Below are positions 1 to 64,000 of a stretch of 64,000 nt of DNA, one piece after another. Numbering within the stretch: position 1 is the first letter of the stretch; the number at the start of each line of letters is the position of its first letter. Position numbers and translations under genes: made by a program. The DNA comes from Taeniopygia guttata. Its lineage: Eukaryota; Chordata; Aves; Passeriformes; Estrildidae. The stretch covers positions 3,275,001 through 3,339,000 of the forward strand of contig NC_133059.1 in NCBI RefSeq assembly GCF_048771995.1, written 5' to 3'. The notes under the pieces were generated by a model. That model did no database searches and had not been told where the DNA came from. It saw only the letters and a list, made by a program, of their open reading frames with translations.

Positions 1-800
1 TGGGCGTGGCTTGTGAAGGTGTGGCAATGAGGTGGGCGTGGCTATGGGGTGTGGGCGTGGCTTTTGGGGGTGTGGTCAGGGTGTGGCACAGATGGGGCGT
101 GGCTGTGGGTCTGTGGGCGTGGCTTGTGAGGGTGTGGTCAGGGTGTGGCAGGTTGTGGGTGTGGCTCTGGGTATGTGGGTGTGGCTTTTGAGGGTGTGGC
201 TATGAGGTGTGGGCGTGGCTATGGGTTTGTGGGCATGGCTTTTGAGGGCGTGGTCGAGGCGTGGCAAAGGTTGGGGCGTGGCTATGGTTTGTGGGCGCGG
301 CTTGTGAGGGTGTGGTCAAGGAGTGGCAAAGATGGGCGTGGCTATATGTTTGTGGGCGTGGCTATGGGTTTGTGGGCGTGGCTTTTGAGGGTGTGACATA
401 GATGTGGGCGTGTCTATTGGGTGTGGGCGTGGCTTCTGAGGGTGTGGCGTGGATGTGGGCGTGGTTATGGAGTGTGGGCGTGGCTTTTGAGGGTGTGGTC
501 GGGGTGTGGCATGGATGTGGGCGTGGCTGTGGGTTTGTGGGCGGGGCTTCTGAGGGTGTGGCAGGTTGTGGGTGTGGTTATTGGGTGTGGGCGTGGCTTG
601 TGAGGGTGTGGTCAGGGCGTGGCAGGTTATGGGTGTGGCCATGGGATTGTGGGCGTGGCTTGTGAGGGTGTGGCATGAATGTGGGCGTGGCTATGGGGTG
701 TGGGCGTGGCTTTTGAATGTGTGGTCAGGGGTGGGTGTGGCTATGGGGTATGGGCGTGGCCTGGGAGGGTGTGGCCGGTGGGCGTGGCCTGACCCCTCCC
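1..800. repeat. CACCC/GC-box minisatellite in HIF3A-like intron
   Basis: A tandem array with a unit of about 30 bp, in which GGGCGTGGC and GGGTGTGG alternate with TTTTGAG or TTGTGAG linkers. It fills the window start up to the acceptor of the 813 exon. Every unit carries one or two KLF/Sp-type motifs. I see no exon in it. Confidence 0.9.
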
Positions 801-812
801 CCACCCCCCCAG

Positions 813-882
813 GCCGCGGGAGCCGAGCCCGGAGGACCCCAGGACCCCCCTGAAACGGGCGGAGCTGGACCCCCAACTGCTG
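813..882 (+). CDS. HIF3A: HIF3A-like exon, third from last
   Basis: 70 nt after a pyrimidine-rich acceptor (CACCCCCCCAG) and before donor GTACGG. In the frame that joins the next exon it encodes EPSPEDPRTPLKRAELDPQLL, read after one carried-in base. A second frame is also open, but only this one leads to a stop in a later exon consistent with a C-terminus. Confidence 0.55.
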
Positions 883-3084
883 GTACGGGGCACTGGGGGG
901 ACTGGGGGGGACTGGGGGGCACTGGGAGGGGTTTGGGGGCACTGGGAGGGCACTGGGAGGAACTGGGGGCAACTGGGAGGGGTCTGGGGGACACTGGGAG
1001 AGTTTGGGGGAGCACTGGGGGGCACTGGGAGGAACTGGGGGGGACTGGGGGATACTGGGAGGGACTGGGAGGGTTTTGGGGGGCACTGGGGGGACACTGG
1101 GGGGACATTGGGGGGCACTGGTAGGGACTGGGGGGCACTGGGGGGACACTGGGAGGGTTTGGGGGGGCACTGGGAGGAACTGGGAGGGACTGGGGGATAC
1201 TGGGAGGGTTTGGGGGGGCACTGGGAGGAACTGGGAGGGACTGGGAAGATATTGGGGGGCACTGGGGGGCACTGGGAGGGTTTTGGGGGGCACTGGGGGG
1301 ACACTGGGGGGGCACTGGGGATACTGGGGGGCACTGGGAGGGACTGGGAGGGACTGGGGGGGCACTGGGAGGAACTGGGAGATACTGGGAGGGTTTGGGG
1401 GGACACTGGGAGACACTGGGAGGGACTGAGAGGGGTTTTGGGAGGGACTGGGGGGGCACTGGGAGGGACTGGGGGGATAGTGGGAGGGTTTGGGGGGGCA
1501 CTGGGGGGGACTGGGAGGGACTGGGAGGCACTGGGAGGGACTGGGAGGGGTCTGGGCGACACTGGGGGGCACTGGGAGGGTTTGGGAGGGACTGGGGGGA
1601 CACTGGGAGGGTTTGGGGGGGCACTGGGAGACACTGGGGGACATTGGGGGGGCACTGGGGGGCACTGGGGGGCACTGGGGGATACTGGGAGGTTTTGGGG
1701 GGGCACTGGGGGGGCACTGGGAGGGACTGGGATGGACTGGGAGGGGTTTGGGGGGGCACTGGGAGGCACTGGGGGGCACTGGGGGGCACTGGGAGGGTTT
1801 GGGGGGGCACTGGGGGGGGTTTGGGGGGGAGGGGAGGTGACACACGGGGGGGGGGTGGCAGCGCGTCCCCCCAATTTGTCACCCCCCCCCAATTTTGGGG
1901 TCACCCCAATTTGTCACCCCCCCTCAAGTTTTGGGGTCCCCCCCCCCAGGGGCTGCTGCTGAGCGGGGACCCCCCAGGACTGAGCCTGGGGCAGGAGCGG
2001 CCCCTCGGTGAGGGGGGACCCCAAAAATGGGGGGGGGACCCCAAAATTGGGGGTGGGAGAATAAAAAATGGGGGGGAGATCCCAAAAAATGGGGGGGACA
2101 CCAAAAAATGGGGAGGGAGACCCCAAAAAATGGGGGGGAAGACCCCAAAAATGGAGGTGGGGACCCCAAAAAATGGGAGGGGAGAATAAAAAATGGGGGG
2201 GAAGACCCCAAAAAATGGGGGGAGACCCCAGAATTGTGGGGGGGGGAAACAAAAAATGGGGTGGAGATCCCAAAAAATGGGGGGGACCCCAAAAAATGGG
2301 GGCGGGGAGATCCCAAAAATGGGGGAGACCCCAAAAAATGGGGGGGGGCAGCCCAATAATGGGGGGGGACCCCAAAAAATGGGGGGGAGAATAAAAAAAT
2401 GGGGGGGACCCCAAAAAATAGGGGGGGGGGAGATGGCAAAAATGGGAGGGGGACCCCAAAAATGGGGGGGGAGATCTAAAAATTGGGGGGACCCCCCCAA
2501 AAATGGGGGGGCAGCCAAAAAATGTGGGGGGAGACCCCCAAAATGGGGGGAGCAGCCCAAAAATTGGGGGGGGAACCCCTAAAAATGGGTGGGGGGGACC
2601 CCAAAAAATGGGCGGGGAGATCCCAAAAATGGGAGGGAGACCCCAAAAATTGGGGGGGGGCAGCCCAAAAATGGGAGGGACCCCAAAAAATGGGGAGGGC
2701 AACCCAAAAATGGGGGGGAGACCCCAAAAATGGGGGGGAGACCCCAAAAATGGGGGTGAGATCTTAAAAATTGGGGGGGACCCCAAAAAATGGGGGGGGG
2801 CGATCCAAAAATGGGGGGGGAGATCTTAAAATTTGGGGGGGAGGACCCCAAAAAATGGGGGGGAGACCTTAAAATTGGGGTGGGGGGGCAAAAATAGGAA
2901 GTTCCCAATAACGGGGGCGGGGGGGGGCACAGAAGGGGGAGCCCCAAATTTAGGGGGACCCCCCCCAAAATGGGTGCGGGGGGTGGGGGGACACCCCAAT
3001 AATTTCTTTTCCCCCCCCCCCCCAGGTCTGACCCTGCCGGGGACCCCCCAAAACCCCGAGGGGGGCGCGGGGGGGGCTCCCTGA
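813..3084 (+). CDS. HIF3A: C-terminal coding exons of a HIF3A-like gene (5' part outside window)
   Basis: Three exons join in one frame: 813-882, 1950-2007 and 3026-3084, ending at TGA 3082-3084. All use AG acceptors and GT donors. The joined tail runs PREPSPEDPRTPLKRAELDP, then QLLGLLLSGDPPGLSLGQER, then PLGLTLPGTPQNPEGGAGGA and a final P. From memory the human HIF3A tail has KRSPSPEH, then a leucine-rich FLLTGGPAPGSLQDP stretch, then NEPLGLGPSLLSP; the order SPE, LLxGxPxGSL, xPLGL is similar. The paralogue EPAS1 has LKRQLEYEEQ followed by LSGGDPPGGS, also similar. Human HIF3A lies directly upstream of PPP5C on the same strand, which supports the call. HIF-3 alpha is a bHLH-PAS hypoxia factor; its DNA-binding part is not in the window. 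The exons are short and low in complexity, so the identification is moderate, while the splice frame itself is convincing. Confidence 0.55.
885..1830. repeat. G-rich CACTGGGAGG minisatellite
   Basis: Short units built from CACTGGGAGG, ACTGGGGGG and GTTTGGGGGG fill the intron starting right at the donor GTACGG. The strand is strongly G-rich and likely to form quadruplexes. Its long open frames on both strands are repeat artefacts. Confidence 0.9.
1950..2007 (+). CDS. HIF3A: HIF3A-like exon, second from last
   Basis: 58 nt between a C-run acceptor (CCCCCCCAG) and donor GTGAGG. It starts in phase 0 and encodes GLLLSGDPPGLSLGQERPL, leaving one base for the next exon. The leucine-rich LLLSGDPPG core is the part most like HIF3A and EPAS1. 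Confidence 0.55.
2008..2880. repeat. AAAATGGGGGG minisatellite in last HIF3A-like intron
   Basis: Units of about 18-34 bp such as GACCCCAAAAAATGGGGGG, with occasional GAGAATAAAAAATG variants. The array begins directly after donor GTGAGG. The AATAAA strings inside it are intronic and not a credible poly(A) site. Confidence 0.9.
3026..3084 (+). CDS. HIF3A: HIF3A-like terminal coding exon
   Basis: It begins after a long C-run acceptor and encodes LTLPGTPQNPEGGAGGAP followed by TGA at 3082-3084. I see no AATAAA between here and the PPP5C promoter, only weak CATAAA-type hexamers near 7029 and 7698, so the 3' end of the transcript is not defined. Confidence 0.5.
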
Positions 3085-3365
3085 GGGGGGGGCTCCCCCC
3101 AAAAACCAGCAACGACCCCTCCCCCACCCCCCCTCGCTTTGGCACCCCAAAATCGGGGTGACCCCCTCCCCAAATTTTGGGGGGGCTGCACCAAAAGCCA
3201 TTACCTGACCCCCCCCCCCAAAAAAAAACCCCTTTGGGGGGTCCCCCCACTGTGGCACCCCCAAATTTACCCAAACCCCCCCCCAAATTCCTCCCCTCAG
3301 GGACCCCTCCCCCAATTTATCACCCCCTCCCCTCCCCAAAAACTCCAAATTTTGGGGACCCCCCC
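3085..3365 (+). other. Possible HIF3A-like 3' UTR, low-complexity
   Basis: C-rich, non-periodic sequence following the TGA. It holds no ORF that I can assign and no canonical poly(A) signal. Confidence 0.35.
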
Positions 3366-3962
3366 CCCCAGATTTGGTGATTTTGGGGGTCCCACCCCCC
3401 CAATTTGGTGCTTTAGGGGGTCCCACCCCCCAATTTGGTGCTTTTGGGGGTCCCACCCCCCCAATTTGGTGCTTTTGGGGGTCCCACTCCCCAATTTGGA
3501 GATTTGGGGGTCCCACCCCCCCAATTTGGTGCTTTTGGGGGTCCCACCCCCCCAATTTGGAGATTTGGGGGTCCCACCCCCCCAATTTGGTGCTTTTGGG
3601 GGTCCCACCCCCCAATTTGGTGCTTTAGGGGGTCCCACCCCCCAATTTGGAGATTTTGGGGGTCCCACCCCCCAATTTGGTGCTTTTGGGGGTCCCACCC
3701 CCCCAATTTGGTGCTTTAGGGGGTCCCACCCCCCAAATTTGGTGCTTTTGGGGGTCCCACCCCCCAATTTGGAGATTTGGGGGTCCCACCCCCCCAATTT
3801 GGTGCTTTAGGGGGTCCCACCCCCCCAATTTGGTGCTTTTGGGGGTCCCACCCCCCCAAATTTGGTGCTTTAGGGGGTCCCACCCCCCCAATTTGGAGAT
3901 TTGGGGGTCCCACCCCCCCAATTTGGTGCTTTTGGGGGTCCCACCCCCAAAATTTGGTGCTA
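3366..3962. repeat. About 32-bp minisatellite
   Basis: Around eighteen units containing GTCCCACCCCCCAATTTGG followed by TGCTTTTGGGG or AGATTTGGGG, between the HIF3A-like stop and PPP5C. The two linker variants are interspersed along the array. Confidence 0.92.
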
Positions 3963-4009
3963 AAATCGCCCCTTTTTGGGGGGGGGGTCTTTGTTTCCCC
4001 TCCCCCCCT

Positions 4010-6885
4010 CCCCAAATCCGGGACCACCCCCCCAAAAACCCCCCGAGACCCCCCCAAAATCCCCCCAAACCCTCCTGAGACCCCCAAGCCCCCCCCAAAA
4101 TCCCCTCAGGACCCCCCTGGGACCCCCAAAATCCCTCCAGGACCCCCGAGAGTCCCTCAGGAGCCCCCCGGGACCCCCCAAAATCCCCCCAAAACCCTCT
4201 GGGACCCCCGAGACCCCCCCCAAAATCCCCTCAGGACCCCCTGGGACCCCCGAGACCCCCCCCAAAATCCCCTCAGGACTCCCTGGGACCCCCCAAACCC
4301 CCCTGAGACCCCCCAGGACCCCCCCAAATCCCCCCAAACCCCACTGAGACCCCCCAAATCCCCCCAAACCCCCCAAATTCCCCCCGAACCCCTCTGAGAC
4401 CCCCCAAAACCCCCCAAATTCCCCCCGAACCCCTTTGAGCCCCCCCAGGACCCCCCCAAATCCACCCAAACCCCTCTGAGACACCCCAGGACCCCCCAAA
4501 TCCCTTTGAGATCCCCCAAAACCCCCCAAAACCCCCCCCAAACCCTCCTGAGACCCCCAAGATTCCCCTCAGGACCCCTCTGGGACCCCCCCAAATCCCC
4601 CCCAAACCCCTCTGAGACCCCCCAAATCCCCCCCAAATCCCCCCAAACCCCTCTGAGACCCCCCAAATCCCCCCCAAACCCCTCTGAGCCCTCCCAAACC
4701 CCCCAAATCCCTCCCAAACCCCTCTGAGACCCCCCAGGACCCCCCAAATCCCCCCCAAACCCCTCTGAGACCCCCCAAAACCCCCCCAAACTCCTCCGAG
4801 ACCCCCCAGGACCCCCCCAAATCCCCCCCAAACCCTCCTGAGACCCCCAAGGCGCCCCAAAATCCCCTCAAGACCCCCTGGGACCCCTAAAACCCTCCCC
4901 AAATCTCCCCCAAACCCCACTGAGACCCCCCAAAACCCCCCAAATCCCCTCTGAGACCCCCCCAGGACCCCCCAAATCCCCCCCAAACCCCTTTGAGACC
5001 CCCCAAAACCCCCCAAAACCCCCCCAAACCCCTTTGAGACCCCCCAAACCTCCCCCAAAACCCCCCCAAACCCCTCTGAGACCCCCCAGGACCCCCCCAA
5101 ATCCCTTTGAGATCCCCCAAAACCCCCCAAAATCCCCCCAAACCCCTCTGAGACCCCCCAAAACCCCCCAAATCCCCCCCAAACCCCTTTGAGACCCCCC
5201 AAAACCCCCCAAAAACCCCCCCAAACCCCTCTGAGACCCCCCAGGACCCCCCCAAATCCTCCTCAAACCCCTCTGAGACCCCCCAGGACCCCCCAAATCC
5301 CTCTGGGACCCCCAGGACCCCCCCAAATCCCCCCCAAGCCCCTCTGAGACCACCCAAAACCCCCCCAAATTCTCCTGAGACCCCCAAGCCTCCCCCCAAA
5401 ATCCCCTCAGTACCCCCTGGGACGCCCCGGGACCCCCCCAAATCCCCCCAAACCCCTCTGAGACCCCCCAAATCCCCTCCAGGACCCTCCTGGGACCCCC
5501 CAAACCCCCCCCAAATCCCCCCAAATCCCCCCCAAACCCCTCTGAGACCCCCCAAACCCCCCCCAAATCCCCCCAAATACCCCCCAAACCCTTTGAGACC
5601 CCCCAAATCCCCCCCAAACCCCTCTGAGACCCCCCAAATCCCCCCAAACCCCTTTGAGACCCCCCAAGCCCCCCCAAAACCCCCCCAAACCCCTCTGAGA
5701 CCCCCCAAATCCCCTCCAGGACCCTCCTGGGACCCCCCAAACCCCCCCCAAATCCCCCCAAATCCCCCCCAAACCCCTCTGAGACCTCCCAAAACCCCCC
5801 CAAAACCCCCCAAATCCCCCCCAAACCCCTCTGAGACCCCCCAAACCCCCCCAAACCCCTCTGAGACCCCCCAGGACCCCCCAAATTCACCCCAAATCCC
5901 TCTGAGACCCCCAAGCCCCCCCCAAATCCCCCCCAAACCCCTCTGAGACCCCCCAAATCTCCCCCAAGCCCCCCCCCAAATCCCCCCAAACCCCTCTGAG
6001 ACCCCCCAAATCCCCCCCAAACCCCTCTAAGACCTCCCAAAACCCCCCCAAATTCCTTTGAGCCCCCCCAAATCCCCCCCAAACCCCTCTGAGACCCCCA
6101 AGATTGCCCTCAGGACCTCCTGGGACCCCCCAGGACCCCCCCAAATCCCCCTTAGAACCCCCCTGGGACCCCCAAGACCCCCTCAAAATCCCCTCAGGAC
6201 CCCCCTGGGACCCCCCAAACCGCCCTGAGACCCCCCAAGACCCCCCCAAATCCCCCCCAAACCCCTCTGAGACCCCCCAGGACCCCCCCAAACCCCTCTG
6301 AGCCCCCCCAAATCCCCCCAAAATCCCCTCAAGACCCCCTGGGACCCCTAAACCCCCCCCAAATCCCCCCCAAACACCTCTGAGACCCCCCAGGACCCCC
6401 CCAAATCCCCCCCAAGACCCCCCCAAATCCCCCCAAAACCCCTCTGAGCCCCCCCAAATCCCCCCCAAATCCTCCTCAAACCCCTTTGAGACCCCCCAGG
6501 ACCCCCCAAATCCCCCCCAAACCCCTTTGAGACCCCCCAAACCCTCCTGAGACCCCCAAGATTCCCCTCAGGACCCCCTGGGACCCCCCAAGACCCCCCC
6601 AAATCCCCCTCAAACGCCTCTGAGACCCCCCAGGACCCCCCGAATCCCCCCCAAACCCCTCTGAGACCCCCCAAAACCCCCCAAATTCACCCCAAACCCC
6701 TCTGAGACCCCCCAGGACCCCCCCAAATCCCCCCCAAACCCCCCTGAGACCCCCAAGCCCCCCCCAAAATCCCCCCTAAACCCCTTTGAGCCCCCCCAAA
6801 TCTCCCCCAAATCCCTCTGAGCCCCCCCAAATCCCCCCAAATCCCCCCCAAACCCCTCTGAGACCCCCCAGGACCCCCCAAATCC
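4010..6885. repeat. C-rich minisatellite, about 2.9 kb
   Basis: Units combine CCCCCCAAATCCCCCCC, AAACCCCTCTGAGACC and CCAGGACC. This is the largest single array between the HIF3A-like gene and PPP5C. Glycine-rich frames on the minus strand (GGFGGSQRGLGG type) come from the repeat and do not look like genes. Confidence 0.92.
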
Positions 6886-6998
6886 CCGGAGCCGCTGGAC
6901 CCACACGCACACCGCCCCTCCCCCCGCCCCTCCCCCACCCCGCTGCTTTGGGGGGGTCCCTGTACGACCCCCCCCCTTCCCCTCCCCCCGCGGTGTCA

Positions 6999-7750
<752 letters not shown>

Positions 7751-7764
7751 ATTGGGGACCCTCA

Positions 7765-7895
7765 GGGCCACCGCGACCCCCGCCCGCTCCTCCGCCCCCC
7801 CTTTTACGACAGCGCTCCCCCTCCCACCGCGGCTTTGCGACGGCGGCGCTCGGCGGCCGCGCCCGGCAGCGGCGGCGGCGCTTTACGGCCCGGCC
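7765..7895 (+). promoter_or_regulatory. PPP5C: PPP5C CpG-rich promoter and 5' UTR
   Basis: This is the only non-array sequence between the 9-bp array and the PPP5C ATG. It is rich in CpG and has GC-box-like CCCCGCCC and CCGCCCCCC. There is no clear TATA box. The transcription start must lie in or just before this stretch. CpG richness continues through exon 1. Confidence 0.65.
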
Positions 7896-8013
7896 ATGGC
7901 GGAGGGAGAGCGGGCGGGGAACGGCGGCGGCGCCGGCCCCGGGCGGCCCCCGAGCTCCGCCGAGCTCCAACGGGCCGAGGAGCTGAAGGCCCAGGCCAAC
8001 GAGTTCTTCAAAG
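7896..8013 (+). CDS. PPP5C: PPP5C exon 1 (coding part)
   Basis: Encodes residues 1-39, starting [14 protein letters not shown] and ending [10 protein letters not shown] at the start of the first TPR helix. It ends in phase 1 with donor GTAGCG. The N-terminal 25 residues are Gly/Pro-rich and poorly conserved, as expected for this family. Confidence 0.95.
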
Positions 8014-11000
8014 GTAGCGGCGGGCAACGGCGGTTACCGGGGAGGGAGCCAAGGCGGGGAACGGCCGCCAACGGGGGCTGCCAAATAGGGAGCCATGGTG
8101 GGGAATGGGGGCTGCCATATTGGGAGCCGCTGAGGGCAGTGCGGGGTAACGGGGCTGCCAGATAGTGATCCATTGCCGGTAATGGGGCTGCCAGATTGGG
8201 ATCTGCCCCGGTTACCGGGGGATTAACGGGGGATAACGGGGACTGCCAGGTAGTGAGCTATGGGAGGGAAAGGGGGCTGCCAGATAGAGAGCCGGTGGGG
8301 GGAATGGGGGCTGCCAGATTGGGAGCCGCTGAGGGCAGTGCGGGGTAACGGGGCTGCCAGATAGTGATCCATTGGCGGTAATGGGGCTGCCAGATTGGGA
8401 GCTGCCCCGGTTACCGGGGAATAACGGGGGCTGCCAGATTGTGATCCATTAGCGGTAATGGGGGCTGCCAGATTGGGAGCCGCTGAGGGCAGTGCGGGGT
8501 AACGGGGCTGCCAGATGGTGATTCATTGGCGGTAATGGGGACTACCAGATTGGGATCCCCGCCGGTTAACGGGGATTAACGGGGACTGCCAGATAGTGAT
8601 CCATTGCCGGTAATGGGGCTGCCAGATTGGGAGCTGCCCCGGTTACCGGGGGATAACGGGGGCTGCCAGATAGTGATCCATTGGTGGTAATGGGGCTGCC
8701 AGATTGGGAGCTGCCCCGGTTACCGGGGATTAACGGGGGATAACGGGAGCTGCTAGCTAGTGAGCCATGGGAGGGAATGGGGGCTGCCAGATAGAGAGCC
8801 ATAGGGGGAATGGGGGCTGCCAGATAGAGAGCCATTGGCGGTAATGGGGGCTGCCAGATTGGGATCCCCGCCGGTTACCGGGGGATAACGGGAGCTGCCA
8901 GATAGTGATCCATTGGCGGTAATGGGGCTGCCAGATTGGGAGCTGCCCCGGTTACCGGGCGATAACGGGGGCTGCCAGATTGTGATCCATTAGTGGTAAT
9001 GGGGCTGCCAGATTGGGAGCTGCCCCGGTTAACGGGGGATTAACGGGGGATAACGGGGGCTGCCAGATAGTGATCCATTAGTGGTAATGGGGCTGCCAGA
9101 TTGGGAGCTGCACCGGTTACCGGGCATTAACGGGGGATAACGGGGGCTGCCAGATAGTGATCCATTGCCGGTAATGGGGCTGCCAGACTGGGATCTGCCC
9201 CGGTTACCGGGGGATAACGGGGGATAACGGGAGCTGCCAGATAGTGAGCCATGGGAGGGAATGGGGGTTGCCAGATTGGGATCCCCGCCGGTTACCGGGG
9301 ATTAACGGGGGATAACGGGAGCTGCCAGATTGTGATCCATTGCCGGTAATGGGGCTGCCAGATTGGGAGCTGCTCCGGTTAACGGGGATTAACGGGGGAT
9401 AACGGGAGCTGCCAGATAGTGATCCATTGCCGGTAATGGGGCTGCCAGATTGGGATCTATGGGGGGGCTGCCAGATGGGATCTGGCCACTCCTGACCTTT
9501 AGGACCTGGTCACTCCTGACTTTGCACTCCAGCCACCCCCACTCTTTGTGCTCTGGCCACTCCTGACCTTTAGGACCTGGTCATTCCCGGCCTTTAGGAC
9601 TTGGTCACTCCTGACCTTTGGGCTCTGGCCACCCCCAGCTTTAGGACCTGGTCACTCCTGAACTTTTGGATCCAGTCAGTCTTGACCTTTGTGCTCTGAC
9701 CACTCCCAGCTTTGGGACATGGTCACTCCTAAACTTTAGGATCTGGTCACTCCTGACCTTTGGGCTCTGGTCAGTCCCATCCTCTGGGATCTGGTCACTC
9801 CTGACCTTTGGCTCTGGCCACCCCCAGCTTTGGGACATGGTCACTCCTGAACTTTAGGACCTGGTCATTCCTGACCTTTAGGACCTGGTCACTCCTGACC
9901 TTTGGGCTTTGGTCAGTCCCATTCTCTGGGATCTGGCCACTCCTGACCTCTGGGACCTGGCCACTCCTGACCTTTAGGACCTGACCACTCCTGACCTTTA
10001 GGACCTGACCACTCCTGACCTTTGGGACCTGCCACTCCTGACCTTTAGGACCTGGCCACTCCTGACCTTTAGGACCTGGCCACTCCTGACCTTTGGGACC
10101 TGCCACTCCTGACCTTTGCACTCCGGCCACCGTTACTCTTTGCGATCCGGTCACTCCTGACCTTTGGGCTCTGGTCACTCTTGACCTTTAGGACCTGTCA
10201 CTCCTGACCTTTGGGCTCTGGCCACCCCCAGCTTTGGGACCTGGTCACTCCTGACCTCTGGGACCTGGTCATTCCTGACCTTTGCACTCCGGCCACCCTT
10301 ACTCTTTGTGCTCTGGCCACTCCTGACCTCTGTGACCTGGTCACTCCTGACCTTTGCACTCTGGCCACTGTTACTCTTTGGGATCTGGCCACTCCTGACC
10401 TTTGGGCTCTGGCCACTCCCAGCTTTGGGACCTGGCCACTCCTGACCTTTAGGACCTGGTCATTCCTGACCTTTGTGCTCTGACCACTCCCAGCTTTGCG
10501 CTCCAGCCACTCCTGACCTTTAGGACCTGGTCACTCCTGACCTTTAGGACCTGGCCACTCCTGACCTTTGCACTCCAGCCACTCCTCACTCCTTTTCCCC
10601 TCCATCCACCCCCTTCCCCATCCCCCCACACCCCTCCCCACGCCCCCCACACCCCCCCACACCTCCCCACACCCCCCCAACACGCCGGCCGGCTCTGTGC
10701 GGGCAGGCAAGGACTACGAGGAGGCGGTGAGGCTGTACAGCAGCGCCATCGAGCTGAACCCCACCTGCGCCGTCTACTATGGCAACCGCAGCCTGGCCTA
10801 CCTGCGCACCGAGTGCTACGGCTACGCCCTGGCCGACGCCACGCGCGCCCTGCAGCTGGACGCCAAGTACGTCAAGGGCTACTACCGCCGGGCGGCCAGC
10901 AACATGGCCCTGGGCAAGTTCAAGGCTGCCCTCAGGGATTACGAGATGGTGAGAGGGGCTGGGGTGGTCAGCGGGGTGCGTTTTGGGGTCAGCGGGTCCG

Positions 11001-14000
11001 TTCTGGGGTCAGGGTGTCCGTCCCGGGGTCATTGTGGGTGATCCAGGGTCAGTGTGTCCATCCTGGGGTCAGGGAAGAGCTCAGGACATCCCTGAGGTCA
11101 TTGTGTCCATCCCAGGGTCAGGGTGTCCATCCCGGAGTCATTGTGTTCATCCTGGGGTCAGGAGAGAGCTCAGGACATCCCTGAGGTCATTGTGTCCATC
11201 CTGGGGTCCATCCTGAGGTCATTGTGTCCATCCTGGGGTCAGCGTGTCCATCCCAGGGTCAGCGTGTCCGTCCCGGGGTCAGCGTGTCCATCCTGGGGTC
11301 AGGGTGTCCATCCTGGGGTCAGGGGAGAGCTCGGGACATCCCTAAGGTCATTGTGTCCATCCCGGGGTCATTGTGTCCATCCCGGGGTCAGGGTGTCCAT
11401 CAGGGTGGGTCACCAGCAACATGGCCCTGGGCAAGTTCAAGGCTGCCCTCAGGGATTACGAGATGGTGAGAGGGGCTGGGGTGGTCAGCGGGGTGCGTTT
11501 TGGGGTCAGGGGAACATCTCCAAGGTCATTGTGTCCATCCTGGGGTCAGGGAAGAGCTCAGGACATCCCTGAGGTCATTGTGTCCATCCCGGAGTCAGGG
11601 TGTCCATCCCGGGGTCAGCATGTCCGTCTCAGGGTCAGGGGATGGCTGGGAACATCCCCAAGGTCATTGTGTCCATCCTGGGGTCAGAGTGTCCATCCTG
11701 GGGTCAGGGTGTCCATCCCTGGGGTCAGGGGATGGCTGGGAACATCCCCAAGGTCATTGTGTCCATCCCGGGGTCAGCGTGTCGATCCCGGGGTCATTGT
11801 GTCCATCCCAGGATCAGCATGTCCATCTCAGGGTCAGGGAATGGCTGGGAACATCCCCAAGGTCAGGGTGTCCATCCTGAGGTCATTGTGTCCATCCCAG
11901 GGTCAGGGTGTCCATCCCGGGGTCAGTGTGTCCATCCCGGGGTCAGCGTGTCCATCCCGGGGTCAGCATGTCCATCGTGGGGTCAGCATGTCCATCCCGG
12001 GGTCAGCGTGTCCATCGTGGGGTCAGGGTGTCCATCCCAGGGTCAGGGTGTCCGTCCCGTGGTCAGGGTGTCCATCCTGGGGTCAGGGTGTCCATCCCGG
12101 GGTCAGGGTGTCCATCAGGGTGGGTCACCAGCAACATGGCCCTGGGCAAGTTCAAGGCTGCCCTCAGGGATTACGAGATGGTGAGAGGGGCTGGGGTGGT
12201 CAGCGGGGTCCGTTTTGGGGTCAGGGGATGGCTGGGAACATCTCCAAGGTCATTGTGTCCATCCTGGGGTCAGGGTGTCCATCCTGGGGTCAGTGTGTCC
12301 ATCCCAGGGTCAGCGTGTCCACCCCGGGGTCAGTGTGGGTGATCCGGAGTCAGCGTGTCCATCCTGGGGTCAGTGTGGGTGATCTGGCTCCCTCATGGGG
12401 TCATTGTGTCCATCCCGGGGTCAGGGTGTCCATCCTGGGGTCAGGGAAGAGCTCAGGACATCCCTGAGGTCAGTGTGTCCATCCTGGGGTCCATCCTAGG
12501 GTCAGGGTGTCCATCTTGGGGTCAGCATGTCCGTCCCGGGGTCAGGGGAGAGCTCGGGACATCCCTAAGGTCATTGTGTCCATCCCGGGGTCAGGGTGTC
12601 CATCCTGGGGTCATCGTGTCCATCCCGGGGTCAGGGTGTCCATCCTGTAGTCAGGGAAGAGCTCAGGACATCCCTCAGGTCATTGTGTCCATCCCGGGGT
12701 CAGGGTGTCCATCCCGGGGTCGGGGTGTCCATCCCGGAGTCATTGTGTCCATCCCGGGGTCAGGGGAGAGCTCGGGACATCCCTGAGGTCATTGTGTCCA
12801 TCCCGGGGTCAGGGTGTCCGTCCCGGGGTCATTGTGTCCATCCTGGGGTCAGCATGTCTGTCCCAGGATCAGGGTGTCCATCCTGCGGTCAGTGTGTCCA
12901 TCCCGGGGTCAGGGGAGAGCTTAGGACATCCCTGAGGTCATTGTGTCCATCCTGGGGTCAGGGTGTCCATCCTGGGGTCAGCGTGTCCATCCTGGGGTCC
13001 ATCCTGAGGTCATTGTGTCCATCCTGGGGTCAGGGGATGGCTGGGAACATCTCCAAGGTCATTGTGTCCATCCCGGGATCAGCGTGTCCATCCTGGGGTC
13101 CATCCTGAGGTCATTGTGTCCATCCCAGGGTCAGGGTGTCCATCCTGGGGTCATTGTGTCCATCCCGGGGTCAGCGTGTCCATCCTGGGGTCAGGGTGTC
13201 CATCCCGGGGTCAGCGTGTCCATCCTGGGGTCAGCGTGTCCATCCCGGGGTCAGGGTGTCCATCCCGGGGTCATTGTGTCCATCCCGGGGTCATTGTGGG
13301 TGATCCGGGGTCAGGGTGTCCATCCTGGGGTCAGGGGATGGCTGGGAACATCCCTGAGGTCATTGTGTCCATCCTGGGGTCAGGATGTCCATCCTAGGGT
13401 CAGCGTGTCCATCCCGGGGTCAGCGTGTCCGTCTCAGGGTCAGGGGATGGCTGGGAACATCCCCAAGGTCATTGTGTGCATCCCGGGGTCAGGGTGTCCA
13501 TCCCGGGGTCAGCATGTCTGTCCCAGGGTCAGTGTGTCCATCCCGGGGTCAGCGGGTCCATCCCAGGGTCAGCAGGTCCATCCCGGGGTCAGGGGATGGC
13601 TGGGAACATCCCTGAGGTCATTGTGTCCATCCCGGGGTCAGGGTGTCCATCCCGGGGTCAGCGTGTCCGTCCTGGAGTCAGGGGAGAGCTCAGGACATCC
13701 CTAAGGTCATTGTGTCCATCCCCAAGGTCATTGTGTCCATCCCGGGGTCAGTGTGTCCATCCCGGGGTCAGGGAAGAGCTCAGGACATCCCTGAGGTCAT
13801 TGTGTCCATCCCGGGGTCAGGGTGTCCATCCTGGGGTCATTGTGTCCATCCTGGGGTCATTGTGTCCATCCTGGGGTCAGTGTGTCCATCCCGGGGTCAG
13901 GGTGTCCATCCTGAGGTCAGGATTGGTTATGTAGGGTCAGGCTGTCCCCAGCTGTCCCCAGCTGTCCCCAGCTGTCCCCAGCTGTCCCCAGGCTGTCCCC

Positions 14001-17000
14001 AGCTGTCCCCAACCCTTCAGGCCATGTCCCCAACTGTCCCCGCTGTCCCCAGCTGTCCCCAACTCCTCAGGCCGTGTCCCCAGGCTGTCCCCGGGCTGTC
14101 CCTGCTGTCCCCAGCTGTCCCCAGCCCCTCAGGCCGTGTCCCCAGGCTGTCCCCACCTGTCCCCAGCTGTCCCCATGCCCTCAGGCCGTGTCTCCAACTG
14201 TCCCCAGGCTGTCCCCAACCCCTCAGGCCATGTCCCCAACTGTCCCCAGCTGTCCCCTTGCCCTCAGGCCGTGTCCCCAGGCTGTCCCCCGCTGTCCCCT
14301 GGCTGTCCCCCGCTGTCCCCAACTGTCCCCAGCTGTCCCCAGCCCCTCAGGCCATGTCCCCAGGCTGTCCCCAGCTGTCCCCAGCTGTCCCCAACCCCTC
14401 AGGCCGTGTCCCCAGGCTGTCCCCAGCCCCTCAGGCCATGTCTCCAGGCTGTCCCTGCTGTCCCCAGCTGTCCCCAACCCCTCAGGCCGTGTCCCCAGAC
14501 TGTCCCCAGCTGTCCCCAACTGTCCCCAGGCTGTCCCCAGGCTGTCCCCAATCGCTCAGGCCGTGTCCCCAGGCTGTCCCCAGCTGTCCCCGCTGTCCCG
14601 CAGGTGGTGAAGGTGCGGCCCAACGACAAGGACGCCAAGCTCAAGTACCAGGAGTGCCACCGCATCGTCAAGCAGAAGGCCTTCGAGAGGGCCATCGCCA
14701 GCGACGAGCACAAGCGCTCCGTGGTGGACTCGCTGGACATCGAGAGCATGAGTGAGCCCCGGGGGCGCTTCGGGGGGCGCTTGGGGGGCTCAGGGGGCAC
14801 TTTGGGGGGCACTTTGGGGGGTTCAGGGGGCACTTTGGGGGGCACTTTGGGGGGCTCAGGGGTCACTTTGGGGGGCTCAGGGGTCACTTTGGGGGGCACT
14901 TTGGGGGGCTCAGGGGTCACTTTGAGGGGCACTTTGGGGGGCTAAGGGGGCACTTTGGGGGGCTCAGGGGGCACTTTGGGGGGCACTTTGGGGGGCTCAG
15001 GGGTCACTTTGAGGGTTCAGGGGTCACTTTGGGGGATCAGGGGGCACTTTGAGGGGCTGAGGGGTCACTTTGGGGGGCTCAGGGGGCACTTTGGGCAGGC
15101 TCAGGAGTTACTTTGGGGGGCTGAGGGGTCAATTGAGGGGGTTCAGGCATCACTTGGAGGGCTCAGGGGGCACTTTGGGGGGCTAAGGGGTCACTTTGAG
15201 GGGCTCAGGGGTCACTTTGGGGGGCTGAGGGGTCACTATGGGGGGCTCAGGAGTCACTTGAGGGGGTTCAGGCATCACTTTGGGGGCTCAGGGGTCACTT
15301 TGAGGGCTCAGGGGTCACTTTGGGGGGCTCAGGTGTCACTTTGGGGGCTCAGGGGTTACTTTGGGGGGCTCAGGGGTCACTTTGGGGGGATCAGGGGTTA
15401 CTTTGGGGGGATCAGGGGTCACTTTGAGGGACTAAGGGGGCACTTCGGGGGGTTCAAGGGTCACTTTGGGGGCTCAGGGGTCACTTTGGGGGCTCAGGGG
15501 TGACTTTGGGGGGCTCAGGGGGCACTTTGGGGGGCTGAGGGGTCACTCTGGGGGGCTCAGGTGTCACTTTGGGGGTCTGGGGTCCTCACAAGGGTCCCTG
15601 GGGGGGTTCATGGGGTTCCCTGGGTGAGTCTGGGGTCTCCAGGAAGGTTCCTGGGAGGGTTTTGGGGACCCCACGAGGGTCTCTGGGAGGGTTTTGAGAT
15701 CCCCTGAGGGTCCCATGAGGGTTTTGGGGTCCCCTGAGGCTCTGGAGGTGCCCAGCTGAGCTTTTGTCCCCTTTGGAGTTCTTGGGGTCCCCAGCACCAG
15801 GGTCCCCATGCCAGGCCCAGCACCCCTGGGGGCACCTGTGGGGGCCGTGTCCCCTCTGTCCCCTCTGTCCCCTCGCTGTCCCCACATTGTCACCCCGCTG
15901 TCCCCACGCTGTCCTCGCTGTCCCCACGTTGTCACCCCGCTGTCAGCACCCTGTCACCCCTTTGTCACCCCTTTGACCCCTCGCTGTCCCCTCTGTCCCC
16001 CCACTGTCCCCTCTGTCACCCCGCTGTCCCCACGCTGTCCTCGCTGTCCCCACGCTGTCCTCTCCGTCCCCACGTTGTCACCCCACTGTCAGCACCCTGT
16101 CACCCCTCTGTCACCCCTCTGTCACCCCTCTGTCACCCCTCTGTCCCCCCTTTGTCACCCCTCTGTCCCCATGCTGTCCTCGCTGTCCCCACGTTGTCAC
16201 GCCGCTGTCCCCACCCTGTCACCCCTTTGTCACCCCTTTGTCACCCCTTTGACCCCTCGCTGTCCTCTCCATCCCCATGCTGTCCCTGCCCTGTTCCCAC
16301 TGTCCCCTCTGTCACCCCGCTGTCCCCACCTTGTCACCCCTCTGTCCCCCCTCTGTCACCCCTCTGTCCCCCCTCTGTCACCCCTTTGTCACCCCTCTGT
16401 CCCCGCTGTCCCCACGCTGTCCTTGCTGTCCCCACGTTGTCACCCCGCTGTCCCCACGTTGTCACCCCACTGTCAGCACCCTGTCACCCCTTTGTCACCC
16501 CTCTGTCCTCCCTCTGTCACCCCTCTGTCACCCCTCTGTTCCCTCTGTCCCCTCGCTGTCCTCGCTGTCCCCACGTTGTCACCCCGCTGTCCCCACGCTG
16601 TCCTCGTTGTCCCCATGTTGTCACCCCACTGTCAGCACCCTGTCACCCCTCTGTCACCCCTTTTTCACCCCTTTTTCACCCCTTTGTCACCCCTTTGTCA
16701 CCCCTCTGTCCCCCCTCTGTCACCCTCTGTCCCCTCTGTCCCCACAGCCATCGAGGACGAGTACAGCGGCCCCAAGCTGGAGGACGGCAAGGTCACCTTG
16801 GCCTTCATGAAGGACCTGATGCAGTGGTACAAGGACCAGAAGAAGCTCCACAGGAAATGTGCCTACCAGGTACCCCAAAACCCCCCAAAACCCCCCAAAA
16901 AACCCCCCAAAAACCCCTCTGTCCCCTCTGCCACCCCGCTGATGTCCCCACAATGTGTCCCCCCACGGTCCCGCAGATCCTGGTGCAGGTGAAGGAGGTG

Positions 17001-20000
17001 CTGGCCAAGCTTCCCACCCTGGTGGAGACCACCTTGAAGGAGGTGGGTGGGTTCCTCCGGCTGGGGGGTGGTCTCGGGGGGCGCGCCCTCGGTGTGTGGG
17101 GGGGTGTCCCCTCGTGCCGGCGCGGTGACACCGGTGCCGCCGCCTGTCCCCACCCCGGCAGACGGAGAAGGTGACGGTGTGCGGGGACACCCACGGGCAG
17201 TTCTACGACCTGCTGAACATCTTCGAGCTCAACGGGCTCCCCTCCGAGGCCAACCCTTACGTATCCACGCCTGGGGGGTCCCTTGGGTGGGGTGGCACGG
17301 GGGGGGGACACTGGGGACACTCCGGGCTGGGGGTCGTCGTCCTCAGCTGGTGACAGATTTTCAACGGGGACTTCGTGGACCGCGGCTCCTTCTCGGTGGA
17401 GGTCATCCTGACGCTCTTTGGCTTCAAGCTGCTCTACCCCGAGCACTTCCACCTGCTCCGAGGTAGGCCCAGGGCCTGGGGGGGCGAGGTCTGGGCCGGG
17501 GGTGTCCCCACAGCTGTCCCCTGGTGTCCCCTGGTGTCCCCTGGTGTCCCTGGGTCACTATCTGGCAGCGCCTGTTGTAGGGGGTGGGTCACTTTCTGGC
17601 AGATCTTGTAAAAGGGGAGGTTTTGTCACCCTTGGGGTTGGGGACAACCCTGTCCCTTGGGGTTGGTGACATCCCTGTCCCTTGGGGATGTCCCTGTCCC
17701 CTTGGGGTTAGGGACATCCCTGTCCCTTGGGGTTGGGGACATCCCTGTCCCCTTGGGGTTGGGGACATCCCTGTCCCTTGGGGTTGGTGCCATCCCTGTC
17801 CCCTTGGGGTTGGTGCCATCCCTGTCCCTTGGGGTTGGGGACATCCCTGTCCCCTTGGGGTTGGTGACATCCCTGTCCCATTTGGGGTTGGTGCCATCCC
17901 TGTCCCTTGGGGTTGGGGACATCCCTGTCCCCTTGGGGTTGGTGACATCCCTGTCCCTTGGGGTTGGGGACATCCCTGTCCCCTTGGGGTTGGTGACATC
18001 CCTGTCCCATTTGGGGTTGGGGACATCCCTGTCCCTTGGGGTTGGGGACATCCCTGTCCCTTGGGGACATCCCTGTCCCTTGGGGTTGGTGACATCCCTG
18101 TCCCCTGGGTTGGGGACATCCCTGTCCCTTGGGTTTGGTGACATCCCTGTCCCCTTGGGGTTGGGGACATCCCTGTCCCCTTGGGGTTGGGGACATCCCT
18201 GTCCCCTTGGGGTTGGTGACATCCCTGTCCCTTGGGGTTGGTGACATCCCTGTCCCCTTGGGGTTGGGGACATCCCTGTCCCCTTGGGGTTGGTGACATC
18301 CCTGTCCCCTTGGGGTTGGGGACATCCCTGTCCCCTTGGGGTTGGTGACATCCCTGTCCCCTTGGGGTTGGGGACATCCCTGTCCCCTTGGGGTTGGGGA
18401 CATCCCTGTCCCCTTGGGGTTGGGGACATTCCTGTCCCCTTGGGGTTGGGGACATCCCTGTCCCCTTGGGGTTGGGGACATCCCTGTCCCCATGGGGTTG
18501 GGGACATCCCTGTCCCTTGGGGTTGGGGACATCCCTGTCCCCTTGGGGTTGGGGACATCCCTGTCCCTTGGGGTTGGGGACATCCCTGTCCCATTTGGGT
18601 TGGGGACATCCCTGTCCCCTTGGGGTTGGGGACATCCCTGTCCCTTGGGGTTGGGGACATCCCTGTCCCTTGGGGTTGGGGACATCCCTGTCCCATTTGG
18701 GTTGAGTGTGCCCAGGAGTGGCAGTTGTCCCCAACCCCAGGCGGTGTCCCCAGCCCTGGGCGGTGTCCCCAACCCCGGGCAGTGTCCCCAGCCCCGGCAA
18801 TGTCCCCAGCAGTGGCAGTTGTCCCTGTGCGGTGTCCCCAACCCTGGGCAGTGTCTCCAGCCCCAGGCAGTGTCCCCAGCAGTGGCAGCTGTCCCCAGCA
18901 GTGGCAGCTGTCCCCAGCAGTGGCAGTGTCCCCAGCAGTGGCAGCTGTCCCCAGGAGTGGCAGTGTCCCCAGCAGTGGCAGCTGTCCCCAGCAGTGGCAG
19001 TGTCCCCAGCAGTGGCAGCTGTCCCCAGGAGTGGCAGTTGTACCTGGGCAGTGTCCCCATCCCTGGGCGGTGTCCCCAACCCCAGGTGGTGTCCCCAGCC
19101 CTGGGTGGTGTCCCCAGGAGTGGCACTTGCCCCAGGAGTGGCAGCTGTCCCCAGCAGTGGCAGTTGTCCCCAACCCCGGGCAGTGTCCCCAGCAGTGGCA
19201 GTGTCCCCAGCAGTGGCAGTTGTCCCCAACCCCGGGCAGTGTCCCCAGCAGTGGCAGTGTCCCCAGGAGTGGCAGTGTCCCCGGGCAGTGTCCCCAGCAG
19301 TGGCAGTGTCCCCAGGAGTGGCAGTGTTCCCGGACAGTGTCCCCAGCAGTGGCAGTGTCCCCGGGCAGTGTCCCCGGGCAGTGTCCCCAGGAGTGGCAGT
19401 GTCCCCGGGCAGTGTCCCCGGGCAGTGTCCCCAGCAGTGGCAGTGTCCCCAGCAGTGGCAGCTGTCCCCAGCAGTGGCAGTGTCCCCGGGCAGTGTCCCC
19501 AGCAGTGGCAGTGTCCCCAGGAGTGGCAGTTGTCCCCGGGCAGTGTCCCCAGCAGTGGCAGTTGTCCCCAGGAGTGGCAGTTGTCCCCGGGCAGTGTCCC
19601 CATACCTGGGCAGTGTCCCCAGGAGTGGCAGTGTCCCCAGCAGTGGCAGCTGTCCCCAGGAGTGGCAGTGTCCCCGGGCAGTGTCCCCAGCAGTGGCAGT
19701 GTACCCAGGAGTGGCAGCTGTCCCTGTGCGGTGTCCCCAACCCCGGGCAGTGTCCCCAGGAGTGGCAGTGTCCCCGTGTCCCCTCAGGGAACCACGAGAC
19801 GGACAACATGAACCAGATCTACGGCTTCGAGGGCGAGGTGAAGGCCAAGTACACGGCGCAGATGTTCGCCCTCTTCAGCGAGGTCTTCGAGTGGCTGCCC
19901 CTGGCCCAGTGCATCAACGGCAAAGTGCTGGTGAGGGGACACGAGGGGACACGAGGGGACACCGAGGGGACATTGCCACCGGGCTCAGTATCTGGCAGAT

Positions 20001-23000
20001 CCCATTGGATGCAATGGATCCCAATTTGGCAGCCTGTGTGGATCACTATTTGGCAGCTGTTATTGGCATTTATGGATCACTATCTGGCAGCCGCCGAAAA
20101 ATGGGGGGCTTTGACCATCCCCCACTCCCCATCCCATTCCTGTCACCTTGGGTTTGGGGTGTCCCCATCCTCATGGGGTGATCCCCATAACTGGGAAGGT
20201 TTGGGGTGTCCCTGTCCCCTCAGGTTTGGGGTGTCCCTGTCCCCTCAGGTTTGGGGTGTCTGTGTCCTCATTGGGGTTTGGGGTGTCCCTGTTCCCTCAG
20301 GTTTGGGGTGTCCCTGTTCCCTCAGGTTTGGGGTGTCCCTGTCCCCTTGGGGTTTTGGGGATCCCTGGAAGGGTTTGGGGGTGTCCCTGTTCCCTCGGGT
20401 TTGGGGTGTCTGTGTCCTCATTGGGGTTTGGGGTGTCCCTGTCCCCTTGAGGTTTGGGGTGTCCCCATCCCCTTGGGGTGATCCCCATAACTGGGAAGGT
20501 TTGGGGTGTCCCTGTTCCCTCAGGTTTGGGGTGTCCCTGTCCCCGTGGGGTGATCCCCATAACTGGGAGGGTTTGGGGTGTCCCTGTCCCCTCAGGTTTG
20601 GGGTGTCCCTATCCCCTTAGATTTGGCGTGTCCCCGTCCCCTTGGGGTTTGGGGTGACCCCATCCCCTTGGGGTGATCCCCATAACTGGGAGGGTTTGGG
20701 GTGTCCCTGTCCCCTCAGGTTTGGGGTGTCCCCGTCCCCTTGGGGTTTGGGGTGTCCCTGTCCCCTCAGGTTTGGGGTGTCCCTGTCCCCTTGGGGTTTG
20801 GGGTGTCCCCATCCTCATGGGGTGATCCCCATAACTGGGAGGGTTTGGGGTGTCCCTGTCCCCTCAGGTTTGGGGTGTCCCCGTCCCCTTGGGGTTTGGG
20901 GTGTCCCTGTCCCCTCAGGTTTGGGGTGTCCCTGTCCCCTTGGGGTTTGGGGTGTCCCCATCCTCATGGGGTGATCCCCATAACTGGGAGGGTTTGGGGT
21001 GTCCCTGTCCCCTCAGGTTTGGGGTGTCTGTGTCCTCATTGGGGTTTGGGGTGTCCCTGTCCCCTCAGGTTTGGGGTGTCCCCATCCTCATGGGGTGATC
21101 CCCATAACTGGGAGGGTTTGGGGTGTCCCCATCCCCTTGGGGTGATCCCCATAACTGGGAGGGTTTGGGGTGTCTGTGTCCTCATTGGGGTTTGGGGTGT
21201 CCCCGTCCCCTTGTGTTTTGGGGATCCCTGGAAGGATTTGGGGTGTCCCTGTCCCCTTGGGGTTTGGGGGTGTCCCTGTCACAATTTGTGGGGGTTCTTT
21301 CCCTCCTCAGTGTCTCGGGGGCGCGTTGTCACCCCCTCAGTGTCAGGATGGGCCATGTCCCCCAAGTCCCCGCTGTCCCTGTGTACCCCCAATGTCCCCC
21401 ATGTCCCCCATGTCCCCAATGTCCCCAATGTCCCCAATGTCCCCAATGTCCCCCGTGTCCCCCCCAGATCATGCACGGGGGGCTCTTCAGCGAGGACGGG
21501 GTGACCCTCGATGACATCCGCAAGATCGAGCGGAACCGGCAGCCCCCGGACTCAGGTGGGACGGGGACCCCCTGCCACCCCCCCGAGATGTCCCCAAGGT
21601 GTCCCCAAAGTGTCCCCAAGGTGTCCCCGGGGCGAGGGGCTGAGCTGTGACCCCCCACCCCCGTGTCCCCCCCAGGGCCGATGTGTGACCTGCTCTGGTC
21701 CGACCCCCAGCCCCAGGTGAGCTGTGACCCCCCCCGGGGGTGTCCCCAAGGTGTCCCCATGTCCTGGGGGTGTCCCCATGTCCTGGGAGTGTCCCCATGT
21801 CCTGGGGGTGTCCCCATGTCCTGTCCCCATGTCCTGGGAGTGTCCCCATGTCCTGGGGGTGTCCCCATGTCCTGGGGGTGTCCCCATGTCCTGTCCCCAT
21901 GTCCTGGGAGTGTCCCCATGTCCTGGGGGTGTCCCCATGTCCTGGGGGTGTCCCCATGTCCTGTCCCCATGTCCTGTCCCCATGTCCTGGGGGTGTCCCC
22001 ATGTCCTGGGGGTGTCCCCTGCCCTGTCCCCATGTCCTGGGGGTGTCCCCGTGTCCTGGGGGTGTCCCCATGTCCTGTCCCCATGTCCTGGGGGTGTCCC
22101 CGTGTCCTGTCCCCATGTCCTGGGGGTGTCCCCCTGCCCTGTCCCCACGTCTTGGTGACATTCTCCATTCTCCCAATGTCCCCAATGTCCCCAATGTCCC
22201 CAATGCCCCCAATGTCCCCAATGGCCCCAATGGCCCCCATGCCCTCAATGCCCCCAATCCCCCCAATGTCCCCAATCCCCCCAATGTCCCCAATGTCCCC
22301 AATGTCCCCAATGTCCCCAATGTCCCCAATGTCCCCAATCCCCCCAATGCCCCCAATGTCCCCAATGTCCCCAATCCCCCCAATCCCCCCAATGTCCCCA
22401 ATCCCCCCAATCCCCCCAATGTCCCCAATGTCCCCAATGTCCCCAATGTCCCCAATGTCCCCAATGTCCCCAATGTCCCCAATCCCCCCTGATGTCCCCA
22501 ATGTCCCCAATGTCCCCAATGTCCCCAATGCCCCCCAATGTCCCCAATGTCCCCAATGTCCCCAATGTCCCCAATGTCCCCCCAATGTCCCCAATGTCCC
22601 CAATGTCCCCAATGTCCCCAATGCCCCCCAATGTCCCCAATGTCCCCAATGTCCCCAATGTCCCCAATTCCCCCAATGTCCCCAATGTCCCCAATGTCCC
22701 CGATGTCCCCAATGTCCCCGATGTCCCCAATGTCCCCAATGTCCCCGATGTCCCCAATCCCCCCAATGTCCCCCAATCCCCCCTGATGTCCCCGATGTCC
22801 CCAGAACGGCCGGTCGGTCAGCAAGCGGGGGGTCAGCTGCCAGTTTGGCCCCGATGTCACCAAGCGCTTCCTGGAGCGGAACCACCTGGAGCTGATCATC
22901 CGCAGCCACGAGGTCAAGCCCGAGGGCTACGAGGTGGCCCACGATGGCCGCTGTGTCACCGTCTTCTCCGCCCCCAACTACTGGTGAGGGACAGCTCGGG

Positions 23001-25116
23001 GACACCGCTGGGGACACCGCTGGGGACACCGCTGGTGGCCTTGGGTTTGTCCCCCGTGTCACCTCGGTTCAGTGTGCTCTGAGCCCCGTGTGTCCCCTGA
23101 GCTGAAATGTCCCCAAGTCCGGTGTCCCCCGAGCCACCTTGTCCCCTCAGTCCTGTCCCCAGTGTCCCCTGAGCCACCTTGTCCCCTTGGTTTTGTCCCC
23201 AGTGTCCCCTGAGCTGAAATGTCCCCAAGCCCGGTGTCCCCTGAGCCACCTTGTCCCCTCAGTCCTGTCCCCACTGTCCCCTGAGCTGAAATGTCCCCAA
23301 ATGTCCCCAAATGTCCCCATCCCTGGTGGTCCCCAGGCTTGGTGGCCCACGGGGGTTGTGCTGTGATGTCCCCAAATGTCCCCAAATGTCCCCAAATGTC
23401 CCCATCCCTGGTGGTCCCCAGGCTCGGTGTCTCACGGGGGTTCTGCTGTGATGTCCCCAAGTGTCCCCAAATGTCCCAAATGTCCCCAAATGTCCCCATC
23501 CCTGGTGGTCCCCAGGCTCAGTAGCCCACGGGGGTTGTGCTGTGGTGTCCCCAAATGTCCCCAAGTGTCCCCATCCCTGGTAGTCCCCAGCCTCGGTGGC
23601 CCACAGGGGTTGTGCTGTGATGTCCCCAAGTGTCCCCAAATGTCCCCAGGTGTCCCCAAATGTCCCAAATGTCCCCATCCCTGGTGGTCCCCAGGCTTGG
23701 TGGCCCACGGGGGTTGTGCTGTGATGTCCCCAAATGTCCCCAAATGTCCCCATCCCTGGTGGTCCCCAGCCTTGGTGACCCACGGGGGTTGTGCTGTGGT
23801 GTCCCCAAGTGTCCCCAAATGTCCCCAAGTGTCCCCAAATGTCCCCTGCAGTGACCAGATGGGCAACAAGGGCTCCTACATCCACCTGCGGGGCAGCGAC
23901 CTCCGCCCCGACTTCCACCAGTTCACAGCAGTGGTGAGTCTGGGGGCACTGGGACCCCCAAAATCCCACCCGGGGACCCCCAAAATCCAAACCAGGGACC
24001 CCCAAAATCCCACCGGGGACCCCCAAAAATCCCACCCAGGGACCCCCAAAATCCCACCCAGGGAACCCCAAAATCCCACCCAGGGACCCCCAAAATCCCA
24101 CCCAGGGAAGCCAAAAATCCTGGGAGCTCCAAAACCTTCCTGGGGATCCCCAAATCCCACCCAGGGACCCCCAAAATCCAACCCGAGGACCCCAAAATCC
24201 CACCCAAGGACCCCAAGTCCCACCCAGAAACCCAAAATCCCACCCAGGGACCCCCCAAAATCCCACTCAAGGACCCCAAAAATCCAAACCAGGGACCCCC
24301 AAAAATCCTGGGAGCTCCAAAACCTTCCTGGGGATCCCCAAATCCAACCCAGGGACCCCCAAAATCCCTGAGAGTCTCAAATTTCTGGGGAGTGGATCCC
24401 GGGGGTTATTGGGGGAACTTTTAGGGGTCTCAACTTTTTGGGGGGGGGGGTCCCCAGGGGTTATTTGGGGGTTCTTGGGGGGTCTCATCCTTTTGGGGGG
24501 GTCCCCAGGGGTTATTTGTGGGGGTTCTTGGGGGGTCCCAGGGGTTATTTGGGGGTTCTTGGGGGGTCTCATCCTTTTGGGGGGGTCCCCAGGGGTTATT
24601 TGTGGGTGTTCTTGGGGGGTCCCAGGGGTTATTTGGGGGTTCTTGGGGGGTCCCAGGGGTTATTTGGGGGTTCTTGGGGGTCTCATCCTTTTGGGGGGGT
24701 CCCCAGGGGTTATTTGTGGGTGTTCTTGGGGGGTCCCAGGGGTTATTTGGGGGTTCTTGGGGGGTCTCATCCTTTTGGGGGGGTCCCAGGGGTTATTTTT
24801 GGGTGTTCTTGGGGGTTCTTGGGGGGTCTCATCCTTTTGGGGGGGTCCCAGGGGTTATTTGTGGGTGGTTTTTTTGGGGGGGGGGTCTCACTCTTTTAGG
24901 GGACCCTTTTTACATCTCCCCTTTCTGGGACCACCTCAGGATTTTTTGGGGTGCTCGGGCTCTGTCCTGGCTGTCAATTTGGGGTGGGGGGGATCCCCCA
25001 AACCCCCCCCCACCCCTGAAACCCCCCCCCCAATTTTTCTCCCCCCTCCCCAGCCTCACCCCAACGTCAAGCCCATGATGTACGCGAACACCCTCCTGCA
25101 GCTGGGCATGATGTGA
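7896..25116 (+). CDS. PPP5C: Serine/threonine protein phosphatase 5, complete gene (13 coding exons)
   Basis: Joined exons give 498 residues against 499 in human, with almost the whole protein recognisable. Residues about 27-150 form three TPR repeats, which bind HSP90 and inhibit the enzyme. The PPP catalytic domain follows, with metal and active-site motifs GDTHG (D241, H243), GDFVDRG (D270), GNHE (N302, H303), IMHGGLF (H351), R399 and RSHE (H426). The protein ends with the regulatory tail TLLQLGMM. The enzyme removes phosphate from Ser/Thr in cytosol and nucleus and acts on HSP90-bound kinases and steroid receptors (established for the family). All joins are GT-AG and in frame. Introns 4, 5, 6 and 9 are 96-120 bp; the other eight are 0.9-3.7 kb and mostly tandem array. 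The ATG matches the human MAEGER start. Confidence 0.98.
8080..9475. repeat. About 70-bp minisatellite in PPP5C intron 1
   Basis: Units contain GGGGCTGCCAGATTGGGA, a CCCCGGTTACCGGGG palindrome-like core and CAGATAGTGATCCATT. There are about twenty units with shuffled sub-blocks. Its CTGCCAGATAGTGATCC block recurs inverted in introns 7 and 8. Confidence 0.9.
9480..10580. repeat. CACTCCTGACCTTTAGGACCTGG minisatellite, 24-25 bp
   Basis: Tandem units with CACTCCTGACCTTTAGGA as the commonest form and variants CCACCCCCAGCTTTGGGA and CTTTGCACTCC. It fills the second half of PPP5C intron 1. Confidence 0.9.
10707..10948 (+). CDS. PPP5C: PPP5C exon 2 (TPR region)
   Basis: Encodes residues 40-120 covering TPR1 to TPR3, including [20 protein letters not shown] and [20 protein letters not shown]. 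It begins after GGGCAG and ends in phase 0 before GTGAGA. The last 53 nt and the first 44 nt of the intron are copied twice inside intron 2. Confidence 0.97.
11413..11509 (+). repeat. Copy 1 of PPP5C exon 2 tail with donor site
   Basis: 97 nt identical by eye to 10896-10992: the last 53 nt of exon 2, the donor GTGAGA (at 11466) and 38 further intron bases. No acceptor-like pyrimidine tract precedes it, so it looks like a passenger in the array and not a usable exon. Confidence 0.95.
12128..12224 (+). repeat. Copy 2 of PPP5C exon 2 tail with donor site
   Basis: The same 97-nt block as at 11413, 715 bp further on, with one difference in the intronic part. Both copies share the same preceding bases (CATCAGGGTGGGTCA), unlike the true exon, so copy 2 and copy 1 come from one captured fragment. 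Confidence 0.95.
13940..14595. repeat. GCTGTCCCCA array abutting PPP5C exon 3 acceptor
   Basis: Ten-bp CAGCTGTCCC units with AACCCCTCAGGCCGTGTCC blocks. Each unit reads as a pyrimidine tract plus CAG. The array runs directly into the true acceptor GCTGTCCCGCAG at 14603. Confidence 0.92.
14604..14751 (+). CDS. PPP5C: PPP5C exon 3
   Basis: Encodes residues 121-169 plus one base: [20 protein letters not shown] through [12 protein letters not shown]. This is the end of the TPR domain and the linker to the phosphatase domain. The donor is GTGAGC after ATGA. Confidence 0.97.
14765..15580. repeat. GGGGTCACTTTGGGGGGCTCA minisatellite
   Basis: Units of 18-21 bp (GGGGTCACTTTGGGGGGCTC and GGCACTTTGGGG variants), G-rich and starting within about 15 bp of the exon 3 donor. 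Confidence 0.92.
15581..15844. other. Degenerate G-rich stretch in PPP5C intron 3
   Basis: Diffuse repeats around TGGGAGGGTTTTGGGG and GGGGTCCC join the G-rich and C-rich arrays. I see no coding exon in it. Confidence 0.6.
15845..16738. repeat. TGTCACCCCTCTGTCCCC array abutting PPP5C exon 4
   Basis: C-rich units of about 11-18 bp with CACGCTGTCC and CACGTTGTCACC variants, ending at the exon 4 acceptor CTGTCCCCACAG. Confidence 0.92.
16748..16869 (+). CDS. PPP5C: PPP5C exon 4
   Basis: Encodes residues 170-210: [20 protein letters not shown] to [10 protein letters not shown], the start of the catalytic domain. The preceding carried base completes Thr170. Confidence 0.98.
16977..17042 (+). CDS. 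PPP5C: PPP5C exon 5
   Basis: 66 nt encoding [20 protein letters not shown] plus KE, residues 211-232. It is flanked by compact introns of 107 bp (16870-16976) and 119 bp (17043-17161) that lack arrays. Confidence 0.97.
17162..17260 (+). CDS. PPP5C: PPP5C exon 6 (GDTHG metal-binding motif)
   Basis: Encodes residues 233-265, [20 protein letters not shown] onward. D241 and H243 of GDTHG bind the first metal ion. It is followed by a 96-bp intron, the shortest of the gene. Confidence 0.98.
17357..17462 (+). CDS. PPP5C: PPP5C exon 7 (GDFVDRG motif)
   Basis: Encodes [20 protein letters not shown] and [16 protein letters not shown]270 bridges the two metals in this family. It ends in phase 1 with donor GTAGGC. 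Confidence 0.98.
17556..17612 (-). repeat. Inverted CTGCCAGATAGTGA-like fragment in intron 7
   Basis: GGTCACTATCTGGCAG and GGTCACTTTCTGGCAG are the reverse complement of the motif that makes up the intron 1 array. Only about two degenerate units are present. Confidence 0.7.
17635..18705. repeat. GGGGTTGGGGACATCCCTGTCCC array, about 26 bp
   Basis: Roughly forty units of GGTTGGGGACATCCCTGTCC plus CCTTGG, with GGTGACATCC and GGTGCCATCC variants, in PPP5C intron 7. Its 26-bp period gives long artefactual ORFs in several frames. Confidence 0.94.
18715..19775. repeat. GTCCCCAGCAGTGGCA array in PPP5C intron 7
   Basis: Units of 15-17 bp (GTGTCCCCAGCAGTGGCA, with CGGGCA and GGAGTGGCA variants). The array runs up to the exon 8 acceptor GTCCCCTCAG. 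Confidence 0.93.
19788..19930 (+). CDS. PPP5C: PPP5C exon 8 (GNHE motif)
   Basis: Encodes residues 301-348, [20 protein letters not shown] through [13 protein letters not shown]302 and H303 form the GNHE catalytic motif. The exon sits between two large arrays but matches the human residues nearly throughout. Confidence 0.98.
19985..20105 (-). repeat. Inverted intron 1-type repeat fragment in intron 8
   Basis: Contains TCAGTATCTGGCAG, GATCACTATTTGGCAGC and GATCACTATCTGGCAGCC, the reverse complement of the intron 1 repeat block, in about four diverged units. Confidence 0.75.
20130..21295. repeat. TTTGGGGTGTCCCTGTCCCCT array in PPP5C intron 8
   Basis: Units of 24-26 bp with TCAGG or TGGGG linkers. 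A higher-order block containing GTGATCCCCATAACTGGGA recurs at least eight times. Confidence 0.93.
21468..21555 (+). CDS. PPP5C: PPP5C exon 9
   Basis: Encodes [20 protein letters not shown] and [10 protein letters not shown]351 is a metal ligand. It ends in phase 1 and is followed by a 120-bp intron. Confidence 0.98.
21676..21716 (+). CDS. PPP5C: PPP5C exon 10
   Basis: 41-nt microexon-like exon encoding [13 protein letters not shown] after a split glycine codon. It is conserved in human PPP5C. Confidence 0.97.
21730..22145. repeat. CATGTCCTGGGGGTGTCCC array
   Basis: Units of 19 bp and a shorter 11-bp form (CATGTCCTGTC) alternate in the first part of PPP5C intron 10. Confidence 0.93.
22165..22800. 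repeat. AATGTCCCC 9-bp array abutting PPP5C exon 11
   Basis: The reverse-complement form of the GGGGACATT array. It runs into the acceptor GATGTCCCCAG at 22804, so the array itself supplies the polypyrimidine tract. Confidence 0.94.
22805..22983 (+). CDS. PPP5C: PPP5C exon 11
   Basis: Encodes residues 392-450 plus two bases, [20 protein letters not shown] through [10 protein letters not shown]. It includes R399 and H426 (RSHE), which contact phosphate and metal. A small oddity is AHDGRC where human has AHGGRC. Confidence 0.97.
23090..23848. repeat. About 80-100-bp higher-order repeat in PPP5C intron 11
   Basis: Units combine CCCCAAATGTCCCC, CATCCCTGGTGGTCCCCAGG and CCCACGGGGGTTGTGCTGTG. There are about seven long units, preceded by a related GTCCCCTGAGC section. 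The array ends at the exon 12 acceptor. Confidence 0.9.
23852..23933 (+). CDS. PPP5C: PPP5C exon 12
   Basis: Completes Cys451 and encodes [27 protein letters not shown] in this order, ending in phase 0 with donor GTGAGT. This is the end of the catalytic fold. Confidence 0.97.
23945..24370. repeat. CAGGGACCCCCAAAATCCCACC array
   Basis: Units of about 20-22 bp in the first part of PPP5C intron 12, with two larger blocks ending CTCCAAAACCTTCCTGGGG. Confidence 0.9.
24380..24890. repeat. GGGGTTATTTGGGGGTTCTTG array
   Basis: Units of 34 and 50 bp (GGTTATTTGGGGGTTCTTGG with or without GTCTCATCCTTTTGGG). The strand composition is inverted relative to the preceding array. It is followed by about 160 bp of non-periodic sequence up to the exon 13 acceptor. 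Confidence 0.9.
25054..25116 (+). CDS. PPP5C: PPP5C exon 13, C-terminus and stop
   Basis: Encodes [20 protein letters not shown] followed by TGA at 25114-25116. It matches the regulatory C-terminal helix of human PPP5C residue for residue. Confidence 0.98.
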   Translation, partial: PHPNVKPMMYANTLLQLGMM

Positions 25117-25555
25117 CCCCCATCCCGCGTGGGGAGGGGTCCCCACGACCCCCTCCCCACCCCAAAAAATCAACCCCGACCCCCCCCCAAAAAACCCAGC
25201 ACCCCCCAGGGGGGTTTTAATATATTGGAAGATTGTATTTATTCCCCTCCCCCCCCCAGTGCTCCCAGTGCTCCCAGTTTGGGGCAGGAGGGGCTGGGGG
25301 CGGCACCTCCCGGGGTGGGGGTGGGGTGGGGGGGGTCCTGGAAATTTGGGGGGGTTTGGGGGGGGGTTCCCCTCTGGCACTGCCCCTCCCCCCCAAAAAA
25401 AAGCCCCCAAAATGAGCAATAGGTGCAAAGAGGAGGAGGAAGGGAGGGGGGAGGGGAGAGGGGGGGGGTCCCGTGCCGCCCCTCCCCCTCCTCTCCCCCC
25501 ACCCCCCCCCCCCGCCGTGCGGTTTTACCATCTCTGTAATTAATTAATCACGTTC

Positions 25556-25561
25556 AATAAA
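25556..25561 (+). terminator. PPP5C: PPP5C poly(A) signal AATAAA
   Basis: Canonical AATAAA in an AT-rich patch (TTAATTAATCACGTTCAATAAAG) split here as TTAATTAATC and CGTTCAATAAAG, about 440 nt after the stop. It is the only such hexamer in the PPP5C 3' region. Confidence 0.85.
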
Positions 25562-25606
25562 GTTAATTAAAAGCGGCTTCGTTAAGAGCCGCCCCCCCCC
25601 CCGCCG

Positions 25607-25677
25607 CCGGTAGGGGGCGCTGCGGTGGCGGTTGTCATGGAAACGCCCCCCCCACCCCGCGTTGTTGCCATGGCGAC
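25607..25677. promoter_or_regulatory. CTCF-like site plus two RFX X-boxes
   Basis: CCGGTAGGGGGCGC at 25607-25620 matches the CTCF core (CCASYAGRKGGCRS) at all but one position. GTTGTCATGGAAAC (25631-25644) and GTTGCCATGGCGAC (25664-25677) fit the RFX X-box consensus GTTNCCATGGNAAC, spaced 33 bp. The island is about 100 bp wide between the PPP5C poly(A) signal and a large array. Binding is inferred from sequence alone. Confidence 0.5.
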
Positions 25678-25684
25678 GGGGATG

Positions 25685-27340
25685 GAGGGCGGGGACCCCC
25701 TTTTGGGGACCCCAAATCCTCCCTGGGGACCCCCAAACCTCACCCAGGACCTCCAAAACCTCCCTGGGGACCCCCAAATCCTCCCTGGGATCCCCAAATC
25801 TTCCCTGGGGACCCCCAAATCCTCCCTGGGGACCCCCAAACCTCACCCTGGGACCCCCAAATCCTCCCTGGGCACCCCCAAACCTCACCCAGCGAACCCC
25901 AAATCCTCCCTGACGACCCCCAAACCTCACCCAGGACCTCCAAAACCTCCCTGGGGGCCCCCAAACCTCACCCTGGGACCCCCAGATCCTCCCTGAGGAT
26001 CCCCAAATCTCACCCAGAACTCCCAAATTCTCCCTGGGGACCCCCAAATCCTCCCTGGGATCCCCAAATCTTCCCTGGGCACCCCTAAACCTCACCCTGG
26101 GATCCCCAAATCTTCCCTGGGGAATCCCAAACCTCACCCTGGGACCCCCAAATCCTCCCTGGGAACCCCAATTTCCCCCCAGAAGCCCCAAATCCTCCCT
26201 GGGGATCCCCAAACCTCACCCTGGGACCCCCAAATCCTCCCTGGGGACCCCCAAACCTCACCCTGGGACCCCCAAATACTCCCTGGGAACCCCCAAACCT
26301 CACCCAGCGAACCCCAAATCCTTCCTGGGGACCCCCAGACTTCACCCAGGGACCCCTCCTCAGCCCTGGGACCCCCAAACCTCACCCTGGGACCCCCAAA
26401 TCCTCCCTGGGCACCCCCAAACCTCACCCAGGGACCCCCAAATCCTCCCTGGGTGCCCCCACACCTCACCCAGGACCTCCAAATCCTCCCTGGGGACCCC
26501 CAGACTTCACCCAGGGACCCCTCCTCAGCCCTGGGACCCCCAAATCCTCCCTGGGCGCCCCCAAACCTCACCCTGGGACCCCCAAATCCTCCCTGAGAAC
26601 CTCAAATCCTCCCTGAGAACCCCAAATCCTCCCTGGGGATCCCCAAACCTCACCCTGGGACCCCCAAATCCTCCCTGGGCGCCCCCAAACCTCACCCAGC
26701 GAACCCCAAATCCTCCCTGGGCGCCCCCAAACCTCACCCAGGACCTCCAAAACCTCCCTGGGGACCCCCAAACCTCACCCTGGGATCCCCAAATCTTCCC
26801 TGGGCACCCCCAAATCCTCCCTGGGCGCCCCCAAACCTCACCCAGGACCTCCAAAACCTCCCTGGGCACCCCTAAACCTCACCCTGGGACCCCCAAATCC
26901 TCCCTGAGATCCCCAAATCGTCCCTGGGGATCCCCAAATCCTCCCTGGGGACCCCCAAACCTCACCCTGGGACCCCCAAATCCTCCCTGGGGACCCCCAA
27001 ACCTCACCCAGGACCTCCAAAACCTCCCTGGGGACCCCCAAACCTCACTCAGGGACCCCCAAATCCTCCCTGGGTGCCCCCAAACCTCACCCAGCGAACC
27101 CCAAATCCTCCCTGGGAACCCCCAAAGCTCACCCTGGGACCCCCAAATCCTCCCTGGGCGCCCCCAAACCTCACCCTGGGACCCCCAAATCCTCCCTGGG
27201 CGCCCCCAAACCTCACCCTGGGACCCCCAAATCCTCCCTGGGGACCCCCAGACTTCACCCAGGGACCCCTCCTCAGCCCTGGGAACCCCAAATCCTCCCT
27301 GGGAACCCCAAATTCTCCCTCCTGGAGACCCCCAACTTAA
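25685..27340. repeat. CCCCCAAATCCTCCCTGGG minisatellite, intergenic
   Basis: About 1.65 kb of 19-22-bp units in which ACCCCCAAATCCTCCCTGGG alternates with CCCCCAAACCTCACCC, between PPP5C and CLIP3. No gene is recognised inside. Confidence 0.93.
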
Positions 27341-27533
27341 TTCAGACAGCCTCAAGTCCCACCCAGAAGCCCCCCCCGAAACCTCCAGAAGTTTCTTGAG
27401 TCCCCCCAAATTCGGTCTGGGGTTTTTGGGGGGACTCAGAGGGGTCACTGGGGGGGCCTGGACCAGTCTGAGCCTCTCCCAGTTTGGTACTGGGACCAGT
27501 CCCAGCGGCAGAGCGACGATCCCGCCGGTCCTG
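27341..27533. other. Non-repetitive intergenic stretch before CCAAT cluster
   Basis: Mixed-composition sequence without clear periodicity or recognised coding content. It precedes the CCAAT boxes and may be part of a regulatory island. Confidence 0.4.
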
Positions 27534-27598
27534 CCAATCAGCGCGGCTCAGCCAATAGGAGCGCGGAGCGCCTCCGTCTGTCGCGCCTCTCAGCCAAT
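27534..27598. promoter_or_regulatory. Triple CCAAT-box cluster, orphan promoter candidate
   Basis: CCAAT occurs at 27534, 27552 and 27594, the last two in the identical context CAGCCAATAGGAG. The surrounding 27490-27650 is CpG-rich with CCCGCCCCC. This is the typical layout of an NF-Y-driven promoter. No exon or start codon that I can identify follows on either strand; CLIP3 exon 1 lies 2 kb downstream. Confidence 0.45.
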
Positions 27599-27659
27599 AG
27601 GAGAGCGGAGCGCCGCCGCTGGTCCCGCCCCCAACCGAGAGCGTCGGACGGGTCTGAAA

Positions 27660-27915
27660 CCTCTCGGAATGACCCAAAATCAATTCGGAATAAACAAAAT
27701 CACTTCGGAATGACCCAAAATCACTTCGGAACGAGCCAAAATCACTTCGGAATGACCCAAAATCACTTCGGAATAAACAAAATCACTTCGGAATGACCCA
27801 AAATCACTTCGGAACGAGCCAAAATCACTTCGGAATGACCCAAAATCACTTCGGAATAAACAAAATCACTTCGGAATGACCCAAAATCACTTCGGAATGA
27901 CCCAAAATCACTTTG
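27660..27915. repeat. ACTTCGGAATGACCCAAAATC array
   Basis: Units of 20-21 bp with CGGAATAAACAAAATC and CGGAACGAGCCAAAATC variants, about twelve in total, unusually AT-rich for the window. Confidence 0.92.
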
Positions 27916-28009
27916 GGAGTGCCCCAAAACGCCACAGAAGTGTCCGAACCCTCTCGGAATTGCCAAAAAAAATCCCTCAGAAGGGTCCAAAACCCTCTTG
28001 GATGACCCC

Positions 28010-28762
28010 GAATCCCCTCAGATGACCTGAAATCCACCCAGAGGGTCTCCAAATCCCCTTGGATGGACCCCAAATTCCCTTGGGTGACCCCAAATCCCCT
28101 TGGGTGGACCCCAAATCCCCTCAGAAGGGTCCAAAATCCCCTCAGAGGGACCCCAAATCTGCTCGGATAGACCCCAAATCCCCTCAGAAGGGTCCGAAAT
28201 CCTTTCAGAGAGACCCCAAATCCCTTCAGAAGGGTCCAAAATCCCCTTCAGAGGATCCCAAACCCCCTTGAGAGGATCCCAAATCCCCTTGGAGGGATCC
28301 AAACCCACTTTAGAGGATCCAAAGCTCCTTGAAAGGATCCCAAACCCCCTGAAAGGATCCAAAACCCCCTTGAGAGGATCCAAAATCCCCTTGAGAAGAT
28401 CCAAAATCCCTTTGAGAGGATCCAAAATCCCCTTGAAAGGATTCAAAATCCCCTGGAGAAGATCCCAAATCCTCTTGAGAGGATCCAAAATCCCCTTGAC
28501 AGGATCCCAAATCCTCTTGAGAGGATCCAAAATCCCCTTGAAGGGATTAAAAACCCCCTTGAAAGGATTCAAAATCCCCTTGAGAGGATCCCAAATCCCT
28601 TTGACAGGATCCCAAATCCCCTTGACAGGATCCCAAACTCCTTTGAGAAGATCCCAAATCCCCTCAAAAGGATTCAAAATCCCCTTGAAAAGATCCCAAA
28701 TCCCCTTGAAAAGATCCCAAATCCCCTCGAAAGGATCCCAAATCCCTTTGAGAGGATCCCAG
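28010..28762. repeat. CCCCTTGAGAGGATCCAAAAT array
   Basis: About 21-24-bp units with GGATCC and GGATTC cores and a CAGAAGGGTCC variant at the 5' end. Confidence 0.92.
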
Positions 28763-28764
28763 AT

Positions 28765-29500
28765 CCCCACAGCCCCTATAGCCCCTATAGCCCCTATAGC
28801 CCCCATAGCCCCCACAGCCCCTATAGCCCCCACAGCCCCTATAGCCCCCACAGCCCCCACAGCCCCCATAGCCCCCACAGCCCCTATAGCCCCCACAGCC
28901 CCCATAGCCCCCACAGCCCCTATAGCCCCTATAGCCCCCATAGCCCCTATAGCCCCCACAGCCCCCATAGCCCCTATAGCCCCCACAGCCCCTATAGCCC
29001 CTATAGCCCCCACAGCCCCTATAGCCCCTATAGCCCCCACAGCCCCTATAGCCCCCACAGCCCCTATAGCCCCCATAGCCCCTATAGCCCCCACAGCCCC
29101 CACAGCCCCTATAGCCCCTATAGCCCCCACAGCCCCTATAGCCCCCACAGCCCCTATAGCCCCTATAGCCCCCATAGTCCCTATAGCCTCTATAGCCCCC
29201 ATAGCCCCCACAGCCCCTATAGCCCCCACAGCCCCCATAGCCCCTATAGCCCCGACAGCCCCCACAGCCCCCACAGCCCCCATAGCCCCCACAGCCCCTA
29301 TAGCCCCCATAGCCCCCACAGCCCCTATAGCCCCCATAGCCCCCACAGCCCCTATAGCCCCCATAGCCCCCACAGCCCCCACAGCCCCTATAGCCCCCAC
29401 AGCCCCCACAGCCCCTATAGCCCCTATAGCCCCTATAGCCCCCACAGCCCCTATAGCCCCTATAGCCCCCACAGCCCCTATAGCCCCCACATTCCCATAT
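28765..29500. repeat. AGCCCCTAT/AGCCCCCAC 9-bp array
   Basis: About eighty 9-bp units of AGCCCC followed by TAT, CAT or CAC in irregular order, upstream of the CLIP3 first exon. Its minus-strand open frame reads GAIGAVGAM repeats and is an artefact. Confidence 0.94.
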
Positions 29501-29559
29501 TCCCCACATCCCCTATACCCCATAGCCCCCCATAGCCCCCCTACGCCCCCCATAGCCCC

Positions 29560-29638
29560 GCCCCCTGCCCAGGCCCCGCCCCCTGGCGGCCGCGCACGCG
29601 CACTGCGCCGGGCCCATCCCGCGGCCGCGGACCCGCAG
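29560..29638 (+). promoter_or_regulatory. CLIP3: CLIP3 promoter and non-coding exon 1 end
   Basis: CpG-dense sequence with GC boxes (CCCCGCCCCC), a CTCF-like GCCCCCTGGCGGC and a perfect NRF1 site CGCGCACGCGCA at 29591-29602. The sequence ends GACCCGCAG before GTACCGG, a strong donor at 29639. This is taken as the end of the 5' UTR exon because the start-codon exon at 31089 opens with an acceptor. The transcription start is not resolved. Confidence 0.6.
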
Positions 29639-29989
29639 GTACCGGAGGGGGGGGGGGGGGCGGAATTTGGGGAGGGGTCGGTGCCGGTACCACCCCGGGG
29701 GGGTTCGTGGGGGTCGGTCCCGGTGTCCCCCGGTCCTTCAGCCCCGGCCCCGCCCCGCCCCGGCCCCGCCATCCCCGGCCGCGCTCCCTGCGCATCCCTC
29801 GGGCCCGGCGCGGCCCCGGCGGGGCTGGGGGGGCGCATCCCGGAGCCCCCTCCCCATTTTCGGGGGCACATCCGCCTTCCCGGGGACCCCTCCCCATCCC
29901 GGGGACCCCCAGCCAGGCCCCCGTGCATCCCGGTGACCCTATCCCGTTCCCTCCCTGCATCCCCATCCTCCCCTGCATCCCGGAGCCCC

Positions 29990-30970
29990 CTCCCCATCCT
30001 GCCGCCCCCTCCCCATCCTGCCGCCCCCTCCCCATTCCGGGGACCCCTTCCCATCCTATTCCCGGTGCCCCCATCCCATTCCCGGTGCCCCCTCCCCATC
30101 CCGGTCCCGGTGCCCCCTCCCAGTCCCGGTGCCCCCTCCCCATCCTATTCCCGGTGCCCCCTCCCCACTCTCAGTGCCCCCTCCCCATTCCCGGTGCCCC
30201 CTCCCCATTCTATTCCCGGTGCCCCCATCCCATTCCCGGTACCCCCTCCCCATTCCCGGTCCCGGGGACCCCTCCCCATTCCGGTCCCGGTGCCCCCTCC
30301 CCATTCCCGGTGCCCCCTCCCCATCCCAGTCCCGGTGCCCCCTCCCCATTCCCGGTGCCCCCATCCCATTCCCGGTGCCCCCTCCCCATTCCGGTCCCGG
30401 TGCCCCTTCCCCATTCCCGGTCCCGGTGCCCCCTCCCCATTCCCGGTGCCCCCTCCCCATCCCACTCCCGGTGCCCCTTCCCCATTCCCGGTCCCGGTGC
30501 CCCCTCCCCATTCCCGGTGCCCCCTCCCCATCCCATTCCCGGTGCCCCCTCCCCATCCCACTCCCGGTGCCCCCTCCCCATCCCATTCCCGGTGCCCTCA
30601 TCCCATTCCCGGTGCCCCCTCCCCATTCCCGGTGCCCCCTCCCCATCCCACTCCCGGTGCCCCCTCCCCATTCCGGTCCCGGTGCCCCCTCCCCATTCCC
30701 GGTGCCCCCATCCCATTCCCGGTACCCCCTCCCCATTCCGGTCCCGGTGCCCCCTCCCCATTCCCGGTGCCCCCTCCCCATCCCATTCCCGGTGCCCCCT
30801 CCCCACTCTCAGTGCCCCCTCCCCAGTCCCGGTGCCCCCTCCCCATCCCAATTTCCCCCTCCCCATTCCCGGTTCCCCCTCCCCATCCCGGTCCCGTTGC
30901 CCCCTCCCCATTCCGGTCCCGGTGCCCCCTCCCCATTCTTGGTCCCGGTGCCCCCTCCCCATTCTCGGTG
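29990..30970. repeat. CCCCATTCCCGGTGCCCCCTC array in CLIP3 intron 1
   Basis: Units of 18-24 bp (CCCGGTGCCCCCTCCCCATT with GGTCCC insertions) fill most of the 1450-bp first intron. Confidence 0.93.
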
Positions 30971-31096
30971 CCCCCTCGCCCCCGTCAGCCCAAAAGTGGG
31001 GGGGGGGTCCATCCCCCCCAAACCCCCCCCAAACCCCCCCCAAGCCCCCCCAAACCCCCCCTAACCCCCCCCGTCCCCTCCCCCCCAGGCCTCGCC

Positions 31097-31229
31097 ATGA
31101 CCAAGGAGCGCGGGGGGGACCCCCCGGCGGGGGGGGCGCCGCCCCCCGACCCCCCCAGCCCGGTGGTGGAGCGGCGCAAGAAGCCGATGGTTCACCCCGC
31201 CGCCCCCGCCCCCCTGCCCAAGGACTACG
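31097..31229 (+). CDS. CLIP3: CLIP3 exon 2, start codon exon
   Basis: ATG lies 8 nt after the acceptor at 31088 in the context CTCGCCATGACC. It encodes residues 1-44, a proline-rich acidic head ending [17 protein letters not shown], and finishes in phase 1 before GTGAGA. Confidence 0.97.
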
Positions 31230-34200
31230 GTGAGACCCCCCCCCAAAAACGGGACCCCCCGGGGATGGGGAAATACCCAGAAAGAGACCCCCAAAAAGAG
31301 ACCCCACAAAAAGAGACCTCCCCCCAAAAACCGGGACCCCCCCCAGGGGATGAGGAAACCCCCAGAAAGGGACCCCCAAAAAGAGACCCCCCCCCAAAAA
31401 GTGGGACCCCCCCCCCCAGGGGATGGGGAAACCCCCAGAATGGGACCCCCCCAAAAAAAGATCCCCCCCCAAAAAGTGGGACCCCCCCCAGGGGATGGGA
31501 AAACCCCCAGAAAGAGACCCCCAAAAAGAGACCCCCCCCCCAAAAAACGGGACCCCCAGGGTATGGGGAAACCCCCAGAAAGGGACCCCCAAAAAGAGAC
31601 CCCCCCAAAAAATGGGACCCCTCCCAGGGGATGGGGAAACCCCCAGAAAGGGACCCCCAAAAAAAAGACCCCCCCCCAAAAAACGGGACCCCCCCCAGGG
31701 GATGGGGAAACCCCCAGAAAGAGACCCCCAAAAAAGAGACCCCCCCCCCCAAAAAACGGGACCCCCAGGGGATGGGGAAACCCCCAGAAAGAGACCCCCA
31801 AAAATAGACCCCCCCCAAAAAACGGGACCCCCCCCAGGGGATGGGGAAACCCCCAGAAAGAGACCCCCAAAAAAGAGACCCCCCCCCTCAAAAAAGGACC
31901 CCCCCGGGGATGGGGGACCCCCCCCAAATGACAATGACCCCCCCCAGGGCACAAAGGACCCCATAGGGACCCCCAAAAATGCCCAGAGTGGTTTTAGGGG
32001 GGTCTCTGATGGCCGATTTGGGGTGAGCATTTTGGGGGTGCGACCCCCCCCAAGGCACAGGGACCCCCCCAGATGGCAGAGACCCCCCAAAAGTGACCCC
32101 CCCAAGTGACAACAACCCCCCCAGGGCACAAAGGACCCCATGGGGACCCCCCAAAAATGCCCAGAGTGGTTTTAGGGGGGTCTCTGATGGCCAATTTGGG
32201 GGTCAGCATTTTGGGGGTGCGACCCCCCCCAAGTCACAGGGACCCCCCCAGATGGCAGAGACCCCCCAAAAGTGACCCCAAAGGGTGACAACGACCCCCC
32301 CAGGGCACAAAGGACCCCATGGGGACCCCCCAAAAATGCCCAGAGTGGTTTTAGGGGGGTCTCTGATGGCCAATTTGGGGGTCAGCATTTTGGGGGTGCG
32401 ACCCCCCCCAAGTCACAGGACCCCCCCAGATGGCAGAGACCCCCCAAAAATGACCCCAAGGGGTGACAACAATCCCCCCCAGGGCACAAAGACCCCATGG
32501 GGACCCCCCCAGGCCACAAAGGACCCCATGGGGACCCCCAAAAATGCCCAGAATGGCTCCGGGGGGTTTCTCTGATGGCCAATTTGGGGCTGAGCATTTT
32601 GGGGGTGCCCCCCCCGTGTCCCCCCCGTTTTGCCCCCCTCAGCCTTCACCTTCTTCGACCCCAACGACGCGGCGTGCCGGGAGATCCTGCTGGACCCCCG
32701 CACCACCGTGCCCCAGCTCTTCGCCATCCTGCGCCAGTGGGTGCCCCAAGTGCAGCACAGCGTGGACCTCATCGGCAACGAGGTGGGCGCGGGGGGTTTG
32801 GGGGGGTCCCCAGGCGGTTTGGAGAGGATATGAGGGGGTTTGGGGGGGATATGAGGGGGTTTGGGGGGGGTATGAGGCGGTTTGAGGGGGGTATGAGGGG
32901 GTTTGGGGGGGGTATGAGGGGGTTTGAGGGAGTCCTCAGGGGGTTTGGGGGGGTTTTGAGGAGGTTTGGGGGGGATTTGAGGGGGTTTGGGGGGGGTATG
33001 AGGGGGTTTGGGGGGCATCTGAGGGGGTTTGAGGGGGGTATGAGGGGGTTTGAGGGGGATCTGAGGGCGTTTGGGGGGTCCTCAGGTGGTTTGAGGGGGT
33101 TTGAGGGAGTCCTCAGGGGGTTTGAGGGGGTTCTGTGGGGGTTTAAGGAGATCTGAGGGGGTTTGGGGGGGATCTGAGGGGGACCCCAGGCGGTTTGGGG
33201 GGGATATGAGGGGGTTTGGGGGGGTTCTGAGGGGGTTTGGGGGGGATATGAGGGGGTTTGAGGGGATCTGAAGGGGTTTGGGGGGGTATGAGGGGGTTTG
33301 GGGGGGATATGAGAGGGTTTAGGGGTGATCTGAGGGGGTTTAAGGGGTTCTGAGGGGGTTTGGGGGGGGATCTGAGGGGGTTTGAGGGGGTTCTGAGGGG
33401 GTTTGGGGGGGTATGAGGGGGTTTCGGGGGGATATGAGGTGGTTTGGGGGGGGGATGAGGGGGTTTGGGGGGGTTCTGAAGGGGTTTGGGGGGGACCTGA
33501 GGGGGTTTAGGGGTGATCTGAAGGGGTTTAAGGGGTTCTGAGGGGGTTTGGGGGGTGTATGAGGGGGTTTGAGGGAGTCCTCAAGGGGTTTGGGGGGGTT
33601 TTGAGGGGGTCCTCAGGGGGTTTGAGGGGGTTTGGAGGGGGTTTGGGGGGATCTGAGGGGGTTTGGGGGGATCTGAGGGGGTTTGGGGGGGATCTGAGGG
33701 GGTTTGGAGGGGATATGAGGGGGTCCTCAGGGGGTTTGGGGGGGGGTATGAGTGGATTTGGGGGTCCTGAGTTGGGTTTGGGGGAGATATGAGGGGGTTT
33801 AGGGGGAATCTGAGGGGGTTTGGGGGACCTGAGGGGGTTTGAGGGTGTTCTGAGGGGGTTTGGGGGGTCCTCAGGTGGTTTGAGGGGGTTCTGAGGGGGT
33901 CCTCAGGGGGTTTGGGGGGATTTTGAGGGGGTTTGGGGGGGATATGAGGGGGTTTGAGGGGGATCTGAGGGGGTTTGAGGGGATCTGAAGGGGTTTGGGG
34001 GTGTATGAGGGGGTCTGGGGGCGATATGAGGGGGTTTGGGGGGGGTATGAGGGGGTTTAAGGGGATATGAGGGGGTTTGGGGGGGATATGACGGGGTTTG
34101 GGGGGGGTATGAGGGGGTTAGGGGGGTCCTCAGGGGGTTTGAGGGGGTTCTGAGGGAGTTTAAGGAGATCTGAGGGGGTTTGGGGGAGATCTGAGGGGGT

Positions 34201-37121
34201 TTGGGGTGGTCCCCAGGCGGTTTGGGGGGGTATGAGGGGGTTTGGAGGGGTTCTGAGTGGGTTTGGGGGGGTATGAGGGGGTCTGGGGGGGGTGTGAGGG
34301 GGTTTGAGGGAGTCCTCAGGGGGTTTTAGGGGGTTTGGAGGGGGTTTAAGGAGATCTGAGGGGATTTGGGGGGGATCTGAGGCGGTCCTCAGGGGGTTTG
34401 GGGGGGATATGAGGCGGTTTGGGGGGGTTTGGAGGGGGTTTAAGGAGATCTGAGGGGGTTTAAGGGGTTCTGAGGGGGTCCTCAGGGGGTTTGAGGAGGT
34501 TTGGAGGGGGTTTGGGGGGAATCTGAGGGGGTTTAAGGGGTTCTGAGGGGGTTTGGGGGGGTATGAGGTGGTTTGGGGGGGGGATGAGGGGGTTTGGGGG
34601 GGTTCTGAAGGGGTTTGAGGGGGATCTGAGGGGGTTTGAGGGGGTTCTGAGGGGGTTTGGGGGGGATATGAGGGGGTTTGAGGAGATCTGAAGGGGTTTG
34701 GGGGGGGTATGAGGGGGTTTGGGGGGGTCCCCAGGTGGTTTGAGGGGGTTCTGAGGGGGTTCTCAGGGGGTTTGGGGGGGGGGTTTGAGGGGGTTTGGGG
34801 GGATCTGAGGGGGTTTGGGGGTGTTCTGAGGCGGTTTGGGGGGTCCTCAGGGGGTTTGAGGGGGTTTGGAGGGGGTTTAAGGAGATCTGAGGGGGTTTGG
34901 GGGGGATATGAGGGGGTTTGGGGGTCTTGAGTTGGGTTTGAGGGGATCTGAGGGCGTTTGGGGGGGATCTGAGGGGCTTTGGGGGGGATATGAGGGGGTT
35001 TGGGGGGGATCTGAGGGGGTTTGGGGGGGTCTGAGGGGGTTTGGAGGGGATATGAGGGGGTTTGGGGGGTCCTCAGGTGGTTTGAGGGGGTTCTGAGGGA
35101 GTCTTCAGGGGGTTTGGGGGGGTTTTGAGGGGGTTTGGGGGGGATATGAGGGGGTTTGGGGGGGATTTGAGTGGATTTGGGGGGATCTGAGGGGGTTTGG
35201 GGGGGGTATGAGGGGGTTTGGGGTGATCTGAGGGGGTTTGGGGGGGATATGAGGGGCTTTTGGGGGAATATGAGGGGGTTTGGGGGGGGTATGAGGGGGT
35301 TTGGGGGTCCTGAGTTGGGGTTTGGGGGTCCTGAGTTGGGTTTGGGGGGGATCTGAGAGGGTTTAAGGAGATTCTGGGGGGTTTGGGGGTGTTCTGAGGA
35401 GATGTGGGGGGGGATCTTAGGGGGTTTGAGGGGATCTGAGGGGATTTGGGGGGGATCTGAGGGGGTCCTCAGGGGGTTTTGGGGGATCTGAGGGGGTTTG
35501 GGGGGACCTGAGGGGGTTTGGGGGGGGGTATGAGGCAGTTTGGGGGGATCTGAGGGGGTTTGGGGGGGTATGAGGGGGTCCTCAGGGGGTTTGAGGGGCA
35601 TCTGAGGGGGTTTGGGGGGGTTTGGAGGGGTTTGGGGGGGACCTGAGGGATGTCCCCGGTGTCCCCAGAGTGTCCCTGAGGTGGCACTGGGGTTGCGCTG
35701 GGATGGCACTGGTGACATTGGGACGTCCCTGGGGTGTCCCTGGGGTGTCCCCGATGTCCCAGGGGTGTCCCTGGGGTGTCCCTGGGGTGTCCCCAATGTC
35801 CCTGGGGTGTCCCTGGGTGTCCCTGGGGTGTCCTCGATGTCCCTGGGATGTCCCTGGGGTGTCCCTGGGATGTCCCCAGGGTGTCCCCAGGGTGTCCCAG
35901 GGTGTCCCCAATGTCCCTGGGGTGTCCCTGGGTGTCCCTGGGTGTCCCTGGGGTGTCCCCAATGTCCCTGGGATGTCCCTGGGGTGTCCCTGGGTGTCCC
36001 TGGGGATGTCCCTGGGGTGTCCCTGGGGTGTCCCCAATGTCCCTGGGGTGTCCCTGGGGTGTCCCTGGGGTGTCCCCGGTGTCCCTGGGATGTCCCTGGG
36101 GTGTCCCCAATGTCCCTTGGGGTGTCCCTGGGTGTCCCTGGGTGTCCCTGGGGTGTCCCTGGGGTGTCCCCAATGTCCCTGGGGTGTCCCTGGGGTGTCC
36201 CTGGGGTGTCCCCGGTGTCCCTGGGTGTCCCTGTGGTGTCCCCAATGTCCCTGGGGTGTCCCCAATGTCCCTGGGGTGTCCCTGGGGTGTCCCTGGGGTG
36301 TCCCTGGGGTGTCCCCAATGTCCCTGGGGTGTCCCTGGGTGTCCCTGGGGTGTCCCTGGGGTGTCCCCAATGTCCCTGGGGTGTCCCTGGGGTGTCCCTG
36401 GGGTGTCCCCAATGTCCCTGGGGTGTCCCTGGGGTGTCCCTGGTTGTCCCTGGGGTGTCCCCAATGTCCCTGGGGTGTCCCTGGGGTGTCCCTGGGGTGT
36501 CCCCAATGTCCCTGGGGTGTCCCTGGGGTGTCCCTGGGGTGTCCCCAATGTCCCTGGGATGTCCCTGGGGTGTCCCCAGGGTGTCCCCAATGTCCCTGGG
36601 ATGTCCCTGGGGTGTCCCTGGGATGTCCCTGGGGTGTCCCTGGGGTGTCCCTGGGGTGTCCCTGGGGTGTCCCTGGGTGTCCCTGGGGATGTCCCTGTTG
36701 TCCCCGGGCTGTCCCCAGGGTGTCCCCGGGGTGTCCCCAGGGTGTCCCCAGGGTGTCCCAGCCGTGTCCCCGTGTCCCCGCAGATCCTGCGCCGCGGGTG
36801 CCACGTGGATGACCGGGACGGACTGACGGACATGACGCTGCTGCACTACGCCTGCAAGGCCGGGGCGCACGGCGTGGGTGGGTGACACGGCCACCCGGGG
36901 TGTCCCCAGGGTGTCCCCAGTGTCACCAGTGTCCCCAGTGTCCCCGACGTGGGTTGGTGAAAGGGACAGGGACAGGGACAGGGCCACCGTGTCACCAGGG
37001 TGTCACCAGGGTGCCACCAGGGTGCCCACGGCATGGGTGGGTGACACGGCCACCCAGGGTGTCCCCAGGGTGTCACCAGGGTGTCCCCAGGGTGTCACCA
37101 GTGTCCCCGACGTGGGTTGGT

Positions 37122-37167
<46 letters not shown>

Positions 37168-40100
37168 CCATGTCCCCAGGGTGTCCCCAGTGTGTCCCCA
37201 ATGTCTGCAATCCCCCCAATGTCCCCAATGTCCCCAATGTCCCCAATGTCCCCAATGTCCCCCCGATGTCCCCAATGTCCCCCCAATCCCTCCAATCGCC
37301 CCAATCCCCCCAATCCCCCCAATGTCCCCAATCCCCCCAATGTCCCCCAATGTCCCCCAATGTCCCCAATCCCCCAATGTCCCCAATGTCCCCAATGTCC
37401 CCAATGTCCCCTCAATGTCCCCCAATGTCCCCAATGTCCCCAATGTCCCCAATCTCCCTGATGTCCCAAATCCCCCCAATGCCCCCAATCCCCCCAATGT
37501 CCCCAATGTCCCCAATGTCCCCAATGTCCCCAATGTCCCCCAATCCCCCCAATGTCCCCAATGTCCCCAATGTCCCCAATGTCCCCCAATCCCCCCAATG
37601 TCCCCAATGCCCCCAATCCCCCCAATGTCCCCAATGTCCCCAATGTCCCCAATGTCCCCAATGTCCCCCAATCCCCCCAATGTCCCCAATGTCCCCAATC
37701 CCCCCAATGTCCCAAATCCCCCCAATCCCCCCAATCCCCCCAATGTCCCCAATGTCCCCAATGTCCCCAATCCCCCCAATGTCCCCCAATGTCCCCAATG
37801 CCCCCAATGTCCCCAATGTCCCCAATGTCCCCAATCCCCCCCAATCCCCCCAATGTCCCCAATGTCCCCGATGTCCCCGATGTCCCCGCAGGTGACCCCG
37901 CGGCCGCTGTCCGTCTGTCCACGCGGCTGCTGGCGCTGGGTGGGGACGTGGGGCTGCGCAGCCGCTGGACGCACATGAACGCGCTGCACTACGCCGCCTA
38001 CTTCGACGTGCCCGAGCTGATCCGCACCCTGCTGCGGGCCGCCGCCCCCCGAGGTCAGGGGCACCCCAAAATCGGGAATGGGACCCCACGCTTGGGAATG
38101 AGCCCCTCGAGTTGGCATCGGCACCCCCAGATCGGGAATGAGCCCCTCGAGTCGGGATCGGCACCCCCAGATAGGGATTGGCACCCCCAGATCGGGATCG
38201 GCACCCCCAGATCGGGAATGGTCCCCTCAAAATTAAATTGGCACACCCAGATAGGGAATTGCACCCCCAGATTGGGAATGAGCCCCTCAAAATGAAATTG
38301 GCACCCCCAGATCGGGATTGGCACCCCCAGATCGGAGCTGGCACCCCCCAGATCGGGATTGGGACCCCCAGATCGGGATTGGCACCCCCAGATTGGGAAT
38401 TGCACCCCCAGTTCAGGATTGGCACCCCCAGATTGGGAATGGTCCCCTCAAAATGAGATTGGCACCCCCAGATCAAGATTGGCACCCCGAGATCGGGAAT
38501 GAGCCCCCCAAAATGAGATTGGCACCCCCAAAATGAGATTGGCACCCCCAGATCGGGATCAGCACCCCCAGTTTGGGAATGAGCCCCTCAAATCGGGATC
38601 GGCACCCCCAGATCGGGAATGAGCCCCTCAAATCGGGATCGGCACCCCCGGTTCGGGAATGAGCCCCTCAAATCAGGATCGGCACCCCCAGATCGGGATC
38701 GGCACCCCCAGATCGGGAATGAGCCCCTCAAATCGGGATCGGCACCCCCAGATCGGGGTTGGCACCCCCAGATCGGGATCGGCACCCCCAGATCGGGAAT
38801 GATCCCCTCAAATCGGGATCAGCACCCCCAGATCGGGAATGAGCCCCTTAAATTGGGATCGGCACCCCCAGATCGGGAATGATCCCCTCAAAATGAAATT
38901 GGCACCCCCAGATCCGGGCTGGCACCCCCAGATCGGAGCTGGCACCCCCAGATCGGGAATGGTTCCCTCAAAATGAAATTGGCACCCCTAGATAGGGAAT
39001 TGCACCCCCAGATTGGGAATGAGCCCCTCAAAATGAAGTTGGCACCCCCCAGATCGGGGCTGGCACCCCCAGATCGGGAATGAGCCCCCCAAAATGAAAT
39101 TGGCACCCCCAGATAGGGAATTGCACCCCCAGATTGGGAATGAGCCCCTCAAAATGAAATTGGCACCCCGAGATCGGGAATTAGCACCCCAAAATGATAT
39201 TGACACCCCCAGATCGGGATTGGCACCCCCAGATTGGGAATGAGCCCCTCAAAATGAAATTGGCACCCCCAGATCAGGAATGAGCCCCCCAAAATGATAT
39301 TGGCACCTTCCAGATCGGGAATGGTCCCCTCAAAATGAAGTTGGCACCCCCAGATCGAGATTGGCACCCCGAGATCGGGAATGAGCCCCCCAAAATGAGA
39401 TTGGCACACCCGGATCCGGGCTGGCACCCCCAGATCGGAGCTGGCACCCCCAGATCGGGATTGGGACCCCCAGATAGGGATCGGCACCCCCAGATCGGGA
39501 ATGAGCCCCCCAAAATTATATTGGCACCCCCAGATCGGGATCGGCACCCCCAGATCGGGAATGAGCCCCTCAAAATGAAATTGGCACCCCCAGATCCGGG
39601 CTGGCACCCCCAGATCGGAGCTGGCACCCCCCAGATCGGGATTGGGACCCCCAGATTGGGATTGGCACCCCCAGATTGGGAATGAGCCCCCCAAAATGAA
39701 ATTGGCACCCCCAGATCGGGAATGAGCCCCCCAAAATGATATTGACACCCCCAGATAGGGAATTGCACCCCCAGATCGGGAATGAGCCCCCCAAAATGAG
39801 ATTGGCACACCCGGATCCGGGCTGACATCCCCAGTTCGGGATTGGCACCCCCAGTTTGGGAATGGTCCCCCTCTGCTTTCGGCGTTTTTGAGGTTTCCCC
39901 ATCACCGTGCCTCAGTTTCCCCCGGGATTTTTGGGATCCCCCTCGGTTTTTTAGGATCCCCCATTCACCTATAACACCCCCTTGATTTTTGGGGTTCCCC
40001 GTGCCTCAGTTTCCCCCACATTTGGTGGTTTTGGGGACCCCCCGTGCCCCGTGCCTCAGTTTCCCTCTCTGCTTTTGGCGTTTTTGAGGTTTCCCCATTA

Positions 40101-43100
40101 CCGTGCCTCAGTTTCCCCCGGGATTTTTGGGATTTTTGGGATTCCCCCCATACATCCACCACCCCCTGCCCTATTTGGGGTTCCCCGTGCCTCAGTTTCC
40201 CCCTTATATTTGATGGTTTAGGGGTCCCCTTGTGCCCCGTGCCTCAGTTTCCCTCTCTGCTTTTGGCATTTTTGAGGTTTCCCCATGACCGTGCCTCAGT
40301 TTCCCCCGGGATTTTTGGGATCCTCCTTGGTTTTTAGGATCCCCCGTTCACCTATAACCCCCCCCCATGATTTTTGGGGTTCCCCGTGCCTCAGTTTCCC
40401 CCTACATTTGGCAGTTTTGGGGTCCCACCCGTGCCCTGTGCCTCAGTTTCCCTCTCTGCTTTTGGCGTTTTTGAGGTTTCCCCATGACCGTGCCTCAGTT
40501 TCCCCCGGGATTTTTGGGATCCCCCTCGGGTTTTTAGGATCCCCCGTTCACCTATAACCCCCCACCATGATTTTTGGGGTTCCCCGTGCCTCAGTTTCCC
40601 CCCAAGCACCCCGAATTTCCCCGCAGTTCTGCACTCCACCTGCAGCGATTTCAGCCACGGCACCGCTCTGCACATCGCGGCCTCCAACCTGTGCCTGGGG
40701 GCGGTGCGCTGCCTGCTGGAGCACGGCGCCGACCCCGCCCTCAGGGTACGGGGGGATTTTGGGGGGTCCTGGGGGGTCTTTTTGGGGTGGGGGGCTCAGG
40801 GGGGGTCGGGGGATTTGGGGGAATTTGGGGGAGATTGGGGAAATTTGGGGGAATTTGGGGTTTGGGGTTTGGGGCGCTGCCTGCTGGAGCACGGGGCCGA
40901 CCCCGCCCGCAGGGTATGGGGCGATTTTGGGGGGTCCTGGGGGGTTTTGAGGGGATTTTGGGGGGTCCTGGGAGGTCTTTTTGGGGTGGGGGGCTCGGGG
41001 GGACTCGGGGGATTTGGGGGAATTTGGGGGAGATTGGGGAAATTTGGGGGAATTTGGGGTTTGGGGTTTGGGGTTGGGGGCGCTGCCTGCTGGAGCACGG
41101 GGCCGACCCCGCCCTCAGGGTATGGGGGGATTTTGGGGGGTCCTGGGGGGTTTTGAGGGGATTTTGGGGGGTCCTGGGGTTTTTTTTTGGGGTGGGGGGC
41201 TCGGGGGGGGTCGGGGGATTTGGGGGAGATTGGGGAAATTTGGGGGAATTTGGGGTTTGGGGTTTGGGGTTGGGGGCGCTGCCTGCTGGAGCACGGGACC
41301 GACCCCGCCCTCAGGGTACGGGGGGATTTTGGGGGGTCCTGGGGGGGCTTTTTGGGGTGGGGGGCTCGGGGGGGCTCGGAGGATTTGGGGGAATTAGGGG
41401 GAGATTGGGGAAATTTGGGGGAATTTGGGGTTTGGGGTTTGGGGTTGGGGGCGCTGCCTGCTGGAGCACGGGGCCGACCCCGCCCTCAGGGTACGGGGCG
41501 ATTTTGGGGGGTCCTGGGGGGTTTTGGGGGGGATTTTTGGGGGTCCTGAGGTTTTTTTTTGGGGTGAGGGCTCGGAGATTTGGGATGGATCAGGGATTTT
41601 GGGGGAATTTGGGGTTTGGGGTTGGGGGCGCTGCCTGCTGGAGCACGGGGCTGACCCCGCCCTCAGGGTACGGGGCGATTTTGGGGGGTCCTGGGGGGTC
41701 TTTTTGGGGTGGGGGGCTCGGGGGGGGTCGGGGGATTTGGGGGAGATTTGGGCGGATTTGGGGTTTGGGGTTTGGGGTTGAGGGCGCTGCCTGCTGGAGC
41801 ACGGGGCCGACCCCGCCCTCAGGGTATGGGGCGATTTTGGGGGGTCCTGGGGGTCTTTTAGGGGATTTTGGGGGGTCCTGGGGTTTTTTTTGGGGTGGGG
41901 GGCTCGGGGGGACTCGGGGGATTTGGGGGAGATTGGGGAAATTTGGGTGAATTTGGGGTTTGGGGAGGGGGCGCTGCCTGCTGGAGCACGGGGCCGACCC
42001 CGCCCTCAGGGTACGGGGGGATTTTGGGGGGTCCTGGGGGTCTTTTTGGGGTGGGGGGCTCGGGGAGGGGTCGGGGGATTTGGGGGAGATTTGGGCGGAT
42101 TTGGGGTTTGGGGTTTGGGGTTGGGGGCGCTGCCTGCTGGAGCACGGGGCCGACCCCGCCCTCAGGGTATGGGGGATTTTGGGGGGTCCTGGGGGGTTTT
42201 TTTGGGGTGGGGGGCTGGGGGGGGTCGGGGGATTTGGGGTAATTTGGGGGAGATTGGGGAAATTTGGGGGAATTTGGGGTTGGGTGCGCTGCCTGCTGGA
42301 GCACGGGGCCGACCCCGCCCTCAGGGTACGGGGCGATTTTGGGGGGTCCTGGGGGTCTTTTTGGGGTGGGGGGCTCGGGGGGGGGTCGGGGAATTGGGGA
42401 TGGTTCAGGGATTTTGGGGAAATTTGGGGGAATTTGGGGTTTGGGGTTGGGGGCGCTGCCTGCTGGAGCACGGGGCCGACCCCGCCCTCAGGGTACGGGG
42501 GGATTTTGGGGGGTCCTGGGGGGTTTTGGGGGGATTTTGGGGGGTCCTGGGCCCAAAATTGTCCTGGACTTCCCCTGGGGAGCCACCAGACCACCTTTGG
42601 TCACCTTTGGCCACCTTTGGCCACCTTTGGCCACCAGATGGGGGGTCCTGAAGGGGTTTTGGGGTCCTGGGCACAAAGGGGGGATTTGGGGGGTCCTGGG
42701 GATACAATGGGGGGTCCTGAGGGGTTTTGGTGGCACCAAAACCTCCGGAGACCCGGAAAATCCTGTGCTTCCCCTGGGGAGCCACCAGGCCACCTTTGGC
42801 CACCTGTGGTCACCTGTGGCTTCTGTGGCCACCATCCTGGAGGGGTTTTGGGGGTCCTGGGGGACTCAATGGGGGTGTTCTGGGGTGGTTTGGTGCCACC
42901 AAAACCTCCGGAGAGCCAGAACATCCCGGGCTTCACCTGGGGAGCCACCAGGCCACCCATGGCCACCTTTGGCCACCTTTGGCCACCAGATGGGGGGTCC
43001 TGATGTGGTTTCGGGGTCCTGGGGACAAAGGGGGGATTTGGGGGATCCTGGGGACAAAAGGGGGATTTGGGAGGTCCTGGGGACACAATGGGGGGTTTCC

Positions 43101-46100
43101 TGGGACCAAAATTGTCCTGTGCTTCCCCTGGGGAGCCACCAGGCCACCCTTGGCCACCTTTGGCCACCTTTGGCCACCAGATGGGGGGTCCTGATGGGGT
43201 TTGGGGGTCCTGGAGATAAAGGGGGGATTTGGGGGGTCCTGGGGACACAATGGGGGGTTCCTGAGGGGTTTTGGTGGCACCAAAACCTCCATGGACCCGA
43301 ATTGTCCCAGGCTTCACCTGGGGAGCCACCAGGCCACCTTTGGCCACCTATGGTCACTTATGGTCACTGTGGCCACCAGATGGGGGGTCCTGATGGGGTT
43401 TGGGGGTCCTGGGGACACAATGGGGGGGTCCTGAGGGGTTTTGGTGACACCAAAACCTCCACGGACCCGAATTGTCCTGTGCTTCCCCTGGGGAGCCACC
43501 AGGCCACCCTTGGCCACCTTTGGCCACCTTTGGCCACCAGATGGGGGGTCCTGATGGGGTTTGGGGGTCCTGGGGACTCAGTGGGGGGTTCCTGAGCGGT
43601 TTTGGTGGCACCAAAACCTCCGGAGACCCGGAACATCCCGGGCTTCCCCTGGGGAGCCACCAGGCCACCTTTGGCCACCTTTGGCCACCTGTGGCCACCT
43701 TTGGCCACCAGATGGGGGGTCCTGATGGGGTTTCGGGGTCCTGGGAACACAATGGGGGGGTCCTGGGGACAAAGGGGGGATTTGGGGGGTCCTGGGGGAC
43801 ACAATGGGGGGTTCCTGAGGGGTTTTGGTGCCACCAAAACCTCCAGAGAGCCGGAACATCCTGTGCTTCCCCTGGGGAGCCACCAGGCCACCTTTGGCCA
43901 CCCTTGGCCACCTTTGGCCACCTTTGGGTACCTGTGGCCACCAGATGGGGGGTCCTGATGGGGTTTGGGGGTCCTGGGGACAAAGGGGGGATTTGGGGGG
44001 TCCTGGGGACACAATGGGGGGTGTCCTGAGGGGTTTTGGTGGCACCAAAACCTCCATGGACCCGAATTGTCCCTGGCTTCCCCTGGGGGGCCACCAGGCC
44101 ACCTTTGGGTACCTTTGGCCACCTTTGGCCACCTTTGGCCACCTGTGGCTTCTGTGGCCACCATCCTGGAAGGGTTTTGAGGGTCCTGGGGATACAATGG
44201 GGGGGTCCTGAGGGGTTTTGGTGCCACCAAAACCTCCAGAGACCCGGAATATCCTGGGCTTCGCCTGGGGAGCCACCAGGCCACCTTTGGGTACCTGTGG
44301 CCACCTTTGGCCACCTGTGGTCACCTTTGGCCACCTTTGGTCACCTGTGGCTTCTGTGGCCACCATCCTGGAGGGGTTTTGGGGGTCCTGTGGACACAAT
44401 GTGGGGGTCCTGAGGGGTTTTGGTGCCACCAAAACCTCCGGAGACCTGGAACATCCCGGGCTTCCCCTGGGGAGCCACCAGGCCACCTTTGGCCACCTTT
44501 GGCCACCTTTGGCCACCTTTGGCCACCTTTGGCCACCTTTGGCCACCTTTGGCCACCTTTGGCCAGGCGTGGCCACCTCAGACCTGTCCCTTGTCGCCCC
44601 CCGCAGAACAGCAAGGGCCAGGTGGCGGCGGAGGTGGTGCCGGACCCCACGGACATGGCGCTGGACCGGGCGGAGGCGGCGGAGGCGGCGCGGGAGCTGC
44701 GGCGGCTGCTGCTGGACGCGGTTCCGCTGAGCTGCAGCCTGCCCCGCGTCACCCTGCCCAACTACGACAACCTGCCCGGCACGCTGATGCTGCTCTGCCT
44801 GGGGCTGCAGCTGGGGGACCGGGTCAGGCTGGACAGCGGCAAGGTGTGTGTGTCACCTGTGTCACCTGTGTGTCACCCCCATGTCACCTGTGTCACCTGT
44901 GTGTCACCTGTGTCACCTGTGTCAACCTAAATCTGACCCATGCCAGCCCAAACCTGCCCCGTGTCATCCTAAACCTGCCCTGTGTCACCCCTGTGTCACC
45001 TGTGTCACCTGTGTGTCACTCTAAACCTGCCCTGTGTCACCTGTGTGTCACCTGTGTCACCCTAAACCCACCCCTGTGTCACCTGTGTCACCCCAAACCT
45101 GCCCCATGTCAGCCCAAACCTGCCCCGTGTCAGACCAAACCTGCCCTGTGTCACCTGTGTCACCTGTGTCAACCTAAACCTGCCCCGTGTCATCCTAAAC
45201 CTGCCTCATGTCACCTGTGTGTCACCTGTGTCATCCCTGTGTCACTCTAAACCTGCTCCGTGTCAGCCCAAACCTGCCCTGTGTCACCTGTGTGTCACCT
45301 GTGTGTCACCTGTGTCACCCCAGACCTGCCCCATGTCATCCTAAACCTGCCCCATGTCACCCCTGTGTCACCTGTGTCACCTGTGTGTCACCTGTGTCAC
45401 CCTAAACCTGCCCCGTGTCACTCTAAACCTGCCTCATGTCACCCTTGTGTCACCTGTGTCATCCCTGTGTCAACCTAAACATGCCCCATGTCATCCTAAA
45501 CCTGCCCCATGTCACCCCTGTGTCACCTGTGTCACCTGTGTGTCACCTGTGTCACCTGTGTGTCATCCCTGTGTCACTCTAAACCTGCCCCGTGTCAGCC
45601 CAAACCTGCCCCATGTCACTCTAAACCTGCCTCATGTCACCCTTGTGTCACCTGTCACCTGTGTGTCACCTGTGTCACCTGTGTCACCCCAAACCCGCCC
45701 CATGTCACCCCCGCGTCACCCTGCCCAACTACGACAACCTGCCCGGCACGCTGATGCTGCTCTGCCTGGGGCTGCAGCTGGGGGACCGGGTCAGGCTGGA
45801 CAGCGGCAAGGTGTGTGTGTCACCTGGGTCACCTGTGTGTCACCTGTGTCACCTGTGTGTCACGTGTGTCACTCTCAACCTGCCCCATGCCAGCCCAAAC
45901 CTGCCCTGTGTCACCCCTGTGTCACCTGTGTGTCACCTGTGTGTCACCTGGGTCACCTGTGTCATCCCTGTGTCACTCTCAACCTGCCCCATGTCAGCCC
46001 AAACCTGCCCCATGTCATCCTAAACCTGCCCCATGTCACCCCTGTGTCACTCTAAACCTGCCCCATGTCATCCTAAACCTGCCCCATGTCACCCCTGTGT

Positions 46101-49100
46101 CACCTGTCACCTGTGTCACCTGTGTCACCCCTGTGTCCTGTGTGTCACCTGTGTCACCCCCTGTGTCACCTGTGTGTCACCCCCGTGTCACCTGTGTCTC
46201 CTGTGTCACTCCTGTGTCACCTGTGTTAACCTAAATCTGCTCCGTGTCACCTGTGTCACGCCTGAGTCACCTGTGCCACCTGTGTCACCATGTCACCTGT
46301 GCCACCTGTGTCACACCTGTGCCACCTGTGTCACCTGTGTCACCTGTGCCACCTGTGTCATCCCAATGTCACCATGTCACCCATGTCACCTGTGTCACAC
46401 CTGTGTCACCTGTGTCACCCGTGTCACCTGTGTCATCCCAATGTCACCGTGTCACCTGTGTCACCTGTGTGACCCCAGAGGTCCCGGTGTCACCCAGGGC
46501 CAGGCCGTTTTTGGGGTCCAGGTGTCACCCAGGTGTCCCCGTGCCAGGTGGGCACGCTGCGGTTCTGCGGCACCACGGCCCGTGCTGGGATTTTGGAGTT
46601 TGGGATTTTGGGGTTTGGGGTTTTTGTAGGAGTTTTGTAGGATTTTGGTTTTTGGGGTTTAGGTTTTTCTGTAGGACTTGGGTTTTTTTGGGGCGTTTTT
46701 GGGGTATTTTGGGGTGCCGTTTTTGGGGTCCAGGTGTCACCCAGGTGTCCCCGTGCCAGGTGGGCACTCTCCGGTTCTGCGGCACCACGGCCCGTGCTGG
46801 GATTTTGGGGTTTGGGATTTTTGTAGGATTTGGGTTTTTGGGGTTTGGGATTTTTGTAGGATTTGGGGTTTTTTTGGGGCGTTTTTGGGGTATTTTGGGG
46901 TCTGGTTTTGGGGTCCAGGTGTCACCCAGGTGTCCCCGTGCAGGTGGGCACGCTGCGGTTCTGCGGCACCACGGCCCGTGCTGGGATTTTGGGGTTGGGA
47001 TTTTTGTAGGATTTTGGGTTTTTTTCAGGACTGGGTTTTTTTGGGGTGTTTTTGGGGTATTTTGGGGGTGCCGTTTTTGGGGTCCAGGTGCCACCCAGGT
47101 GTCCCCGTGCCAGGTGGGCACTCTCCGGTTCTGCGGCACCACGGCCCGTGCTGGGATTTTGGGGTTTGGGGTTTTGGGGTTTAGGTTTTTCTGTAGGATT
47201 TGGGGTTTTTTTGGGGTGTTTTTGGGGTATTTTGGGGTGCTGTTTTTGGGGTCCAGGTGTCAGCCAGGTGTCCCCGTGCAGGTGGGCACGCTGCGGTTCT
47301 GTGGCACCACGGCCCGTGCTGGGATTTTGGGGTTTGGCATTTTGGGGTTTGGGATTTTGGGGTTTAGGTTTTCCTGTAGGATTTGGGGTTTTTTGGGGCG
47401 TTTTTGGGGTATTTTGGGGTGCTGTTTTTGGGGTCCAGGTGTCACCCAGGTGTGCCCGTGCAGGTGGGCACTCTCCGGTTCTGCGGCACCACGGCCCGTG
47501 CTGGGATTTTGGGGTTTGGGATTTTTGTAGGATTTGGGGTTTTTTTTAGGACTGGGGTTTTTTGGGGTGTTTTTGGGGTATTTTGGGGGTGCCGTTTTTG
47601 GGGTCCAGGTGTCACCCAGGTGTCCCCGTGCAGGTGGGCACGCTGCGGTTCTGTGGCACCACGGCCCGTGCTGGGATTTTGGGGTTTGGGGTTTTTGTAG
47701 GAGTTTGGTTTTTGGGGTTTGGGATTTTTGTAGGATTTGGGGGTTTTTGGGGCGTTTTTGGGGTATTTTGGGGTGCTGTTTTTGGGGTTCAGGTGACACC
47801 CAGGTGTCCCCGTGCAGGTGGGCACGCTGCGGTTCTGCGGCACCACGGCCCGTGCTGGGATTTTGGGGTTTGGGATTTTGGGGTTTGGGATTTTTGTAGG
47901 ATTTTGGGTTTTTTTCAGGATTGGGTTTTTTTGGGGCGTTTTTGGGGTATTTCGGGGGTCTGTTTTTGGGGTTCAGGTGACACCCAGGTGTCCCCGTGCA
48001 GGTGGGCACGCTGCGGTTCTGCGGCACCACGGCCTTCGCCAGCGGGCAGTGGGCCGGGGTGGAGCTGGACGAGCCCGAGGGGAAGAACGACGGCAGCGTG
48101 GGGGGGGTGCGCTACTTCATCTGCCCCCCCAAAACCGGTACGGGACCCCCGGGACCCCCTGAGACCCCCTGGGACCCCCCAAAACCCCCCGGGACCCCCG
48201 GGACCCCCCGAGACCCCCCGGGACCCCCTGAGACCCCCCGGGACCCCCGAGGACCCCACAGGACCCCCAGGGAACCCCCAGGACCCCATGGGAACCCCTG
48301 AAATGGGGTTGGGACCCCTTGAGACCCCCCAGGATCCCCCAAGACCACCCAGGACCCCACGGGACCCCCTGAAATGGGGTTGGGACCCCCTGGGACCACA
48401 CGGGACCCCCCGGGACCCCCTGGGAACCCCCAGGACCCCCCGGGACCCCACGGGAACCCCTGAAATGGGGTTGGGACCCCCCAAGACCCCCCGGAACCCC
48501 CTGGGACCCCTCAAAACCCCGCCGGACCCCTGGGAACCCCTGGGGTTCCCTGGGACCCCCTGAAATGGGGTTGGGACCCCCTGAGACCCCCCAGGACCCC
48601 CCAAGACCACCCAGGACCCCCTGAGACCCCCCGGGACCCCCCGAAACCCCCCGGGACCCCTGGAAACCCCCGAGACCCCACAGGACCCCCAGGGAACCCC
48701 CGGGACCCCACGGGAACCCCTGAAATGGGGTTGGGACCCCCTGGGAGCCCCCAAGACCACCCAGTACCCCCCAGGACCCCCTGGGACCCCACAGGACCCC
48801 GGGACCCCCAGGGACTCCCTGAAATGGGGTTGGGACCCCCCAAGACCCCCCAAGACCCCCTGGGACCCCTCAAAACCCCTCCGGACCCCTGGGAACCCCT
48901 GGGACCCCCTGAAATGGGGTTGGGACCCCCTGGGACCACACGGGACCCCCTGGGAACCCCCGAGACCCCCCAGGACCCCCTGAAATGGGGTTGGGACCCC
49001 CCGAAACCCCCCGGGACCCCTGGAAACCCCCAAGACCCCACAGGACCCCCAGGGAACCCCCGGGACCCCACGGGACCCCCTGAAATGGGGTTGGGACCCC

Positions 49101-52100
49101 CAGGGACCCCCCAGGACCCCCCAAGACCACCCAGGACCCCCCATACTGGTTTATACTGGGTTATACTGGGTTATACTGGGTTATACTGAGCCATACTGGG
49201 TTATACTGGTTTGTACTGGTTTGTACTGGTTTGTACTGGGCCATACTGGGTTATACTGGGCTATACTGGGCCATACTGGGCCATACTGGGTTATACTGGG
49301 CCATACTGGGTTATACTGGGTTATACTGGGTTATACTGGGTTATACTGGGTTATACTGGGCCATACTGGGTTATACTGGGCTATACTGGGTTATACTGGG
49401 TTACACTGGGTTATATTGGGTTATACTGGGCCATACTGGGTTATATTGGGTTATACTGGGTTATACTGGGTTATACTGGGCCATACTGGGTTATACTGGG
49501 TTATACTGGGTTATATTGGGCCATACTGGGTTATAGTGGGTTATACTGGGTTATACTGGGTTATACTGGGCCATACTGGGCTATACTGGGTTATACTGGG
49601 TTATACTGGGCCATACTGGGTTATACTGGGTTATACTGGTTTGTACTGGGCCATACTGGTTTATACTGGGTTATACTGGGTTATACTGGGTTATACTGGG
49701 TTATACTGGGTTATATTGGTTTATACTGGGTTATACTGGGTTATACTGGGTTATACTGGGTTATACTGGGTTATACTGGGCCATACTGGTTTATACTGGG
49801 TTATACTGAGTTATACTGGGTTATACTGGGTTATACGGGGTTATACTGGGTTATACTGGGTTATACTGGTCCATACTGGTTTATACTGGTCTGTACTGGT
49901 TTATACTGGTCCGTACTGGCCACAGGCGTCTTCGCCTCGGTGTCCCGGATCTCCAAGGTCGAGGAGCAGCCGCCGGCCCCGTCGCCCCCCCCGAGCCCCC
50001 CGGGACCCCCGGCACGAGCCCCCCACAAATCCCGCAAGGACAAGAGAGGTACGGACCCCCCAAAATCCCCCAAAACCCCCCCAAAATCCCCTAAAACCCC
50101 CCCAAAACTCAGGGGAACCCCAAAATCTGCAGGGAACCCCCCAGAAAATACAGGGGAACCCCAAGATCCGCGGGGAACCCCCCAAAATACAGGGGAACCA
50201 CCCAAAATTCAGGGGAACCCCAAAATCCGTGGGGAATCCCCCGGAAAATTCAGGGGAACCCCAAAATCGGGGGGACCCCCCAAAATACAGGGGAACCCCA
50301 AAAATCCCAGGAACCCCCCAAAAAATACAGGGGAACCACCCCAAAAATCCTGGGAACCACCCAAAATCCAGGGGAACCCCAAAATCCGCGGGGAACCCCA
50401 AAAATACAGGGGAACCCCAAAAATCCCCAAAATTCAGGCGGACCACCAAAAATCCACGGGGACCCCCAAAAATCCGCTAAAACTCCCCAAAATCCCAGGG
50501 GACTCCCAAAATCCCCTAAAACCACCAAAACTCCCAGGGGACTCCCAAAATCCAGGGGAACCCCCCCAAAATCTGGGGGGAGCACCCCAAGGGTTGGGCG
50601 TGGCTGGGCGTGGTCGCGATGGGCGTGGCCGAGATGGGCGTGGTGGGGCGTGGTCAATATGGGCGTGACCGAGATGGGCGTGGCCGGGATGGGCGTGGTC
50701 TGCGTGGCCCCGCCCCCAGGAACCCGGAAGCGCGCGGGGGCGTGGCTAGGATGGGTGTGTCCGGAGTGGGCGTGGTCTGTATGGGTGTGTCCGAGATGGG
50801 CGTGGCTAGGATGGGCGTGGCAGGGCGTGGTCAGTCTGGCCCCGCCCCCAGGGTCCCGGAAGCGCGCGGGGGCGTGGCTGGGATGGGCGTGGTCACGATG
50901 GGCGTGGCTAGGATGGGTGTGGCCGATATGGGCGTGGCCGGGATGGGCGTGGCCGGGCGTGGTCAGCGTGGCCCCGCCCCCAGGGTCCCGGAAGCGCGCG
51001 GGGGCGTGGCTGGACCGCGAGGGGCGGCGCGTGGCGCCCGGGGACGCGGTGCTGGTGGCGGGACAGCGGCGGGGCCGGGCCCGGTTCTACGGCCGCACCG
51101 ACTTCGCCCCCGGTGAGACCCCCGACCCGCCGAGACCCTGACCCACATTGAGAGACCCCGACCCACATTGAGAGACCCCCGTCCACCGAGACCCTCGCCC
51201 ACGGAGAGACCCACCCACGGAGACCCCCACCCACGGAGAGACCCCGACCCACCGACAGACCCACCCACTGAGGGACCCCCACCCACACTGAGAGACCCCA
51301 ACCCACGGAGAGACCCCAACCCACGGAGAGAGACCCTGACCCACAGAGAGACCCCAACCCATGGAGACCCCAACCCACTGAGAGACCCCAACCCACCGAG
51401 ACCCCCCCCAGAATGGGACCCCCTTGAGGCACCCCCAGGACCCCCGGGATGGGACCCCCACGCTAGGATGGGACCCTCCGAGACCCCCCTGTGACACCCA
51501 ATGTCCCCAATGTCCCCAATGTCCCCCCAATGTCCCCAATGTCCCCCAATGTCCCCAATGTCCCCAATGTCCCCCCAATGTCCCCAATGTCCCCCAATGT
51601 CCCCAATGTCCCCAATGTCCCCAATGTCCCCCCAATCCCCCCAATGTCCCCAATGTCCCCAATCCCCCCAATGTCCCCAATGTCCCCCAATGTCCCCAAT
51701 GTCCCCAATGTCCCCAATGTCCCCCCAATCCCCCCAATGTCCCCAATGTCCCCAATGTCCCCCCAATCCCCCCAATGTCCCCAATGTCCCCAATGTCCCC
51801 AATGTCCCCAATGTCCCCCCAATCCCCCCCAATGTCCCCACTGTCCCCAATGTCCCCAATGCCCCCAATGTCCCCACTGTCCCCAATGTCCCCAATGCCC
51901 CCAATGTCCCAAATCCCCCCAATGTCCCCAATGCCCCCAATGTCCCCAATGTCCCCAATCCCCCCAATGTCCCCAATGTCCCCAATGTCCCCAATGTCCC
52001 CAATCCCCCCAATGTCCCCAATGTCCCCAATGTCCCCCCAATGTCCCCAATGTCCCCAATGTCCCCAATGTCCCCAATGTCCCCAATCCCCCCAATGTCC

Positions 52101-55066
52101 CCAATGTCCCCAATGTCCCCCCAATGTCCCCAATGTCCCCAATGTCCCCAATGTCCCCAATCCCCCCAATGTCCCCAATGTCCCCAATGTCCCCAATGTC
52201 CCCCAATCCCCCAATGTCCCCAATGTCCCCTGGCTGTCCCCGCTGTCCCCAGGGTACTGGTTCGGGGTGGAGCTGGACTCGGCGGGGGGCAAACACGACG
52301 GCTCCGTTTTCGGGGTGCGCTACTTCACCTGCCCCCCCAAACACGGCGTCTTCGCACCCCCCTCCCGCGTCCAGAGGTGCGGGGGGACACGGGGGGGACA
52401 CCCGGGACATTGGGGGACATTGGGGGACATGGGGGGACATGGGGGACACTGGGGGACACTGGGGGACACTGTGGGACATGGGGGGGACATGGGGGGACAT
52501 GGGGGGGACATTGGGGGGACACGGGGGGACATGGCAGGGACACCCAGGACATTGAGGGACATGGGGGGGACATTGGGGGACATGGAGGGGACATTGGGGG
52601 GACATGGGGGGACATGGGGGGACATGGAGGGACATGGGGGGACATGGTGGGGACACCTGGGACATGGGGGGACATGGGGGGACATGGGAGGGACATGGGG
52701 GGACATGGGGGGACATGGGGGGACATGGCGGGGACACCTGGGACATTGGGGGACATGGGGGGGACATGGAGGGGACATGGGGGGGACATGGGGGGACATT
52801 GGGGGACATGGGGGGGACATGGCAGGGACATCCAGGACATTGGGGGACATGGGGGGACATTGGGGGACATGGGAGGGACACCGGGGACATTGGGGGGACA
52901 TGGCGGGGACATGGGGGGGACATGGGAGGGACACTGGGGACATTGGGGGGACACTGGGGTGGGACATTGGGGTCAAGGGAGGTCACAGGGAGGTGACACG
53001 GGACACGGGAAGGTCACCAGGGGGTCCCAGGGATGTGGGACCAGGGGTCATGGGGAGGTCACCGAGGGGACATCGAGGGGACACTGGGGTCACCCCCTGT
53101 CCCTGTGTCACCCCCAGGGTCGGGGGGCCCAAGGAGGAGCCCGGGGATGGCAGCGCCGAAAAGAAGGGACAGCCCGTCACAGGTGAGGGGCGGGGCCGTG
53201 ATTGACAGGTGGGCAGTGATTGACAGATGGGACTGTGATTGACGGGTGGGCGGGGCAGTGATTGATGGGTGGGTGGGGCAGAGCAGTGATTGACAGGTGT
53301 GTGGGCGCTGCTGATTGGCTGTTGCGGTCGATGTGACCATGTCCCCATGTCCCCCCCATGTCCCCATGTCCCCCCATTGTCCCCATGTCCCCCCATGTCC
53401 CCCCATGTCCCCCATGTCCCCATGTCCCCCATGTCCCCCCATGTCCCCCCATGTCCCCCCATGTCCCCCCGTGTCTCCATTGTCCCCATATCCCCCATGT
53501 CCCCATTGTCCCCATGTCCCCCATGTCCCCAATGCCCCCATGTCCCCATGTCCCCATGTCCCCATATCCCCCCATATCCCCCCATGTCCCCCATGTCCCC
53601 CATGTCCCCCTGTGTCCCCCCGTGTCCCCGCAGTGTCACAGCCCAAGCGCTTCCCGGCCGTGCGGACCCCCAAGGACATCACATCCGAGAGCTCCTTCTC
53701 CAGGTGGGGACAGGGACGGGGACACGGGGGGTGGCCCTGGGGGTGGCCCTGTCCCCAGGGGTGGCCCTGTCCCCGGGGGTGGCCCTGGGGGTGGCCCTGT
53801 CCCCAGGGGTGGCCCTGTCCCCGGGGGTGGCCCTGGGGGTGGCCCTGTCCCCAGGGGTGGCCCTGTCCCCGGGGGTGGCCCTGGGGGTGGCCCTGTCCTT
53901 GCTGGGGTGGCCCTGTCCCTACGCTGTCCCCAGGGGGTGACCCTGTCCCCATGGGGTGTCCCCAGGGTTGTCCCCATGCCCCCATGGATGTCCCCAGGGA
54001 TGTCCCCATGGATGTCCCTGTGTCCCCACGATGTCCCCATGGATGTCCCCATGATGTCCCCAGGGACGTCCCCATGGATGTCCCCAGGGGGGTGTCCCTG
54101 TCCCCATGGGGTGTCCCCAGGGATGTCCTCATGTCCTCAGGGGGGTGTCCCTGTCCCTGTCCATGTCCCCAGGGATGTCCCCGTGTCCCCGGGGGGGTGT
54201 CCCTGTCCCTGTCCATGTCCCCAGGGTTGTCCCCATGTCCCCAGGGATGTCCCCATGGCTGTCCCTGTGTCCCCATGGATGTCCCCATGTCCAGGGGGAT
54301 GTCCCCACGATGTCCCCATGGATGTCCCCATGCCCCCATGGGGTGTCCCCATGATGTCCCCATGTCCTCAGGGGGCTGTCCCTGTCCCTGTCCATGTCCC
54401 CAGGGTTGTCCCCAGGGTTGTCCCCATGCCCCCGTGGATGTCCCCAGGGATGTCCCCATGGATGTCCCCATGTCCCAGGGGATGTCCCCAGGGATGTCCC
54501 CATGTCCTCAGAGGGGTGTCCCTGTCCCTGTCCCTGTCCCCATGTCCCAGGGGATGTCCCCATGTCCCCATGGATGTCCCCAGGGATGTCCCCATGGATG
54601 TCCCTGTGTTCCCATGGATGTCCCCATGTCCTTGGGGATGTCCCCACAATGTCCCCGTGTCCCCAGGGGGGTGTCCCTGTCCCTGTCCCCATGTCCCAGG
54701 GGATGTCCCCAGGGGGGTGACCCTGTCCCCATGGGGTGTCCCCATGATGTCCCCATGTCCTCAGGGGGGTGTCCCTGTCCATGTCCCCAGGGTTGTCCCC
54801 ATGCCCCCGTGGATGTCCCCATGGATGTCCCCAGGGATGTCCCCATGAATGTCCCTGTGTCCCCATGGATGTCCCCGTGTCCCTACGATGTCCCTGTGTC
54901 CCCACGATGTCCCCACAATGTCCCCGTGTCCCCAGGGGGGTGTCCCTGTCCCTGTCCCCATGTCCCAGGGGATGTCCCCACGATGTCCCCACGATGTCCC
55001 CGTGTCCCCAGGTTGCTGTTCTGCTGCTGGTTCCCGTGGATGCTCCGGGCGGAGATGAATTCCTAA
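31097..55066 (+). CDS. CLIP3: CAP-Gly domain-containing linker protein 3 (CLIPR-59), complete
   Basis: Thirteen coding exons give 528 residues against 547 in human. The start MTKERGG and the [20 protein letters not shown] motif match human CLIP3. Residues about 100-215 carry ankyrin repeats ([49 protein letters not shown]). CAP-Gly 1 is at about 280-345 with GKNDG at 322-326, and CAP-Gly 2 at about 395-460 with GKHDG at 437-441. The end [17 protein letters not shown] holds Cys515-Cys516, the palmitoylated membrane anchor in the family. CLIP3 links trans-Golgi or plasma-membrane rafts with microtubules and with AKT signalling (established knowledge). All joins are GT-AG and in frame. Five exons have their edges copied into neighbouring introns. 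The linker between the CAP-Gly domains is shorter and more proline-rich than in human. Confidence 0.98.
31235..31905. repeat. About 70-bp array in CLIP3 intron 2
   Basis: Units contain GGGGATGGGGAAACCCCCAG, AAAGAGACCCCCAAAAAGAG and a CCCCAAAAAACGGGACCC block. About nine units follow the exon 2 donor. Confidence 0.9.
31925..32610. repeat. About 178-bp higher-order tandem repeat
   Basis: Almost four long units, each with CAGGGCACAAAGGACCCCAT, GTGGTTTTAGGGGGGTCTCT and TGGCCAATTTGGGGGTCAGC. Starts fall near 31928, 32106, 32285 and 32463, and the units are nearly identical. Confidence 0.9.
32643..32782 (+). CDS. CLIP3: CLIP3 exon 3
   Basis: Encodes residues 45-91, [20 protein letters not shown] then [23 protein letters not shown]. 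It matches human CLIP3 closely. Confidence 0.98.
32795..35645. repeat. GGGGGTTTGGGGGGGATATGA array, about 2.85 kb
   Basis: Units of 19-22 bp starting about 15 bp after the exon 3 donor, strongly G-rich, with ATCTGAG, TTCTGAG and TCCTCAG variants. It is the largest G-rich block in the window. Confidence 0.94.
35700..36775. repeat. GGGGTGTCCCTGGGGTGTCCC array
   Basis: 10-bp TGTCCCTGGG units with CCCAATGTCCC interruptions every 40-60 bp. It ends close to the exon 4 acceptor GTGTCCCCGCAG. Confidence 0.94.
36784..36877 (+). CDS. CLIP3: CLIP3 exon 4 (first ankyrin repeat)
   Basis: Encodes residues 92-122, [31 protein letters not shown]. It ends in phase 1 with donor GTGGGT. Its last 13 nt and the donor are copied 159 bp downstream. 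Confidence 0.98.
36865..37200. repeat. 159-bp direct duplication across CLIP3 exon 4 donor
   Basis: The 13 nt at 36865-36877 plus GTGGGTGACACGGCCACCC recur at 37024 with two substitutions in the exon part. Each copy continues into CCCCGACGTGGGTTGGTGA and a GGGACA run, 4 units in the first copy and about 7 in the second. Confidence 0.9.
37198..37888. repeat. AATGTCCCC 9-bp array abutting CLIP3 exon 5
   Basis: The third array of the 9-bp unit, with AATCCCCCC and AATGCCCCC variants, running into the acceptor GATGTCCCCGCAG of exon 5. Confidence 0.94.
37892..38053 (+). CDS. CLIP3: CLIP3 exon 5 (second ankyrin repeat)
   Basis: Encodes residues 123-176, [20 protein letters not shown] then [33 protein letters not shown]. 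It ends in phase 1 before GTCAGG. Confidence 0.98.
38060..39865. repeat. GGCACCCCCAGATCGGGAAT array, about 1.8 kb
   Basis: Units of about 19 bp (ATTGGCACCCCCAGATCGGG) and 22-bp partners (GAATGAGCCCCTCAAAATG) in irregular order, in CLIP3 intron 5. Confidence 0.93.
39866..40620. repeat. GTGCCTCAGTTTCCCC higher-order repeat
   Basis: Units of about 160-180 bp, each with three GTGCCTCAGTTTCCC motifs, TCTCTGCTTTTGGCGTTTTT and GGGATTTTTGGGATCCCC. About four units occupy the end of intron 5. Confidence 0.9.
40627..40745 (+). CDS. CLIP3: CLIP3 exon 6 (third ankyrin repeat)
   Basis: Encodes residues 177-216, [20 protein letters not shown] then [20 protein letters not shown]. It ends in phase 0 before GTACGG. 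The last 40 nt ([13 protein letters not shown]) are copied ten times in the following intron. Confidence 0.98.
40706..42540. repeat. Minisatellite built from CLIP3 exon 6 tail and donor, ten copies
   Basis: After the true exon end, copies of GCGCTGCCTGCTGGAGCACG plus GGGCCGACCCCGCCCTCAGG and donor GTAYGGGG start at 40874, 41080, 41276, 41451, 41628, 41784, 41971, 42127, 42286 and 42453. They are separated by 156-206 bp of G-rich spacer (GGGGAATTTGGGGTTTGGGG). All copies have GCACGGG where the exon has GCACGGC, so they descend from one captured fragment. Confidence 0.95.
42545..44575. repeat. About 200-280-bp higher-order repeat in CLIP3 intron 6
   Basis: Units contain CCCCTGGGGAGCCACCAGGC, CCACCTTTGGCCACC runs, AGATGGGGGGTCCTGATGGG and GGTGGCACCAAAACCTCC. 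About nine units; the last ends in a simple CCACCTTTGG 10-bp run. Confidence 0.9.
44607..44843 (+). CDS. CLIP3: CLIP3 exon 7
   Basis: Encodes residues 217-295, [20 protein letters not shown], a helical alanine/arginine-rich segment, then [32 protein letters not shown] entering CAP-Gly 1. It ends in phase 0 before GTGTGT. The last 100 nt are copied at 45711. Confidence 0.98.
44844..46495. repeat. GTGTCACCTGTGTCACC array in CLIP3 intron 7
   Basis: Units of 9-12 bp (CACCTGTGT) mixed with CTAAACCTGCCCCATGTCA blocks. An exon 7 fragment is embedded at 45711-45810. Confidence 0.92.
45711..45810 (+). repeat. Copy of CLIP3 exon 7 tail with donor site
   Basis: 100 nt identical by eye to 44744-44843, with the same following donor GTGTGTGTGTCACCT, 967 bp downstream of the exon. 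It is preceded by array sequence with no good acceptor, so it is probably not spliced in. The copy starts within a GTCACC-like match between exon and array. Confidence 0.95.
46500..48001. repeat. Minisatellite built from CLIP3 exon 8 acceptor and head, eight copies
   Basis: Eight units each carry GTGTCCCCGTG(C)CAG, then 33 nt like the exon 8 head (encoding [10 protein letters not shown]), then CGTGCTGGGATTTTGGGG. Exon-like starts fall at 46548, 46760, 46944, 47114, 47282, 47464, 47634 and 47818; the true exon starts at 48002. Units 2, 4 and 6 share CTCTCC in place of CGCTGC. Confidence 0.95.
48002..48137 (+). CDS. CLIP3: CLIP3 exon 8 (CAP-Gly 1 core)
   Basis: Encodes residues 296-340, [20 protein letters not shown] then [30 protein letters not shown] is the tubulin and EB C-terminal-motif binding signature. 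It ends in phase 1 before GTACGG. It is chosen over the eight upstream look-alikes because only this copy continues into the domain. Confidence 0.98.
48140..49140. repeat. GGACCCCCTGAGACCCCCC array with TGAAATGGGGTTGGGACC blocks
   Basis: C-rich 10-bp GGGACCCCCC units; the block CCTGAAATGGGGTTGGGACC recurs about nine times as a higher-order marker. First half of CLIP3 intron 8. Confidence 0.92.
49143..49915. repeat. TTATACTGGG 10-bp array abutting CLIP3 exon 9
   Basis: About 77 units of GGTTATACTG with GGCCATACTG and GGTTTGTACTG variants. It runs to within 10 bp of the exon 9 acceptor, leaving no polypyrimidine tract. Confidence 0.95.
49926..50048 (+). CDS. CLIP3: CLIP3 exon 9 (end of CAP-Gly 1 and linker)
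   Basis: Encodes residues 341-381, [20 protein letters not shown] then [19 protein letters not shown]. The linker is proline-rich and basic at its end. The acceptor GTACTGGCCACAG lacks a pyrimidine tract, but frame and homology on both sides support it. Confidence 0.93.
50055..50585. repeat. AGGGGAACCCCAAAATCC array
   Basis: Units of 16-20 bp (AGGGGAACCCCAAAATCCG) in the first part of CLIP3 intron 9. Confidence 0.9.
50590..50983. repeat. 132-bp repeat carrying CLIP3 exon 10 acceptor and head
   Basis: GATGGGCGTGGC short repeats organised into 132-bp units. Each unit ends CCCCGCCCCCAG followed by exon-10-like CCGGAAGCGCGCGGGGGCGT. Copies start at 50720 and 50852; the true exon starts at 50984. 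Both 132-bp units are open in the CLIP3 frame. Confidence 0.95.
50984..51112 (+). CDS. CLIP3: CLIP3 exon 10 (CAP-Gly 2 start)
   Basis: Encodes residues 382-424, [20 protein letters not shown] then [23 protein letters not shown]. Human has a related GDQVLVAGQKQGIVRFYGKT segment. It ends in phase 1 before GTGAGA. Two in-frame acceptors upstream could lengthen it by 44 or 88 codons. Confidence 0.96.
51120..51410. repeat. GAGAGACCCCAACCCAC array
   Basis: Units of 16-18 bp after the exon 10 donor, about fourteen copies. Confidence 0.9.
51490..52235. repeat. AATGTCCCC 9-bp array upstream of CLIP3 exon 11
   Basis: Fourth array of the 9-bp unit, C-rich on the coding strand, ending at GGCTGTCCCCGCTGTCCCCAG, split as GGCTGTCCCC and GCTGTCCCCAG, the exon 11 acceptor. 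Confidence 0.94.
52253..52376 (+). CDS. CLIP3: CLIP3 exon 11 (CAP-Gly 2 core)
   Basis: Encodes residues 425-465, [20 protein letters not shown] then [25 protein letters not shown] at 437-441 is the second CAP-Gly signature. It ends in phase 2 before GTGCGG. Confidence 0.98.
52380..52985. repeat. GGGGGGACATGGGGGGACATG array
   Basis: Units of 10-13 bp (GGGGGACATG, with GACATTG variants), G-rich and starting directly after the exon 11 donor. It is related to, but distinct from, the GGGGACATT arrays. Confidence 0.93.
53118..53182 (+). CDS. CLIP3: CLIP3 exon 12
   Basis: 65 nt encoding [21 protein letters not shown], the linker after CAP-Gly 2. It ends in phase 1 before GTGAGG. Confidence 0.95.
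53195..53300. repeat. GTGATTGACAGGTGGGCGGGGCA short array
   Basis: About five units of GTGATTGACAGGTGGG, the first sequence of CLIP3 intron 12. Confidence 0.85.
53335..53630. repeat. CATGTCCCCC array abutting CLIP3 exon 13
   Basis: Units of 9-10 bp (CATGTCCCCC), the complement-type partner of the G-rich array in intron 11, ending in GTGTCCCCGCAG. Confidence 0.92.
53634..53703 (+). CDS. CLIP3: CLIP3 exon 13
   Basis: Encodes residues 488-510, [22 protein letters not shown], matching human QPKRTFTTVRTPKDIASENS. It ends in phase 2 before GTGGGG. Confidence 0.97.
53725..55008. repeat. GATGTCCCCAGGGATGTCCCC array in CLIP3 intron 13
   Basis: Begins with a GGTGGCCCTGTCCCCAGGG section, then units of about 18-20 bp (ATGTCCCCATGGATGTCCCC) with AGGGGGGTGTCCCTGTCC blocks, running into the last acceptor. 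Confidence 0.92.
55012..55066 (+). CDS. CLIP3: CLIP3 exon 14, palmitoylated C-terminus and stop
   Basis: Encodes [17 protein letters not shown] and TAA at 55064-55066; human ends [17 protein letters not shown]. The Cys pair (515-516) anchors the protein to membrane by palmitoylation in the family. Confidence 0.98.
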
Positions 55067-55284
55067 CCCCCCCCCCACCCCCTCCCCTCCCCCACCCCAC
55101 CGCCCCTCCCCCACCCAGTGCCTTGGAGCCCCTCCCCCACCCGGGGAGACCTGACGTGACCCCCCCCAATGTCCCCAATGTCCCCTCCTGTCCCCTCCCC
55201 CTCCTCCCGGGCTGTTCCTTCTGGAACCTTCCGCACTGGGGGGGGGCGGGGGGGCTTTGGGCGTGGCCCCTCCCCCCATTTTGG

Positions 55285-55835
55285 GGCCAAATCTGCCGAT
55301 AACAGCGATGGGGGAGGGGCAAACCCCCCCAAAATCCCAAATTTGGGCCCAAATCTGCCAATAACAGCAATGGGGGAGGGGCAGACCCCCCAAAAACCCA
55401 AATTTGGGCCCAAATCTGCCGATAACAGCGATGGGGGAGGGGCAGACCCCCCAAAAACCCAAATTTGGGCCTAAATCTGCCAATAACAGCGATGGGGGAG
55501 GGGCAGACCCCCCCAAAAAACCAAATTTGGGCCCAAATCTGCCAATAACAGCGATGGGGGAGGGGCAAACCCCCCCAAAATCCCAAATTTGGGCCCAAAT
55601 CTGCCGATAACAGCGATGGGGGAGGGGCAGACCCCCCCAAAATCCCAAATTTGGGCCCAAATCTGCCAATAACAGCGATGGGGGAGGGGCAGACCCCCAA
55701 AAACCCCAAATTTGGGCCCAAATCTGCCGATAACAGCGATAGGGGAGGGGCAGACCCCCAAAAATCCCAAATTTGGGCCCAAATCTGCCGATAACAGCGA
55801 TGGGGGAGGGGCCACACCCCCCCAAAACCCAAATT
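55285..55835. repeat. About 72-bp array in CLIP3 3' UTR
   Basis: About eight units with AATCTGCCGATAACAGCGAT, GGGGGAGGGGCAGACCCCCC and CCCAAATTTGGGCCCAAAT. If the poly(A) site below is used, this array is transcribed into the mature CLIP3 mRNA. Confidence 0.93.
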
Positions 55836-56112
55836 TTGGGGTGTTGACTCTGGAATCTATCAATTAATCAATTAATTAATTAAGGGGGTGGAGGCCACGC
55901 CCCTTCCCGCACCATTTTGGGGGTCCCAAATCCCAATTTTTGGGCTGTTCACTCCGGAATTTATCGATTATTTTTTGGGGGGGGGATCCATGCCACACCC
56001 CCCCAAAATAAAAATATTAGGGCTGTTCCCTCCGGAACTAATTAATTAATGAATTAATTAACGTCGGGCCCCTTTCCCGGATAATAATTTGGGGATATCA
56101 ATCAAAAAAAAA
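55836..56112. other. AT-rich stretch in CLIP3 3' region
   Basis: Contains AATTAATTAATTAA runs and three copies of a CTGTTCACTCCGGAA-like phrase. An AATAAA at 56007-56012 could be an alternative poly(A) signal. Confidence 0.6.
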
Positions 56113-56342
56113 TCAAAATTTCGATTTTTTTTTTTTTAAATTTAATTTTCCTCCCCCACCCCGACCCCTCCCCAAAAAACAGCCCCTCCCCCACCCCCCC
56201 CCGCAGGAGCAATAACGCCCCTCCCCCACCCCCGCTCGTGTCAGTGGCTTTAATGTCCCCAAAAATGTCCCCTCCCCCCCCAAAAAATGTCCCCTCCCCC
56301 CCCCGCTGCCGCATGGGCCCCCCCGGAGCCGCTTCTGCCACC

Positions 56343-56348
56343 AATAAA
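56343..56348 (+). terminator. CLIP3: Probable CLIP3 poly(A) signal AATAAA
   Basis: AATAAA in CACCAATAAAATCC, about 1.28 kb after the CLIP3 stop and just before the next array. The upstream hexamer at 56007 is the alternative. Confidence 0.65.
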
Positions 56349-56364
56349 ATCCTTTGTACCGGAA

Positions 56365-57245
56365 AATTGGGGGAAATTGGGGAAAATTGGGGGAAATTGG
56401 GGGAAAATTGGGGAAAAATTGGGGGAAATTGGGGGAAAATGGGAAAATTGGGGGGAATTTTGGGGAATATTGGGGGGAAATTAGGGGAATATTGGGGGAA
56501 AATGGGAAAATTGGGAGGAATAGGGAAAATTGGTGGGAAATTGGGGGGAAATTAGAAAATTGGGGTAATATTGGGGGAAAATTGGGGAAAATTGGGGGAA
56601 ATGGGAAAATTGGGGGAAAATTTGGGGAAAATTCGAAAAAATGGGGGAATTTTGGGGGGGAATAGGGAAAATTGGGGGAAATTGGGGGAATATTGGGGGA
56701 ATATTGGGGGAAAATTGGAAAAAATGGGGGAATACTGGGGGGAAATGGGAAAATTGGGGGAATATTGGGGGAAAATTGGAAAAATGGGGGAATTTTGGGG
56801 GGAAATTGGAAAAAATGGGAGAATTTTTGGGGGGAATAGGGAAAATTGGGGAAAATTGGGGGAATATTAGGGGAAAATTGGAAAAAAATGGGGGAAATTT
56901 TGGGAGGAATAGGGAAAATAGGGGGGAAATTGGGGGAAAATGGGAAAATTGGGGCAATATTGGGAGGAAATTGGAAAAAATGGAATTTTTGGGGGGAATA
57001 GGGAAAATTGGGGGGAACTGGGAAAAAATGGGTGGAAATGGGGAAAATGTGAGGAAAATGGGGGAAAATTGGGAAAAATGGAGGAAATATTGGGGGAAAT
57101 GGGGAAAATTTGGGGGAGGAATGGGGGAAATTGGGAGGGAAATGGGGGGAAATTGGAAAATAGGGAAAATGGGGAAAATAATGGGGGAGAATGGGGGAAA
57201 TAATGGGGAAATATTGAGAAAATTTGGGAAATAATGGGAAAAATA
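56365..57245. repeat. GGGGGAAATTGGGGAAAATTG array, intergenic
   Basis: Units of 10-17 bp (ATTGGGGGAAA) with GGAATATTGGGG and GGGAATAGGG variants, about 0.9 kb between CLIP3 and CAPNS1. G-runs are spaced by A/T runs. Confidence 0.93.
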
Positions 57246-57369
57246 GGGACAAATTTGGGGAAGGACATGGGGGAGGAGGGCTCAAAAATGGGGGAGGGGA
57301 CCCCAAATCTGAGGGGAATTGGGGGGGGTGAACCCAAAAACTGGGGGGGGGGACCCCAAAAAACTTCCC

Positions 57370-57743
57370 CCGGCGCCGCCATCTTGTCCCGGCGCGCGGC
57401 GGTGACGTCACGCCGCGGCTCATTTGGTATGCATCGTTAATCTGCATAGCTCCTCCCCTACGGGGCGGGTCTGTCAATCACGCTGTTGGCCACGCCCACT
57501 TCGTTCGAAGCTGTCGGTCAATGGATTAGCCACGCCCCCCAAAAGTTAACCACGCCCATTAGATGATCTATTATGGTGTTTAGGCCACGCCCCCTCCTGG
57601 CCACGCCCAGGGCGTGTCCCCATTGGTCCCTCCCACCAAGGCCACGCCCCTGGCGGTTCCCGCCGGCCCCGCCCCCGCGCCTGGCCCCGCCCCCTTCCCG
57701 GTTCCGGTTCCGCGCTCGTTCCGGAGCGGCGCCGCTCCCGCAG
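57370..57743 (+). promoter_or_regulatory. CAPNS1: CAPNS1 promoter region and non-coding exon 1
   Basis: GCCGCCATCTTG (YY1-type) at 57375-57386 and palindromic CRE TGACGTCA at 57403-57410 lie in a CpG-rich block, followed by GC boxes (CCCCGCCCCC) and several CCACGCCC motifs. The non-coding exon ends CTCCCGCAG before GTACCG, a donor at 57744. The transcription start could be near 57680 or at the YY1/CRE block; the sequence does not settle it. Confidence 0.6.
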
Positions 57744-58023
57744 GTACCGAACCCCCCCCGGGACCCCCCCGGGACCCCCCGGGACCCCCCGGGACCCCCC
57801 GGGATCCTCCCGGGACCCTCCCGGTGCTCCCCTCCCCCCCACCCCGCACCGTGACTCAGCGCGGCCCCGCCCAGTCCCGGAAAGCCGCGCCCGGGACCGG
57901 GACCGGAGCGGGACCGGAGCCCGGGGGGGGGTCCCGGGAGGGTCTGGGGGGGGTCTGGGGGGTCTCCGGAACCCCTCCGGTACCCCGGGGGTCGCCTAAC
58001 GGTGCTGTCTGCTTCTCTTCCAG

Positions 58024-58285
58024 CCGCTCCCAGTGCTCCCAGTACCGCCCGGTGCCCTCCCAGTGCTCCCAGTACCGCTCCGGTGCCCTCCCAGTGCTCC
58101 CAGTACCCCCCCCAGTAGCTCCCAGTGCCTCCCAGTAGCTCCCAGTGCCCCCCAGTAGCTCCCAGTGCCCTCCCAGTGCCCCCCAGTAGCTCCCAGTACC
58201 CTCCCAGTAGCTCCCAGTGCCCTCCCAGTGCCCCCCAGTAGCTCCCAGTGCCCTCCCAGTGCCTCCCAGTAGCTCCCAGTCCGGC
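58024..58285 (+). repeat. CAPNS1: CTCCCAGTGCCCTCCCAGTAG array in CAPNS1 5' UTR
   Basis: 10-bp CTCCCAGTGC and CTCCCAGTAG units fill the 5' UTR part of exon 2, from the acceptor TCTCTTCCAG to the start codon. No ATG occurs in it, so the first ATG of the exon is the CAPNS1 start. Confidence 0.9.

Positions 58286-64000
<5,715 letters not shown>

Follow-up and report, generated by a model that had tools for sequence, protein, structure and literature searches.

The window, a stretch of 64,000 nucleotides of Taeniopygia guttata DNA (NC_133059.1, positions 3,275,001 to 3,339,000), carries three plus-strand genes, the models of which we rebuilt from sequence. PPP5C (7896..25116) has 13 coding exons (7896-8013, 10707-10948, 14604-14751, 16748-16869, 16977-17042, 17162-17260, 17357-17462, 19788-19930, 21468-21555, 21676-21716, 22805-22983, 23852-23933 and 25054-25116) that join at GT/AG borders into an open frame of 498 codons, and its residues 17-498 match solved phosphatase 5. 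CLIP3 (31089..55066) likewise has 13 coding exons, C2-C14, in an open frame of 528 codons with 96% identity to Ammospiza CLIP3 and matches to other bird CLIP3 proteins; its exon numbering starts at 2, as though a 5′ non-coding exon preceded, exon 4 being C4 and so on. CAPNS1 (58286..63188), mapped over 8 exons (K2-K9) with an open frame and a 3′ end beyond 63188, matches the calpain small subunit. Arrays delimited by TRF, with periods mostly of 9-210 bp, cover 91.2% of intron bases and 2.7% of exon bases, and the base composition and repeat density of the window are consistent with a dot chromosome.

Six exon ends recur, with their splice sites and on the plus strand, in these repeat-filled introns. 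The tail of PPP5C exon 2 (10896..10948 by exon-only BLASTN) is found again at 11413..11465 and 12128..12180, identical at 53/53 bases and followed by the copied donor each time; the two copies lie in and beside a minisatellite stretch of ~20-bp units (10984..13921, main TRF rows 10984-11401 and 11564-13921), in different array contexts. The donor region of CLIP3 exon 4 (source junction 36877/36878) has a single copy at 37027..37074, composed of 10 exon and 38 intron bases. The tail of CLIP3 exon 6 (40706..40745, exon-only BLASTN) recurs with its donor ten times across 40874..42551, the array end being taken from TRF, at a spacing of 156-206 bp and with exon parts ending at 40913, 41119, 41315, 41490, 41667, 41823, 42010, 42166, 42325 and 42492. 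The tail of exon 7 (44742..44843, exon-only BLASTN) has one copy at 45709..45810, identical at 102/102 bases and again with the copied donor next to it. On the acceptor side, the acceptor and 33-bp head of exon 8 occur as eight copies in 46507..48034 (BLASTN, TRF and junction screen; exon-part starts 46548, 46760, 46944, 47114, 47282, 47464, 47634 and 47818), and the acceptor and head of exon 10 as two copies in a 132-bp array at 50606..51013 (exon-part starts 50720 and 50852). The genuine exon heads, 48002-48034 for exon 8 and 50984-51013 for exon 10, each form the final unit of the TRF array.

The junction screen, which covered 34 exons, 31 introns and 62 junctions of PPP5C, CLIP3 and CAPNS1, used 40+40-base queries within 5 kb and required at least 30 bits with about 6 bases matched on either side. 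It returns 24 extra copies, as assembled, at 6 junctions: the donors of PPP5C exon 2 (2) and of CLIP3 exons 4 (1), 6 (10) and 7 (1), and the acceptors of CLIP3 exons 8 (8) and 10 (2). This bears out the first-pass annotation, which had put six exons and about 24 copies at the locus. The same screen gives zero copies at the remaining 56 of 62 junctions, among them the 14 of CAPNS1, and zero inverted copies anywhere. All 24 copies are direct, lie in the adjacent intron and span the junction; junction-crossing is demanded by the screen filter, and all 23 unfiltered exon-only matches fall at these same junctions. The latter come from a BLASTN-short screen of 33 exons (CAPNS1 K3 left out) modelled on Hron et al. 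2026 (PMC12954441), which yields 29 matches of at least 20 bp, 28 of them in the adjacent intron. At 42.1 bits or more, a cut-off above shuffled-intron noise (top score 34.2 bits across 10 shuffles), there are 23 matches, every one adjacent and on the plus strand, and 22 reach the exon border (distance 0) while one is 3 bases off. The earlier statement that copies cross the junction and lie on the intron side in the same orientation agrees with this. The claimed copy of the CLIP3 exon 4 tail and donor exists as a 48-bp match, but with its 10 exon bases it falls under the exon-only threshold.

Exon interiors were also set against exon ends. The one interior-only pair, between exon C9 and its upstream intron, is proline-codon low complexity and at 32-34 bits does not exceed the shuffle maximum. 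Exon 20-mers with a match in the adjacent intron number 89/1196 at 0-19 bases from the junction, 49/894 at 20-39, 23/530 at 40-59, 20/237 at 60-79 and 6/271 at 80 or more, with zero minus-strand matches. This control alone fails to split edge from interior because a captured piece can extend as far as 102 bases into its exon; the distinction comes from every piece of at least 42.1 bits lying at an exon edge or 3 bases away.

A recurrent mutational mode without a named description had been suspected here. The recurrence is supported; the name exists, since Hron et al. (February 2026, PMC12954441) describe exon stuttering, or sequence stuttering, of avian dot chromosomes in 236 introns of 115 chicken genes. 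In that paper, an end portion of an exon lies, together with its donor or acceptor, in direct tandem in the adjacent intron, the exon is intact and the intron is filled with local repeats; over 90% of sources lie no more than one base from the exon border, the exon part measures 20-187 bp, copies number 1-44, and intron length differs among individuals. The PPP5C and CLIP3 copies are a fresh example of exon stuttering: matches above noise are in the adjacent intron (23/23), the source is at the border (22/23 at distance 0), introns are repeat-covered (91.2%), all copies are on the plus strand, and both frames are intact. They differ from the published cases in the host, a songbird instead of the chicken, in the base-level anatomy (shared breakpoints, subtypes, frames), and in that an account by coding selection is set against a uniform-breakpoint expectation (PMC12954441). 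Intron gain by tandem genomic duplication (PMC4974935) likewise gives a gene a duplicate splice signal; there, however, a new intron results, whereas the present introns already existed and have grown longer, with no change to the coding sequence. Virtual splicing leaves the PPP5C and CLIP3 frames intact despite the intronic copies, the full length of CLIP3 (100%) aligns with the Ammospiza, ostrich and alligator proteins, and in these comparisons no new intron interrupting formerly exonic sequence was found. From the protein alignments, exon length changes do seem to occur where they are tolerated, Ammospiza CLIP3 having 6 more residues in the Pro-Ser stretch of exon 2 and ostrich CLIP3 having 6 extra residues in exon 10 relative to our model.

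Intronic minisatellites and VNTRs consist of head-to-tail units and grow by duplication inside the array; the arrays described here are alike, with the difference that the unit contains coding sequence and a splice site. Inner breakpoints are shared within families: for exon 6, the start lies at exon base 80 in 9/10 copies and at base 77 in one, for exon 8 the end lies at exon base 33 in 8/8, the PPP5C exon 2 copies start at exon base 190 in 2/2, and the exon 10 copies end at exon bases 28 and 30. One base is common to 10/10 exon 6 copies and absent from exon 6 itself, and the exon 8 copies fall into two largely alternating subtypes; both observations therefore speak for growth inside the array. 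From the shared breakpoints, a single founding capture would lie behind each multi-copy family, with growth within the array afterwards. That consensus or graph errors in repeats made the extra copies is very improbable: the PPP5C exon 2 and CLIP3 exon 7 copies are indeed exon-identical over 53 and 102 bp, as such an artefact would have it, yet 9/9 full exon 6 units and 8/8 exon 8 units differ from one another in sequence, the PPP5C exon 2 copies sit in different contexts, and for PHF8 introns in chicken PMC12954441 reports a repeat structure confirmed by raw nanopore reads.

We propose that tandem duplications in minisatellite-filled introns, with a breakpoint now and then in an exon, probably suffice to produce the exon-end copies, and that repeats need not be specially drawn to splice sites. 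In introns that are almost wholly minisatellite, tandem duplications with a unit of ~130-970 bp would arise, and occasionally one would span an exon-intron border, with a breakpoint on each side. The exon would then remain whole and its outermost splice site would still join it correctly, which is why selection would tolerate the capture, while the remaining units, each an exon end with its splice site, would be stranded in the intron. Later duplication within the array may then multiply the captured piece (to 10 or 8 copies) or leave it at 1-2. The molecular step would be replication slippage, template switching or unequal exchange, and coding selection would serve as the filter. As breakpoints in exon and intron leave the exon whole and an exon-confined duplication alters the protein, the surviving copies must be direct, intronic and junction-spanning; this is what surviving tandem duplications must look like by reasoning, not by measurement. 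The model builds on the tandem geometry, the shared inner breakpoints, the intact genuine exons, the array-filled introns and a capture count that does not exceed the uniform expectation. Furthermore, the copy-bearing units are long, at 132-967 bp, against a period of at least 132 in 20/91 TRF families (a comparison of analyst-chosen copy spacings with TRF periods in which the 91 families include the capturing arrays), as is expected if the chance of overlap rises with unit length. Against the model stands the contrast at PPP5C exon 2 and CLIP3 exon 7, where the copied exon block matches its source at every base and the adjoining array has an identity of 0.28-0.98 in 50-base bins; one duplication of the unit as a whole would account for this only with fast array turnover.

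With uniform breakpoints, 91 array families and duplications that leave the protein intact, 4.7, 15.3 or 37.9 captures of at least 10 bp are expected with current, 500-bp-capped or 120-bp-capped introns respectively, values that hinge on how long the introns were when capture happened and on the way TRF families are tallied, and 6 are seen. An exon-edge hotspot was rejected as unnecessary because six captures fall within this expectation; a modest preference for exon edges may exist beside the uniform model. The first-pass annotation had placed the start of array growth at splice sites, or had growth slide across them, a view that the data do not support; it is distinctly unlikely that co-transcriptional splicing, R-loops or G-quadruplexes near donors start the duplications and make exon edges true hotspots. 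Donors do make up 4/6 captured junctions, arrays reach near most junctions (median 11 bp), and captured junctions tend to G-rich coding-strand flanks (median skew 0.27 vs -0.04, P=0.076). However, array ends show no pile-up at the junction, ranging from 102 bases inside the exon to 280 bases away with 5/56 at 0-2 bases, captures are not above the uniform expectation, and neither comparison of G4 counts reaches significance (P=0.17 and 0.14). As neither strand asymmetry nor G4 sets captured junctions apart significantly, both were rejected as the cause. In two introns, moreover, the exon piece is a rare guest among much shorter units: PPP5C intron 2 holds 2 exon pieces next to TRF rows in which a twenty-base unit is repeated ~20 and 112 times, and CLIP3 intron 7 holds one among 76 TGTCACC motifs upstream of 46500. 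It is possible, if doubtful, that exon breakpoints instead fall where the exon resembles an intronic unit, arrays recombining via short homologies. The exon 7 breakpoint lies at an array-like stretch (8% of exon positions are equally good) and that of exon 10 near GGGCGTGGCTGG, which the array resembles (11% equal), but resemblance is weaker or absent at exon 6 (33%), PPP5C exon 2 (75%), exon 4 (77%) and exon 8 (100%). Microhomology as a general feature of exon breakpoints was rejected, with only 2/6 standing out.

That the copies act as decoy or alternative splice sites under selection is, in our view, extremely improbable. The GT or AG is kept in the copies shown, the extensions to the two exon 10 decoy acceptors stay open and in frame (132 and 264 nt), and reading through from exon 6 reaches its first decoy donor in frame ahead of any stop; in PPP5C exon 2 and in CLIP3 exons 4 and 7, however, read-through runs into a stop before the decoy donor, and the exon 8 extensions meet a stop or frameshift in 8/8. 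Open stretches of 264 nt are common locally (413/620 windows), and the in-frame exon 10 decoys were rejected as a new coding element. Neither a repeated 8-residue peptide nor a second captured exon end, the two signs sought, occurs in the 14 annotated CLIP3 proteins (13 bird, 1 alligator) compared, out of 120 listed, a set in which annotation pipelines may miss such isoforms.

In the exon 6 copies (9/10), exon-derived columns have a pi of 0.017 with 3/40 variable, against 0.081 and 14/61 in well-aligned intron columns of the same units (Fisher P=0.057 for variability); in the exon 8 copies (n=8) the two classes differ little (0.046 vs 0.062). Lower divergence of exon-derived blocks than of their surroundings, as under coding constraint on copies, is thus a lead and not a result. 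A lead as well is the synonymous lean of copy changes, 6/10 distinct ones being synonymous where 29-33% is expected (P 0.04-0.07 by mutation weighting). The change common to the ten exon 6 copies may have arisen in the exon itself, where those changes that persist are mainly silent. Exons and intronic copies could also exchange sequence by gene conversion, the copies staying near-identical while the adjoining array turns over and the intron serving as a reservoir for write-back; copy differences would then be filtered by coding selection and therefore be synonymous. We judge this unlikely, but if true, write-back from intron to exon would open a way for genes on dot chromosomes to change their proteins fast or to decay.

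Exon stuttering is hereby described at base level in a songbird, and a null model makes its striking pattern measurable: the apparent attraction between repeats and splice sites is the residue of uniform tandem duplication minus the protein-changing events. The copies can assist in reconstructing the order in which each array grew, and are ready-made substrates for exon-intron exchange. A genome-wide count above the uniform expectation would mean a real hotspot; otherwise exon ends do no more than passively record how unstable the introns are.

The ends of six exons, together with their splice sites, recur in tandem arrays of the adjacent introns of PPP5C and CLIP3, and our screens confirm this observation of the first-pass annotation. 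When the published exon-stuttering screen was repeated, with 33 exons compared with the introns of their own gene, 28 of the 29 matches 20 bp or longer fell in adjacent introns; the top score in ten shuffles of the introns was 34.2 bits. All 23 matches of at least 42.1 bits lie in an adjacent intron in direct orientation, 22 ending exactly at the exon border and the remaining one three bases away, and no copy above threshold was found in the distal introns of the same gene. A junction search, using 80-bp queries centred on the 62 junctions of 31 introns (matches within 5 kb that score 30 bits or more and cover about 6 bases to each side), found 24 copies, spread over six junctions: two of the PPP5C exon 2 donor (exon at 10707-10948) and, in CLIP3, one of the exon 4 donor, ten of the exon 6 donor (tail 40706-40745), one of the exon 7 donor (tail 44742-44843), eight of the exon 8 acceptor (head 48002-48034) and two of the exon 10 acceptor (head 50984-51013). 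These counts are exactly those annotated at first pass, as are the intron-side position across the junction and the shared orientation. The exon 4 copy holds only 10 exon bases. No inverted copies were found within 5 kb of the 62 junctions, and CAPNS1 has no exon-end copies at its 14 junctions.

The exon-end copies are a well-resolved case of exon stuttering, a phenomenon already named in print from chicken (Hron et al. 2026, PMC12954441). The main text of that paper reports 115 genes and 236 introns, 190 of these on dot chromosomes, with exon parts of 20-187 bp in 1-44 copies, more than 90% of sources at most one base from the exon border and 183 of 192 stuttering introns variable in length; the copies described here are likewise direct, in adjacent introns and at the exon border (22 of 23 exactly). 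The paper's main text does not mention PPP5C, CLIP3 or CAPNS1, the gene list being placed in a figure, and our literature search found no further paper using "exon stuttering" or "sequence stuttering" as phrases and no closer title or abstract opening. From its sequence we infer that the window is probably dot microchromosome DNA; its G+C content is 62% and tandem repeats make up 83% of it. Its three plus-strand genes were rebuilt exon by exon and named from their matches: PPP5C (solved phosphatase 5; complete frame of 498 codons) and CLIP3 (bird CLIP3 proteins; complete frame of 528 codons), both with GT/AG borders, and CAPNS1 (calpain small subunit; eight joined exons). The closest CLIP3 proteins are those of Ammospiza sparrows (96% identity), with ostrich at 88% and alligator at 76%, which points to a songbird as the probable host. 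In-frame insertions lengthen the Pro-Ser stretch of CLIP3 exon 2 (31089-31229) by 6 residues in Ammospiza and add 6 residues to exon 10 (50984-51112) in ostrich, as if these linkers tolerate exonic duplication. Six of the 31 introns (16870-16976, 17043-17161, 17261-17356, 21556-21675, 61006-61121 and 61187-61305) measure 96-120 bp, are 0-45% tandem array and may represent intron size before expansion; the others measure 451-4001 bp, and about 69 copies of a 41-bp unit fill one CLIP3 intron (32792-35649). Sixteen bases near the 5' end of PPP5C intron 10 (21718-21733) reappear at 21641-21656, just upstream of exon 10 on its other side, and may be left over from a duplication in which this 41-bp exon was included. 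A low-copy island with open frames at 727-880, within the first 7 kb, is possibly the end of a gene lying upstream.

The inner breakpoint falls at exon base 190 in the PPP5C pair of copies, at base 80 in nine of the ten exon 6 copies and base 77 in the other, at base 33 in each of the eight exon 8 copies, and at bases 28 and 30 in the exon 10 pair. One base absent from exon 6 is common to all ten of its copies, and the exon 8 copies form two mostly alternating subtypes, one exon-like and one with two changes. Taken together, the shared breakpoints, shared base and alternating subtypes point to one founding capture per family, multiplied later inside the array, partly as two-unit blocks. As the exon piece is part of every long unit in the arrays of exons 6 and 8, these two captures probably date to the birth of the unit or near it. 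In the TRF calls, the arrays beside CLIP3 exons 8 and 10 formally take in the head of the exon as their last unit. Growth starting at splice sites, as had been proposed, appears unlikely for PPP5C intron 2, where two exon pieces stand next to TRF rows of about 20 and about 112 twenty-base units, or the initial stretch of CLIP3 intron 7, where one exon 7 piece lies amid 76 TGTCACC motifs before 46500; most array units there are without any exon sequence.

Exon-derived blocks diverge less than the sequence around them. For exon 7, the copy matches its source at all 102 bp, and the following 50-base bins (identity 0.76, 0.76, 0.58 and 0.40, later 0.63-0.88) lie around the level of the array compared at random offsets (0.64); the PPP5C copies show a like pattern, their bins ranging from 0.28 to 0.98. 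Among nine exon 6 copies, the exon part has a pi of 0.017 versus 0.081 in well-aligned intron columns (Fisher test on variable sites, P=0.057), and in the eight exon 8 copies exon and intron divergence differ little. Fast array turnover could account for the low divergence. Both this and the synonymous lean of the changes (6 of 10 distinct changes, 29-33% expected, P 0.04-0.07) would follow from gene conversion between an exon and its copies. The numbers are small for a choice between the two, and the one base by which the ten exon 6 copies all differ from their exon speaks against frequent conversion there.

In PPP5C exon 2 and CLIP3 exons 4 and 7, read-through runs into a stop before it reaches the decoy donors, and all eight exon 8 extensions bring a stop or frame shift. 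Past the end of CLIP3 exon 6 the reading frame has no stop for 408 nt, and the first decoy donor of this exon, in frame 168 nt on, could yield a 56-residue insertion. Both exon 10 decoy acceptors (50720-51112) are in frame and open, with a predicted gain of 44 or 88 residues without a stop, which is unremarkable given that the neighbouring array has open frames in 413 of its 620 windows of 264 nt. A comparison with 14 CLIP3 proteins from other species gave no trace of decoy-site isoforms.

A start of the arrays at splice sites had been inferred from junction crossing, intron side and orientation, all of which, we think, follow from tandem duplication and the need to keep the protein, an account reached by reasoning and not by measurement. 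A segment duplicated from the exon interior into the intron would leave the exon body, then repeated units of exon end and intron start, then the remaining intron; the first unit would complete the exon, and further units would be intronic, direct and junction-containing by definition. Duplication wholly within the exon would alter the protein, and wholly within the intron would be an ordinary minisatellite. The exon-containing duplications that survive would therefore show the annotated pattern wherever their breakpoints fall. Hron et al. (2026) speculate on replication stress, DNA quadruplexes and meiotic conversion; as "selection", "slippage", "purifying" and "microhomology" are absent from the main text of PMC12954441, we believe that the paper does not put forward the coding-selection account in such terms.

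Captures at exon edges show no sign of exceeding expectation, on a rough estimate in which the TRF arrays in the 31 introns, grouped into 91 families, were placed uniformly among all positions leaving coding sequence intact. Families expected to overlap an exon by at least 10 bp number 4.7 at present intron lengths, 15.3 with a 500-bp ceiling on intron length and 37.9 with a ceiling of 120 bp, which is about what the six barely expanded introns measure, against six observed; at a 20-bp limit the values are 3.8, 12.8 and 31.9, against five. Distances from junction to array end (six negative values from the screens, the others from TRF) range from -102 to +280 with a median of 11, 5 of 56 being 0-2 bases, and six more junctions adjoin an intron without any array. 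Units carrying exon ends measure 132-967 bp, against a median period of 32 for the 91 families, 20 of which reach at least 132 (Mann-Whitney P=0.0016, setting copy spacings against TRF periods), and occur in longer introns (P=0.018), both of which agree with passive overlap. Resemblance of the exon sequence at the breakpoint to the intronic array stands out in exon 7 (8% of exon positions as good) and exon 10 (11%), and not in exon 6 (33%), PPP5C exon 2 (75%), exon 4 (77%) or exon 8 (100%). Most simply, the apparent preference for splice sites is the residue that coding selection leaves of unselective tandem duplication.
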